Source: Anadara kagoshimensis (Eukaryota; Mollusca; Bivalvia; Arcoida; Arcidae). Taken from it: a stretch of 64,000 nucleotides of DNA. The stretch is taken from positions 42,299,843-42,363,842 of the forward strand of contig CM037867.1 in NCBI GenBank assembly GCA_021292105.1. Reading direction: 5' to 3'. A model generated the notes under the pieces. That model had not been told where the DNA came from and did no database searches. It was given only the letters and a program-made list of their open reading frames with translations. Positions 1 to 64,000 of the stretch are shown here, in pieces (positions within the stretch are counted from its first letter, which is position 1; each line of letters opens with the position of its first letter). Both the position numbers and the translations under genes were made by a program.

Positions 1-3000
1 TCAACCACAGTTTTCGCCGCGACATCCACAGAGAGTAGTACAACCGAGTTTGCATCAACAACAACACCAGAAGCAACAACCACACAGGGTATAACTTCAA
101 CAACAAGTGATGTTGCTACGACAACCAGTGATGTCGCTACGACAACCAGTGATGCCGCTACAACAACCAGTGATGCCGCTACAACAACCAGTGATTCCAC
201 TGCAGCAACCAGTGATTCCACTGCAACAACCAGTGATTCCACAGCTACAACAACCAGTGGCGTCACTACAACAACCAATGATGTCGCTACAACAACCAGT
301 GATGTCGCTTTAACAACAAGTGATTCCACTGCAACAACCAGTGATGTCACAGATACAACAACCAGTGATGTCGATGCGACAACCACTGATTCAAATGCAA
401 CGACAAGTGATCCCACAGCTACAACCAGTGGTTCCACTGCAAAAACCAGTGATTCAACTGCAACAACAAGTGATTCCACAGCTACAACCAGTGATTCAAC
501 CGCAACAACCAGCGACTCAACTGCAACAACCAGTGATTCCACAGCAACAACTAGTGATTTAACTGCAACAACCAGTGACTCAACTGCAACAACTAGTGAT
601 TTCACAGCAACAACCAGTGATTCAACTGCAACAATCAGTGATTCCACTGCAACTACCAGTGATTCAACTGCAACAACCAGTGATTCCACTGGAACAACCA
701 GTGATTCCACAGCAACAACCAGCGACTCAACTGCAACAACCAGTGATTCCACAGCAACAACCAGTGATTCAACTGCAACGACCAGTGATTCCACTTCAAC
801 AACAAGTGATTCAACTGCAACAACCAGCGATTCAACTGCAACCACCAGTCATTCCACAGCAACAACCAGTGATTCAACTGCAACAACCAGTGATTCAACT
901 GCAACGACCAGTGATTCAACTGCAACGACCAGTGATTCCACAGCTACAACAACCAGTGGTGTCACTACAACAACCAGTGATTTAATTGCAACAACCACTG
1001 ATTCAACTGCAACAACCAGTGATTCAACAGCAACAACCAGTGATTCAACTGCAACAACCATTGATTCCACTGCAACAACCAGTGAATCAACTGCAACAAC
1101 CAGTGCCTCAACTGCAACAACCACTGATTCAACAAAAACAACCAGTGATTCAACTGCAACAACCAGCGACTCAACTGCAACAACCAGTGTTTCAACTGCA
1201 ACAAGTGATTCCAGCGCAACAACCAGTCATTCCACAGCTACAACAACCAGTAGTGTCACTTCAACAACCAGTGATGTCGCTATAACAACCAGTGATGTCG
1301 CTGCAACAACCAGTGATTCCACTGCAACAACCAGTGATTCAACTGCAACAACCAGTGTTTCCACTGCTACAACCAGTGATTCAACTGCAACAACCAGTGA
1401 TTCAACTGCAACAACAAGTGACTCAACTGCAACAACCAGTGATTCAACTGCAACAACCAGTGATTCCACTGCAACAACCAGTGATTCCACAGTAACAACC
1501 AGTGATTCAACTGCAACAACCAGTGCTGTCACAACATCAACCAGTGATGTCGCTACAACAACCAGTGATTCCACTGCAACAACCAGTGATTCAGCTGCCA
1601 CAACAAGTGATTCAACTGCAACAACCACTGAAGCAGAAACAACTACAACTGAAGCACCTACAACAACAGAAGCTGCTACAACTACCACTGAAGCTGCTAC
1701 AACAACGACTGAAGCCGCTACCACTACAAATGAAGCTGGTACAACCACAACTGAAGCTGCTACAACTACAACTGAAGCAGCTACAACTACAACTGAAGCT
1801 GCTACAACAACAACTGAAGCAGCTACAACTACCACTGAAGCTGCTACAACTACCACTGAAGCTGCTACCACAACAACTGAAGCTGCTACCACTACAACTG
1901 AAGCTGCTACAACTACAACTGAAGCAGCTACAACTACCACTGAAGCAGCTACAACTACAACTGAAGCAGCTACAACTACCACTGAAGCAGCTACAACTAC
2001 CACTGAAGCAGCTACAACTACCACTGAAGCTGCTACCACAACAACTGAAGCTGCTACAACTACAACTGAAGCTGCTACAACTACAACTGAAGCAGCTACA
2101 ACTACCACTGAAGCTGCTACAACTACAACTGAAGCAGCTACAACTACAACTGAAGCAGCTACAACTACAACTGAAGTACCTACCACTACAACTGAAGCTG
2201 CTACAACTACAACTGAAGCTGCTACTACTACAACTGAAGCTCCTACAACAACAACTGAAGCTGCTACAACTACCACTGAAGCTGCTACAACTACCACTGA
2301 AGCTGCTACAACAACTACCACTGAAGCTGCTACAATAACTACCACTGAAGCTGCTACAACAACTACCACTGAAGCTGCTACAACAACTACCACTGAAGCT
2401 GCTACCACTACAACTGAAGCTGCTACAACTACAACTGAAGCTGCTACAACTACAACTGAAGCTGCTACAACTACAACTGAAGCTGCTACAACTACAACTG
2501 AAGCTGCTACAACTACAACTGAAGCAGCTACAACTACAACTGAAGCTGCTACCACAACAACTGAAGCTGCTACCACTACAACTGAAGCTGCTACCACTAC
2601 AACTGAAGCTGCTACAACTACAACTGAAGCTGCTACAACTACAACTGAAGCTGCTACCACAACAACTGAAGTACCTACAACTACAACTGAAGCTGTTACA
2701 ACTACAACTGAAGCTGCTACCACTACAACTGAAGCAGCTACAACAACAACTGAAGCTGCTACCACTACAACTGAAGTACCTACAACTACAACTGAAGCTG
2801 CTACAACTACAACTGAAGCTGCTACCACTACAACTGAAGCAGCTACAACAACAACTGAAGCTGCTACCACTACAACTGAAGTACCTACAACTACAACTGA
2901 AGCAGCTACAACTACAACTGAAGCTGCTACAACTACAACTGAAGTACCTACAACAACAACTGAAGCTGCTACCACTACAACTGAAGCTGCTACCACTACA

Positions 3001-6000
3001 ACTGAAGTACCTACAACTACAACTGAAGCAGCTACAACAACAACTGAAGCTGCTACCACTACAACTGAAGTACCTACAACTACAACTGAAGCAGCTACAA
3101 CTACAACTGAAGCTGCTACCACTACAACTGAAGCAGCTACAACAACAACTGAAGCTGCTACCACTACAACTGAAGCTGCTACAACAACTGAAGCTGCTAC
3201 AACTACAACTGAAGCTGCTACCACTACAACTGAAGCTGCTACAACTACAACTGAAGCTGCTACAACTACAACTGAAGCTGCTACCACTACAACTGAAGCT
3301 GCTACAACTACAACTGAAGCAGCTACAACTACAACTGAAGCTGCTACCACTACAACTGAAGCAGCTACAACTACAACTGAAGCTGCTACCACAACAACTG
3401 AAGCTGCTACCACTACAACTGAAGCTGCTACAACTACAACTGAAGCAGCTACAACTACAACTGAAGCTGCTACAACTACAACTGAAGCAGCTACAACTAC
3501 AACTGAAGCTGCTACCACTACAACTGAAGCTGCTACAACTACAACTGAAGCTGCTACAACTACAACTGAAGCTGCTACAACTACAACTAAAGCTGCTACA
3601 ACTACAACTGAAGCAGCTACAACTACAACTGAAGCTGCTACCACTACAACTGAAGCTGCTACAACTACAACTGAAGCTGCTACAACTACAACTGAAGCTG
3701 CTACAACTACAACTGAAGCTGCTACAACTACAACTGAAGCAGCTACAACTACAACTGAAGCTGCTACCACAACAACTGAAGCTGCTACCACTACAACTGA
3801 AGCTGCTACCACTACAACTGAAGCTGCTACAACAACAACTGAAGCACCTACAACTACAACTGAAGCTGCTACAACTACAACTGAAGCTGCTACCACTACA
3901 ACTGAAGCTGCTACAACTACAACTGAAGCAGCTACAACTACAACTGAAGCTGCTACCACAACAACTGAAGCTGCTACCACTACAACTGAAGCTGCTACAA
4001 CTACAACTGAAGCTGCTACAACTACAACTGAAGCACCTACAACTACAACTGAAGCTGCTACCACTACAACTGAAGCTGCTACCACTACAACTGAAGCTGC
4101 TACAACTACAACTGAAGCTGCTACAACAACAACTGAAGCTGCTACCACAACAACTGAAGCTGCTACCACTACAACTGAAGCTGCTACCACTACAACTGAA
4201 GCTGCTACAACTACAACTGAAGCTGCTACAACTACAACTGAAGCTGCTACAACTACAACTGAAGCTGCTACCACTACAACTGAAGCACCTACAACTACAA
4301 CTGAAGCTGTTACAACTACAACTGACGCGGCAACAACTACAACTGACGCGGCGACAACTACAACTGGCGCGACAACAACTACAACTGAAGCTGCTACAAC
4401 TACAACTGAAGCAGCTACAACTACAACTGAAGCACCTACAACTACAACTGACGCGGCAACAACTACAACTGACGCGGCGACAACTACAACTGACGCGGCA
4501 ACAACTACAACTGAAGCAGCTACAACTACAACTGAAGCTGCTACAACTACAACTGAAGCTGCTACCACTACAACTGAAGCTGCTACCACTACAACTGAAG
4601 CTGCTACAACTACAACTGAAGCACCTACCACTACAACTGAAGCTGCTACAACTACAACTGAAGCTGCTACAACAACAACTGAAGTACCTACAACTACCAC
4701 TGAAGCTGCTACAACAACAACTGAAGCTGCTACAACAACAACTGAAGTACCTACAACTACAACTGAAGCTGCTACAACTACAACTGAAGCTGTTACAACT
4801 ACAACTGAAGCTGCTACAACAACAACTGAAGTACCTACAACTACAACTGAAGCTGCTACAACTACAACTGAAGCTGTTACAACTACAACTGAAGCTGCTA
4901 CAACTACAACTGAAGCTGTTACAACTACAACTGAAGCTGCTACAACAACAACTGAAGTACCTACAACTACAACTGAAGCTGCTACAACTACAACTGAAGC
5001 TGTTACAACTACAACTGAAGCTGCTACAACAACAACTGAAGTACCTACAACTACAACTGAAGCTGCTACAACTACAACTGAAGCTGTTACAACTACAACT
5101 GAAGCTGCTACAACAACAACTGAAGTACCTACAACTACAACTGAAGCTGCTACAACTACAACTGAAGCTGTTACAACTACAACTGAAGCTGCTACAACAA
5201 CAACTGAAGTACCTACAACTACAACTGAAGCTGCTACAACTACAACTGAAGTACCTACAACTACAACTGAAGCTGCTACAACTACAACTGAAGCTGCTAC
5301 AACTACAACTGAAGCTGTTACAACTACAACTGAAGCTGCTACAACAACAACTGAAGCTGTTACAACTACAACTGAAGCTGCTACAACTACAACTGAAGCT
5401 GCTACCACTACAACTGAAGCTGCTACCACTACAACTGAAGCTGCTACAACAACAACTGAAGCACCTACAACTACAACTGAAGCTGCTACAACTACAACTG
5501 AAGCTGCTACCACTACAACTGAAGCTGCTACAACTACAACTGAAGTACCTACAACTACAACTGAAGCTGCTACCACTACAACTGAAGCTGCTACAACAAC
5601 AACTGAAGCACCTACAACTACAACTGAAGCTGCTACCACTACAACTGAAGCTGCTACAACTACAACTGAAGCTGCTACCACTACAACTGAAGTTGCTACA
5701 ACAACAACTGAAGTACCTACAACTACAACTGAAGCTGTTACAACTACAACTGAAGCTGCTACCACTACAACTGAAGCTGCTACAACTACAACTGAAGTAC
5801 CTACAACTACAACTGAAGCTGCTACCACTACAACTGAAGCTGCTACCACAACAACTGAAGCTGCTACAACAACAACTGAAGCTGCTACAACTACAACTGA
5901 AGCTGCTACAACTACAACTGAAGTACCTACAACTACAACTGAAGCTGCTACCACTACAACTGAAGCTGCTACAACAACAACTGAAGCTGCTACAACTACA

Positions 6001-9000
6001 ACTGAAGCTGCTACAACTACAACTGAAGTACCTGCAACTACAACTGAAGTACCTACCACTACAACTGAAGCTGCTACAACTACAACTGAAGCTGCTACAA
6101 CAACAACTGAAGCTGCTACAACTACAACTGAAGCTGTTACAACTACAACTGAAGTACCTACAACTACAACTGAAGTACCTACCACTACAACTGAAGCTGC
6201 TACAACTACAACTGAAGCTGCTACAACAACAACTGAAGTACCTACAACTACAACTGAAGTACCTACCACTACAACTGAAGCTGCTACCACTACAACTGAA
6301 GCTGCTACAACTACAACTGAAGCTGCTACAACTACAACTGAAGTACCTACAACTACAACTGAAGCTGCTACCACTACAACTGAAGCTGCTACAACTACAA
6401 CTGAAGCTGTTACAACTACAACTGAAGCTGCTACCACTACAACTGAAGCTGCTACAACTACAACTGAAGCACCTACCACTACAACTGAAGCTGCTACAAC
6501 TACAACTGAAGCTGCTACAACAACAACTGAAGCTGTTACAACTACAACTGAAGCTGCTACAACAACAACTGAAGCTGCTACAACTACAACTGAAGCTGCT
6601 ACAACAACAACTGAAGCTGCTACTACAACTGAAGCTGTTACAACTACAACTGAAGCTGCTACAACAACAACTGAAGCTGCTACAACTACAACTGAAGCTG
6701 CTACAACAACAACTGAAGCTGCTACAACTACAACTGAAGCTGCTACAACTACCACTGAAGCTGCTACAACAACAACTGAAGCTGCTACAACTACAACTGA
6801 AGCTGTTACAACTACAACTGAAGCTGCTACAACAACAACTGAAGCTGCTACAACTACAACTGAAGCTGCTACAACTACAACTGAAGCTGCTACAACTACA
6901 ACTGAAGCTGCTACAACAACAACTGAAGCTGCTACAACTACAACTGAAGCTGCTACAACTACCACTGAAGCTGCTACAACTACAACTGAAGCTGCTACCA
7001 CTACAACTGAAGCTGCTACAACTACAACTGAAGCAGCTACAACTACCACTGAAGCTGCTACAACAACAACTGAAGTACCTACAACTACAACTGAAGTACC
7101 TACCACTACAACTGAAGTACCTACAACTACAACTGAAGTACCTACAACTACAACTGAAGTACCTACAACTACAACTGAAGTACCTACCACTACAACTGAA
7201 GTACCTACCACTACAACTGAAGCTGCTACCACTACAACTGAAGCTGCTACAACTACAACTGAAGTACCTACCACTACAACTGAAGTACCTACAACTACAA
7301 CTGAAGTACCTACAACTACAACTGAAGTACCTACAACTACAACTGAAGTACCTACCACTACAACTGAAGTACCTACAACTACAACTGAAGTACCTACCAC
7401 TACAACTGAAGTACCTACAACTACAACTGAAGTACCTACCACTACAACTGAAGCTGCTACAACTACAACTGAAGCTGCTACAACAACAACTGAAGCTGTT
7501 ACAACTACAACTGAAGCTGCTACCACAACAACTGAAGCTGTTACAACAACAACTGAAGTACCTACAACTACAACTGAAGCTGCTACAGCTACAACTGAAG
7601 CTGCTACCACAACAACTAAAGCTGCTACCACTACAACTGAAGCTGCTACCACTACAACTGAAGCAGCTACAACTACAACTGAAGCTGTTACAACTACAAC
7701 TGAAGCTGCTACAACTACAACTGAAGCTGCTACAACAACAACTGAAGCTGCTACAACTACAACTGAAGCTGCTACCACTACAACTGAAGCTGCTACAACT
7801 ACCACTGAAGCTGCTACCACTACAACTGAAGCTGCTACAACTACAACTGAAGCTGCTACCACTACAACTGAAGCTGCTACCACTACAACTGAAGCTGCTA
7901 CAACTACAACTGAAGCTGCTACAACTACAACTGAAGCTGCTACAACTACAACTGAAGCTGCTACAACTACAACTGAAGTACCTACAACTACAACTGAAGC
8001 TGCTACCACTACAACTGAAGCTGCTACAACTACCACTGAAGCTGCTACCACTACAACTGAAGCTGCTACAACTACAACTGAAGCTGCTACCACTACAACT
8101 GAAGCACCTACAACTACAACTGAAGCTGCTACCACTACAACTGAAGCTGCTACAACTACAACTGAAGCTGCTACAACTACAACTGAAGTACCTACAACTA
8201 CAACTGAAGCTGCTACCACTACAACTGAAGCTGTTACAACTACAACTGAAGCTGCTACCACTACAACTGAAGCTGTTACAACTACAACTGAAGCTGCTAC
8301 CACTACAACTGAAGCTGTTACAACTACAACTGAAGCTGTTACAACTACAACTGAAGCTGCTACCACTACAACTGAAGCTGTTACAACTACAACTGAAGCT
8401 GCTACAACTACAACTGAAGCAGCTACAACTACAACTGAAGCTGCTACAACTACAACTGAAGCTGCTACAACTACAACTGAAGCTGTTACAACTACAACTG
8501 AAGCTGCTACAACTACAACTGAAGCTGATACAACTACAACTAAGGCAGCTACAACTACAACCGAAGCTCCAACAACTACAACTGACGCAGTAACAACTAC
8601 ATCTGACGCAGGTACAACCACAACTGAAGCTGCTACAACAACTACAACTGAAGCTGCTACAACAACAACTAAAGCTGCTACAACTACAACTGATGCTACA
8701 AGAACTACAACTGAAGCTGCTACAACAACAATTGATGTTTTTTCAACAACACTTGAAGCAGCTACAATCACAAATGAAGCTGCTACAACTACAACTGATG
8801 CTACAACAAGAATAACAACTGATCGTTTAGGAACAACTTATGTTGTTTCAACTACAACAGTCAATGATACTACAACAATTGATGGTGCTACATCAACACA
8901 CGATGTTGTTACAACAACTGATGCTGCTACAGCAACTGACAATGTAACAACAACTGATGCTGCTACAACAACTGACAATGTTACAACAACAACTGATGCT

Positions 9001-9175
9001 GCTACAACAACTGACAATGTTACAACAACTGATGCTGCTACAACAACTGACAATGTTACAACAACAACTGATGCTGCCACTTCTACACCTTCTACTGTTG
9101 TTACAACTGATTACGTAACTATAACTGATATAACAACGGTTGGAACGACATCAGTGAGAACACCATCAGGAACAG
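1..9175 (+). CDS. Gene A giant mucin exon (Thr-rich heptad repeats)
   Basis: Frame 1 is open from the first base to the donor ACA G|GTAAAT at 9175/9176, so this exon is at least 9175 bp with no stop. It starts with non-repetitive Ser/Thr sequence (STTVFAATSTESSTTEF) and then runs in 21-bp units encoding seven residues. The frame was chosen because it alone reads as a Thr/Ser/Pro mucin, continues in phase into the membrane exon, and ends TVGTTSVRTPSGT. The other open frames (Gln/Leu/Lys on the + strand, Val/Ala/Ser on the - strand) are by-products of the repeat and have no downstream continuation. There are no Cys residues in the repeats. One acidic residue (Glu or Asp) recurs per heptad, so the domain is regularly charged as well as glycosylatable. 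The array may be shortened or expanded relative to the real chromosome because assemblers handle such arrays badly. Confidence 0.88.
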
Positions 9176-12100
9176 GTAAATACATTGTGGATTATAATAC
9201 CTTTTTCAAGAGTTATCTCCCTTGTATTTATACCTTGGTACATTTTAAGGTAATAAAGATTCAGAAATTTTATATTAATTTTTCAACATCTTGGTTTCAC
9301 AATTTTGGTCAAGGCACTACCGATGAGGAATTGCATTCCGAAACGACCGTCTAGTGCTGTAAAATTAAAACTGCTAAAATATGTAATATAACAGTATAGT
9401 AAACTGGGACATCTAGTGGGTTCTGTTATTTTCGTTTGGAAACTGACTTTGTACCCAGATGTGAAAGTTCTTTAATTGAAAAACAGAGTTGACTTTTGGT
9501 AACGTCAATATGATCAATATGTTTCATGACCTAATTTGGGACGGGATTTAATTAAAGTTTAAAATAAACAACCAGGAAATTTGCTTTGTTAAGACTATTT
9601 AGTTTAGCTTGCATTTGTTTGTTTTGGTTTTGCATCCGGAATAAAAGACACCCGTATCATGATGTAAAAATCGACATTGGATTGTTTACAAAATTTATGA
9701 TATCTCTCGGTGTTTAACCAAAGATATTTTTCTTGGGACCCGAAAGCACAAATTTATGCTAATCATAATTATGACAAAACTTCTACAGTACAAGAGTATG
9801 TTGTTTTTAATCTTGCATTTTGTTTGTTTTAGCTCCCTTGAGTCTACCAGAAATAATTGCCCTCGGTGTGTGTATCCCGCTAATTTTCCTTATTACCTTG
9901 CTATGTGCCATTCTGTGTATATGTTGCCGGAGAAGGCGGAGGGACAGCAAATACCTGGATGACGAGTCGGACAGGTAAGGACTATTAATAATAATAAATG
10001 TATCCAACTTGTACTTTTCCAATGAAGAAAAGGCCCTTCCGTTAATCGTTATCCCCCATTTATTTACACGTACAGGCCACCCAAGGGAACAACCAGTAAA
10101 AGTGATCTTTATAGACAGGAGTAAAGAACAATTGGTATACACTTTTACTGGCCCTTAAAGGCAAGTGGCCCTTATATAGAGGTGGCCTTTATGGCAGGTT
10201 CTACTGTATAACAACTTAATATTTGTTTCTCTGGTAAAGTTTTCTCAACGCATCTTTTTGCGAACACAGAACCAAGTTTCTCGAAGCTTGCAATTGATTG
10301 GCTTAATCAATGATTAACACACAGATTTAAAATATCAATTAAAAATCATCTTAGCATCGATTTTTAGCCATGTGGTTCAATTTGTTGAAATTCTATTCAA
10401 CGGAAACATGTCAGTCAAATACTGTTAATGTTTATCCTACATAAATGGTAATGCTTCAATTCTACTGTTTCATACAGGATTTTGATTGGTTAGATCTTTT
10501 GCGTTATTTTTGCATGAAGTAATTGGTTCTTAGTGACGACATCTTATTATGGACGAAGCACAATGACATTTGAATTCCTACGCCATAAAAAGCCTGTAAA
10601 ATTTTGTCATTTAAAGTATTTAAAAACCTTCCTTGTTTAAAATACTTATAGAAGTCAATGTATGTACATGGCCCTTGTGATGTTAAATTGTTGAAGGTGA
10701 TTCACTGATAAACTTCATTTTTATTTAATAAAAAACATCACTGAGCGTTAAGAAAGTGCAGCAGGGCAATGTAGCTCAAGCTTCTTATTCTAATTTTAGC
10801 CTAGCGAATTATTGACAGAACATTTTGTTTATTTTTATTTACAGAGAATCAGCCGGTGACTATGTTTTTACCTCGGCTGTATTACCCAAATTTACATTTT
10901 TCTTTACATTTTTTATTTTTATTTACAGAGAATCAGCCGGTGACTATGTTTTTACCTCGGCTGTAATGCCAAAATTTGTCAGTTTACCATACCTTCAGTA
11001 TTACACTCCAGTTGCTTGGGATAGCGTATCAGTAGAATCAGACGAAACCAATGATGAGCGAGGAAACAAAAAGCGAGGTAAATATTTTGATTGATTGATT
11101 GATTGATTGAATGGGATTTATGTCCCAGTCAAGAATATTTCAAATATATCGAGACCTTACCAGTTGTAGGTGAAATGGCAGAACATATTTTACAGTGCGT
11201 ACAAGGCAATGTGTAGGAATGGTTCGTGTTACGACGCAAATGTCGTGACACGGAGCATCAATTTTAAGGTGATCTCGTCACTTTTCTTTTCTAAATGTGT
11301 TGGCGAAAGAACATTAACAAATTAAAATTCAAGTTTTGGTCAGACCCGGCCAGGATTTAAACCCTGGCCTCCCATATAGGGAGGGAGCACTCTACCACTT
11401 GAGCTACCGTAGTTGTAGGTACATATTTTACTTTCTACCGGTGGTCAATTAAAATAGTTAGCTATGACCAAATGACATATTGATTATTACGATTAAAAAT
11501 TATCAAATCTTTGGTTAGGTAAACTGCTCGAATTAACATTTTTTACCTTATTAAAAAGGAGAGATGGGGTGGGGGTGGGGGTCGGTGACTGAGTGGTCTT
11601 AAGCACTTACAGGTCACTTTGTGTGGGCTCTCGTGATCACCAGCTAGGTTCGAATCCCACTCGGGATAAATCCTAGTGTAAGACAATGTGTCATTTTCCT
11701 AAAAAAAAACGAAGGTATACTTCCTAATGCAAAATACTTCTTTAGCTTAATTTGGTAAAATATATTTTGGTCCTTTTGGGTGTCTTTTCAACATCTTGAA
11801 AAATTGAATTCACAATTTTGGTCCAAGCACTACTGATGAGGAATTATATTCCGAAATAGCCGTCTAGTGCTGTAAAATTAACACTGGTATAAGATGTAAT
11901 TTACTTTCATGTCGGTAATTTTCTACGGACACTACGGTGTCCTCTACTGTCCCAGAACTGACTGCCTCGACATACGTAAAAGAATCTGGATTGTGGCTTA
12001 ATTCCATTTCAATCCACTCCACCTTGTTAAAGCGTTCAGTAATTAATACTTTTAGTAGACACGTGCATGTGTCAATGTGGGGTGTGGTGTGTGGTTGGGA

Positions 12101-12802
12101 GTATTTACCACTTGTTTTAGAAATAATGAACCCGAAAAGGCTCTTTTAAATGTAAACAATAAATTATTATTTTTTTGTATTTTCAGGTCAGGATACTAAA
12201 AACCCAGTAAGTACAAATCTTTATTTTAAAACCTTTAAGGTCAGTCGCTACACTTGAACATTCTTAAATAGGTTTATGATCAGTGCAATGTGTTGCCATA
12301 CAAAACATTATCAGAGATAAGCCCGAAGTAATTCTTCTTCTTCTTCTTTTGAGAAAACATAGGCCATTTTAATTTATTTTCCTTTTTTAAAATTATAGTT
12401 TTTTTTACCTTATTTTAAACTTTGTTACATTTGTTAATGTTATATGTTCTTTATTGAACTGTTTATTACATGCCAAATTCCATATTTTTTAACATAAGTG
12501 GTTCGTTTAGTTTTGCTTAGTGTTTTTATCTGATATTTAGGTAGGTTTTTGTGGATAGGATAGACGCTTAAGAAAGAAAAAAATCTGGTGCAACCCAATT
12601 AACAAATCCGCAAACTACTCGGAATTTGATAATTTGAAAACCCTCATCAATGCAACAAACTAGCTACAAACATAGGAGGGCCACTTATGTTCATATAATG
12701 ATGAATTCCATATAGCAGTCTTTTCAAAATCTATATCTGTAATTTCAGTTCCAGATAAAAAGACCAGTGACAGAATATTCACCTAACCCTGTGTATTTTT
12801 GA
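1..12802 (+). CDS. Gene A: transmembrane mucin, 5' partial, five exons in window
   Basis: The spliced model has exons 1..9175, 9833..9974, 10929..11077, 12187..12206 and 12749..12802. All junctions are GT-AG and the phases join without a break (1, 2, 1, 0). The product is a type-I-like membrane mucin: about 3058 residues of Thr-rich extracellular repeat, a single membrane helix, an Arg-rich stop-transfer (RRRRRD), and a tail of roughly 90 residues ending in EYSPNPVYF. The start and signal peptide lie upstream of the window, because exon 1 is open from base 1. Membrane mucins of this layout carry dense O-glycans on Thr/Ser and sit on epithelial surfaces; that role is inferred from composition. 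The membrane and tail part is paralogous to gene B on the opposite strand. No SEA or EGF module is visible here. A donor-like GTAAGT after the stop (12812) suggests an intron in the 3' UTR. I cannot assign a named orthologue. Confidence 0.85.
107..1630 (+). repeat. Coding 21-bp repeat, TTSDSTA type
   Basis: About 70 units of 21 bp, typically ACA ACC AGT GAT TCA ACT GCA (TTSDSTA). Variants include TTSDVAT at both ends and inserts reading SDSTATTTSGVTT. Most differences between units are single bases. Every unit supplies four to five potential O-glycosylation sites and one Asp. Confidence 0.85.
1630..8700 (+). repeat. Coding 21-bp repeat, TTTTEAA type
   Basis: About 330 units of 21 bp, consensus ACA ACT ACA ACT GAA GCT GCT (TTTTEAA). 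The two positions after Glu vary between a few classes: AA, VP (GTACCT), AP (GCACCT), AV/VT and, in one block at about 4321-4510, DAA written GACGCGGCA or GACGCGGCG. Thr codons vary freely between ACA, ACT and ACC. Local higher-order repeats are present, for example an 84-bp unit at 4744-5248 and a run of VP-type units at about 7070-7440. Units of 18 or 24 bp occur rarely and always keep the frame. Confidence 0.88.
8820..9175 (+). CDS. Membrane-proximal end of the mucin exon
   Basis: The heptad pattern decays here into mixed TTTDAATTTDNVTT segments. The unit ACAACTGATGCTGCTACAAC followed by TGACAATGTTAC recurs about five times at 8915-9080. After that come 90 bp without repeats ending in the splice donor. 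DNVTT contains N-glycosylation sequons (N-V-T), which the main array lacks. This is the juxtamembrane stem; no SEA cleavage module is recognisable in it. Confidence 0.75.
9176..9832 (+). other. Gene A intron 1 with a dispersed-repeat fragment
   Basis: The intron runs from GTAAAT to TTGTTTTAG. Positions 9277-9395 hold a 5'-truncated copy of a dispersed repeat also found at 11710-11910 and 26468-26672; its shared core is CCGTCTAGTGCTGTAAAATT. The rest is AT-rich and shows no gene or regulatory motif that I recognise. Confidence 0.7.
9833..9974 (+). CDS. Gene A transmembrane exon
   Basis: A 142-bp exon flanked by TTTTAG and GTAAGG, joined to exon 1 as G|CT (Ala). It encodes APLSLPEIIALGVCIPLIF, continuing LITLLCAILCICC, then RRRRRDSKYLDDESD. 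The hydrophobic stretch is about 24 residues and is bounded on the cytoplasmic side by two Cys (possible palmitoylation sites) and five Arg. The IxLGVxIPL core matches the membrane exon of gene B (GLGVGIPLAF), and the exon ends with the same split Arg codon after an acidic (D/E)xxD run. This alignment is the main evidence that the two genes are paralogues. Confidence 0.9.
10820..10987 (+). repeat. 84-bp tandem duplication of an intron-exon junction
   Basis: Positions about 10820-10903 and 10904-10987 are a tandem pair. Each contains the same polypyrimidine tract, the acceptor ATTTACAG, and the first codons of the exon (ESAGDYVFTSAV). The two acceptors (exon starts 10845 and 10929) are exactly 84 bp apart, so both are in frame. 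Using the first adds 28 residues, including the Phe-rich LPKFTFFFTFFIFIYR. Confidence 0.9.
10929..11077 (+). CDS. Gene A cytoplasmic tail exon 1
   Basis: A 149-bp exon, acceptor ATTTACAG and donor G|GTAAAT. It encodes R-ESAGDYVFTSAVMPKF, then VSLPYLQYYTPVAWDSVSVE, then SDETNDERGNKKRG. The equivalent gene B exon encodes THDHEGFFTSGITPKF, then a YYSP..WD motif and SDDTN, so FTS-PKF-YYxP-WD-SDxTN is conserved. The start at 10929 rather than 10845 is chosen because it gives the same spacing as gene B. The function of the tail is unknown; it is rich in acidic residues and Tyr. Confidence 0.85.
11084..11430 (-). mobile_element. tRNA-derived SINE in gene A intron 3
   Basis: Read on the minus strand, a tRNA-like head has an A box TAGCTCAAGTGG (11395-11406) and a B box GGTTTAAATCC (11353-11363). 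A body of about 230 bp follows, ending in a simple-repeat tail (TCAA)n at 11084-11108. The body includes a core (GTCCCAGTCAAGAATATTTC on the + strand) that recurs at about 16545, 25310 and 31385. The degenerate B box and the attached body and tail argue against a working tRNA gene. Confidence 0.75.
11575..11690 (+). mobile_element. tRNA-like element (SINE head, Leu/Ser type)
   Basis: A box TGACTGAGTGG at 11586-11596 and an exact B box GGTTCGAATCC at 11647-11657, with a long segment between them as in class II tRNAs. The ends do not form a clean acceptor stem and the sequence runs on into the dispersed repeat at 11710, so this is most likely the head of a SINE, not a tRNA gene. Confidence 0.6.
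11710..11910 (+). repeat. Dispersed repeat with CCGTCTAGTGCTGTAAAATT core
   Basis: This nearly matches 26468-26672 along its length (GGTATAC start, TTTGGTAAAATATATTTTGG, TTTTGGTCCAAGCACTACTG, CCGTCTAGTGCTGTAAAATT) and matches the truncated copy at 9277-9395. Its 3' half resembles, from memory, a motif that is very common in molluscan SINEs. It follows directly on the tRNA-like head at 11575, so the two may be one element. Confidence 0.65.
12187..12206 (+). CDS. Gene A 20-bp micro-exon (GQDTKNP)
   Basis: Between TATTTTCAG and GTAAGT lie 20 bases that join the preceding G to read GGT CAG GAT ACT AAA AAC CCA. The phase (2 bases in, codon complete out) is the same as that of the 71-bp exon of gene B at 32906-32976, which occupies the same position. 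It therefore replaces VYDNGAMSNFSWDFMYQYVD in the paralogue. The call rests on splice sites and phase only. Confidence 0.65.
12749..12802 (+). CDS. Gene A last coding exon, ends NPVYF-stop
   Basis: The acceptor AATTTCAG is followed by FQIKRPVTEYSPNPVYF and TGA (12800-12802). Gene B has YKIKRPTPEYEPNPVYTS in the matching exon. The conserved NPVY is an NPxY motif. In other membrane proteins NPxY is bound by PTB domains and acts in clathrin-mediated uptake; applying that here is inference. A good donor (CTG|GTAAGT) follows the stop at 12812. Confidence 0.85.
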   Translation, partial: FQIKRPVTEYSPNPVYF

Positions 12803-12811
12803 CATGTTCTG

Positions 12812-13184
12812 GTAAGTTGATATACAGTCAGTGAATGCAGTTTTTTATCGACCGAGTTGAGATTATTGTCAATTATATCGAAGCGTCACCAGCTATAATA
12901 TTGTTTAGGTGATGGATATCTATAACCTGAACATTAGAAAAAATGAATCATGTGTAACAGGGATCCACACTATATGCTTAGCAATAGAATGATCACGAAT
13001 ATCACGGTCAATCCAGGTTGGGATCCAACCCTCGGCACCACATATTATATATATATTGCAAGTCATTGTTCGGAACTTAAGTTTCTTTCAAATTGTAATC
13101 GACGACCAAAAAATTGCACACAACAACAAAGGAAGAACAGACAAAACAATAAACACAACATTTATATAAAACAAACTATGGAAT
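12812..13184. other. Start of intergenic region or 3' UTR of gene A
   Basis: No convincing coding exon is visible. A polyadenylation signal for gene A cannot be placed with confidence; AATAAA-like strings occur at about 13149 and about 13728. Confidence 0.4.
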
Positions 13185-13217
13185 GGAATTAAAGAAGGTC
13201 CATGTTTAAATCACAAT

Positions 13218-13253
<36 letters not shown>

Positions 13254-13370
13254 GAAGAAAAAACTTTGAGAACTGGCAAGTAAGCAAAGCGCGTGAACTT
13301 CACAACCGGTTGAGACCGGTGCTTCTAAATAGTAAGTTTAGCTAGCTACACCCGCCACATGTGAAATATT
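13185..13370 (+). repeat. Dispersed family P copy with internal poly(A)
   Basis: CCATGTTTAAATCACAATC leads into an A run at 13219-13252, then AAACTTTGAGAACTGGCAAG, a GTGAACTTC segment, ACCGGTGCTTC, and TAGCTAGCTACACCCGCCAC. The same order of motifs occurs at 21480-21620 and 61120-61320 (+), about 48030-48150 (+) and 25740-25900 (-). The family encodes nothing visible. Confidence 0.65.
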
Positions 13371-13894
13371 TAAACATTTTTACAACAATTATTACAAAAA
13401 TATTGAAGAACTCTAAAATTATTTATTTATATTATTATTTAATTTTTTTTTATTCAACTTTTAGCTATTTAGCTTGGTGACCATATCCAGTATTATTATC
13501 CATAGCAACGGTCGCGTGCCTGTGACTCGGTCTGTGTTCCTCTGAATCAATGAAGCGGAAATTTTTGACAATGGCTGGCCATATGGATGACATAAATTGA
13601 GGAAAAAGAAACCAATAGTCTGCCGGATTCGAGTACATTTAAAACGTGGTGTTAGCAGAGGAACAAGCTAAGATTCAGCTGACGGGATGGTTCAGATATA
13701 CATTGTATTCTGTCTGTGTTTCGTAAAGAAAATAAACTCTTGCACTCCTATGGAGAATTAAATATTTTAACTTATATATATAATTTGGTGCTCTGTGAAA
13801 ACCTGTTACCTCATTCAGTGTCTTTCGTAATGTAGGATCAGTAGATGCAAATAGGGCATAAATGTACTTCCATCACGCCACAGCTTTGATTCAT
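13371..13894. other. Intergenic, no feature recognised
   Basis: AT-rich, with short low-complexity stretches around 13400-13460. I see no open frame with splice support, RNA gene or clear repeat. Confidence 0.5.
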
Positions 13895-14280
13895 TATATG
13901 TGATGTACGTCATGTCACTACACAGGATGTATGCGGTGTACGACTTTTCGTCACAATACAGAATGTACGTCTTCAAAATATTTGGTGCAATACTTCACAA
14001 TATGTGGTGTACGTCTTTACTTCATTTTGTATGTGGTGCACGTTTAAAATTATTATATGTGGGGTACGTCTTTACTGTATGTGGTGTAAGTGTAACTGGT
14101 GCCACTAGAATCATTGATTCACTATGTGTGGTGTACGTCTTCACAATATGGGTGTACGTCTTTACTGTATGTGGTGTAACTAATGCCGCTACTAGAAACA
14201 TTGATTCACTGTGTTTATTATATGTGGTGTACGTCTTTACTGTATGTGGTGCAAGTGTAACTGATGCCACTACTAAAATA
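13895..14280 (+). repeat. Degenerate tandem repeat, TATGTGGTGTACGTCTTTAC
   Basis: The motif TATGTGGTGTACGTCTTTAC recurs about ten times at irregular spacing. A longer unit holding GTAACTGATGCCACTA..ATTGATTCACT occurs three times (about 14090, 14180, 14255). The long open frame through it is a product of the repeat. Confidence 0.7.
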
Positions 14281-14340
14281 ATTGAATCACTATTTATGTA
14301 TGAAGGTTATGTTTGTGGTCTGAATAAAGTATACAGTACA

Positions 14341-14484
14341 TACCTGTCCAAAGTTTAACACTTATGTAACTAATTAGTGCTGAATCGGCACACCATCTCT
14401 GTCACTAGTTATCCATATTTCGACTACTCTGCTGTTAAGTTTCGACTCCCTTTCGACAGCTCAGTGTTAAACTTTCGACAGGTC
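14341..14484. mobile_element. Small TIR element (family M1, copy 1)
   Basis: Left end ACCTGTCCAAAGTTTAACAC and right end GCTCAGTGTTAAACTTTCGACAGGT are inverted copies of each other. The interior, about 100 bp, is non-coding. A second copy with the same ends lies at about 19601-19770. Size and structure fit a MITE. Confidence 0.65.
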
Positions 14485-15189
14485 GACAGGTAAATTCGTT
14501 TATCATTTGATATGTAAACGTCATAATGTAGTGACAGTGTTGAGGTGTCTTTCATGAGACTATGCATGAACATAACTAAGTATAGGTTTAGTAATACTCA
14601 CATATACAGCTAATGAAAGTTGTCTCACAGCATTATATTCACTAGCTTTCATACTCTCATGAATAGCATTAGAGAACTGACCCTTGAACCGTACGTGGTG
14701 GATAAAAAAAATAGAAAATGTTGTTTTTATACATGTTTTATTGGAAATTGATTTACGTACCTATATATTGCTATGGTTACAATGTCTAAATATTTGTGGT
14801 TATTGATGTGACAATCCGATTCTAAGCATTAAAAAGAACGTTTAGGAATATCGTGTGTGTATGTGCGCGCGCGCGCGTGTGTGTGTTATTTTGACATAGA
14901 AATCCAAGATTAATTATGACATTTGTGTGTTAATATCGTTATATATATATAGGGGTTATTTTAAAATATACCCATGGTGCTGCTGCTATTTTGTTATTTT
15001 AAATTTTATACTGTGGTTCAGAGTTACTCTGTACACGTGAATCAGTCATTTTTTGTGCAATAAATAAAATTAAAACAATGTATAATCGTTTTTTATTTAC
15101 TTTTCTTTACTTGCATGTAGTTTTTTAATGTGTTAATATATACATGTCCAATGTACGTGTATTCAATGTTCTTTTTAGACCAGTCACTG
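14485..15189. other. Intergenic with a GT/GC dinucleotide tract
   Basis: A (GT)n(GC)n tract of about 35 bp lies at 14850-14885. Otherwise the stretch is AT-rich with nothing recognised. Confidence 0.5.
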
Positions 15190-16460
15190 TACTCAGAGCA
15201 TTGTATAGTTATCTCAGTCAGGCATGTCACAATCGAGAGTTTTACAGGTTGTGGCACAATAGGTTTGTTAAAGTCAGATGTTCCCTGGTGTGTCAAAGTC
15301 AGGTTCACAAGAGTCAGAGGTGTCATTTAAGATGTGTTGAAGACAGGGTGTTGCATTAATATGTGTCACACATAGGCGTAGGAGCAGGGGGCCAGCGGGG
15401 GCCAGCGGGGGCCGGCCCCCCCCCCCCCCCCAATGTCAGAGAAGGGGGGGGGCCAGGCCCCCGCAATATATTGTGTGAAATTTTGTATTATGCTAAAAAA
15501 GAAAGAAAGAAAGAAAGAAAGAAAAAAAACAAGTGCTTTAACAGGAATGTCCATCTGGTAACCAATCAATTACCAATTTCATCATTATACTTGTAAAAGG
15601 GCGTCAAAATTTTCCGGGGTACCCCATATCCAGTGGCGGATTCAGCGGGGTGCGTAGGGGGAATACGTACCCCCATCCCCTTTATGTCGCTAATAAGTAC
15701 ATATTGTTTAGCTCAGATTGCACCAGAATGCAGGATTTTTGCGCCACTTTTTCAAATTTTTCCGGGGAGCATGCCCCCGAACCCCCCTAGAAGGTTCGAG
15801 CCTTAAAATCTCACATTATACGCCCCCTTTCTAAAATTCTGGATCAGCCTCTGATATCCATCTCCAAATGAGAGGGTAATTATGGAACGTGTGTCATATC
15901 GTTATTTTATATAATCTTGCCGTGATATCACAGTATTTTTAACCTATCAAAACGATGCACAATACATTGAAAATGCGTCTAGACAGGACTTAGTTTTGAA
16001 AATTTTCCGGGGGAGGCCCCCCGAAACCCCCACCTATGCGAGGAGTTTAGCACCCCTCTCATATACTCTCCCCGCCTCGACATAAGACATAGCTTCGGTT
16101 TGGCCCCCCCCCCCCCAATATTAAAAACCCTCCTACGCCTATGTCACAGTGAGGTGTTTTACAATCAGGTGTTACACAGCTGTAGCCGAGTGTGTCGCAG
16201 TCAGTAACGTCACAATCAGATTGGAACATTAAGGTAGATCAGTCAGATGCGTGACACACACTCAGAGATGTTTTAGAAAGTGTGACACAGTCATTTGTGC
16301 GATGCGCTGCAGTGTGTCACAACCTGGTGTGTCACAGTCAACTATATTGCAGTCAGGTGTGTAGTTGTACATGTAAGGCGTGTCACAGTAGGATGTGTAA
16401 ATATCGGTCAACCCAGTCAATTGTGTCGCAGTCGGTATAATATCGCAATCAGACGTGTTA
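15190..16460 (+). repeat. Degenerate GTCACAGTCAGGTGT repeat split by an insertion
   Basis: Short units around GTGTCACAGTCAGGTGTGT recur at 15190-15360 and again at 16144-16460. The two halves belong to one array interrupted by the TIR element at 15371-16143. Confidence 0.65.
15371..16143. mobile_element. 773-bp TIR element, G/C-tract rich
   Basis: Left end CATAGGCGTAGGAG and right end CTCCTACGCCTATG are perfect inverted copies. The flanks on both sides read TCACA, a possible 5-bp target duplication, though the host repeat itself contains TCACA. The interior holds poly-C and poly-G runs, a (GAAA)n tract and two copies of a TTTTCCGGGG..CCCCCGAACCCCC motif. No transposase is visible, so the element is non-autonomous. 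Confidence 0.75.
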
Positions 16461-16514
16461 ATTTTCGCGAAGCTTTTTAAATTATTATAATGAGTTATTG
16501 ATGATGAATTTTAC

Positions 16515-17250
16515 ACGCATGAGTTAAGAGTTGAGTAATGGTGTTTAACGTCCCATTCAAAAATATTTCACTTATATCGAGACGTCACCAGCTATATATA
16601 AGGCAAAGGTGCAGAAATTTGCATTTACACATAGATTTATTGTTTAAAATAAGCAACGTACACCATGACATTTTGTAGAAGCCAACGACAATTGTGAATT
16701 GCTCTTTTGGCGTACGAAGTCCATATGCCGAAGTGGCCTTCCAATTGAAGACCGTAACATGGGCAAGGGTAACTGAACCCTGAACGCCTTGTGAATAAAA
16801 GTTAATAATGCCTTTACCATTAGGCAACCAGGGAAGCTGAACCTTAGACACCTTGTTGTAAAAGATATTTAGGCAACAGTAGCCCAGGAGCCCTGAACCA
16901 TAAGCGCCATGTAATTGAAGACTAATTAATGCCTCAACCACTAGGCAACCGTAGTCCAGGGGCAGATGATGGCTATTGTAAGCAATAGAACACCAACTGT
17001 ACAATACAAGACAGAAATCAGGAAATTAAAAAGTCAGAAATAGTATAAGAATTGAGAGAGCGCCCCGAAAGGGCGAGTGGTCACACATCCACCAAGGATA
17101 TAGTTAACCACCTTCCCGTTTGATATCGGAGACAATTCCGACATCTTAGCTATCCTCAATTACAAGAACGGCACGGGAAATGAAATTGATCAACACTGGG
17201 TAATGTTGTGTTATAACGATATCTGATATCACTTCATTGTGGCGTTGTTT
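16515..17250 (-). repeat. Duplicated segment with tRNA-like units, copy 1
   Basis: Positions 16850-17250 are nearly repeated at 18950-19290 (shared GATGGCTATTGTAAGCAATA, CACCAACTGTACAATACAAG, GAAAGGGCGAGTGGTCAC). At 16740-16960, two or three tRNA-like units lie on the minus strand with A-box-like TTGCCTAGTGGTTRAGGCAT. The core shared with the SINE at 11084 is at 16545-16590. Confidence 0.6.
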
Positions 17251-17670
17251 GGTAATTTATTTAAAATCAACTTTATAGATGCATGTTATATGTTATTTTT
17301 AATTTTAATACAAAGATAAAAAATATTTTATTTTTTTTGTATTAATTTTTCCACAGTCTGTTTTGACTCATTGGAATATTTATTAAAATACATTAAAATT
17401 TATTCTGAATTATGGTACTCCACGTAACTCTTCACTACCGCAAAATATTTTAATGAATGGTGAATACAGTTCCAGTTAGAAGACTTACCTGTAGGATAAT
17501 TACAGGTAAAACCAAGTTGACCTGGAGCAAGCCGACAAATAAAACTGGTACAAATTCTAAGAATTTTCACACGATGAGTGCGACACACACACACACACTG
17601 TTCTGCGTAAAAAAACACACACACCTAGATATTGCTCTGCGTAAACACACCCCTAGATATTGGTCTTCGT

Positions 17671-17726
<56 letters not shown>

Positions 17727-17860
17727 TGGTACTAGAAAATAATTTTTGGGTATTGGTATTTTAAGTCTGTTCATACAAGACTTTTTTTTTTTTTTAAATT
17801 TTACATGTAATAATGGAATACTCACGAAATAATTTTGATGTCGACAACACTTCTTATAGT
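17251..17860. other. Intergenic with CA microsatellites
   Basis: CA tracts lie at 17583-17600 and 17672-17724, and a T run of 13 at about 17782. The rest is AT-rich; 17280-17500 is partly repeated at 19330-19540, the continuation of the duplication noted at 16515. Confidence 0.65.
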
Positions 17861-17862
17861 CC

Positions 17863-17920
17863 TGTCATGTGCTACTTTTGAATTTTTATGAAATAATACA
17901 TTCAAAAGTAGCACATGACA
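17863..17920. mobile_element. 58-bp palindromic mini-element (family H), copy 1
   Basis: TGTCATGTGCTACTTTTGAA and its reverse complement flank a short AT centre. GTCC lies directly on both sides (17859-17862 and 17921-17924), a 4-bp target duplication. Copy 2 is at 23631-23689 in the opposite orientation, with GTAG on both sides. Confidence 0.8.
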
Positions 17921-17984
17921 GTCCTGTAATATTATAGCTATAACGATTTTTACACGCATCACATAGAGGAAAGAAGATGGTGGG

Positions 17985-18620
17985 CTAGTGTTTTACGTCA
18001 CATCAACACATTACTTAGTGCACAACTCCTAATCTGTGTTATACTCATTTTTCGGATTTACATTGAATACAGATAGTAGTACCATGGCAAACAGCAACTG
18101 CTAATTAATAAATTACTGATGGTATTGAATTTTAAATGTCCAAGTTTAGAGATTTATAACATAGTGGTTTGTTGTTTTACGTCACATCAACAATTCCACA
18201 GATATGACTGTTAATTACCATTAACGTTACTCCTAATCTGTGTTATACTCATTTTTCGGATTTACATTGAATACAGATAGTAGTACCATGGCAAACAGCA
18301 ACTGCTAATTAATAAATTACTGATGGTATTGAATTTTAAATGTCCAAGTTTAGAGATTTATAACATAGTGGTTTGTTGTTTTACGTCACATCAACAATTC
18401 CACAGATATGACTGTTAATTATCACTAACGTTCATGTGGTGAACAACTCCTAATCTGTGTTATACTCAATTTTTCGGATTTACATTGAATACTGATAGTG
18501 GTGCCATGGCAAACAGCAACTGCCAAATAATAAATAACTGATGATATTGAATTTTAAATGTTAAACAGTTCAGAGATTTAGAACATCAAGTTAAAGAGAA
18601 TGAATTGTTATTTTACGTCA
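17985..18620 (+). repeat. Tandem repeat, about 204-217 bp, three copies
   Basis: TAATCTGTGTTATACTCATT recurs at about 18030, 18234 and 18451, and GTTTTACGTCACATCAACA at about 17990, 18174 and 18378. The third copy has a 13-bp longer spacing and more substitutions. Confidence 0.8.
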
Positions 18621-18679
18621 CATTTCTTATCAGTTTACGTAACATTAACAATTACTTGGCTATGTTCTATGGTTTGCTT

Positions 18680-19560
18680 TGCGACGTCCACGACAAATGT
18701 GCATGGACATTTATTTTTAACAAAGTCGAACCCTGAACTATTGGTTCCTTTAACCACTTGTCAGCAGTAGCTCAGTGAAAGTGAACCCTGACCCATAGAT
18801 TCCCTGTACATGTGATTAACCACTAGGCAACGGTAGTACTGGGAAAGTTGAACCCTGGGAGCTTTGTAATAGCGCAACCACTAGGCAATTAGGCCCAGAG
18901 AAATTGAACCCTGAACCATAGTCACCTTGTGATTTAAGGCAGATGCCTTAACCACTAGATAAACCCCGGACCATAATATAAGCCGCCTTGTGATTTAAGG
19001 CAGATGCCTTAATCACTAGGCAACTGTAGCCCAGGGGCAGATGGTGGCTATTGTAAGCAATAGAACACCAACTGTACAATACAAGACAGAAATCAGAAAA
19101 GACAGAAATCAGAATTGTAAAAAGTTAGAAATAGTATTAGTATTGAGAGAGCGCCCCCGAAAGGGCGAGTGGTCACGAACCACCTTCCCGTCCGATATCG
19201 GATATTACTCCGACACCGTACACTATTCTTGTTAAAGAACAGAACGGGAATTAGAATAACTTAACATTGAGTAATGTTGGTTTATAACGATAACTGAAAT
19301 CATTTCATTGTGGTGTCTTTTAGTAATTCATTTAAAATAAACTTTGAAGATGCATGTTATATTTTATGTTTAATTTGATATAAAGATAAAAATTATTTTA
19401 ATTTTTTGGTATCAATATCTACAATAGTTCACTTTGACTTATGGCGATATTTAGTAAAATACAAATAAAATTATTCTTGGTTATGACATTCCACGTAACT
19501 CTTCATTCACTACCCCAAAAATATAATAATGAATGGTGAATACAGTTCGCAGTAGAAAAT
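18680..19560 (-). repeat. Cluster of tRNA-like units plus duplicated segment, copy 2
   Basis: Four or five degenerate units of about 75-80 bp lie in tandem at 18720-19040. On the minus strand each reads CTAGTGGTTAAGGCA...GGTTCAGGGTTCAAYTT, which resembles tRNA A and B boxes. Positions 19020-19290 then repeat the segment of 16960-17240. None of the units forms a complete cloverleaf that I can draw by eye. Confidence 0.6.
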
Positions 19561-19600
19561 ATGCACGACTTACCCGCAGGTCAAATCGCATACAGTACAG

Positions 19601-19770
19601 ACCTGTCTAAAGTTGAACACTAAGCTTAATTTTATTTCGACAACTTATGGGCGGCTGCTATCTATCTCTTGGGAGCTATTGTGGCAGCCAGTTACATATA
19701 TCTCTGCAATTCGACAGCCGAACTCCGATTCCTTTTCGTCAGCTCAGTGTTCAACTTTCGGTAAGACGGT
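19601..19770. mobile_element. Small TIR element (family M1, copy 2)
   Basis: Starts ACCTGTCTAAAGTTGAACAC and ends GCTCAGTGTTCAACTTTCGG. It matches the ends of 14341-14484, while the interiors have diverged. Confidence 0.6.
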
Positions 19771-21470
19771 TAATGTTGTTGCTAATGTACATGTATATTT
19801 AGACAAAACACGCCTGGACACACACACACACACACACACACCTGACTGTGACATACACACAACTGTTATGACATATCTAACTGCGACACACATATACCTA
19901 CGATTACACATCTGACTGTGACACACACACTTGATTGTTATACCGGTAACACAAACACACACACACATGACTGTTATGACACACACGACACGACTGTTGT
20001 CAACCACACGACACGACACACACCTTACTTTTATGACACATCTGTGGTACCTGAGGCAAGTTTGATGTACTGTTATATTGTTCATCATTCAGTTGCCATA
20101 TATGAAAATGTATTACCAAGTTAAGGCTGATGAACTGGTAAAAGGTAAAAAATCAAAACATCACAATCCTGACAATGTCTTGTCAACGACCACTCAGTTG
20201 CTAATTTTAATACAAAGGAATTTTGGTCTAAAGTTCGAAGTGTATTTCATCACCTTTAGGTTCATCATGTTCATATCCCCATTGGGCAGATACATAATAC
20301 GAAATAGATTGTCATTTGCTTGCTGAAGATTGGTAGTTTTGTCTTGGCGATCTGCCCCCATCACCTGTCTATAATGGTCACATAAGGGAACTATGTAAAG
20401 TGTTTTGATATAGAGGTTCAAATAAGATGAATAATGAGTAAAAGTAATTGGGATACAATGTTACCGGTCTTTAAAATCAGATGGTCACTATATAGAAGTG
20501 ACCTGGTTTAACTGTAGATGAATCAAAAAAGGGAAACTGCCAAAATACTTATTACTAGTTTACATTATGTCAGGTTTTCTGTACGCCAGTCCGTACTAAC
20601 AGCCCTATTCGGAAGTCAGAATGCTTCAAGAAGAAATAGCTTGCTAACAATGACTGTATAGGATCATTGAGTTAAGATTTATGCCTCAATCATTCACTTA
20701 TTTTGAGGCGGTCAGTTCCAGAAACATGAGAAAGATTGAAGAAACCAAAATGCCTAGAGAAAACAAAACTTACTTTATTTTTTTGCAATCCCAATGGCAA
20801 ATTTTCTCACACCAGGATCTGTTCCGATGAGATTCAAACTTACAACCTGATGAGATGAATTAACTTCATGCCTCAGAACGCAGCCTAATATGATAGCATT
20901 CGCCAACTAACGTATCCCGGAAAATTAGATGTGGAAAGTTTTACACAGGAAAGGAGTTGGTTAAATGTTGCTTAACGTCGCTTCAGCAATTTTTCTGATA
21001 TTCGCGACGAGAACTCTATGGATTAATCTATGAACAATTTCGTGTATGCATGTGATATGCGAGTGTGTTGTGTGGTCTGCCTTGTACGAGCGCGCACTCA
21101 GGGTGACTTTAACGTGCTAGCTCACGGAGTCAGTACGCCGCAGACAAAAGTATCACTCCCCCAGTCCATTATACCGATCAACAGCAAGGAAAATTCACTT
21201 TTTTTACATGCAGGAAAGAAGTGCATGTGCCTGATCCATACTCCACAATAAACAGTTGCACTATAGGCGCTACGTTTTGCGTGCACATCGGCCAACAGGC
21301 CACAAGTAGATATTTAACGCTGATCATAATCGCACAATGGTACACTCGTTTGTAGTTAAAATGACGTCATCCAAATTGGTCATTAATACCTGTGAAGTGC
21401 GATTTGTTGTAGATATGGATTTGAAGTCAGAGCTAGCTGTTCAACTGTCATATCCAGAAGGCAGCATAGC
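19771..21470. other. Intergenic: CA-rich tract, then unremarkable sequence
   Basis: Degenerate (AC)n and GACACACACACxTGA motifs fill 19818-20030. Positions 20760-20930 share TTTTCTCACACCAGGATCTG with the repeat at 39180-39240. The remainder has no feature that I can support. Confidence 0.5.
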
Positions 21471-21479
21471 CGAAACAAA

Positions 21480-21620
21480 CATAGTAATCCATGTCTAAAT
21501 CACAAAGTAAATCTTAGCAAAGTAAAAACTTTGAAACGGACAAATTAAGTTAAGTTAAATACGTGAACTTCCACCAGGGAAGTTAGACCGGGTGCTTTAA
21601 TAGTTGTACCACAGACACAC
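21480..21620 (+). repeat. Dispersed family P copy
   Basis: CATGTCTAAATCACAAAG, GTAAAAACTTTGAAACGGAC, TACGTGAACTTCCACCAGGG and GACCGGGTGCTT follow in the same order as in the other family P copies (13185, 48030, 61120; inverted at 25740). Confidence 0.65.
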
Positions 21621-23630
21621 TATCACAGTATGTAAACTCCGGTGTACGTCTTCCGGAAGCTGGGATCGTCGAAGCGACCGTGTGATGTTGATAGTCTCAA
21701 TGACTGAAGTTTAGAGGTATGTAAACGCTCAAAATTAAATTGTCAAGTCTTGGATACCACTTATAATTTTGGTTGCTGAAGTCAGTAACATTTAGACATT
21801 ACAATTTGCCCGCAAATATCACCATATAATGTCAAAAAACACAATTGATCATCGACAGCCAGGGGAAAATCGCCAACCTCCTTGGCGTAAGATTGAATTT
21901 TACCTTAAATTAAAGCCGATCTTACCGTTTTATAAGGTAATTGGAACAAAGAAACATCAAAGAGTTTGAATACAAATCGCATATGCAAGATATACGTTTA
22001 AATATTTAACTACAACAAGTATTATTTTTTACCCGGTGTACGCTTAGCTGCAACTCTTGCAAAATCATAACAACCGCCTAGCTGGGATTTTAGTGTACAT
22101 TAGCTGCATTTATGTGAACATCTCTTCATACATATATTTGTGTTTGGTGTTGTTTTAAAACATTGTAAAATTAATTTTGTTCTCTGACAAAACGTTGCTT
22201 CGTGTTAACTTGTTTAAAGAATTGATTTTTCGTTGCAGACATGGACAGGGTTTTCAACTTGAAAGACAAGATGAAAGTTATTTTTAGGAACCCCAGTATT
22301 TTTTTTTTGCAAAATATGCACATTTACTTCAAAATACAAATACAACTTGGACCACCATCTGTAGATTCACAATAATTCAACAACCCGACCATCTTATGGA
22401 TATCAGTTGATTATCGTCTACATTATCAGAGTCAAAATCTTGTAAATCAACTATTTAGTGAATAAACCTTTCATTGTATTTAAGTCATCTCCTCCAAAAC
22501 TACCAGGCCAAATTTGATGAAACTTAATGACAATCATGCCTTGGTGAAGGGCTTTTTGATTTGCACAAATGAGGGAGTTATGTCCCCTTTGGGTCCTATA
22601 AGGAAAGTAGTAAAAATCTTTTCCTCTAAAGATACAAGAGATGTGTAGCATACTTAGGACATGTAGTAATCGTAGCTGTAGGGCTCAAAATGAGGAAATG
22701 GCAAGGTTCTTGAAGGGGAAATTGCTAATCTACTATATTTGTCAATGCATGATCTGGAAAACTATCAACTTTTTGTATAGGCATGTATATTAGAATATTG
22801 TAGGTATTAGCCTTAAGGTCATTTTGATACATATTGGGAAATGAACGGCAATGATCTCATTTGCATATCCGCCATGACAGTCCGCTATGAATAATGTCTT
22901 ACATGAAGGGAAATAAAAGCGAAAGAAAACAAGTTCTTTTTTAAAAATGTCGACAACTCCGAACTTTCACTACACACATACATGATACCCGTAATGTTTA
23001 TTTGTTAGTTTCATATCAAAATACAGGTTCCTCGGCGTGTTTAAATTTCGAAGCGTAAAGTGTGGTTGTCCTTATATTTTCTCTTACTATTAAGCCAAAA
23101 AGTCCATAAGTTTTAATCTCGCCATTCTTAAATACACAATCGGAAAACCAAAAGTGCCGAGGGTACATTCGATTCAATAATTTACAACCGTTCAAGATAT
23201 GGAGTATTTGTTTCTGAACATGTATATGCTTGGTTCCCAGATAATTTGAAAATCTCGTATTTTCAGTAAATTCCACAAAGGGGGCTTGAACTTATTTTTA
23301 AAATTATAATAATAAAAAATTCCCCTTTAAAATTGTGTGGTATTTTCTTTGTTTAGGGAGCATTTTCTTGTTACACCGTAATTAACGTCATTTAAAAAAG
23401 GGGAGATAATTTTCATTACAGCTAATCAGGGCCTTCGCGATTAAGAACGTCTGCTACGACGTCACAAAATATTTGTCTGGAAAACTTTCTGTATAAGTAT
23501 GGCATTGGCGTTATCTACAATGATGAAGTTCATTGGATCAAAGGTCAAGGTCATAGATGTGTAAGAATACTGAAATGGCTTAGTTTTTTGCCCTTGTACT
23601 TTTTAATAGCTGTCCATACATTTATTGTAG

Positions 23631-23689
23631 TGTCATGTGCTACTTTTGAATTATATTATTTCATAAAAATTCAAAAGTAGCACATGACA
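23631..23689. mobile_element. 59-bp palindromic mini-element (family H), copy 2
   Basis: Same arms as 17863-17920, with the AT centre in reverse-complement orientation. Flanked by GTAG at 23627-23630 and 23690-23693. Confidence 0.8.
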
Positions 23690-23974
23690 GTAGCTAGACC
23701 TTAAATATTTAGAAGTATACGGTAGCATTTTAAGATAAGTAATAATAAATTTGGAAATATCCTTACATTAGGTCCCATCTCTTGAAAATTAAAACAGTCC
23801 CTGTAATATATGTGATTGTCCATTGGCTTTCTATACGAGATATGACATATCCTGAGGTGAGCGTTAAGGTCCTTGGTCCCCTGTTTATTTATCTATAATC
23901 GGTTATTTCATTTTATTTTTGTCGATTGATTTAAAAAGAAAGGAATGATTAATAGGTTCTGCTACTACCAACAA

Positions 23975-24290
23975 CACGCTCTTTTCAATATATACGATAG
24001 TTCAGTTGGTAATGTGCTTGGTGTAGGAGGTCGTGGGTTCGGAATCCGGCCCGAGTTTGAACAAGTCTTAAAATAGGTAGTAAATACTCTATGAACTCGG
24101 CATGTAGAAATGAAAGTCGCCGATTCCTTCGAAAAAGACCTTAAAATCCGTTCCTTCATCTCATAGCAGGTGTGGTGTGAACTCTACCTACACATTGTCC
24201 TTAGCGCACTGCAAAGGTCAATTTTTTTATGGTTTCACATATAGCTGGCGACGTCTCCATATAAGTGAAATATTATTAACTTTAACGTAA
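23975..24290 (+). mobile_element. tRNA-derived SINE (family S2)
   Basis: A box TAGTTCAGTTGG (23998-24009) and a B box with one extra base, GGTTCGGAATCC (24036-24047). The body has AAAATAGGTA and AAATGAAAGTCGCC motifs in common with the element at 61795-62080. Confidence 0.7.
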
Positions 24291-24947
24291 AACCGCATCC
24301 ATTCAATCAATCTATTCATAAATAAAATGTATATTGAATGGCACCACATCCTTGAGATAAGCATAAAGTTGTGAAGGGGTTTTCTCAACCGATTATCTAA
24401 GAAAAATGTGAAAAATAGCAATAAATTGTACAGTTTTCTGTACAGCTAGGCGTACATATTTTTCCACTAAAATCCCAGCTAGGCGTTCATGTTTTCATCA
24501 GCTAGGCGTACACTATCTGGAATCACCAGCGTGAAATTAAATCAGAATTTCTTCTAAACTGTCACGTTTTGGGATAAAGAGATACGTCACCTTTGATCTT
24601 AACACTTGGTTTCTTAAATCAAATGCATTAAATGTGGTATTTATCATATCTTTATGCTCGGGAAAAATAATTTATTTGACTTCTATGAAAATATCATTGA
24701 TAAGTTGAATGATTAACAATCATTTTCTTCAAACTGAAACAATAAATGTTACCGACTGTATTCAAAACTAACTCCGCTGTTATCCGCGATCAGTTTGAGT
24801 GTAATTGTTACAGTGAAAGTATACAAGAAAACTTACTAGCAGCCAATATACTGTCACAGGACGACAGTGGGACCATTACTGTTGGTTTTTTCTTCGTTTC
24901 GACGATCCCAGCTTCCGGAAGACGTACACCGGAGTTTACATACTGTG

Positions 24948-25739
24948 ACTATGATAATCCGTCTGCAGCTAAAATTGCTTCTTTTGCTTATGGTGTACAA
25001 ATGTATTTGTTTCACAGTTTATACGACATGTTGAAGCTTATTGCAACTAAAAGAATAATGAATTTGATAAACGAAGCAATTGTAAGCTGCTAACGCCCAG
25101 GGATATTGCAAGCCTAGATTTATCAACTCGCTCATTGAAAAACTGTTTCATGGCCATCATCAAAATATTGTTATTTTGTCGACATGGATATATATTTTAT
25201 CATTCAGGACCAAACCACACCAGTATATAGGACAGAGATATATATGTATTTGATGCATGCTAATTCTCGTGTTCGGACAATGTTTGGTTAATTGTTGATG
25301 GGGTTAGATCTCCCTGTCAAGAATATTTTACTTATATGGGGAGATTTTACCTAGCACTGTGTCCAATGCAATGCACAACAGAGAGGGTTCTTTGGCATCT
25401 CAAACTTATTTTGTGCCTTTGCTTTGCAGTCAGAGCAATGCAATACTGTTGCAGAAATATTGCAGTCATAGGTATTTCATATCCATGAAAACTTTTAAGG
25501 TAGCAATCTGACTTCAAAATATTGATAAACATATATATAGATGACTTCAATTTTTTCTATGCAGCAAATAAATTGTTGACCCAGGGATATTGCAAGTCTA
25601 GACTTATCAAGGCCCTCAAAAATTAAAGTTGTATGGCTGTCATCACAGTATTATTGATAAATTTGATGTCTCTGTGTCCAGGGTTGCCACGGATATATTT
25701 GAGGTCCGAAAGTTTCATGTTCCTTTCACACCATTTTGA
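24948..25739. other. Intergenic with a duplicated segment of about 90 bp
   Basis: CCCAGGGATATTGCAAG and the following 80 bp at 25086-25170 recur, diverged, at 25579-25680. The SINE-body core occurs at 25300-25340. There is no supported gene. Confidence 0.5.
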
Positions 25740-26310
25740 CTACACACGTGGTGGGTGTAGCTAGCTAAACATGAGGTGCTTACCCTTCCGGAGCACCCGG
25801 CCTCACTTCCCTGGTGGAAGGTCATGTGTCCAACCTAACTTGTCAGTTCCAAAGTTTTTACTTTGCTTCTGGATTGTGATTGGGACATGGATTAGTATGT
25901 TCGTTTTTACTTTACTTCTGGATTGTGATTGGGACATGGATTAGTATGTTCGTTTTTACTTTACTTCTGGATTGTGTTTCGGACATGGATTAGTATGTCC
26001 GTTTTTACTTTACTTCTGGATTGTGTTTCGGACATGGATTAGTATGTCCGTTTTTACTTTACTTCTGGATTGTGATTGGGACATGGATTAGTATGTTCGT
26101 TTTTACTTTACTTCTGGATTGTGTTTCGGACATGGATTAGTATGTCCGTTTTTACTTTACTTCTGGATTGTGTTTCGGACATGGATTATTATGTTTGTTT
26201 TGACTTTACTTCTGGATTGTGATTCGGACATGGATTAGTATGTCCATTTTTACTTTACTTCTGGATTGTGATTGGGACATGGATTAGTATGTTTATTTTT
26301 GATATGCACA
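25740..26310 (-). repeat. Family P copy expanded into a 49-bp tandem array
   Basis: The inverted family P copy (GTGTAGCTAGCTAAACATGA, CCTTCCGGAGCACCCGGCCT, TTCCCTGGTGGAAGG) ends in about nine tandem 49-bp units, from 25852 to about 26300. The unit is TTTTTACTTTACTTCTGGAT + TGTGATTGGGACATGGATTA + GTATGTTCG. The tandem unit is the terminal segment of the dispersed element itself. Confidence 0.8.
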
Positions 26311-26467
26311 TGTTCATTTGATTCTTAATTTTGGTATCACACATGACCAGAGCACCTAGCCTCACTTCTCTGATAGAAGTTCATTTGCTAGTTTCAAAGT
26401 TTTTATTATGCTTTTTGGATTGTGATTATTTGCATATCAATTTCCTGCCAGTTAAAATTTGAAATTT

Positions 26468-26672
26468 CTCAAAAACTAAGGTATACTCCCTCATGCAAAG
26501 TATTTCCTTAGCTTAATTTGGTAAAATATATTTTGGTCCTTTGGGTAGCTTTTTAACATCTTCAAAATAATTTCAGTTTCATAATTTTGGTCCAAGCACT
26601 ACTGATTAGGAATTATTGTATTCCGAAACGGCCGTCTAGTGCTGTAAAATTAAAACTGGTATAATATGTAAT
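26468..26672 (+). repeat. Dispersed repeat with CCGTCTAGTGCTGTAAAATT core
   Basis: Nearly full-length second copy of the repeat at 11710-11910. Confidence 0.7.
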
Positions 26673-26890
26673 TATAAACTGTGCTTTTAGTTGTTCTTAG
26701 ACAAATTAAACTGGACAGTCAGTCAGACATGAATATACCATAACATGTCCAATCGTGTATGGGCGTGTCCAAGAACAGATTGGCGTGGCCTATCTCGTCC
26801 GATTCCTTATGGACGTGTCCATAGACATAAGCATGTGCGATCATCGATTGATGTGCAAAAAACAAACCATAAGAATCGTGTTTAAACAAT

Positions 26891-28492
26891 TTTATTTATA
26901 AAAGTCTGCATATATATATATCATAAAAATAAATCAGAATATGTTTATATTTGTTTTTTGATTATCAGAATAATAATAATAACAACTTTATTTATCAGGG
27001 ACTTATTATTAACATGAAATATCTTATATTTCTGAAAATTCTAAAATTTCAGAAATAACAAGATATTAAAACAAAATGTTAAAACTCTATATATCTATAT
27101 ACTGACATTAATGCTTACATTTTATAATGACAAATCACAATAATGTAATAAAACAAAATTTGTAATTAAAATAAAAATTTTAACAATTGAATATAGCAAG
27201 ATTTGTTTTAAAGTATATAAGTGCTGAGTTTGTGCTTTACACACACATTTACATACACATATATATGTATAAAACTACCATAACCTAACAGAAAAACATG
27301 AAATTTAAGATATTTTTTTTAAAAAAAAAAAACCTCTTGTGTAAAGAATAAAATATTACAGAATTTTAATTTTCTTAAATTGTGCATATAAAAAGTTAAG
27401 AAGAGATAATTAAAAGAGAACTGTGTATTCCTGCTTTCAATGATTGCTAGCCTTGCTTGCAAAATTAATATCTTGTCCAGGCTAAAAACTAACCAAAAAA
27501 TTTGTCTCATGTTTTGATATAAAAAAAAAAAACCTGAATCTAAATTTACTGACAAAAAAATTCAAAGATTAAAAGAAATCCTTGTGTTATTTTTCATTCC
27601 AAATTGAAAATCGTCATAGAAGTTATTGCACTTCAAAATTGTTTATTTGAAAACTTCAGTTTTAGTCCGGTGACCTTGAACCTGATATTGGTCTTGGACC
27701 AGCCCTATGGATTTCTTGGAAATGTATCTTTTACAATCTTAATGGGCCTAAACAAAACCCTGAAAACAGTGAAAATGTCTGGTCCTGAAGCTGATAGCCT
27801 CAGACATGAAAGCGGTGAAATGGTCTAACACTGATTTTAGAAATTTAAAGCTTATAGAATCAGATAAAAAAGCGATAAATTGGTTTAACAGTGTTCATTC
27901 TAGCAATATGTCACTGTTTTCATTGTAGAAGGGCCATTGGGCCATTAATCTCTTATTATGCAAATGACCCCATTGTTAAGTCCTTAGTGGGTCATATTTA
28001 AAATTACACGAATATAAAAATTCCTCTCTTGAAAAATCTTAAATTGGACATCAGTCAAACCCTGAATTTAGAACTTTTATTAGGCAGTCTAGAAGCTGAT
28101 AGACTAAAGAATTAATGAATACCAACAAAAAGTTGTTTTTAACATAAAATATGACAATTCATTAAAATAAAAGTTGAAAATTTTTTTGACATTAAAATTG
28201 AAACATTAAAGTTACTAAAAGCAGTTAAAAAGTTGAACTATTTTGAACGAGAAACATATATTTATATACATGGCAAGATACTTGGGTGTTTGACGTCACT
28301 ATTTTGTCAACTAACAATTTTGAAAAATTCCAAATTAAAATTGAATAGAAGAAAGTAATTGGGCATTAGTTTAAAAAGTTTCAAAAACTGGAATGTAATA
28401 AAACAATCTGCATAAACAGAAAAATATCAAAAACATAATTTTTTTTTTATAAATTTCAATGACAGAAAGACAAAAACAACACTTATTTTTTT

Positions 28493-28524
<32 letters not shown>

Positions 28525-28535
28525 TCTCTCTCTTG

Positions 28536-28578
<43 letters not shown>

Positions 28579-30769
28579 ATTCTCTGCATAGCTTTTGATA
28601 TTTGTGATATAACAACTACATGTGTACAAGTGGTTTGACAATGCTGCTGAAAAACTTCTTAATGCTGACATGAATGACTGGAAATGTTTTAATGCAAATG
28701 GAAGTAAAATGAATGGACCTAATAAAATCTATAAAATAGTATGTTTAAAAGAGACCATATCAACATGTCAAGATCTATCAAAAGTTTTTTTTTTTTTTTA
28801 AATGAAATAATTTTAAAAAAAATTAAAATATCAAAATAAATTTCTAATATTAAATGTTAATATCTACCTTTTTGTTGTGTAATAATTCTAAGTCCTATTA
28901 AATTTTTTTTAATAAGAAATTTCTTACTGATTTCCAAACACTTTTTTAAATCTTGTTGGAACACTTGAACCACAAATCAGCAACAGTTAACCATGGTAAC
29001 ATACATACATGCATAAAAATTACACTATTTTACAGAAAATATTATATAAATATATAATCTCTTTAAAAATAAAAAACCATTTTGACAACAATAATGAACA
29101 ATGAATGACGTTAGTTTATATATAATATAGGTATATATGTGTATATAACAATATTGCAATAATAGATAATATACAAAAATATGAAATTTTGTCATCAATA
29201 TGTTTGTTACTATAAATACTCTATACAACTGACTTTATGTATCCCACTATACAAGTAACCATAACCCTACCACCCCCAACACACAATAGACTCATCCAAA
29301 ACTCAAAAAAAATGGAATGATCTATTTGAAATTAAGGGGTCAAAGGTATTAATAACAATATAAGTGCTTATAGCACATTAATTAATGTTTTATGAATGAT
29401 CATAATGCTGAAATGTACAATTATGATTATGAAAATAAATCACATGACACACCATATGTTTTCACATGACATATCACATGGCACATCATGACACACCACA
29501 CTGCCATGTCATATGACTCATCAATGATGTCACATGAAGTTGTATTGCCATGCTAGATCATAAGGCCATAAAAACACTTCACATGACTATGTCACAATTG
29601 ATAAATAATATGGCGCATAACAATGCATATCAAATCACATGACTGTGTCACTCGTGTCATGATACACCATACGGTGTCACATGATCCATTACATGGTATT
29701 ATGCATCAAAAACAAGGCAGTGCTACATGATTTCAACAAATGACATTTTTATATCTTCCTATGTTACACAGATATTTATCTTATTGCCAAACAAACTAGA
29801 ATAAAAAATTCTTTGGCACTAAACCGATGGTTCGTTTGGAAGACATTTCTTTCAAAGTCTGTAACCATGGTAACATCAACAATAGACTTCAATTTCTCAA
29901 AACTGTTCAAGTTGGACAGCAGATATATTTTCATGATGCTATTATTATTTAAAGCTTTCTGTATCCGTAATGCCAGTTACCTAACTAAGAAATCCAAAGA
30001 AACATTTCTTATTTTACCAAGGAGAAATTGTCTCCATTCCAATGGAAGAGTTGTTTCCCTTTCAAGAGTGAATTATCTCCCTTAGATATTTGCTCTTTTT
30101 AATAATACCCATATTTAACAAGTTAAATAACAGAAACTGATATATTTGAGATCTGATATGAAACAAAATAAAATTCAATCTTCATATTTGATTTTCTAAA
30201 TGTATATGATATAAAAGTTTTTATGTAAAACATATAAATTTTGATCAAAATCTTGCCCTCAATGCGTCATCTATTTTTACATCTTCGAAATTCCATAGAC
30301 AGGTAAGTCTGGTATGTTCTGCTGTTACTGCCTGAGTGTACAGTGTCTTGTTCTTCACTGATAATGATATATGACATACACCGTGTATACTTATCAACCC
30401 ATATAATAAATTATATTAGTTTTTCTTCACCCATTGTCTCTTACAATGAAGAGTCATTTTAGATAAGTCACAGTCCTGTAATACTCTTTTTTCCCATACA
30501 TTTGGAAAGAACATCAAACACCTTTTTCAGTTTTCATATACGTATATATTTCAACTTTAAAGATGTCTTTCACAATTTTCATGTATATATATATGTTTTC
30601 CTTGGATACGGCTAACTTTTACAGTAAATTGTTCAGTATTGAAGGAATTTTATGAAAATTGTTTTATTTCATCTGGTGGTGTTTTGGTTAACTATATGAC
30701 ACCCTGTTTATTTGTAGATTTGTCATGGAATCTCATTACTTAAATGTCTTATCTAAACTGTTCACTACA
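26891..30769 (-). other. Possible 3' UTR of gene B
   Basis: This 3.9-kb stretch differs from its surroundings. It is strongly AT-rich, nearly free of the dispersed repeats found elsewhere, and has only one microsatellite, (TC)n(AC)n at 28494-28579. On the minus strand it follows the candidate last coding exon directly. It ends with AATAAA (26891-26896) and a T/G-rich TTATGGTTTGTTTTTT downstream. A degenerate CACATGACA-type repeat lies at 29440-29720. No coding frame is supported. Transcript data would decide. Confidence 0.35.
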
Positions 30770-30796
30770 TTATGCGGCAGATCCCTGGTTTTTCCT
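30770..30796 (-). CDS. Gene B candidate last coding exon (RKNQGSAA-stop)
   Basis: A strong acceptor (TTCTCTTTTATTTTATTGCAG) is followed in phase 0 by RKNQGSAA and TAA. It would accept the phase-0 donor TCC|GTAAGT at 32130. If that donor is not used, translation instead reads through to VSI-stop at 32118. Splicing is preferred because of the consensus donor and the match of the upstream 18 codons to gene A. Confidence 0.45.
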   Translation of the reverse strand, partial: RKNQGSAA

Positions 30797-33700
30797 CTGC
30801 AATAAAATAAAAGAGAATGATAAGAATTTGTTGAAGATTTCATAGTAACAAATATACTATTTTGGACAGAGAGGGATACAAATGGCAAGACCTGGTCAGA
30901 CTAGCACAGAATAGAACCAGATGGAGGAGTGTTGTCAGTGGCCTATGTACCTCCCTGGCACCACAGGCATAAGTAAATAGTAAGTAAGTATATATACTAT
31001 TAAGCCAAATTTTGACTGTCAAGTAAACCTCATCTCATGTGAATTTAAAGTGAAATTGACTTCATATAGATTTCACATGTTTTTTTTATTTTATTTTATG
31101 TGAGTTTACCATGAATGAACATTTATGTGAATTTTGTGAAATTCACATTAATTTCATATAATCAAAAGCTTGATCAATGTGATTTTTAAATGTGAAATGC
31201 ATGTTAATTTTGTGTGAAATTTAAGTAAATAAATTTTGGGTGTGTAGATTAAGAATAACATTTTTCGATTAAACCGGAGATGATTAGGTGGGCTATTTAT
31301 AGTAGAAACACAATAGATCATCATTTTAAGTAATTTTTCCACATGCCAATATATTGGATCTTTGTATGACTGAGGCTTTACATCCCAGTCAAGATTATTT
31401 TACTTATCAGTTCTGGGATGGTGCAGGAAACCAGAGTGTCCGGAAAACTACAAATCTTCAGCAAGCAAACTGACAAACAATCCCACACGAATGTATATGA
31501 CAAACTATCCCACACGAATGTATATGACAAACTATCCCACACTAATGTATATGACAAACTATCCCACACGAATGTATATGACAAACTATCCCACACGAAT
31601 GTATATGACAAACTATCCCACACGAATGTATATGACAAACTATCCCACACTAATGTATATGACAAACCATCCCACACTAATGTATATGACAAACTATCCC
31701 ACACTAATGTATATGACAAACTATCCCACACTAATGTATATGACAAACTATCCCACACTAATGTATATGACAAACTATCCCACACTAATGTATATGACAA
31801 ACTATCCCACACTAATGTATATGACAAACTATCCCACACTAATGTATATGACAAACTATCCCACACTAATGTATATGACAAACCATCCCACACTAATGTA
31901 TATGACAAACTATCCCACACTAATGTATATGACAAACTATCCCACACTAATGTATATGACAAACTATCCCACACTAATGTATATGACAAACTATCCCACA
32001 CTAATGTATATGACAAACTATCCCACACTAATGTATATGACAAACTATCCCACACTAATGTATATGCTAAAATGGGATTTAAACCTCACTAAAGTTTACA
32101 AAGAGAGATAAATCATACTAAATACTTACGGATGTATAAACAGGGTTAGGCTCATACTCTGGTGTAGGTCTCTTAATCTTGTACTGAAAAAGAAATAAAT
32201 GAAAAATGTATAATAAAACCTGCAATAGTGACTACCTCTAACTTTTATTAGCGGTGACCTTATGTGGGAATTTGAGTGTGTTATTATTTTCATATATGCT
32301 GGATAATGAAAATTGAATAAAAAACAGTGAAGCATTCATGTAAAGCGAATGCCAGCATTTCTATAAAACTAAACTTAAACTAGAAAATGGGATGATTACT
32401 CACAGTCAGATATTACGTCAGAGGAAGTCCAACTTTGTAAACAAGGCTCATACATCGCTGGAACAATCATGGCAAAGCCACAATTTCATAAAAGGGTGCT
32501 TTCAAATTCTTCATTTTTCAAACCCAAAAGAACCCCACACCTGTAAAACTTCTACTATATTTTGCCATCTTATGGCTGAAATAAAGATTTTTTTCAAGAT
32601 GTTGCTACCCTTTTACAAACACCAACAAATGCTCATAGATTTAATATGCTTAGGACGGCATTTTTATTAAAGGGGAGGAGTGTGGTATGTTTAAATTTTA
32701 ATTACCGGTATTTACTTCTACCTAAATCACAAAAGAAGTTTAAATGAAGCGTTAACAAAACATTCAATATGATGAAATGAACTATTTAAATTAAAGCTGA
32801 CAACTCTTATATTAAAATCAAATTTTTCTACATAAATTACCGTAAGTTTTCTGTTCAGTGGAAATTACCATTTAAGAGAACTTTGTTGCTATTTAAATGC
32901 CTTACCTGTTCTGAAGGATCTACATACTGGTACATAAAATCCCAGGAGAAATTTGACATTGCACCATTATCATAAACTGTAAAGGGAAAATATATAAATT
33001 CTAAATACTAATCTACTATAACTCTTTAATAAGCTGTAAAATGCAAAAAATGTAACTTTATGCTAGATAACAGACACCATTGCTGAGATTTAAAACTTTG
33101 CACTATGGAACCAAATCTCCAAGCATATATATAGCAATAACACTAACTATGCATAATAAAACAAAACTTGCATGAATAATGCTTACAGTAAATGACGATA
33201 TAACTACACACTAAATCAAATCTCTGGATGGCTTCATATCAAATCTCAGAATGGCTTCATGTTAATATCTTACACATTTGTTGGAATACCATATGACGAT
33301 ATAACTACACACTAAATCAAATCTCTTGATGGCTTCATATCAAATCTCAGAATGACTTCATATTAATTTCTCACACCTGTGACATGGAAATCCCGCGATT
33401 TTACCCATGTGGGATTTCCTTGTCTCACCCTTGGGTTGAGACAGGCTACACGTCAAATTTCCCGCATAGTTATACCTGCTCTGGATTCATCGTTGAAAGG
33501 ACTTAATAAGCTGAGAAAAGTTCCGAAGTCAACCAACAATTTCTCAACGTCACAATCACTTACACACGCTAAACTGATGACATCATAATCCTTTTATGTG
33601 AGAACGTCAACAAAAATTGATTACGTCATTTCCACCATGCACGGATGGTGACATGAAAACTTAACATTTTATGTAATTTTATGTTTATTAATCATGTTTT

Positions 33701-36700
33701 ATGTTGCAAATGTGTGAGAAAAAGAATCCTACACCGGTAACAGGGTAAGACAGAGATATCTCAAACTCGGATGAATATTTTCAATGTCCAGAACTCGCTA
33801 AAGCTTGTTATGGACAAGAAAATATTCATCCTCGTTTGAGATATCTCTGTCTTACCCTGTTACCGGTGTAAGATTCTATTAGTCTTACACATACGTTGGA
33901 ATACCATAGGTGATTAATTGATTGAAGGGATTGAATGGAGGTTCTACATCCAAGTGACAAGCCACTTAGCCACATATTAAAAGTTTTCAAGAGTCTGTGA
34001 ACTTAGCCACATATTTAAACTTACCATAAAAATCTTTACCAGGATACATATCAAACTGGCCACCTCTCTGTTGTTTTCTCCTGCCACCATTTGTGTCATC
34101 AGAGCCAGTATCATCATCATCCCAGCCTCCAGGTGAGTAGTAGGGAGGTTGTCCCCAGGAACCAAATTTGGGAGTAATACCACTTGTGAAGAATCCCTCA
34201 TGGTCATGAGTTCTGCAAAAAGACCAAAATATGATTTATTACAGAACATCTAATGATACAAGCAAATTCAAATTCATTGAATTAAGATCACCCACCAGCA
34301 GGTTTCTTTTGTGATTTGCACTTAATTCAAAGAACCATCACTCTGAGAAAAAAAGAGCAAACCAACTCAAGTTAACGATATTGCCCATCTCCTCTCTATG
34401 TTTATACCTTGCACCAAGTTTTGGGATATAGTGTTCATAGTTTTGGAGAATTAGCACAGACAAGAATTTCGGATGAACAGATATACCCCTCTTTTTTTTC
34501 TATAATATGGATTTTGTCGGTTGATTCATTTTATAATTTCATCCCAAGGTTCTTTTCCCCAAAATTGCCAGAAAGGTTCCTACACACTTATCTCAGGAAT
34601 ATTCAGAGTGGTGTTTTACTACTCTCTTTTGTAAAATTATTTATAGTTCAATGATGGTGGAAAAAACCTGAGTGTCCAGAGAAAACCGGAGTGTTCAGAA
34701 AAAAACCCGAGTCTCCAGAAAAACCGCCAACTTTTGGAAAATGAACAAAGACTAGGCCTGTCACATAGACTACAAGCTGTGACATTTCAAAAGTGTCCCG
34801 AAAGGAACTCCAACTGCGAAATCTCCAACAATATGCATGATCAAAATACGAAACAGCCAATGGCACATCTAATCCAATGAAAGATCATTCCTGAGAAATT
34901 TTTATAAAGATCTGTGAAATATTTTTTGATATAAGTGGCAGACAAAATGGAGTAAATACTTCATTTAGAGGACAAAATGTTTCAAAATGAGCTTTACTGC
35001 CAAGGACATGATATCTATCTGGGTCAACATACCACAAGATACAAGAAACTTCCTTTAGAGGACATAATGTTTCAAGTGAGCTTTACTGCCAAGGACATGA
35101 TATCTATCTAGGTCAACAATACCACAAGATACAAGAAACTTTATTTATTTAAGAAGTAACTTTGAGATTTTTTTGGTTTACCATATTTAGCCCACAAAAC
35201 CGATGTGTTAACTGTATAACTCCACAAAGAGGGTTATACAAAAGTTTACACATCGGATTTGGGGGTTAAAAATGATAAACCAAAAAAATCTGTTATTTCT
35301 TATAATTTAATTAAAAAATAATTTTGCAATTATATATCTATAATTTAAATGACAATTAAAAGTTTTCAAAACTTTACATTCAAATTGCTATCATCATTTG
35401 GTGCATTAATACAAATGACTGATGTAATGAGCTCATGACCATTAACAACTGCTGACTCTGTCATCTTTTCTATTGATCACGTGATCAATGTTGGTTATCA
35501 TAAATAAACTGAAAATGATATTAAAAAGATACCTAGAATTGAATTATTATGGAATTTACCTGTCAAAATCATCAGGTAGATCCTTGCTTCGTTTTTTCAC
35601 CCTCTTCTGATATATACACACTATGACGATAATTAAACCAGCGATGAAAGCTAACGGTATTCCAACACCAAGTCCCACAATTAGTTCAAAATCATCTACA
35701 GAAAAGACAAATTAATTTACATTGTGTCATAAAAATTTTAAAAAATCACTGGCAATGGTATATACCAGTGTGTCACATGATTAATTACATATTACATCAG
35801 TGTTAATTTTACTGCAATAGACATCCGTTTCTAAATACAATTCCTCAATACATTTGTGCGAGATATTAAGTAAAATGTTCAGGTCAAACAATAAAATATA
35901 TGTTTCAAATTTCACTCTCAAAAAATAAACTTTGGTCAAACTTTTTTTGGTAACTTGCGACAAACATAATTTGGCCACACATGGGAAGTGTCTGTATGTA
36001 AAAAGTCCATATTTGTTAAGTCCCATGGCCCATGAGTGGTCTGTACTTAAAAAGTCCATATCTGTAGGGTCCAATGAGTGGTCTGTACTTAAAAAGTCCA
36101 TATTTGTTAGGTCCCATGGCCCATAGGTGGTCTGTTCTTAAAAAGTCCATATTTGTCAGGTCCAATGGCCCATGAGTGGTCTGTACTTAAAAAGTCCATA
36201 TTTGTTAGGTCCCATGGCCCATAGGTGGTCTGTACTTAAAAAAGTACAGTTATTTGTTAGGTCCCATGGCCCATGGATAGTCTGTAAGATAATTATTGGT
36301 AGATAAACTCCAAGCTGTGGTTGCATTTTCTTTATAAAACAAATTTTTATAAAAATCAATAAGGAATACATACCTTTTCTTTCTAGTGCTCTGAAATATG
36401 AGAGGAAAAAAATTAAAATTAGTATTCTTTCAAAATTTTTTATCAAAAGCTGTCCTTAGTCAATCTGAGCATCAGTCTTATTATAATGTTTCTGAGACAT
36501 AAAGTTATAAAGACTAAGGACTACCCCCCCCCCCCCCCCACCCCCTCTTTTGATTGGGGCCTCGATGGCAATGGTCTGAAGCACAGGTATATACAGCATG
36601 TATAGATAACATCACCCCTTGATAACTTTGCAAGCTTGCTTAACACCACACTATTTTGAAATTAAAAAATCCATTTCTTCTTTGTTATTCTTTATAAACC

Positions 36701-39700
36701 CCTTTCAATTTACATATATATATTGTCAAACCCCTTTTTAATGCCAAAATCTGACTGAACAAATAGTAAAAATTAAATCTAGGTTTTATTTTACTTGAAT
36801 ATAGCATTCTAGATTCTAAACTTCAAAAATAAAATGACACAAATACATTGACCATTGTCAAAAATGTGTAAATGTGACACCAACAAAACAAAAGCATCAT
36901 TCAGTAACCATGGTAACTCTCTTGATTACTTACACACATGTAGGCTTTCCATTAATGTCTTCTCTGCATCTATAATCAGAACCACATGGGAATTGTGCCT
37001 CATATATCTGACAGGTCAGATCCGAAGTCGAGCTATCTACAATTTCTAAAATGAAATTAAAAGAATCAGTGAATAAGTATCCCCAGGCAATTTTTTAGTC
37101 AAAGGGCCACAACTCCAAGAAAAATTAGCAAACCAACTGATACTAAATGACATGTTCATCTCCAATGAATGTTGATGCTTTGCAATAACTTTAAAAAAAT
37201 AGTGCTTCATAGTTTTGAAGAATTAATCTAAATGACAAGATAATAAGATGTGTTGTCTGGAGGAATGGGTGCAAAGACTAAAGTTCAAATCTAATAACCC
37301 CCGTCTTTCAGAGCTGCCAACCCTATTTTGTATAATTGCGGGTTCGACCGAAATACAACGTGCATCCCTACCAAAAGATTTGAAAATTGATAAGAAAAAT
37401 ATGCTGCAGTCATGTGATGTGTTAGAGAAATGGATAAAATATAATGCACATAGCGATTTTTCACCTGCTCCCGGGAACAGAATTAATTCAATACAACCTT
37501 AGTCAACCCATGTAAATCTATATCACCGCGATTACAGATGGATTTGAGTGGTAATGAATAGACATTGCAAATCGTCAAACTCTATGGTGGTTTGCGGGTC
37601 AGTCCCCTTCTTGGCGGGTCAGCGGGAATTCGTCTAAATGAGCTTCGGAACCGCGGTTTGCAGGTCAGTTGGGAGCTCTACTCTTTCTTTGAAAGTGGGG
37701 AAATAAATATGAAACTGTGCATGTGTTAATTAATTTAACTTCATACATGATCATTTCTACAGTATATAAAAGCTATGTATAAACGTTGTTACCATCAATC
37801 CAACCCTTTGCTATGGAAGAACCGTTCCCCTTGCTGATTTTATAAAATCTTCAATGAAGAACCCTTTGCTAGAAATTCCACCTCCCTATCCCATTCTTGT
37901 TATAAATTCTTTAGAAATGTTTAACAACAGCTTTCAGTGAAAGCATGATTCACCACCAAGAAGTATTTGAAACATGATTTAATAAAAAAATTCAAAGGGC
38001 CATAACTCATAGAAAAATCACTGAACTCAAACAATACAGCAATATGCCCAACAAAATGTCCTACTGATCACTCCATTTAAGTTCCAATAACATATGATGG
38101 ATGGTATTTGAGAACTGGTGCAGACACAGACAAACAGATTTTTTCAGTACAGGATATTCACCTGCCTTGCTATAAAACCTATCGTTACTAACGCTAAGTT
38201 CCATCTAGCAAGGTAATGTTAATTGTAGTCCCTTTTGCTGAGTTATCTGTAGTTCCATTATTATAAGTCCCCTTATGAAACCTATAGTAACTTATGCTTA
38301 GTTCCATTTTGCAAAGTAATGTTAAATGTAGACCCTTTTGCTGAGTTATCTGTAGTTCCATTATAATTAGCCCCCCTCTCTTCCCCTGCCTTGTTATACT
38401 TATGCTTAGTTCCATTTGGCAAAGTAATGTTAAATGTATACCCTTTTGCTGAGTTATCTGTAGTTCCATTATAATAAGCCCCTCTCTCTTCCCCTGCCTT
38501 GTTATAAAACCTCTAGTTACTTATGCTTAGTTCCATTTAGCAAGGTAATGTTAAATGTATACCCTTTTGCTGAGTTATCTGTAGTTCCATTATAATAAGC
38601 CCCCCTCTCTTCCCCTGCCTTGTTATAAAACCTATAATTACTTATGCTTAGTTCCATTTGGCAAAGTAATGTTAAATGTAGACACTTTTGCTGAGTTATC
38701 TGTAGTTCCATTATAATTAGCCCCTCTCTCTTCCCCTGCCTTGTTATAAAACCTATAATTACTTATGCTTAGTTCCATTTGGCAAAGTAATGTTAAATGT
38801 AGACACTTTTGCTGAGTTATCTGTAGTTCCATTATAATTAGCCCCTCTCTCTTCCCCTGCCTTCTTATAAAACCTATAGTTACTTACGCTGAGTTCCATC
38901 TGGCAAAGTAATGTTAAATGTAGACCCTTTTGCTGAGGCAGTTGTAGTTCCATTATAAGTCATACTGGCAGTTCCTTTTTGTAACTTGTTCACTTTTTCA
39001 GCCAATATCTGGCTGGTTTCTTGGCTCTTTGTGCCTACCAAATCCCCCGTTATTAATAGACTGCCTTTTCTGTTTAAATAGAAATAGTTATTTATTTATT
39101 TATTTTTAAATTTATTTTAATGGAGATTTATGCCCTAGTAATTTTTTTTACTTGAAGCAGTCGGTTCAGAGATGGTGGAGAAATCCACTGACTTTTGGTA
39201 AGCGAACTGACAAAATTTTTCACACTAGGATCTGTCCTGAGTGCATACTTGCCTAACCTCAAATTGAATTTGAAGAAGTTGGCATTTCACTATATACACT
39301 GACTAGAAAATGGTTTCATCTCCAAATTCTGAAAATTACTGGATCATAAGTTTTAACTGGTATTCTTAAGGCCATAATTTTAACTTCAAAATCGTACAAC
39401 TTACGCCAAAATGGTAAAGGTAGGCAAGTATGTGAGTTGGATTCAAACCTTGGTGAAGATAGGCACTGTGATCTGTAAATGTTCACTTAAGGCTACTTGA
39501 CCACCAAAGTCCCTCTAAGAAAATAGTCAGAATGCAAATTAAGGGATATAAGGGAAGTAACTCTATTTTAATTTATTGCATGGACTGGATTCAACAATGT
39601 AAAAAAGGCCTTTTGTAACCATGACGATAGTAAAAAAAAACCAAATTTTAAATTTATTTGTATACTCACAATAGTTTGATTACTATAAATTTCATAAAAT

Positions 39701-42700
39701 TCGTATTGCCACTGCCAAAATAGTCCAAGGCCTAGAGAAAAAAAAACAATAGGTACAAAGTAATACTGTTATAGCTATTTGACTTTGTATTATAGGTCAA
39801 AAATGACCTAATTTTGATATTGGTTATTGAACTCTTATTGGTAATTCTAACATGACCTGCGTTTCCCTACACATGAAACATCAAGTTAACCAACTTTGGT
39901 ATAACAAACGATATAACCATTGCTGTTCCGTTTAAATGACATACTCCCTTGCTTATCTTATGACATTATGCTATGTGAAGTGAACAATGGTTGTGATGTA
40001 ATTTTCATTCATAAATTCATTTATTTTAATGGAGGTAATCTCAACAGCCGAATTGTTTGAATGGACCGTGTTTGCAAATAGAAAGTAAACTGTACTTCAG
40101 AAGAAAGAATTCTCAATGCTCATTTTCATCCTTTTTATCTAAGTCATGTTAGAATTAAAATGATCAACATTTATCGTGGTATATCATCGAAAAATACACG
40201 GGCCATTGTTAACATGAGGCGAATATATCACTCGGTGGCAAAGAACTAGTGCAATATGACAATACAGTGATGATGTCTTCAGCCATGTTACAACAATCAT
40301 GTGACATCATAAAGGAAAGTGTCACATGACAAATGTACAATATGAAAAAAAATTGATGCAGGAAACCTCGGACTGGAACAAAGTCAGCATGCAAATATAT
40401 TGATACATATTTCAAGCTAACACCTCGGGAATTATTGTTTAATTTTTATGCGAAGTATATATTGCTTTAATTTTTTTAATATTAAAGTACAGGCCACAGT
40501 TTCACAATCATTCTTAGCTAATATTTTTCTTAACTCAAATTTAGCAAAATTTGGTTATCTATTTTTAGAACTACTGATGAATATTTTTGTCAAAACTAAA
40601 TGCAAATGTTTCAATCTAGAAATTACTTGAAGATTGACACCTTAAATTCCTGAATAACTTCAAAATTAATAAAATTATAAAGATTTTAAAATTTGCCAGA
40701 TTTAAGTTTAAAAAAATCTTAGCTAAGGAAAGATTGTGACGCTGGGGCCAGATTGCGGAACCAAAGAATTATTTATATTAATGTTTCTATGGATTAACAA
40801 ATTATTAAAATAGATAAAATATTAATTTGACATTTATCTAATACATTTAAAATAGTAATAAATAAATAAAACCGATTACAATACTCATTCAGGGCAAGAC
40901 AGGAAATTCTCCCACATTGGAAAATAAAACCCCTCGTTTTAACAGGGTAAGACTGTTCTGTCTTACCCTAGAGTAAGACAGGCTACACACACTATGACGT
41001 CACAATATCACTTTGATTGTGACATCAGCAATTTTGATTGTGATGTCATTGGCTGCAAATGCAATCAGTGCACCTTTTTGCTTAGTTTTAGGATATTTTT
41101 TGCCATAAATCATTCACAAAACAGAAAAATATTGGTTATGGAGAAAAAGAATCAACCCCTGCGTTGTAATGAAGACATAGAAAGAAGACATAGAAACTTC
41201 GAACTTCGTGAGATTCCTTTTTTTTCATCCCTTGGGTTAAGATTTCTTTGTCTTCACTACAGAGCAGGGGTAGATTCTATTAATCTAGCACCAGTGAGAT
41301 AGCTAGATATCCTGGTCACAGGTTTGAGAATAGATTATTTATACCTACCATCTGTGCGACCAAATTAGCTACCATTTGATATTCAGCACTCTGTATGTTG
41401 TTGAGATTCTCAGAAATATTCAGATCAGTGGTAAACGTCATTGTATATTTAAACTCTGTGGCAGCTACAAAACATAAAATATATATACATAATATATATA
41501 TACCGGGGTATATATAATATATTTATATCTTTACTGCCTAATGTATTATATGTTATGTTGAAATAATTCAATTCTCATTTGTTAAAACAATTTTGATTGG
41601 TCAGATTTTTCTGTTACGTTTGCATGAATTGATTGGCTCTATGTTTGGATGAATTGATTGGCTCTCAGTGATGTCATCTCATTGTGGATAACGTACAGAG
41701 GTATTTGAATTCCTATGCCATGTAGCATTGCTATTTCTTTACTTGCTATGTCGTTTAATTGTTATTCATTGTTGAAAATTTTCTAAAAATTGAATAATAA
41801 GAAATGAAATAAATTTTTCATTTTGTTATGGAAGTATTAAAGAATTGGACAATAAAATTGAATTTGCACACATGAAATAATTCGCTACTGGAATTATTCA
41901 GTGTGCAAAATGTCAAAGTTATACAATATTTCATTCCTATACAATCGAAATATTTTCAGAATCCATCATCGGAAAATATTCACAATGATCACAATATAAA
42001 ATAATACACAATGATCTTCCATTAATAAAAAATTAGATTTTTGCATAATTCAAAAGAAATTCAAATATTTTGTCCAAGTGGCAGGGAGTCTTAAATAAAT
42101 AAAAAATAAATAAAATAAATAAAATAAATAAATAAATTACTTACTGGTTGTATATGTGGTTGTTGGTACTGAAAAATAATAATTAAAAAAAATTTAATTC
42201 CGTTCTAGCTAATACATGTACATATTATAGTACTAAAACTATAGTAAATGGTATATCTTTGAATAATAAGAGGATTGGATAATGTAATTGACGTATTGCC
42301 GGCCATGCCTTTTATGTTCCGACACTGGCCGCCATCACATACCAAAGCAGCGTCATGGCAATTACTGACGCACTAGTATCAGTGACGTTTTTAAATTGCA
42401 AGATTCAGAGTTTTCATTCTTTTCGAGTGTAATTCAATCATGCCAGGCATTTGTCAGAACATTGTGGGCGTGATACGTCAATTGCCAAGGTAATCAACTA
42501 CATTTAGCACATAGTGGCAAAAGACTGTTTTTACAGAAATGTTTACATCATGATGTTTCAATTTCTATTGATTTGGCAGTTTTTCTAGAAAATATAAACC
42601 TAACGCCGTGATAACTAAATAATTTGGTCCTGAGATTCATGTCGATTGTCCCTTAATAATACAGCTAATTACTGATTGGGAATTATATAATTAGGTAATT

Positions 42701-43192
42701 ACTGGTTGGTAATTACATGATTAGGTCGGTAATTATAAAATTAGCTAAATACTGGTCGGTAATTATTTTAAAGATTTTTTTATGCCAGTCACTACCCATA
42801 TGAATATGAAGTACTTTACTACTGTATGAGAAGAAATCATACCACCCTCACTGACCTATGTGGCCAAGCGGTCTAAAGCACTGGTGATTCTCACTTGTGA
42901 GAAAGTTTGTTAATCTACCAGCTGATGCTGAGCTAGTTGATGGTTTTTTCGGTTCTCTGGTTTCATCCACCAGCCTAGAACTGACCACTTTGATTTGTGT
43001 GAAAGTATCTTGACCTGGAACACATTCGTACTATATTGTAGGGACACTCCAGTTTTTGAAAATCTCCATTACAAGTAAAAGAAGAAAAATCTTGACTGAC
43101 ATGTAAAATAGGATTACTCCATTTCACTCAATAAATAAATAACCATTGCAGTAAAACAGGGATATTAAATAGCAAACACAAAATTAAGGAAC

Positions 43193-43224
<32 letters not shown>

Positions 43225-43282
43225 CTTTCATGAAATAATTGCCATTTCATGTTATGAAAACATGAGTTTATATTATTTATAT

Positions 43283-43322
<40 letters not shown>

Positions 43323-44835
43323 TTCATGAAATAATTGCCATGACAACATCAAAACATGAGTTTATATTATTTTGATTATAACATGCAAAAATAAAAATGG
43401 TTTGAAAATGATTTGTGTGACAATTGGAATATATATATAGCTGAAATGAAGAATTGCATAAACAGAGTGATACAGAAAAATACAACAAAAAATCAACAAA
43501 AACAAAATAGCAATTATTACAAATAAGGAAAACAGCACAACATATGATTACAACATTCAATACAACAAACTACATGTATAGGCAAACAACATTGACCTGT
43601 CCGCTTGACCTTTCCTTAGGAATAATCGTATATGATGATCCACCCAACACATAGGTAGCGTTAGGATTCACAGTGAATTTATTGACAATGTGTTTGCATT
43701 TTCCTTTGTGATGTAAGATGAAAAAAACATCTATGGCCCCTGTGCTTAAATGAACTGGTCTGTAATAAATATTGAATTTAAAGGCCAAGTGATAAGACAG
43801 GTTAATATTGTTTGCATTTATATACAAAGGGAATTCAACACTCGTTACAACAAAATACATGTTTACTGGGATTTCAACATTCATAATAATAAACAAAAAT
43901 AGGGTTTTATAATTACACAAGGGATCTAACCTGCAAATTAATTAAACTTGAAATTTACACACCAAATGTAGGTACCATTTTGCAACAAATCATACAAATT
44001 AGTTTTCAACAAACTCTACACTACATCTAAACATACAGTTGAATATTGATATCTCAAATTAACATGAAACATAAACTTACCAGAATTTCAAAATAAACAG
44101 AGTTGTGAACAGCTAGCAATCAAAATAAAAGTAGGGGTGGTACCATACTTTTTGCAGAACAGAATTAACTTCATTTTCACTTCCAAAATTTTTAGTTGTT
44201 AGTTTACTAGCTAACACTATTTTCATTAAGAAATGACATTCTGCTCATGGTATTTCAAGGGGTAATGAAAGATAGTGTGGCGCGTGCCAAATTCGATGAA
44301 GGGCGAAGCCCTTCATTTTGAATTTGGCACGCGCCACACTATCTTTCATTACCCCTTGAAATACCATGAGCAGAAATGTCATTTCTTATATTTACAATTC
44401 TTTCTTTTAATAAATACAATAGTACCTTGGCGCTATTACAATAGTAAATACAATATAATAGTACCTTGAATACAATAGTACCTAAATACAATAGTACCTT
44501 GGCGCTATTTTTTCCATATTTGCCCGTGTGATATAGGGTTTTTAGCCATGAGAGATCAGCGTGTCTCACATGACCACGCAACCCCCTGTGTAGGACATGA
44601 CGTAATATTGCGGGAAAATTGATACACATCAAGGGTCATGACCCCCATTGTCTTTTATTGGTAATTGAAATACAATTGCTTCTGTATGTTTCATCGAAGA
44701 CAGGTACAGTCATATTGTAAATATTTCAATTTTAATTTAGGGACCTAAAAAATCATTAGACTCATCCAATAATTCTAATTCTAGATAACCATACTTATTT
44801 TGATTAAACAAAGTGAAAACTCATTTTGGGCTTTT

Positions 44836-44875
<40 letters not shown>

Positions 44876-47800
44876 AAGTTTGGAAATTTGGTAATATCAG
44901 TGTTTGAGATAACGAGGATCAACTGTATATATAGAAATACTAATCAAATATACATACAAAACTGGTCGGTATGTATTTGGTTAAAATGAGAAACATTTGG
45001 CAACAGGGCAAGATCATTTAATTACAGAAGCAATCAACTATATTTTAGCAGCAAATGTCTAAAATTTTGACATAACAACACCATAATCTCTATGGATTCT
45101 CGATGGATTCTGCAGTTTTTGAGAAACATAAGCTGAAATCAGTGACAACTGAATGATCCAGTCTGTGATTGATTTTAGGCCAAATGTCCCTCATTAGGTA
45201 GATAAAGGCGGTACACTAAATATAAGGTGCTGAAGTTGAAAGTAAAATATGTCACAATATTCTAATCAGTCAATTTGAAGATGAAATTCAATTTATTCAT
45301 AGTCTATTCCTATAAAGTGAAAAGTCAAGTTGAGGGTTATAAATTAATAGTCTATTCCTAAAAAGTAAAGTTGAGGGTTTATAAAAAATGGTTGTAAAGG
45401 CTTTGTATGTATAGTCTATTCCTAAAAAGTAAAGTTGAGGGTTTTTATACAATGGTTACATAGGGTTGTATTTATAGTCTATTCTTAAAAAGTCAAATTG
45501 AGAGTTTATTAAGAGTAGTTCACATTACTATAAACAGAACCCAAAAACATATACAATTATACTCATAACTTGTAGTCTTTTTGTATGGGAGTATTTGAGT
45601 TGAAGTGAAAAGTAAATGGGGTCTACCCAGCGTACCACCAGATTCTCAATAATGTTTGTGTGAAACTATTATTTCTGTTGGATACCGAATTGTAAGAGTT
45701 ACGTTTTCCATAAAATTAAGTCATTACTGTAACTTGTGACATAAACATTCTCCAAAAATTGCCACACAAATGTGACATGTGTCATGGTATACTAACTAGG
45801 TGGTACGCTGGCTTATCCCACTGAGTTGGGAGAAATAACAGGAATACTTACCTATGGTCTGTTCTAAAAATCTAAAATACTACTAGCAAGATGTTCTACT
45901 GGGTGTATAATAAGGAATGTGAATGAATACTGGTACCAGATAAAGAGTTATGCTGGAGTGTGCTGGAAGAAGATCTATACTGATAATGTGCTGGATGGGA
46001 GATACTAGCATGTACTGTTACCTGTCACAGTAGAGGTGACTACTTCTGTTGTCTGGGAGTCTGTTGTAGATTCTGTTGTAGGTGGCTGTGTTATGGCTTC
46101 TGTTGAGGTTTGTACCTCTGTTGTTGAGGATTGTGTTGCAGCACCTGTAGTCTGTGGTTGAGTTTGGGCCTCTGTTGTTGAAGTTTGTGTTGCAACACCA
46201 GTTGTTGAGGGTTGTGTTGCAGCACCTGTAGTCTGTGGTTGAGTTTGGGCCTCTGTTGTTGTGGATTGAGTTGCAGCTTCTGTTGATGTTGACGGTTGTG
46301 TACCAGAACTTGTTGTGGATGGTTGAGTTGCAGCCTCTGTTGATGTTGATGGTTGTGTACCAGAACTTGTTGTAGACGGTTGTGTTGCAGCATCTGTTGA
46401 TGTTGAGGGTTGTGTTCCAGAACTGGTTGTTGACGGTTGTGTTGCAGCCTCTGTTGAAGTAGATAGTTGAGTTGCAGCCTCTGTTGATGTTGATGGTTGT
46501 GTTCCAGAATCTGTTGTAGATGGTTGTGTTGCAGCATCTGTTGATGTTGAGGGTTGTGTTCCAGAACTGGTTGTTGACGGTTGTGTTGCAGCCTCTGTTG
46601 AAGTAGATGGTTGAGTTGCAGCCTCTGTTGATGTTGATGGTTGTGTTCCAGAATCTGTTGTAGATGGTTGAGTTGCAGCCTCCGTTGATGTTGATGGTTG
46701 TGTTCCAGAATCTGTTGTTGATAATTGAGTTGCAGCCTCTGTTGAAGTCGATGGTTGAGTTGCAGCCTCTGTCGATGTTGATGGTTGTGTTCCAGAATCT
46801 GTTGTAGATGGTTGAGTTGCAGCCTCTGTTGATGTTGATGGTTGTGAACCAGAATCTGTTGTCGATGATTGTGTTGCAGCCTCTGTTGATGTCGTAGTAT
46901 CTGGTGTTGTTGAACCTTTGTGATACAGATGTTAAGATGTCACAGACAAAATCTTATAAGCTATAACCATGGTAACCAAATAAGATGTCACCATAGCAAC
47001 CAAAGTGATAATTTCAACAAAAATAAAAATAGGATACAAGAATATGGAACTGTTTAGTTATTGCAATAAAAATTGTTGTTTCTTGTCATGGTTACATTTA
47101 TATTGAAGAAATATAAAGTTAGCAAATGCTTTATTTTACTTTACTTAATTTTCATTTACTTAATATGATTTTTAGAAAAAATGAATTGTTTTAATTCTAA
47201 TTACCGGTAGTTTAATCTGTAAAAGAACCATTATTATTTAAGTAGGTTTATAAAGAACAAGTGTTGTGGTAAGTAAAGTGAAAATGAATAGTGCATTATG
47301 GGAAACTGGAGACAGGAAGTAGTAGTTGCATCATGGGAGAGGATTAACCAAGAACCTAAAATGAAGATATTTATAGAACAATTATATGAGTTAAGTAATG
47401 GTGAACAAATCAGGGAAATGTGCTTTATGGGGAAAATAAAACAAATGAATAGTGCATTATGGGAAATGAGTGACAGGAAGTAACAATTGAATCATGGGAG
47501 AGAAGTGAGTTTTGGAATAGTGAACAAATCAGGTAAATGTGTGTTATGGTATTTTGGTTATTGATGAAAGAAATGTGCAATTTTAGAAATTGGAAGAAGT
47601 AAAAGTTACATTATTGGAATTGATAGGGGTTACATACCAGGGGAGTAATTTGGTGACAGGACAACGAAAGAGAAGTGCATTATGGGATAGATGTAACAGA
47701 GAATCCAAGTCATATTGTTGGTTAAGGGTTTTTCAAGAAATAATGGGATAATGATGGGATACAGAAAAATTAAATTTGTAAGTTTAGGGCATTATAATTT

Positions 47801-50800
47801 GTGTTGAACACATTGATCTAATTAAGTGATGAGAGATTAAGGCGGGGGTTATTGAGTATTTGTAGGATAGGAAGGGGTCATCTATATCTACTGTTATCAC
47901 CTGTTGTTGACAATCCGTCGCTGGTTACTGATGACGTCATAATATCTGTTGTAGTTGGTGCATCTATTTAAAATTTGTATGGTAATATATGTACAATCAG
48001 TCAAAAACAAACTTACTTATCTATTCCAAATCACAATATACCAAAGCAAAGTAAAAAACCGTAAAACTAGCAAAATAGGTTAAATATGTAAATTTTCGTC
48101 ATGGAAGTGAGGCTTGGTGCTCCATAAGGATAAGCACCTCCCTTTTATTAATTGATTTATTAATATGCTGTGCTTAACTAAATAGGGACTCAAAATTTAT
48201 ACAAAAAAACATGTCAATGTGAAAAAATAAAATCATGCAAAATTTTGAAATACAGAAAAACCTCGTTATAATGCCCCTGGATAACTGTCGTTAATGTATT
48301 TTAAAGTCTAAAATCCATTTCTCCTATGTTTTTCCCATCAGAATTTATCAACAAACCCACTTATAACAAAATCTGACTGATTTCCTGTGATAAATCAAGG
48401 TTTTACTGTACAAAAAACATAAAAGTTATAAAAAATGCAAAATTTGAAATGTATCCATCCAAAAATACATACAAACACACTCTGCCTACTCAAACATTAC
48501 ATTTTCATAATACATACAGCAGTACAATGAAGACTTCACACAAAAACTGAATGACATAAAAATTTAATTGTAATGACAAACAGAAGTTATATATTAGCAT
48601 TCAAAGGGACATAACTCTAACACAAAACAAGTCCAAAGACTAAAATCATTAGTATTATTAGACAAAAAATCTGCAATTAAGCATCCCAAAAGGGACATAA
48701 CTCTTACATAAAAGAGTTTAAAAATTCAAATGATTAGTATTATTAGATAAAAAACCTGTGATTAAGCATCCCAAAGGGACATAACTCATCCCAAAGGGAC
48801 ATAAATCTTACACAAAACAAGTACAAGACTGAAATTATTAGTATTATTAAACAAAAGTCTGCAATTAAGCATCCCAAAGGGGCATAACTTTTATACAAAT
48901 CATGTTTAAAAACTCTTAAATCATCAAAACAATCTATTGAGCAAATGAGATGGACATAACTCTGACAAAATAAAAACAAACTTACCTCCACAAGTCTTAT
49001 TTGCATAAAAGCCATACAAGCAGGTACAAGTAAACCCTCCATCAATATTATTACAAATCTCTACCGAGGCAGTACAGTTGTGGGTGTTTAGTGTACATTC
49101 ATTGATGTCAGTTGTACAGTCTGCACCTTCCCAGCCAGACTCGCAGTAACAGGTTCCGTTGTTCTTGTCACAGTTGACGGTGTTATTGGCATTACAGGAA
49201 CAATTTTGAGCACAGTTTACTCCATAAGTGCCTTCAGAACATACTACGAAAAAAAGATGATGAATTAAAAACCTGTACTAAACAAGTTATGACTGAAATA
49301 AAATGTCATTTCAGAAGTGTCTCCCCCCCCCCCCCAACAAACAAAGCCCAAAATAGGAAATCCCCAACCATGTGCATGCTCAAAATATGAATAGCGAATG
49401 GCACATATCCTCTTTCAAAATGTTCCTGTGAAGTTTTATGATGATTTATTGAACTTTTTTTTTTAGAAAAGTTGCTGACATAAATGGAGTTAACACTTTA
49501 TGTTTAACACATGTTCAGGGGACAAAAATAATCTGTTCAGGGGACATAAATACTTTGTTCAGGGGACATAAATACTTTGTTCAGGGGACATAAATACTTT
49601 GTTCAGGGGGACATAAATACTTTGTTCAGGGGACAAAAATAATCTGTTCAGGGGACATAAATACTTTGTTCAGGGGACATAAATACTTTGTTCAGGGGAA
49701 CATAATACTTTGTTCAGGGGGACATAAATACATGTACTTTTTTCAGGGGACAAAAATACTTTGTTCAGGGGACAAAAATACTTTGTTCAGGGGACATAAA
49801 TACTTTGTTCAGGGGACATAAATACTTTGTTCAGGGGACATAAATACTTTGTTCAGGGGAACATAATACTTTGTTCAGGGGGACATAAATACATGTACTT
49901 TTTTCAGGGGACAAAAATACTTTGTTCAGGGGACAAAAATACTTTGTTCAGGGGACATAAATACTTTGTTCAGGGGACATAAATACTTTGTTCAGAGGAC
50001 ATAAATACTTTGTTCAGGGGACATAAATACTTTGTTCAGAGGACATAAATACTTTGTTCAGGGGACATAAATACTTTGTTCAGGGGACATAAATACTTTG
50101 TTCAGGGGACATAAATACTTTGTTCAGGGGACATAAATACTTTGTTCAGGGGACATAAATACTTTGTTTAGGGGACATAAATACTTTGTTCAGGGGACAT
50201 AAATACTTTGTTCAGGGGACATAAATACTTTGTTCAGGGGACATAAATACTCTGTTCGGGGGACATAAATACTTTGTTCAGAGGACATAAATACTTTGGT
50301 CAGGGGACATAAATACTTTGTTCAGGGGACATAAATACTTTGTTCAGGGGACATAAATACTTTGTTCAGGGAACAAAAATACTTTGTTCAGGGGACATAA
50401 ATACTTTGTTCAGGGGACATAAATACTTTGTTCAGAGGACATAAATACTTTGTTCAGGGGACATAAATACTTTGTTCAGGGGACATAAATACTTTGTTCC
50501 GGGGACATAAATACTTTGTTCAGGGGACATAAATACTTTGTTCCGGGGACATAAATACTTTGTTCCGGGGACATAAATACTTTGTTCCGGGGACATAAAT
50601 ACTCTGTTTGGGGGACAAAAATACTTTGTTCAGGGGACATAAATACTTTGTTCAGGGAACAAAATACTTTGTTCAGGGGACATAAATACTTTGTTCAGGG
50701 GACATAAATACTTTGTTCAGGGGACATAAATACTTTGTTCCGGGGACATAAATACTCTGTTCGGGGGACAAAATACTTTGTTCCGGGGACATAAATACTC

Positions 50801-53800
50801 TGTTTGGGGGACATAAATACTTTGTTCAGGGAACAAAAATACTTTGTTCAGGGGACATAAATACTTTGTTCAGGGGACATAAATACTTTGTTCAGGGGAC
50901 ATAAATACTTTGTTCAGGGGACATAAATACTTATCATTTTACCGGTATTGAAGTTTTAAAATTTTAATTTTACACAGGATGTTCAGTATATGAAACTATA
51001 AAACATAAAAAGTTGAGAGCCAAAAATAAGGTTTTATATCTGTGAAAGGGAGATAATCCTTGTGATAAAGCAGAAATCATAATAAGAAGAAAAGTAATGC
51101 ATTACTATGGAAACAGAAAATGAAAGACGCATAAATGATATATCATTCAGATGCATAAAATTCAAAATAATATATTAACTTTATATACGTGCTTAAAAAT
51201 TGAAAAAAAAATACAACAACAGAAATAAAAGGTGTTGGTTAAAAAAGTGAAAAAATAAAAAGCTAGAAATAAAAATGCTAACATATACATGTAAACTGCC
51301 ATCTATAAATAATTATAAACACATTTATATGTTTGCCACATGCTTATATTATAATTATTACATCAAATTTCACTTAACTTTCAAACATTTTTAATGATTA
51401 AAATATGTTGTTTTTTCTTTTTTTTTTTGTTTGTTTGTAATTTTAGGAAAAATGTAAAAATGTTTGGGAAAAATATATTCTAAGATAGAAAAACACTATT
51501 TGAGCTGTCAAAACACTCAGTATTAGCAAAATGTTTCAAACGGTTGTATTTTGTGAAGATATTCAGGCAACACAAACATGTATCATAATTTATGGATGAC
51601 AGTGCAGATAATTATATATTACAAAACTAGCAGTTACTTCTCTTAACTTATAAATAATAGTATTTCATACCAAAATACAATCTTTAAAAAAAAATGTACT
51701 TCAAATAAAGTGAAATTTAAACAGAAAAAAATCTTTAATGATAAGATGATGGAGATGAAATTTATAAAGATATAGATTATGACAAAAAATATAAAAATCA
51801 TACATGTTTTATGAATTATTACAGGGACAACATTACAAAGATAAAAATTTATGAAAAAAATGATATAAAAAGTGAATAAATATTATAAAATTACACAAGG
51901 AAATTTTTTTCATAAAGATTTATATATTTAAAATACAATTTTCAAAAAATATGTCAGATACTGAAAAATGAATACACATAAAATAAATAATAAAAATTAA
52001 AAGAAAGTTACACCTAAGTAACAGAAAATCAGGTTTATATAAAACTATTATAACTCCATCTTGACACGAAATATCAAAATTTGACATTTTGTTTTGTAAA
52101 ATGGCATGGCTGTGGAAAAACTGTCATGGAATGTTTTCTATATCAAATCACCAAAACTTAAACATTATTCTGTGGGACAAGAATGAAGCCCATGGATTTG
52201 TTGGTCATATTTTCCATTTTCGCAATTTTGTAATTATTAGTACCGGTAGCCAAATTTCTGAAACTTGTGGAAATATACATAGTCCATTTAAAGTATTTTT
52301 CACAAATTTGCTAAAATAGGTTAATTTTTGAAGAACTTCTCGGAAATTAGTAGGTAATGACAGTTTTTGCTGGCAGGAATGTAAACCTAGATATTATCAA
52401 ACTATCAATCAACAAGTTAATCTGTTACCATAGTTACATTATTTAACAAAAAATATTTATTAACTAATCCTTAACCAGCCTTGTGCCATCACCTTATCAC
52501 TAAATGCCTAATTTGTTTAACAAATTAAATAAAACAGTTTCTAATGGTCTTTATATACCACATAATATGTGACATGGGTGGGACGCCATTATTCAAATTT
52601 GTGGGGACTGGAATCACATCAGATCATCCGATCCCATGTTTTTGTCAGGTAATGGTGTGAAAGTGGCTATAACAGTCTACACATGATTCCCACACTTGAC
52701 TTCATTCAAAATTCCCTGACAGAATTGCAATTTTCCCTGACATTCTAGTGCACTGTAAAACAAGAAAACTGCTAAATGCAGCAATATGCCCTTTTGTGTT
52801 TTTGTCATTAAACTGGCAATAATTAAAATTCCCCGACGTTTACCTGACTTGGAACAATTTCGTAAAAAGTCAGCTGTGATACTGAAACCACTTAGCCACC
52901 AAGTTCCCCATTACAAGTAGAAAAAACTTCAACACAAACAGCACCGGTACAAATTTTTATATGGGGGATCATATGGTATATAAATTCATACTGTGACATC
53001 ATTTATTTTGTGGTGTTTGATTTTATTTTGTTTTTTGGACATCCTGACAGATGAATTTACATGTCAATTTCAACAAAATAGTTAATACTAGTATTACGAA
53101 TTTACCTAGAGTGGTGAGAACAAATCACAAATTTATAACCCATAAAATTTTTGTTTCTAAATTAGAACCATGAAAATTTTATCCCACGAAAATATATGAT
53201 TTCACAGACATAAAAATGATTACATATACATAATATATAAACAAAACCAGAGGTTGCTATACATCTACAGGGTATTAATTGAAGTCAAACTATCAGTGGT
53301 TACCAGGTGCCTGGATACAATGTGCAATTTTGTGCATGGGATCCAGTTACCTGTTGCAGTTGTCGTCGTGGCAACCTCTGTTGTCGTGTCAACAGAAGCT
53401 GTTGATGTTGTACCTGTTACAGCTGCAGTGGTAGTGCCAGTGTCAGTTGTGACATCTTGTGTTGTTGTGGCACCCTGGGTTGTTGTGGCACCCTGTGTTG
53501 ATGTGGCACCCTGTGTTGATGTGGCACCCTGTGTTGTGTCAGTACTAGTAGCAGCAGCTGTGGAGGTTGATGTATCAGCAGTAGCTGTTGTAGATGTGTC
53601 CTCAGCAGTTGATGTTGGCGTGATCGATGTTGTTGTTATTTCTGTTTGATCAAGGTTAATTTTTAACATTAATTTTAATTTTTTACAGAAGAACATTTTT
53701 TAAATTTATCATCCTGATAGAAATATGATGTGCATATTACATGAGGCATCACGAAACAAGGCCAATATATAAACAACAGGGGCTACCTTCCAACACGGAA

Positions 53801-56800
53801 AAAACTTACTTAGAGATAAACATGTTAATTTGCCATGTAGTTTTATTTCTGAATGATTGCTTTTAGAAAAGAAAAAGCAAATGTTATTCTGTGCAATAAA
53901 TGATGAGCATAATTTTATCAGAAAATGACTACATGTACTTGGAAGCAAATTACAGCCCTTGACAATACAAAGTGTGTGCAATAAACATTTGCTACACAAG
54001 ACAATTGTTTAGAAGCAAATACAGTTCTGGACAATACATAGGGTGTGCAATAAACAGTTGAATTACAGAACAACTGCTTGAAATAACTATACAGTTGTGG
54101 ACAATATATATTATAGAGAGTGAAATTAACATTTGCTGTACAAGACAACTGCTTGGAAGCAAATACAATCCTGGACAATACATAGGGCATGAAATTAACA
54201 TTTGCAAATACAGTTCTGGGCAATAAATATGGTGTGCAATGATATTTGCTTTATAGAACAATTTCTTTGAAGCAAATACAGTACTTAACAAAACACAGGG
54301 TGTGCAATAAACATTTGCAAATGCAATTCTGGACAATACATAGGGTGTGTTATAAACATATGATTTACAAAACAACTGCTTGGAATAAATATACAGGTAT
54401 ACAAAATATATAATATGCATTACATATGAAAACTTAACTATATACAAGTGACATGTCAAAGTATTTCACATTTCTTCTGGTTTTTTTTTTATAATAATTA
54501 TTGAAAAAATAATGAAAAAGTTCAAATAGATCTAATCTTATAAAAAAAAATTGAAAAAGTTCAAACAAATTTAAAAAATAATAAAAATAGTTAAAACATA
54601 TTTAACAAATAATATAAAAAGTTCAAACACTTTATTTTAAAAAAATAATGGAAATTAAATGAAATTAAAAACCATTAATAATGATAAAGTTTATAGCATT
54701 TTAAAAAATGATGAAAAAAATCAAACAATTGAAAACTAATTATGTTATTGAATTTGTGTATGATGTAAAACGACATTTATAATATCCATGATTAAAATTG
54801 AAAAAATTTAAGTGTGAAAGACTTTTTGCTAAGTACACAGAGTGCAATATGGTGTAATCGAGAAATTTTCGCATCCATTTCATTTTTGTGAGAATAACAA
54901 AAAGCTATAATAAAACTTTCACAAATATATTATTTTCATATATTTCCTGTGCAGTTATAATGACAATCATCTGATGTTACTAAAATAAAAGTATGCAAAT
55001 ATTTTGAAATGACAATTCTCACAAAAACTGGCACAGAAATTTCCCAATTTACAGTAGATAATAAAATCACATTTTACAATACATATGACATAATACTTTA
55101 ATGATTCATCAGAAACAAATCAAAGCATCAAGCATGTGCATTGGATTACAGACAGATGATTGGCTGCAACCAAATACAAATCAACCAATCAAAACTGAAA
55201 AAGGTTTAGACAAATCAAAGCATCTAGCATGTGCATTGGATTTCAGAAATATGATTGGCTACAGCCAAATGCAAACTAACCAATTAAAACAAAGCAAAAT
55301 ATTCAAGACTGTTTGCAATTATTTTTTACCAAATTCTAAATACTTGTTTTATTTTGAAATGCTACTGGACCAGAGTCTCTAATTGTCATGTAATCATATG
55401 AATTTTTCATTTATGTACAGTAACATATGTAAAACCATATTGCAGCTTTTGTTTTCACATGGATAGTTTGTTTGCTATTAACAGTTAATTATAATCAGAC
55501 TTAAGATATGATTTTATACATAAAAGTAACAAAACATAAAATTAAGGTGAAAAAATATGAATACAAAAAGTGCAAAATGAAATACAAAAAAATGTGAAAG
55601 GCTGGATACATAAAACAATGGTGTAAAATGGTGTAACACAGATTTGGTTGATGTAAAAATGTCTTCAAAAGTTATTAAACTAGAATTCCATGAGTATTGA
55701 TGACTTGTCTGAAATGTATTGTTTTGAGAAGTTGACATGCAATTATGATATCTACTACCTCATGATTGATAGGGCTCTGTTTCAGGGGAGGTAATCAGTC
55801 ATTTAAGGGGACATAACAAAATTGAATGCCTGATTAGACTAATGGAACTGGCATGGCAGTAAATTTTGCATGTTTTTATTCAGTTTGTAATGAAGACAAA
55901 TTTTTTAAACCAAATCTTTAAATGAAAGTGAATTAAAATATAGCTCTAGCAAATTTATACAATGTATAAAAATAGCAAGAAATTATTTAACACACACTAT
56001 ATACATTTATAAAGATTTATCAGAATTTTAAAGCTTTCCAGCTTAGTTTTGTGCACATGTCAAAAGCAAAATAACATGTCTTTTATTTTTAATTTGGTGG
56101 AAGGTACAAGTGTAATTACGATGACATTTGGCACTCAAAACAGCAATACATGTGTGTGTGTTTGTTTGTGTGTGTGCATACAGGGCCCTCAACTGACCCA
56201 AAATTAGCAAGTCACACCCAGAATTTTTGTTAATGAACTACAAATTTTTTTACCTGTAAACACAGTTATTTAGTTCATAGCCAGATTCCCATGGCAATTA
56301 ACAAAATTATGATTTTACAATTTTGAAAATAAGGCAATTCCTACTATATGTGTATTTGCTCTTTTGCAGACTTGCATATTAATTTTTACAGGGAAAATAC
56401 CTGCATACATAGGTCTCAATGGAGGTCATGCCCTACATTTCAGATATTGTTAGTTGAGAGTCCTATGCATGTGTGTGTGTTAAGATGAAAACATAAATAT
56501 AAATTTGTGTGTGTATGTTACATAAAAATTTTGTATGCTCCACCAGGAAAAATACTATTAATAGACTTTCAGATTAGACTCAAAATCGAGATCCTGTGTC
56601 TCAGTGCACGCTAAAGAACCTCTGTAGAGTTCAAAAATGAGTAAGCCACCTGTGGCCGCTACAGAGGACGCTTACAACTAGAAGTGAATGAAACAGACTG
56701 AGCAACAATATAAGATAGACTGTAAAATTCTCAAGGGGAGATAATCAGTAATATAAATATCTTACCTGTACATATTAGTCCATTGCCTTGGTAACCAGCT

Positions 56801-59800
56801 TTACAGGCACAGGTGAAATTGGAATCTATGTTTGTACAATTAGCATTGGTATCACAGTTATCAGTACCAACATCACACTCATTTATATCTGAAAATATTA
56901 CATCAGGGCATTCATTATAATGTCCAACAAAGGTAGATAACTCATGCATTAAAAGGATAAATACCTGTCCGATAAGGTAGGTCTTATTAACCACCTTTAG
57001 GTCTAAAATAGGTCAAGTGCCCCTTGTTCCAAATACAGTCTAACATGTTTATAACCAGGCCCTGCTTAAGCAGTTGGGACCCATATTTGACTTTGTACTA
57101 TTTATGTATTCTTTATAAGCATGTTCATTATATTGTATACAGTAAAACCTCGATTCATCACCACCATTTGTTCAGTTAAATTTTGGCGTTATAAAGGGGT
57201 TTGGCGATAAATCAGGGGAGGCCCATAAAGAAAAACATAAACAAAATGGATTTTGGGACATCAAAATAGTATGGTGATAAGCGAGGTGGCAAAGTTATCG
57301 AGGGGCATTATAATGAGGTTTTACTGTATATGTGCATAAGCTTAAACAGAGAAGAGGTCAGGCCCAATATTTGACTTCGTACTGCCCATGTATTTGTTGT
57401 AAGTGTGTTCATTATATTGTATATATATGTATAAGCTTAAACAGAGAAGAGGTCAGGCCCAATATTTGACTTCGTACTGTCCATGTATTTGTTGTAAGTG
57501 TGTTCATTATATTGTATATATATGTATAAGCTTAAACAGAGAAGAGGTCAGGCCCAATATTTGACTTCGTACTGTCCATGTATTTGTTGTAAGTGTGTTC
57601 ATTATATTGTATATATATGTATAAGCTTAAACAGAGAAGAGGTCAGGCCCAATATTTGACTTCGTACTGCCCATGTATTTGTTGTAAGTGTGTTCATTAT
57701 ATTGTATATATATGTATAAGCTTAAACAGAGAAGAAGTCAGGCCCAATATTTGACTTCGTACTGTCCATGTTTTCTTTGTAAGTGTGTTCATTATATTGT
57801 ATATATATGTATAAGCTTAAACAGAGAAGAGGTCAGGCCCAATATTTGACTTCGTACTGTCCATGTATTTGTTGTAAGTGTGTTCATTATATTGTATATA
57901 TATGTATAAGCTTAAACAGAGAAGAGGTCAGGCCCAATATTTGACTTTGTACTGCCCATGTATTTGTTGTAAGTGTGTTCATTATATTGTATATATATGT
58001 ATAAGCTTAAACAGAGAAGAGGTCAGGCCCAATATTTGACTTCGTACTGCCCATGTATTTGTTGTAAGTGTGTTCATTATATTGTATATATATGTATAAG
58101 CTTAAACAGAGAAGAGGTCAGGCCCAATATTTGACTTCGTACTGCCCATGTATTTGTTGTAAGTGTGTTCATTATATTGTATATATATGTATAAGCTTAA
58201 ACAGAGAAGAGGTCAGGCCCAATATTTGACTTCGTACTGTCCATGTATTTGTTGTAAGTGTGTTCATTATATTGTATATATATGTATAAGCTTAAACAGA
58301 GAAGAAGTCAGGCCCAATATTTGACTTCGTACTGTCCATGTATTTGTTGTATTAAAGTGTGTTCATTATATTGTATATATATGTATAAGCTTAAACAGAG
58401 AAGAGGTCAGGCCCAATATTTGACTTCGTACTGCCCATGTATTTGTTGTAAGTGTGTTCATTATATTGTATATATATGTATAAGCTTAAACAGAGAAGAG
58501 GTCAGGCCCAATATTTGACTTTGTACTGCCCATGTATTTGTTGTAAGTGTGTTCATTATATTGTATATATATGTATAAGCTTAAACAGAGAAGAGGTCAG
58601 GCCCAATATTTGACTTTGTACTGCCCATGTATTTGTTGTAAGTGTGTTCATTATATTGTATATATATGTATAAGCTTAAACAGAGAAGAGGTCAGGCCCA
58701 ATATTTGACTTTGTACTGCCCATGTATTTGTTGTAAGTGTGTTCATTATATTGTATATATATGTATAAGCTTAAACAGAGAAGAGGTCAGGCCCAATATT
58801 TGACTTCGTACTGTCCATGTATTTGTTGTAAGTGTGTTCATTATATTGTATATATATATGTATAAGCTTAAACAGAGAAGAGGTCAGGCCCAATATTTGA
58901 CTTCGTACTGTCCATGTATTTGTTGTAAGTGTGTTCATTATATTGTATATATATATGTATAAGCTTAAACATAGAAGAGGTCAGGCCCAATATTTGACTT
59001 TGTACTGCCCATGTATTTGTTGTAAGTGTGTTCATTATATTGTATATATATGTATAAGCTTAAACAGAGAAGAGGTCAGGCCCAATATTTGACTTCGTAC
59101 TGCCCATGTATTTGTTGTAAGTGTGTTCATTATATTGTATATATAAGTATAAGCTTAAACAGAGAAGAGGTCAGGCCCAATATTTGACTTCGTACTGTCC
59201 ATGTATTTGTTGTAAGTGTGTTCATTATATTGTATATATATGTATAAGCTTAAACAGAGAAGAGGTCAGGCCCAATATTTGACTTTGTACTGCCCATGTA
59301 TTTGTTGTAAGTGTGTTCATTATATTGTATATATATGTATAAGCTTAAACAGAGAAGAGGTCAGGCCCAATATTTGACTTCGTACTGTCCATGTATTTGT
59401 TGTATTAAAGTGTGTTCATTATATTGTATATATAAGTATAAGCTTAAACAGAGAAGAGGTCAGGCCCAATATTTGACTTTGTACTGCCCATGTATTTGTT
59501 GTAAGTGTGTTCATTATATTGTATATATATGTATAAGCTTAAACAGAGAAGAGGTCAGGCCCAATATTTGACTTTGTACTGCCCATGTATTTGTTGTAAG
59601 TGTGTTCATTATATTGTATATATATATGTATAAGCTTAAACAGAGAAGAGGTCAGGCCCAATATTTGACTTCGTACTGCCCATGTATTTGTTGTAAGTGT
59701 GTTCATTATATTGTATATATATATGTATAAGCTTAAACAGAGAAGAGGTCAGGCCCAATATTTGACTTCGTACTGCCCATGTATTTGTTGTAAGTGTGTT

Positions 59801-62800
59801 CATTATTGTATATTTATATGTGTTATAAGCTTAAACAGAAGAGGTCAGGCCCAATATTTGACTTCGTACTGCCCATGTATTTGTTGTAAGTGTGTTCATT
59901 ATTTTGTGTTTTACTGTAGTACTTCTAGATTGCTTATATCAGAGAGTTGGGCTGATACATGATACATACAAATATAAATTGTATTGGTAATAAAGTATGT
60001 AAAGATAAAACATGTAAATATTAGACATTAGGTATGGTATATGTGTATAAACCATAATAAGGTGTTCTATAGAATCAGCATTGGGTTCAAATAATCACAA
60101 GCAGCCAACAAATGTTGACCACGAGGTTGCATGCATTTAACATATTTTTTTTTGCATTTGATCACAATTTTGAAAACATGGCTTCTGTTTTTTCAAGGCA
60201 TGGGTCAGGATGAGCCCATCAGCTAAATTTCTATATTGAACAAAGCAACACTTAAAATTTCTCTTACCAACACACTGTCGACTGGAGTCACGGACAAATC
60301 CACTAATACAGGCACATGTATACGATCCATTATTGTTTGTACAATTGGCATTATTTCCACAGATTGTAGCATTATTACTACATTCATCGATGTCAGCGTC
60401 ACAAGTTTGTCCTTCCCATCCAGGCTTACAGGTACAATTACCATCAACTTTATCACAACTGGCAGCATTGGTAGTACAGGTACAATCATTGGCACAGTCT
60501 TTACCCCACTTGTTATTACTACACACTGCAAGGAGATAAATATATTGACTGATTGATTGATTGATTGATTGATTGATGAACCAACAGACTGACTGATTGA
60601 TTGATTGATTGATTGATTGATCGATTGATTGATGAACCTACAGATCAACTGATTGATTGATTAATTGATTTATTTCTTAATTTTATTGGCTGGGGTGGAT
60701 TGATTTACTGACCCTGCAACTGATCCATCAACCAACTGACTGATTTATTAATTGACTAAGTGATTGATTGATGGACGAGTCGACTGACTGTTGGACAGAT
60801 TGATTGATTGACTGACTGACTGACAGATTGATTGATTTATTGATTTATTTATTTATCGGCTGGGGTGGATAGAAAGAGTGATAGATGATAGTGAATAGAA
60901 GGATGATGGGTAGATGGTTGGGGGATGGAAAGGTTATGTATAGAAAAACCAATGTGTGGATAGATTCTACTCACTGCATTTGTCACTTACTGAAGAGATT
61001 AAGTTATCTTCAGATATTAGTAATCTCTACAATTCTGATCAGCTTATTATAAGTAATGGCCATAAAATGCCATTCTGACCAAATAATATCTGCTAGAAAG
61101 TGATAAATTGAACACAAACATACCTATGTCCAAATCACATATATAAAAAAAAAGCAAACATACAGGTTCATGTCCAAACCAAAATCGTAAGAGCAATAAA
61201 AAAAATTGAAAATGGGCAGGTTAAGTTAAAGATGTGTCCTTCCACCAAGGAAGTGAGGCTGGGTGCTCCGGAAGGGCAAGCACCTCCTGTCTTGCTAGCA
61301 ACACCGGGCACTCATAAAATCAGAAATGAGAATGAAACAGCATAGGACTATGGGGCGACAAATATATCCAGGGTATTTTAGATACAGAGACATCAACACT
61401 TTTCTCCTCTTATTATTTTGTTATTATAATTTTTCGATTGCTAATGATTTCTAAGTATACATACCGACACACTGTCCTCCGGCGGCTACGTATCCGGGGT
61501 TACAATCACAGACATATGAACCATTTGTGTCACGGCAAACAGAATTTGCGGGACAGGTGTAATTATTAGTGGCACATTCATCTATATTATTTTCGCAGCT
61601 ATTTCCGTCCCATCCAGATTTACATTTACAAGTTTCAGAGACTTTGTCACAACTCTCAGAATTTTCAACAACACAGGAACAGTTCTGTATGCAATCATCC
61701 CCAAACTTCCAGTCATCACAAGCTTTTAAAATACAATAAAATATATAAATGAATTTAGAAATTCTGGCATTTAGTCATAACCAGAAACAAATATCATATC
61801 TTTGCCACTATGGTAGCATGCTTGCTTTAAATGTGGGAGGTTGTGGGTTCTAAACCTGGCCAGGGGTTTGACCAACTTGAAAATAGGTATTGACTGATCT
61901 TTTGACAAGCATTCACGATTTAGAAATGAAAGTCACTGGGTCCTATGATAGAGACTATAAAAGCTGATGCCATGTGTCATGGCGGGCATGGCATGTTAAA
62001 GAACCTCCCTGTACATTGCCCTGAAAACACTACAAAAGTTAAAATATCTGAATATCTGTTATTTCACCTACAGCTGATGACATATATATATATCAGAGGT
62101 CCGGAAACGGTCATATTTGCCGGACATGTCCGACAAAAAATTATTTAGACCGACGTGAAAAATCGCCAGTCAGACATTTTTTGTTTTCGGACATTTTCAA
62201 TTTTACAACAGAAATATTAAACAGACAAATCAGATTTCGGTCCGATAAACTACCGCTAGTCTGTCTGTCGGCCATTTAAACTCTACCTGACTTCACTAAG
62301 TGTATTGTCCTTACCACGTGTTTACTTGTCAACTACAACAGTATTAAGATCAGGTGATTGTTTATTAATCAGTACAAATACCTGTGGACTTAAGTAGTAG
62401 CGTGCCGCATGTCTTTTTCTTTTGTTTCCCAGTCTGAATCATTATAACTTTCTTTAAAGGTGTGTTTGTTTAATAATAAGTGCATGGTTGTAACGGAAGC
62501 CATAACGAGTGTCGGTCAAGGGTGACGGTTTGTTATCAAAGAGGTTCCACGCGGGGTGTTGAAAATTACCTACTACGCGCTTCATGACCTGGTGACTGTT
62601 TCTTTATTAATAATTAAAGAAATGCGATTTAGTTTTATTTTAATAAAAGTTTAGGCATTAATATCTTTCATTCACATAAATATATTGGAACCTCGTCAAG
62701 CAGTTCCCGTTATATCGTGATTCATGATACATGAATTCCTATTTAGAACCTCTCGCGATAATATTCTAATTACAATTCGTGTATCTTCGGAATACGAAAA

Positions 62801-63089
62801 TTCCCGATTGTTAGTAAACAATATGGCGGACGTGCAATATCAAGCACTGTGGACAGTAACGAATTCTGATAATAACAGCATATCAAGAAGCTTAGAAAAG
62901 CAGTAAACGTCTTAGTCTTAAATTTCACCTAATACACACGCAATAAACATTGTCGTGTAACAACGCACATGGATTAAAATTGGCAATCGCGGTAGCTCAA
63001 AAAAATTCTTAGCCCTGTGCCGACGACCTTTTTTTTTTTTTTTGGCTTGTACAAAATGTCCGACGGGCCGGACCGAAATTTCCGAAGCC

Positions 63090-63145
<56 letters not shown>

Positions 63146-63938
63146 TGTCACTCATGTATTAAATTATAGTATTTTCCATTTTTACCATTTTAGATGGATT
63201 ATAAAAAAGTTTGGTAGATGTTAACGAGCTTACCTTTACAGGTGACACCATCCGTGTCTAACGCTGCCCCGGAGTACAAGAACAGGTGTATCCTCCACCT
63301 GTGTTATTACAGTACCCTCCTGAGCATGGTGATGTACGACATTCATGATATCTAAATATAACAACAAAACCAGTTAACATCGATTATCTCCCTTTTATAA
63401 AACAGTAAAAATGATACTACTGTATAAAATAACCCTCTAAATTACCTCCCTTTATATGAAAAAAATGTGAATAATAAAAAAAACTAAAGTCTAAATGAGG
63501 AATTAACCTTACAAATTGCTTATAAAACAAGATATATCATTTCAAAAGTGTCACCTAAACAAACCCCAACTTGGAAATCCATGTTTTCCCCAACAATGTG
63601 CATGATTGAATTATGAATTATGGCACGTACACTCCACTTTGTGATGTTTCATAAAGATCTGTGAAATAGTGTTCAGAAAAAGTTGTAGCCAAAATGGTGG
63701 AAAATAATTAAATACTAAACCCCCCTCCTAACTTAGTTAGGGAGAGGGCATGATTATTAAAAATTCAATGAATGATACAAAAGATTGTTAAAAGCTAGCA
63801 AATAAAAGACAATCTTACCGACACACGTCACATTGTCACTGGCAAGAGTGTAACCAGAATTACAAGAACAAACTTCAACAAAATTTACCACAGCACAATT
63901 GTCGGTACAACTGTAAGAGGCATTGCACTTAGTCTCCA
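30770..63938 (-). CDS. Gene B: EGF-mucin-SEA transmembrane protein, 5' partial
   Basis: Minus-strand exons from 5' to 3' are 63938-63819, 63351-63234, 61722-61465, 60525-60268, 56888-56766, 53641-53351, 49243-48986, 47963-47901, 46915-46022, 42168-42145, 41464-41349, 39731-39670, 39069-38888, 37045-36934, 36390-36374, 35695-35560, 34212-34025, 32976-32906, 32183-32130 and a candidate 30796-30770. Every exon before the SEA domain has phase 1-1, and all later phases also join. The product is an extracellular chain of EGF and cbEGF modules interleaved with O-glycosylatable Thr/Ser segments, a SEA domain, a short Cys segment, one membrane helix and a tail ending near NPVY. The order resembles vertebrate EGF/SEA membrane mucins such as MUC3 and MUC17, without clear orthology. 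The second exon carries two apparent 1-bp deletions. The first exon(s) and signal peptide are outside the window. Confidence 0.85.
31476..32066. repeat. 27-bp minisatellite, about 22 units
   Basis: Unit AAACTATCCCACACTAATGT + ATATGAC, with very few substitutions (CGAATG in the first few units, CCATCCC in two). Because the unit is nine codons long and stop-free, frames on both strands stay open for over 600 bp. It lies just downstream of the gene B exon at 32130, in its last intron or 3' UTR. The flank at 31374-31420 carries the SINE-body core. Confidence 0.9.
32130..32183 (-). CDS. Gene B tail exon with NPVY motif
   Basis: After the acceptor TTTTTCAG, the exon encodes YKIKRPTPEYEPNPVYTS, ending at the donor GTAAGTATT. 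It aligns with the gene A last exon over its whole length (IKRP, EY, PNPVY). Two Tyr residues, EY and NPVY, are conserved, which suggests phosphorylation or PTB/adaptor binding (inference). Confidence 0.85.
32906..32976 (-). CDS. Gene B 71-bp tail exon
   Basis: Flanked by CCCTTTACAG and GTAAGG. Encodes VYDNGAMSNFSWDFMYQYVD followed by PSEQ. It takes the position of the 20-bp micro-exon in gene A and has the same phases. Aromatic-rich; function unknown. Confidence 0.8.
33197..33900. repeat. 101-bp tandem pair, second copy split by a 506-bp insertion
   Basis: GACGATATAACTACACACTA begins two copies, at about 33194 and 33295. The second breaks after TCTCACAC (33376) and resumes with TCTTACACATACGTTGGAAT (33883). 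The inserted 33377-33882 is thus flanked by near-identical 8-bp sequences, a likely target duplication. Confidence 0.7.
33377..33882. mobile_element. 506-bp insertion with a 153-bp terminal hairpin
   Basis: Positions 33724-33876 form a near-perfect palindrome (arms about 65 bp; core ACCGGTAACAGGGTAAGACA, then GAGATATCTC). The motifs GAGACAGGCTACAC, AAAAAGAATC and AGATTCTATTA recur in the same order at 40890-41310, a related copy. No coding capacity is visible. Confidence 0.65.
34025..34212 (-). CDS. Gene B first cytoplasmic exon
   Basis: 188 bp, acceptor TTTTTGCAG. Encodes THDHEGFFTSGITPKFGS, then WGQPPYYSPGGWDDDDTGSD, then DTNGGRRKQQRGGQFDMYPG and KDFY. It aligns with gene A 10929-11077 (FTS, PKF, YYxP, WD, SDxTN). 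A second in-phase donor (CCTG|GTAAAG, exon end 34040) would drop five residues. The adopted donor, TATG|GTAAGT, is the stronger one. Confidence 0.85.
34935..35291. repeat. Two-copy 88-bp repeat and a 127-bp hairpin
   Basis: GAGCTTTACTGCCAAGGACA and flanks occur twice (34988 and 35075). Positions 35165-35291 form an imperfect fold-back: AGATTTTTTTGGTTTA at one end is matched by TAAACCAAAAAAATCT at the other, with CCGATGTGT and ACACATCGG further inside. This looks like a MITE in the intron of gene B. Confidence 0.7.
35560..35695 (-). CDS. Gene B transmembrane exon
   Basis: 136 bp. Encodes DDFELIVGLGVGIPLAFIAG, then LIIVIVCIYQKRVKKRSKDL and PDDFD. The hydrophobic helix is about 23 residues, followed by KRVKKRSK as stop-transfer. 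The GLGVGIPL core and the acidic end before the split Arg codon match gene A 9833-9974. The micro-exon just upstream links it to the post-SEA segment. Confidence 0.9.
35990..36290. repeat. Tandem repeat of about 45-63 bp, six copies
   Basis: CTTAAAAAGTCCATATTTGT followed by AGGTCCCATGGCCCATGAGT and GGTCTGTA, repeated with indels. It lies inside a gene B intron. Confidence 0.8.
36374..36390 (-). CDS. Gene B 17-bp micro-exon
   Basis: AGCACTAGAAAGAAAAG between TATTTCAG and GTATGT. It joins GT|A and G|AT to read V-ALERK-D, keeping the frame from the post-SEA exon into the membrane exon. Without it the frame breaks. Confidence 0.75.
36410..36930. other. Intron with poly-C tract and MITE remnant
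   Basis: A poly-C run lies at 36523-36539. Positions 36600-36790 resemble the interior and right end of the TIR family at 57137-57331 (CTATTTTGAAATTAAAAAAT, AATGCCAAAATCTGACTGAA, TCTAGGTTTTATTTTAC). Confidence 0.5.
36934..37045 (-). CDS. Gene B post-SEA Cys-containing exon
   Basis: 112 bp. Encodes Q-IVDSSTSDLTCQIYEAQFPC, then GSDYRCREDINGKPTCV. Four Cys in the spacing C-x8-C-x5-C-x9-C resemble a partial EGF-like fold, as often follows SEA in membrane mucins. Acceptor CATTTTAG; donor GTAAGT. Confidence 0.8.
37090..38160. other. Intron with dispersed repeats, no exon seen
   Basis: AAGGGCCATAACTC..AGAAAAATCACTGAACTC-type sequence occurs at about 37090-37230 and 37990-38110, and a related piece at about 34320-34450. 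A GC-richer patch at 37300-37700 contains CGGGTCAGTxGGG duplicates and looks like inserted DNA, but I cannot name it. Confidence 0.5.
38165..38887 (-). repeat. 121-bp tandem repeat derived from SEA exon 3' end
   Basis: Six copies downstream of the exon repeat its last ~65 bp (AAAGGGTCTACATTTAACAT, CTTTGCCA(A)ATGGAAC) plus about 55 bp of intron. In five copies the donor C|GTAAGT reads C|ATAAGT. The most distal copy (about 38195) has C|GTTAGT. The intact exon sits at the upstream end. Confidence 0.85.
38888..39069 (-). CDS. Gene B SEA domain exon 3, with GS cleavage-type motif
   Basis: 182 bp. Encodes L-KGSLLITGDLVGTKSQETSQ, then ILAEKVNKLQKGTASMTYNG, then TTTASAKGSTFNITLPDGTQ. In SEA domains the sequence G-S-hydrophobic(3) marks the autoproteolysis site between the two beta-strand halves (MUC1 has GSVVV). 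Here it is GSLLI, followed by the expected helix with regular Val/Leu. Whether it self-cleaves is inference. Confidence 0.82.
39070..39669. other. Intron with a dispersed repeat
   Basis: An AT-rich TTTA repeat lies at 39089-39120. Positions 39115-39250 and 39410-39500 resemble dispersed elements seen around 20770 and 31385. No exon is seen. Confidence 0.5.
39670..39731 (-). CDS. Gene B SEA domain exon 2
   Basis: 62 bp between TTTCTCTAG and GTGAGT. Encodes ALDYFGSGNTNFMKFIVIKL. This is the central SEA helix-strand region leading to the GS motif in the next exon. Phase 0 in, 2 bases out. Confidence 0.8.
40890..41310. mobile_element. Diverged relative of the 506-bp insertion
   Basis: TAACAGGGTAAGAC, GTAAGACAGGCTACACACA, GAGAAAAAGAATC and AGATTCTATTAATCT appear in the same order as in 33377-33882. 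A small hairpin (ACAGGGTAAGACTGTTCTGT + CTTACCCT) is at 40940-40968. It lies in the intron between SEA exons 1 and 2. Confidence 0.5.
41349..41464 (-). CDS. Gene B SEA domain exon 1
   Basis: 116 bp. Encodes T-ATEFKYTMTFTTDLNISENL, then NNIQSAEYQMVANLVAQM. The TMTFTTDLNISENL..S.EY..VANLVAQM pattern fits the SEA N-terminal strand and first helix. The exon ends in phase 0 at GTAGGT. Confidence 0.82.
41530..42060. repeat. Dispersed repeat also present at 10450-10620
   Basis: TTTTGATTGGTCAGATTTTT, TTTGCATGAATTGATTGG, GTGATGTCATCTCATTGTGG and ATTTGAATTCCTATGCCAT match, in order, the diverged copy in gene A intron 2. The remainder to 42060 is AT-rich. Confidence 0.6.
42145..42168 (-). CDS. Gene B 24-bp micro-exon (VPTTTYTT)
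   Basis: TTTTTCAG, then 24 bases, then GTAAGT. Phase 1-1, encoding Thr-rich VPTTTYTT that links the mucin exon to SEA. Supported by splice sites, phase and composition. Confidence 0.7.
42284..42500. mobile_element. Possible small TIR element
   Basis: GTAATTGACGTATTGCCGGC at the left and ATACGTCAATTGCCAAGG at the right are inverted over about 12 bp. The interior is GC-richer than its surroundings and has GCCATGCC/GGCATTTG pieces. Weak support. Confidence 0.4.
42850..42980 (+). mobile_element. tRNA-Leu-like SINE head fragment
   Basis: TGTGGCCAAGCGGTCTAAAG at 42860 matches a class II tRNA A-box region. The B box is not intact. Confidence 0.5.
43190..43380. repeat. Two (CA)n tracts in a 120-bp duplication
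   Basis: (AC)n followed by CTTTCATGAAATAATTGCCA and AAACATGAGTTTATATTATT occurs twice (43197 and 43288). Confidence 0.8.
44227..44388. mobile_element. 162-bp near-perfect hairpin
   Basis: Arms of about 79 bp fold around a 3-4 base loop: TAAGAAATGACATTCTGCTC at the left end and GAGCAGAAATGTCATTTCTTA at the right, through GTGTGGCGCGTGCCAAATTC and its complement to AAGGGC-GAA-GCCCTT in the centre. Only a few mismatches. TTA flanks both ends. It lies in a gene B intron. Confidence 0.85.
44395..45520. repeat. Intron repeats: AATACAATAGTACC units, poly-T, 58-bp tandem
   Basis: TAAATACAATAGTACCTTGG-like units lie at 44410-44510. A poly-T run lies at 44839-44873. AGTCTATTCCTAAAAAGTAA + AGTTGAGGGTTT units of about 58 bp recur four times at 45298-45510. 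Confidence 0.75.
46022..46915 (-). CDS. Gene B long mucin exon
   Basis: 894 bp, phase 1-1, acceptor CACAAAG and donor G|GTAACA. Encodes about 298 residues starting GSTTPDTTTSTEAATQSS and ending TTEVVTSTVTG. The core is a 57-bp tandem repeat encoding TEAATQPSTTDSGTQPSTS, about ten units between 46255 and 46905. A second, longer unit (PTTGAATQ and AQTQPQT variants) lies at 46130-46260. No Cys. This is a PTS domain of mucin type; Gln-containing units distinguish it from the gene A repeat. Confidence 0.85.
46916..47900. other. Gene B intron, repeats of AGTGCATTATGGGA
   Basis: AATAGTGCATTATGGGAAA and AGTGCATTATGGGATAG occur at about 47287, 47449 and 47675 with related spacing. No exon is recognised. 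Confidence 0.5.
47901..47963 (-). CDS. Gene B short Thr/Ser exon
   Basis: 63 bp, phase 1-1, donor G|GTGATA. Encodes DAPTTTDIMTSSVTSDGLST and TG. A short mucin-like linker between the third EGF pair and the long mucin exon. Confidence 0.75.
47964..48250 (+). repeat. Family P copy in gene B intron
   Basis: AAAGTAAAAAACCGTAAAAC, TATGTAAATTTTCGTCATGG, AAGTGAGGCTTGGTGCTCC and GATAAGCACCTCCC at about 48030-48150 follow family P order. Confidence 0.6.
48251..48412. mobile_element. TIR element with ACAGTAAAACCTCG-type ends, copy 1
   Basis: Starts ACAGAAAAACCTCGTTATAA and ends CAAGGTTTTACTGTA, inverted relative to each other. The interior shares TAAAATCCATTT..TTATAACAAAATCTGACTG pieces with the copies at 57137-57331 and 36600-36790. 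The ends are reminiscent of pogo/Tigger-type TIRs (recalled, not checked). Confidence 0.65.
48590..48960. repeat. Tandem repeat of about 85 bp, four copies
   Basis: AAAGGGACATAACTCTTACA, CAAAACAAGT, ATTAGTATTATTAGACAAAA and CTGCAATTAAGCATCCC recur in order, with small indels. Confidence 0.8.
48986..49243 (-). CDS. Gene B EGF/cbEGF pair, third 258-bp exon
   Basis: Phase 1-1, 86 codons. Encodes V-CSEGTYGVNCAQNCSCNANN, TVNCDKNNGTCYCESGWEGA, DCTTDINECTLNTHNCTASV and EICNNIDGGFTCTCLYGFY, ending TCGG. The first half is a CxCxxxxxxxCD..GxCxCxxGWxGxxC EGF of the MEGF/laminin-like spacing. The second is a calcium-binding EGF (DINEC). Its size and layout equal those of the exons at 60268 and 61465. 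Confidence 0.9.
49490..50935. repeat. 22-bp minisatellite, about 65 units
   Basis: Unit CAGGGGACATAAATACTTTG + TT, with variants (ACAAAAATA, CCGGGGACA, TCTGTTCGGG). A block of about 150 bp containing the variant GGGGAACATAATACTTTG and ACATGTACTTTTTTC is repeated at about 49695 and 49855, so whole blocks have been duplicated. It lies within a gene B intron. Confidence 0.92.
50936..53350. other. Gene B intron, AT-rich
   Basis: Very AT-rich to about 52050, then mixed sequence. No exon, RNA gene or clear element is recognised. Confidence 0.5.
53351..53641 (-). CDS. Gene B first Ser/Thr mucin exon
   Basis: 291 bp, phase 1-1, acceptor AAACAG, donor G|GTAACT. Encodes EITTTSITPTSTAEDTSTTA, then TADTSTSTAAATSTDT, then five GAT(S/T)TQ-type hexads (18-bp tandem repeat at 53462-53545), ending TTTEVATTTTATG. 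No Cys. It is an O-glycosylatable spacer between EGF modules. Confidence 0.85.
53700..56760. repeat. Gene B intron with a tandem repeat at 53930-54380
   Basis: GCTTGGAAGCAAATACAGTT, CTGGACAATACATAGGGTGT and GCAATAAACATTTGC recur about seven times (unit near 60 bp) at 53930-54380. AAAAAGTTCAAACA units fill 54520-54720. An 85-95-bp segment (CAAATCAAAGCATC.AGCATG) occurs twice at 55118-55300. The rest is AT-rich with (TG)n near 56150. Confidence 0.7.
56766..56888 (-). CDS. Gene B calcium-binding EGF exon
   Basis: 123 bp, phase 1-1, acceptor TTTTCAG, donor G|GTAAGA. Encodes DINECDVGTDNCDTNANC, TNIDSNFTCACKAGYQGN and GLICTG. It has six Cys, the DINEC calcium ligand start, and the NxD/S-F aromatic pattern of cbEGF. 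Confidence 0.92.
57137..57331. mobile_element. TIR element with ACAGTAAAACCTCG ends, copy 2
   Basis: Starts ACAGTAAAACCTCGATTCAT and ends AATGAGGTTTTACTGTAT. The interior is about 165 bp, non-coding, and contains GGCGTTATAAAGGGGTTTGG and ATGGATTTTGGGACATC. TA lies at both flanks. Confidence 0.72.
57332..59910. repeat. 95-bp satellite-like tandem array, about 27 units
   Basis: Unit contains AAGTGTGTTCATTATATTGT, ATATATATGTATAAGCTTAA, ACAGAGAAGAGGTCAGGCCC and AATATTTGACTTCGTACTGT. Units are nearly identical, with CGTACTGTCC/TGTACTGCCC variants and TA-count changes. The first unit at 57064-57130 is diverged and precedes the TIR element. It lies inside the intron between cbEGF 56766 and EGF pair 60268. 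HindIII-like AAGCTT occurs once per unit. Confidence 0.93.
60268..60525 (-). CDS. Gene B EGF/cbEGF pair, second 258-bp exon
   Basis: Phase 1-1, acceptor CTCCTTGCAG, donor G|GTAAGA. Encodes V-CSNNKWGKDCANDCTCTTN, AASCDKVDGNCTCKPGWEGQ, TCDADIDECSNNATICGNNA and NCTNNNGSYTCACISGFV, ending QCVG. It has the same two-module architecture as 48986 and 61465. Several N-x-T/S sequons. Confidence 0.92.
60540..60860. repeat. (GATT)n tetranucleotide repeats
   Basis: GATTGATTGATTGATTGATT runs at 60548-60576, 60594-60633 and 60796-60850, separated by degenerate ACTGACTGATTGATG sequence. Confidence 0.85.
61120..61320 (+). repeat. Family P copy
   Basis: ATGTCCAAATCACATATA, GGGCAGGTTAAGTTAAAGAT, CCTTCCACCAAGGAAGTGAG and GGGTGCTCCGGAAGGGCAAG in family order. 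It lies in a gene B intron. Confidence 0.65.
61465..61722 (-). CDS. Gene B EGF/cbEGF pair, first 258-bp exon
   Basis: Phase 1-1, acceptor TTTTAAAAG, donor G|GTATGT. It has no in-frame ATG, so it is easy to miss. Encodes A-CDDWKFGDDCIQNCSCVVE, NSESCDKVSETCKCKSGWDG, NSCENNIDECATNNYTCPAN and SVCRDTNGSYVCDCNPGYV, ending QCVG. Calcium-binding NIDEC starts the second module. Confidence 0.9.
61795..62080 (+). mobile_element. tRNA-derived SINE (family S2), second copy
   Basis: B box GGTTCTAAACC at 61846-61856, degenerate A box at about 61810. The body (AAAATAGGTATTGACTG, AAATGAAAGTCACTGGGTCC, TGTTAAAGAACCTCCCTGTA) matches the element at 23975. Confidence 0.65.
62094..63092. mobile_element. 999-bp hAT-like non-autonomous element in a TA repeat
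   Basis: Left end CAGAGGTCCGGAAACGGTC and right end (reverse complement) CAGGGCTTCGGAAATTTCGG; both continue into CCGGnCATGTCCGAC-like sequence. Eight bases ATATATAT flank each side, but the target is a (TA)n tract so the duplication cannot be proved. CAG-G ends and 8-bp duplications are typical of hAT elements. The interior has no transposase. Confidence 0.65.
63093..63141. repeat. (TA)n microsatellite
   Basis: About 24 TA units directly beside the hAT-like element. Confidence 0.9.
63234..63351 (-). pseudogene. Gene B cbEGF exon with two apparent 1-bp deletions
   Basis: Splice sites are good (TATATTTAG and G|GTAAGC), and the Cys pattern is that of a calcium-binding EGF (ECRTSPCSGGYCNNTGGGY, TCSCTPG, GVTCKG). 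The exon is 118 bp where 120 is needed. The start reads ATATCATGAATGT, one base short of a DINEC codon run. Later, CTCCGGGGCAGCGTTAG lacks one base, so the frame meets TAG. Both sites are at short homopolymers, so assembly error is likely. The alternative is a decaying exon; skipping it would keep the gene in frame (phase 1-1 neighbours). Confidence 0.75.
63819..63938 (-). CDS. Gene B EGF-like exon, most 5' in window
   Basis: 120 bp, phase 1-1, acceptor TTTTTTAG, donor G|GTAAGA. Encodes V-ETKCNASYSCTDNCAVVNF, VEVCSCNSGYTLASDNV and TCVG. Six Cys in EGF order; no DxxEC calcium motif at the start. Confidence 0.85.
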
Positions 63939-64000
63939 CTAAAAAACAATCATATATATATAAGATTACTTAATTTGTGAAAATACTAGTAGTTTAATCA

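Follow-up and report, generated by a model that had tools for sequence, protein, structure and literature searches.

Two convergent genes of the bivalve Anadara kagoshimensis probably encode paralogous membrane mucins with a shared tail and different ectodomains

A window of 64,000 nucleotides from the Anadara kagoshimensis genome (GCA_021292105.1, contig CM037867.1, positions 42,299,843 to 42,363,842) contains two convergent genes that are likely paralogs in a small family of type I membrane mucins. Gene A lies on the forward strand and gene B on the reverse strand. The span 9833..35695 is bounded by the ends of their membrane exons (9833-9974, + strand, in gene A; 35695-35560, - strand, in gene B), which a preliminary description had given as the two end coordinates of a convergent pair, and the orientation it claimed is borne out there. 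The exon models were read from genomic sequence alone, and their splices are predicted. The features of the two genes are:

1..9175, + strand: gene A mucin exon rich in Thr/Ser, already open at the left edge of the window, start outside the window, ends in phase 1
9833..9974, + strand: gene A transmembrane exon (IIALGVCIPL...), phase 1 to 2
10845..10928, + strand: 84-base tandem duplicate, in frame, copying the beginning of gene A tail exon 1 and carrying an acceptor of its own
10929..11077, + strand: gene A tail exon 1 (FTSAVMPKF...YYTPVAWD...SDETN), phase 2 to 1
12187..12206, + strand: gene A tail exon 2 (QDTKNP), 20 bases, phase 1 to 0, without the FSWDF segment of genes B and C
12749..12802, + strand: gene A last exon, FQIKRPVTEYSPNPVYF then TGA, with NPxY and a C-terminal YF
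63819..63938, - strand: gene B EGF exon, phase 1 to 1
63234..63351, - strand: gene B EGF-like exon, 118 bases, reading frame interrupted within it (a skipped exon, an assembly error or decay)
61465..61722, - strand: gene B double EGF exon
60268..60525, - strand: gene B double EGF exon
56766..56888, - strand: gene B EGF exon
53351..53641, - strand: gene B Thr/Ser-rich mucin exon
48986..49243, - strand: gene B double EGF exon
47901..47963, - strand: gene B possible short Thr/Ser-rich exon, outside the spliced model
46022..46915, - strand: gene B mucin repeat exon
42145..42168, - strand: gene B short Thr-rich linker exon
41349..41464, - strand: gene B SEA-like region, exon 1 of 3
39670..39731, - strand: gene B SEA-like region, exon 2 of 3
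38888..39069, - strand: gene B SEA-like region, exon 3 of 3, contains GSLLI
36934..37045, - strand: gene B membrane-proximal EGF-like exon, four cysteines, phase 1 to 2, end set by reading
36374..36390, - strand: gene B juxtamembrane exon, 17 bases
35560..35695, - strand: gene B transmembrane exon (LIVGLGVGIPL...), phase 1 to 2
34025..34212, - strand: gene B tail exon 1 (FFTSGITPKF...PPYYSPGGWD...SDDTN), phase 2 to 1
32906..32976, - strand: gene B tail exon 2 (NFSWDFMYQYVDPSEQ), 71 bases, with FSWDFMY, phase 1 to 0
32130..32183, - strand: gene B tail exon 3 (YKIKRPTPEYEPNPVYTS), phase 0, then a donor
30770..30796, - strand: gene B probable last coding exon (RKNQGSAA, TAA), 27 bases

The paralogy proposed for A and B is upheld by the membrane and tail exons, which align far beyond shuffles and have the same intron phases. 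Together they score 202, the best of 5,000 shuffles reaching 61; taken singly, the membrane exon (82), first tail exon (88) and last shared exon (67) each exceed a best shuffle of 44 in 5,000. When the window was translated in six frames, each of the six exons found its partner as the top non-self match, scoring 67-103 vs 32-53 for the runner-up. The phases run from 1 to 2 over the membrane exon, 2 to 1 over tail exon 1 and 1 to 0 over tail exon 2, and tail exon 3 begins in phase 0. Every motif previously named was found (IALGVCIPL and VGLGVGIPL, FTSxxxPKF, YYxP, WD, SDxTN and IKRPxxEYxPNPVY), while the middle tail exons are unlike, that of B having 71 bases with FSWDFMY and that of A 20. The same residue occurs in 51 of 118 aligned codons and four-fold sites agree in 6 of 16. 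Since few silent sites match, the residue identity reflects constraint, and the duplication looks old. A recent inverted duplication was rejected: strong blastn matches between the 3' regions of A and B are non-coding and read as repeats, and among the modelled tail exons only the last shared one aligns as DNA (54 bases, 74%, E 0.001).

The IKRPxxEYxPNPVY exon had been taken as the last in both genes. This stands for gene A; in gene B it is probably not the last, since a GTAAGT donor after NPVYTS and a 27-base exon follow it, and gene C, a paralog described below, has a donor at the matching place. Gene A ends in NPVYF, and gene B as modelled continues TSRKNQGSAA and so has no C-terminal YF. 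Upstream of gene A tail exon 1, the 84-base duplicate would add 28 residues if used. Near the end of the tail, A and B have NPVY and C has NPIF; an NPx[YF] within the last 16 residues arises in 0.5-0.7% of 20,000 shuffles of each tail. The motif is short, and docking motifs of the NPxY type usually have an aromatic residue at -5 from the tyrosine, a residue absent in A and B. The NPx[YF] tail would most likely dock an adaptor. Searches of Pfam and NCBIfam with the tail returned nothing over cut-off, comparing the tails with PDB gave no solved structure beyond chance, and a tRNA scan found none.

As had been described, gene A has only Thr-rich repeats outside the cell within view, where no EGF or SEA match was found. 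Its repeats are open for about 3,058 codons over an exon of 9,175 bases. A long Pro/Thr/Ser-rich repeat domain is present both in A (9,175 bases in view) and in B (46915-46022 and 53641-53351), and by reading the Thr-rich repeats near B resemble those of A. The readable part of the 60 kb on the left of A holds a single Ser-rich match, by reading an arginine/serine-rich protein. Gene B extends over tens of kilobases. Of the EGF, mucin and SEA modules attributed to it, the mucin exons are present and the five outer EGF exons scanned all pass a Pfam EGF cut-off; the SEA assignment falls below its Pfam cut-off, and the four-cysteine membrane-proximal exon, which has no Pfam EGF match in B or C, is EGF-like at best.

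With the Pfam cut-off at 26.4 bits, the SEA-like region reaches 19.0 in B and 21.0 in C; its end is overlapped by a competing Pfam match, MBG, at 18.3 bits in B and 15.2 in C (cut-off 23.3). A profile built from the B and C regions was searched against PDB, and the best of three matches was 2e7v, listed as a transmembrane protease, at E 0.17. The consensus for SEA autoproteolysis is GS[VIL]. In this region gene B has GSLLI, which we take to sit where SEA domains are cut, and gene C has GRLVV. Gene A, having no SEA match in view, does not count as SEA-type.

Gene C lies about 1 Mb from the window in the same genome and faces a diverged gene E, making two convergent pairs, A/B and E/C. The tail exons of C and their phases are the same as in A and B, and its membrane exon starts in phase 2, not 1. 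Its ectodomain consists of an EGF array collinear with that of B, followed by SEA-like and EGF-like exons. By pattern matching, 22 EGF modules were counted in B and 23 in C, and 18 of the 22 are collinear, 12 matching best at the same rank among the 23 and six one rank later. Identity of the B modules to their best C match is 39-68%, a range biased upward because each of the 22 is scored against the best of 23. The cytoplasmic tails of B and C agree at 50 of 114 positions and the stalks of SEA-like and EGF-like exons at 34%. The proposal that the tail is the conserved part is thus supported in part: B and C appear to agree in their EGF modules at least as well as in the tail, and the tail would be the constant part only insofar as it is what A has retained. 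The inverted duplication proposed for A and B fits their orientation, but the second convergent pair means that the arrangement may predate them.

A genome search with the membrane and tail of B gave 10 matches: four from B, two from A, two from gene C and two read as chance. The B stalk gave 11, consisting of four B exons, six partial tandem copies in B and the EGF-like exon of gene C (E 0.19). The gene A query did not find gene C; its best non-self match, at C9:73.3 Mb (E 2.7e-4, 25% identity), ranked above B (E 0.009) and reads as another membrane protein. Other tail-query matches were set aside as membrane-only (C9:13.7 Mb), reverse transcriptase (C3) and simple repeat (C4), and one at C16 had E 8. 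A large tail family was not found with the A and B queries of the genome. Nor is gene E supported as the counterpart of A, since their tail score of 31 was reached by 907 of 3,000 shuffles and their helix match by 412 of 3,000. Gene E has neither YYSP nor NPx[YF], so these motifs are not universal in the family, and no Pfam SEA match was found in the two frames of E tried.

These observations are probably best explained by an ancestral member with mucin repeats, an EGF array, a three-exon SEA-like region, one EGF-like exon, a GIPL/CIPL helix and, at the end of its tail, I[KR]RP...PNPx[YF]. This plan would be retained in B and C, and A would have retained the repeats, helix and tail and lost, or never received, the EGF array and stalk. 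Because gene C combines a B-like ectodomain with the same tail, the EGF/SEA ectodomain is probably ancestral. The ectodomain change already proposed for the pair therefore gains support from C, which suggests loss in A; the preference for loss in A over gain in B and C follows from parsimony among few genes. As to function, the most likely reading is that the long, presumably O-glycosylated part would form a cell-surface coat, that the SEA-like region of B and C would serve close to the membrane as a break point sensitive to force or protease, and that the NPx[YF] tail would dock a PTB- or FERM-domain adaptor for position, uptake or signalling. Gene A would couple the same tail response to a plain coat lacking EGF binding sites and the break point.

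Other histories could give A its present form. It may be a chimera in which an unrelated mucin exon captured the tail by exon shuffling, as A and B have only membrane and tail exons in common and the phase 1 junction before the membrane exon in both, like that of the mucin and outer EGF exons, permits shuffling. This origin is improbable given that the helix and three tail exons are common to both genes in order and phase and that the repeats of A read like those near B; no decayed EGF/SEA relic was found in A within view, though neither loss nor capture strictly predicts one. It is quite improbable that the ectodomain of A only looks bare, with its EGF/SEA exons in unread sequence, more than 60 kb upstream or alternatively spliced. 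Part of the sequence upstream is unreadable and gene B itself covers tens of kilobases, but the stalk adjoins the membrane exon in B and C, and its expected place in A is a single 657-base intron (9176-9832) between the mucin and membrane exons, where no stalk match occurs among the six best per query. The readable part of the 60 kb left of A has no + strand EGF pattern either. Decay of A, leaving repeats that no longer serve any function, seems very improbable: only 20 bases are left of its middle tail exon and part of tail exon 1 is duplicated in tandem, but its repeats stay open throughout the view and its tail motifs are kept despite the few matching silent sites.

A special case of the ancestral-plan explanation is possible but unlikely, namely that these are HEG1-type junction receptors, the counterpart of the vertebrate MUC13/HEG1 neighbours, with a C-terminal aromatic end for a KRIT1-like FERM protein and YY[ST]P for a Rasip1-like FHA protein. 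According to the sections of PMC4733052 drawn on here, HEG1 recruits Rasip1 by way of TDVYYSPTS and the FERM domain of KRIT1 by way of its C-terminal Tyr-Phe. Gene A has YYTP and a C-terminal YF, with 48 residues from the second Y to the tail end vs 50 in HEG1, and B and C have YYSP, in each case with flanks that differ from those of HEG1. The exon plan of HEG1 before the membrane (exons 10-12 a 108-residue unknown region, 13 EGF, 14-15 short juxtamembrane and 16 the helix, in the portion of PMC5374711 used) is close to the three SEA-like, EGF-like, 17-base and membrane exons of B. Against this, B lacks the terminal YF, HEG1 was not among the matches listed by the PDB searches, and YYSP is only four residues long (0.1-1% of shuffles of each tail). 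A search for KRIT1 by NUDIX_5 gave no match and is uninformative, as the controls were silent too.

Among published systems, the MUC13/HEG1 neighbours appear to be the closest parallel to A and B. In the passages of PMC1552070 relied on, MUC13 (with SEA) and HEG (without) are adjacent PTS, EGF and membrane genes in chicken and mammals, but they share one polarity where A and B converge; HEG1 also retains EGF modules where A has none in view, and B and C have more than 20 EGF matches. The human MUC3 cluster (MUC3A, MUC3B, MUC12 and MUC17) is likewise clustered and has very large repeat exons and a tail motif common to its members, but in the consulted part of PMC9578598 that motif is a PDZ ligand rather than NPx[YF] and the members are described as SEA-type. 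The mucin1-like and mucin4-like proteins of the sea anemone Actinia tenebrosa are PTS proteins of an invertebrate that carry SEA and a membrane segment; the portion of PMC9080433 used describes neither an EGF-array, SEA, EGF order nor a shared tail.

Membrane mucins have mostly been compared by their ectodomains, and the fuller paralog C makes it possible to ask what outlasts loss of the ectodomain, here the helix, the tail exons and NPx[YF]. SEA-type membrane mucins have been given a vertebrate origin (PMC9578598, in the part cited), although SEA mucins outside vertebrates are already reported in the sea anemone (PMC9080433, likewise in part). The SEA-like region of B and C, with its HEG1-like exon plan, would move this origin back if the domain and taxon hold. 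It is rather doubtful, but conceivable, that A/B and E/C are counterparts outside vertebrates of MUC13/HEG1, derived from an ancient EGF-SEA mucin whose tail had a Rasip1-type YYSP and a KRIT1-type aromatic end. If so, a coat mucin with a signalling tail would be the forerunner of the HEG1-CCM junction system, ectodomain modules would have been lost and the tail retained independently in two lineages, and the origin of the CCM junction receptor would become testable in an invertebrate.

Genes A and B, the two convergent membrane mucins of the window, are paralogs with the membrane exons, tail exons and motifs that the preliminary description had ascribed to both, and the pair itself is confirmed. 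The principal features are:

Starting at 9833, + strand: membrane exon of gene A, at one end of the interval originally described.
Starting at 35695, - strand: membrane exon of gene B, at the other end.
43.34 Mb, about 1 Mb from the window, - strand: gene C, from matches of the B membrane and tail query.
104087-116295 in window coordinates, beyond its right edge, - strand: a pair of large Thr/Ser-rich exons, of which the one farther upstream opens like a signal peptide.

When A is aligned with B, the membrane exon scores 82, tail exon 1 scores 88 and the last shared exon 67, with a best of 44 among 5,000 shuffles in each case; the whole membrane and tail region scores 202, against a best shuffle of 61 (5,000 shuffles). 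In a six-frame translation of the window, the partner exon is the best non-self match for all six exons. The claimed identity of intron phases also holds, as the splice-site phases agree in both genes: 1 to 2 for the membrane exon, 2 to 1 for tail exon 1, 1 to 0 for tail exon 2 and from 0 for tail exon 3, all junctions being models from genomic sequence. Two details need correction. The IKRP exon is probably not the last of gene B, since a donor and then a short exon ending in TAA follow it; a donor also stands at the corresponding position of gene C. The exon beside the membrane exon of B, called EGF, is EGF-like at best: it contains four cysteines and matches no Pfam EGF model. Gene A has its own peculiarities, namely a tail exon 2 of only 20 bases without the FSWDF segment present in B and C, and an 84-base in-frame duplicate directly upstream of tail exon 1.

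By blastn, the strong matches between the 3' regions of A and B are non-coding and read as repeats, and the last tail exon is the only one with an alignment at the DNA level (54 bases, 74%, E 0.001). Aligned codons encode the same residue in 51 of 118 cases, and 6 of 16 four-fold sites agree. On these few sites, the protein likeness is best read as constraint, not youth.

The 1.115-Gb assembly of 36 contigs, which includes the window, was searched for relatives. The membrane and tail of B gave ten matches (four in B, two in A, two in C and two read as chance). The same region of A gave nine: A itself accounts for four, of which one falls in the duplicate, B for two, and contigs C9, C4 and C16 for one each, with gene C absent among them. 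The C9 match, which reads as a different membrane protein, has a better score (E 2.7e-4) than B (E 0.009); that on C4 reads as a simple repeat. The B stalk, its SEA-like and membrane-proximal EGF-like exons, gave 11 matches: four B exons, six partial copies in tandem within B, and the EGF-like exon of C (E 0.19). The copies belong to an array of 121-base units at 38171-38958 (- strand), in the intron after B's third SEA-like exon, whose end the units partially repeat. Minisatellites lie at 57327-59907 (95 bases), 49512-50932 (22), 31471-32066 (27) and 25854-26300 (49), and all but the last of these fall within introns modelled for B.

Gene C comprises three SEA-like exons and one EGF-like exon, then membrane and tail exons, with the same tail phases as A and B. 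The membrane exon of C begins in phase 2, since the 17-base exon of B has no counterpart there. The last of the observed exons is FRIRRPQPEAEPNPIFG. Among 22 pattern-matched EGFs of B compared with the 23 of C, the best match is at the same rank in 12, one rank later in six and elsewhere in four, one of which ties with the same rank; the pattern and filters omit an EGF exon of B with a broken frame, and B sequence at 50-56 kb was set aside. That EGF-like exon (63234-63351, - strand) has an internal frame break and could be skipped, the array being phase 1 to 1. Stretches rich in Pro/Thr/Ser precede the EGFs of C and, past the window at 104-116 kb, those of B; the Thr/Ser-rich exons at 104087-116295 are probably the 5' end of B, or otherwise another mucin. 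Between the EGFs and the SEA-like region, B has mucin exons, and none were found in C by the pattern used.

Gene E lies on the + strand facing C, and the two are a second convergent pair. Some of its frames read as EGF-like, and it has a membrane exon with GIPL as well as tail exons sharing the phases of A and B; two frames tried as SEA candidates had no Pfam match. Its tail is strongly diverged, scoring 73 with B and 74 with C against shuffle means near 31 (reached by 0 and 1 of 3,000 shuffles, respectively). Likeness to A is not above shuffles, 907 of 3,000 reaching the tail score and 412 of 3,000 that of the helix. Of two candidates for the third tail exon, at 43329088 and near 43330002, the latter, an FRIRRP exon, matches better. 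YYSP and NPx[YF] are absent from E.

Since the EGF-SEA ectodomain is common to B and C, and EGFs also occur in E, its loss from A is the simplest reading. No EGF pattern was found on the + strand in the readable part of the 60 kb left of the window, and the six top hits per query include no stalk match in the 657-base intron before the A membrane exon. A single Ser-rich match left of A reads as an arginine/serine-rich protein. Also to the left on this contig (+ strand), open frames at about 19-25 kb beside the mucin genes look, by our reading, like beta-1,4-galactosyltransferase, and arginine/serine-rich frames at about 44-56 kb resemble, on reading only, an SR splicing protein.

The tail had been proposed as the conserved part. 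Between an EGF module of B and its best match in C, agreement is 39-68%, a range biased upward by choosing the best; the cytoplasmic tails agree at 50 of 114 positions and the stalk at 34%. The tail is thus not the most conserved part; it is what A has retained. The earlier interpretation was largely correct about ancestry and overstated the case for the tail. The SEA-like region scores 19.0 in B and 21.0 in C, under the Pfam cut-off of 26.4, and is overlapped by an MBG model likewise under cut-off. The best of three PDB hits (E 0.17) is 2e7v, a transmembrane protease entry which we take to be a SEA domain.

There are suggestive parallels in known systems, for which no homology is claimed. In chicken and mammals, according to portions of PMC1552070, MUC13 adjoins HEG; PTS, EGF and membrane domains are common to both, and SEA occurs in MUC13 alone. 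The HEG1 exon plan in a figure legend of PMC5374711 resembles the stalk exons of B, and HEG1 uses TDVYYSPTS to bind Rasip1 and its terminal YF to bind KRIT1 (PMC4733052, in part). SEA-type membrane mucins have been dated to vertebrates (PMC9578598, in part), and sea anemone SEA mucins are reported (PMC9080433, in part). Among the literature matches listed, no description of the A/B/C tail was recognised; one may exist.

NPx[YF] falls within the last tail residues of A, B and C, as it does in 0.5-0.7% of 20,000 shuffles of each. NPxY docking sites usually have an aromatic residue at -5, and these tails have none there. The proteins most likely work as a presumably glycosylated coat outside the cell, a helix and an NPx[YF] tail. 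NPxY motifs are docking sites for PTB and FERM domains, KRIT1, ICAP1 and SNX17 being the reviewed examples (PMC7729028, in part). The A, B and C tails may dock such domains. These are modestly surprising membrane mucins, with one bold reading remaining.
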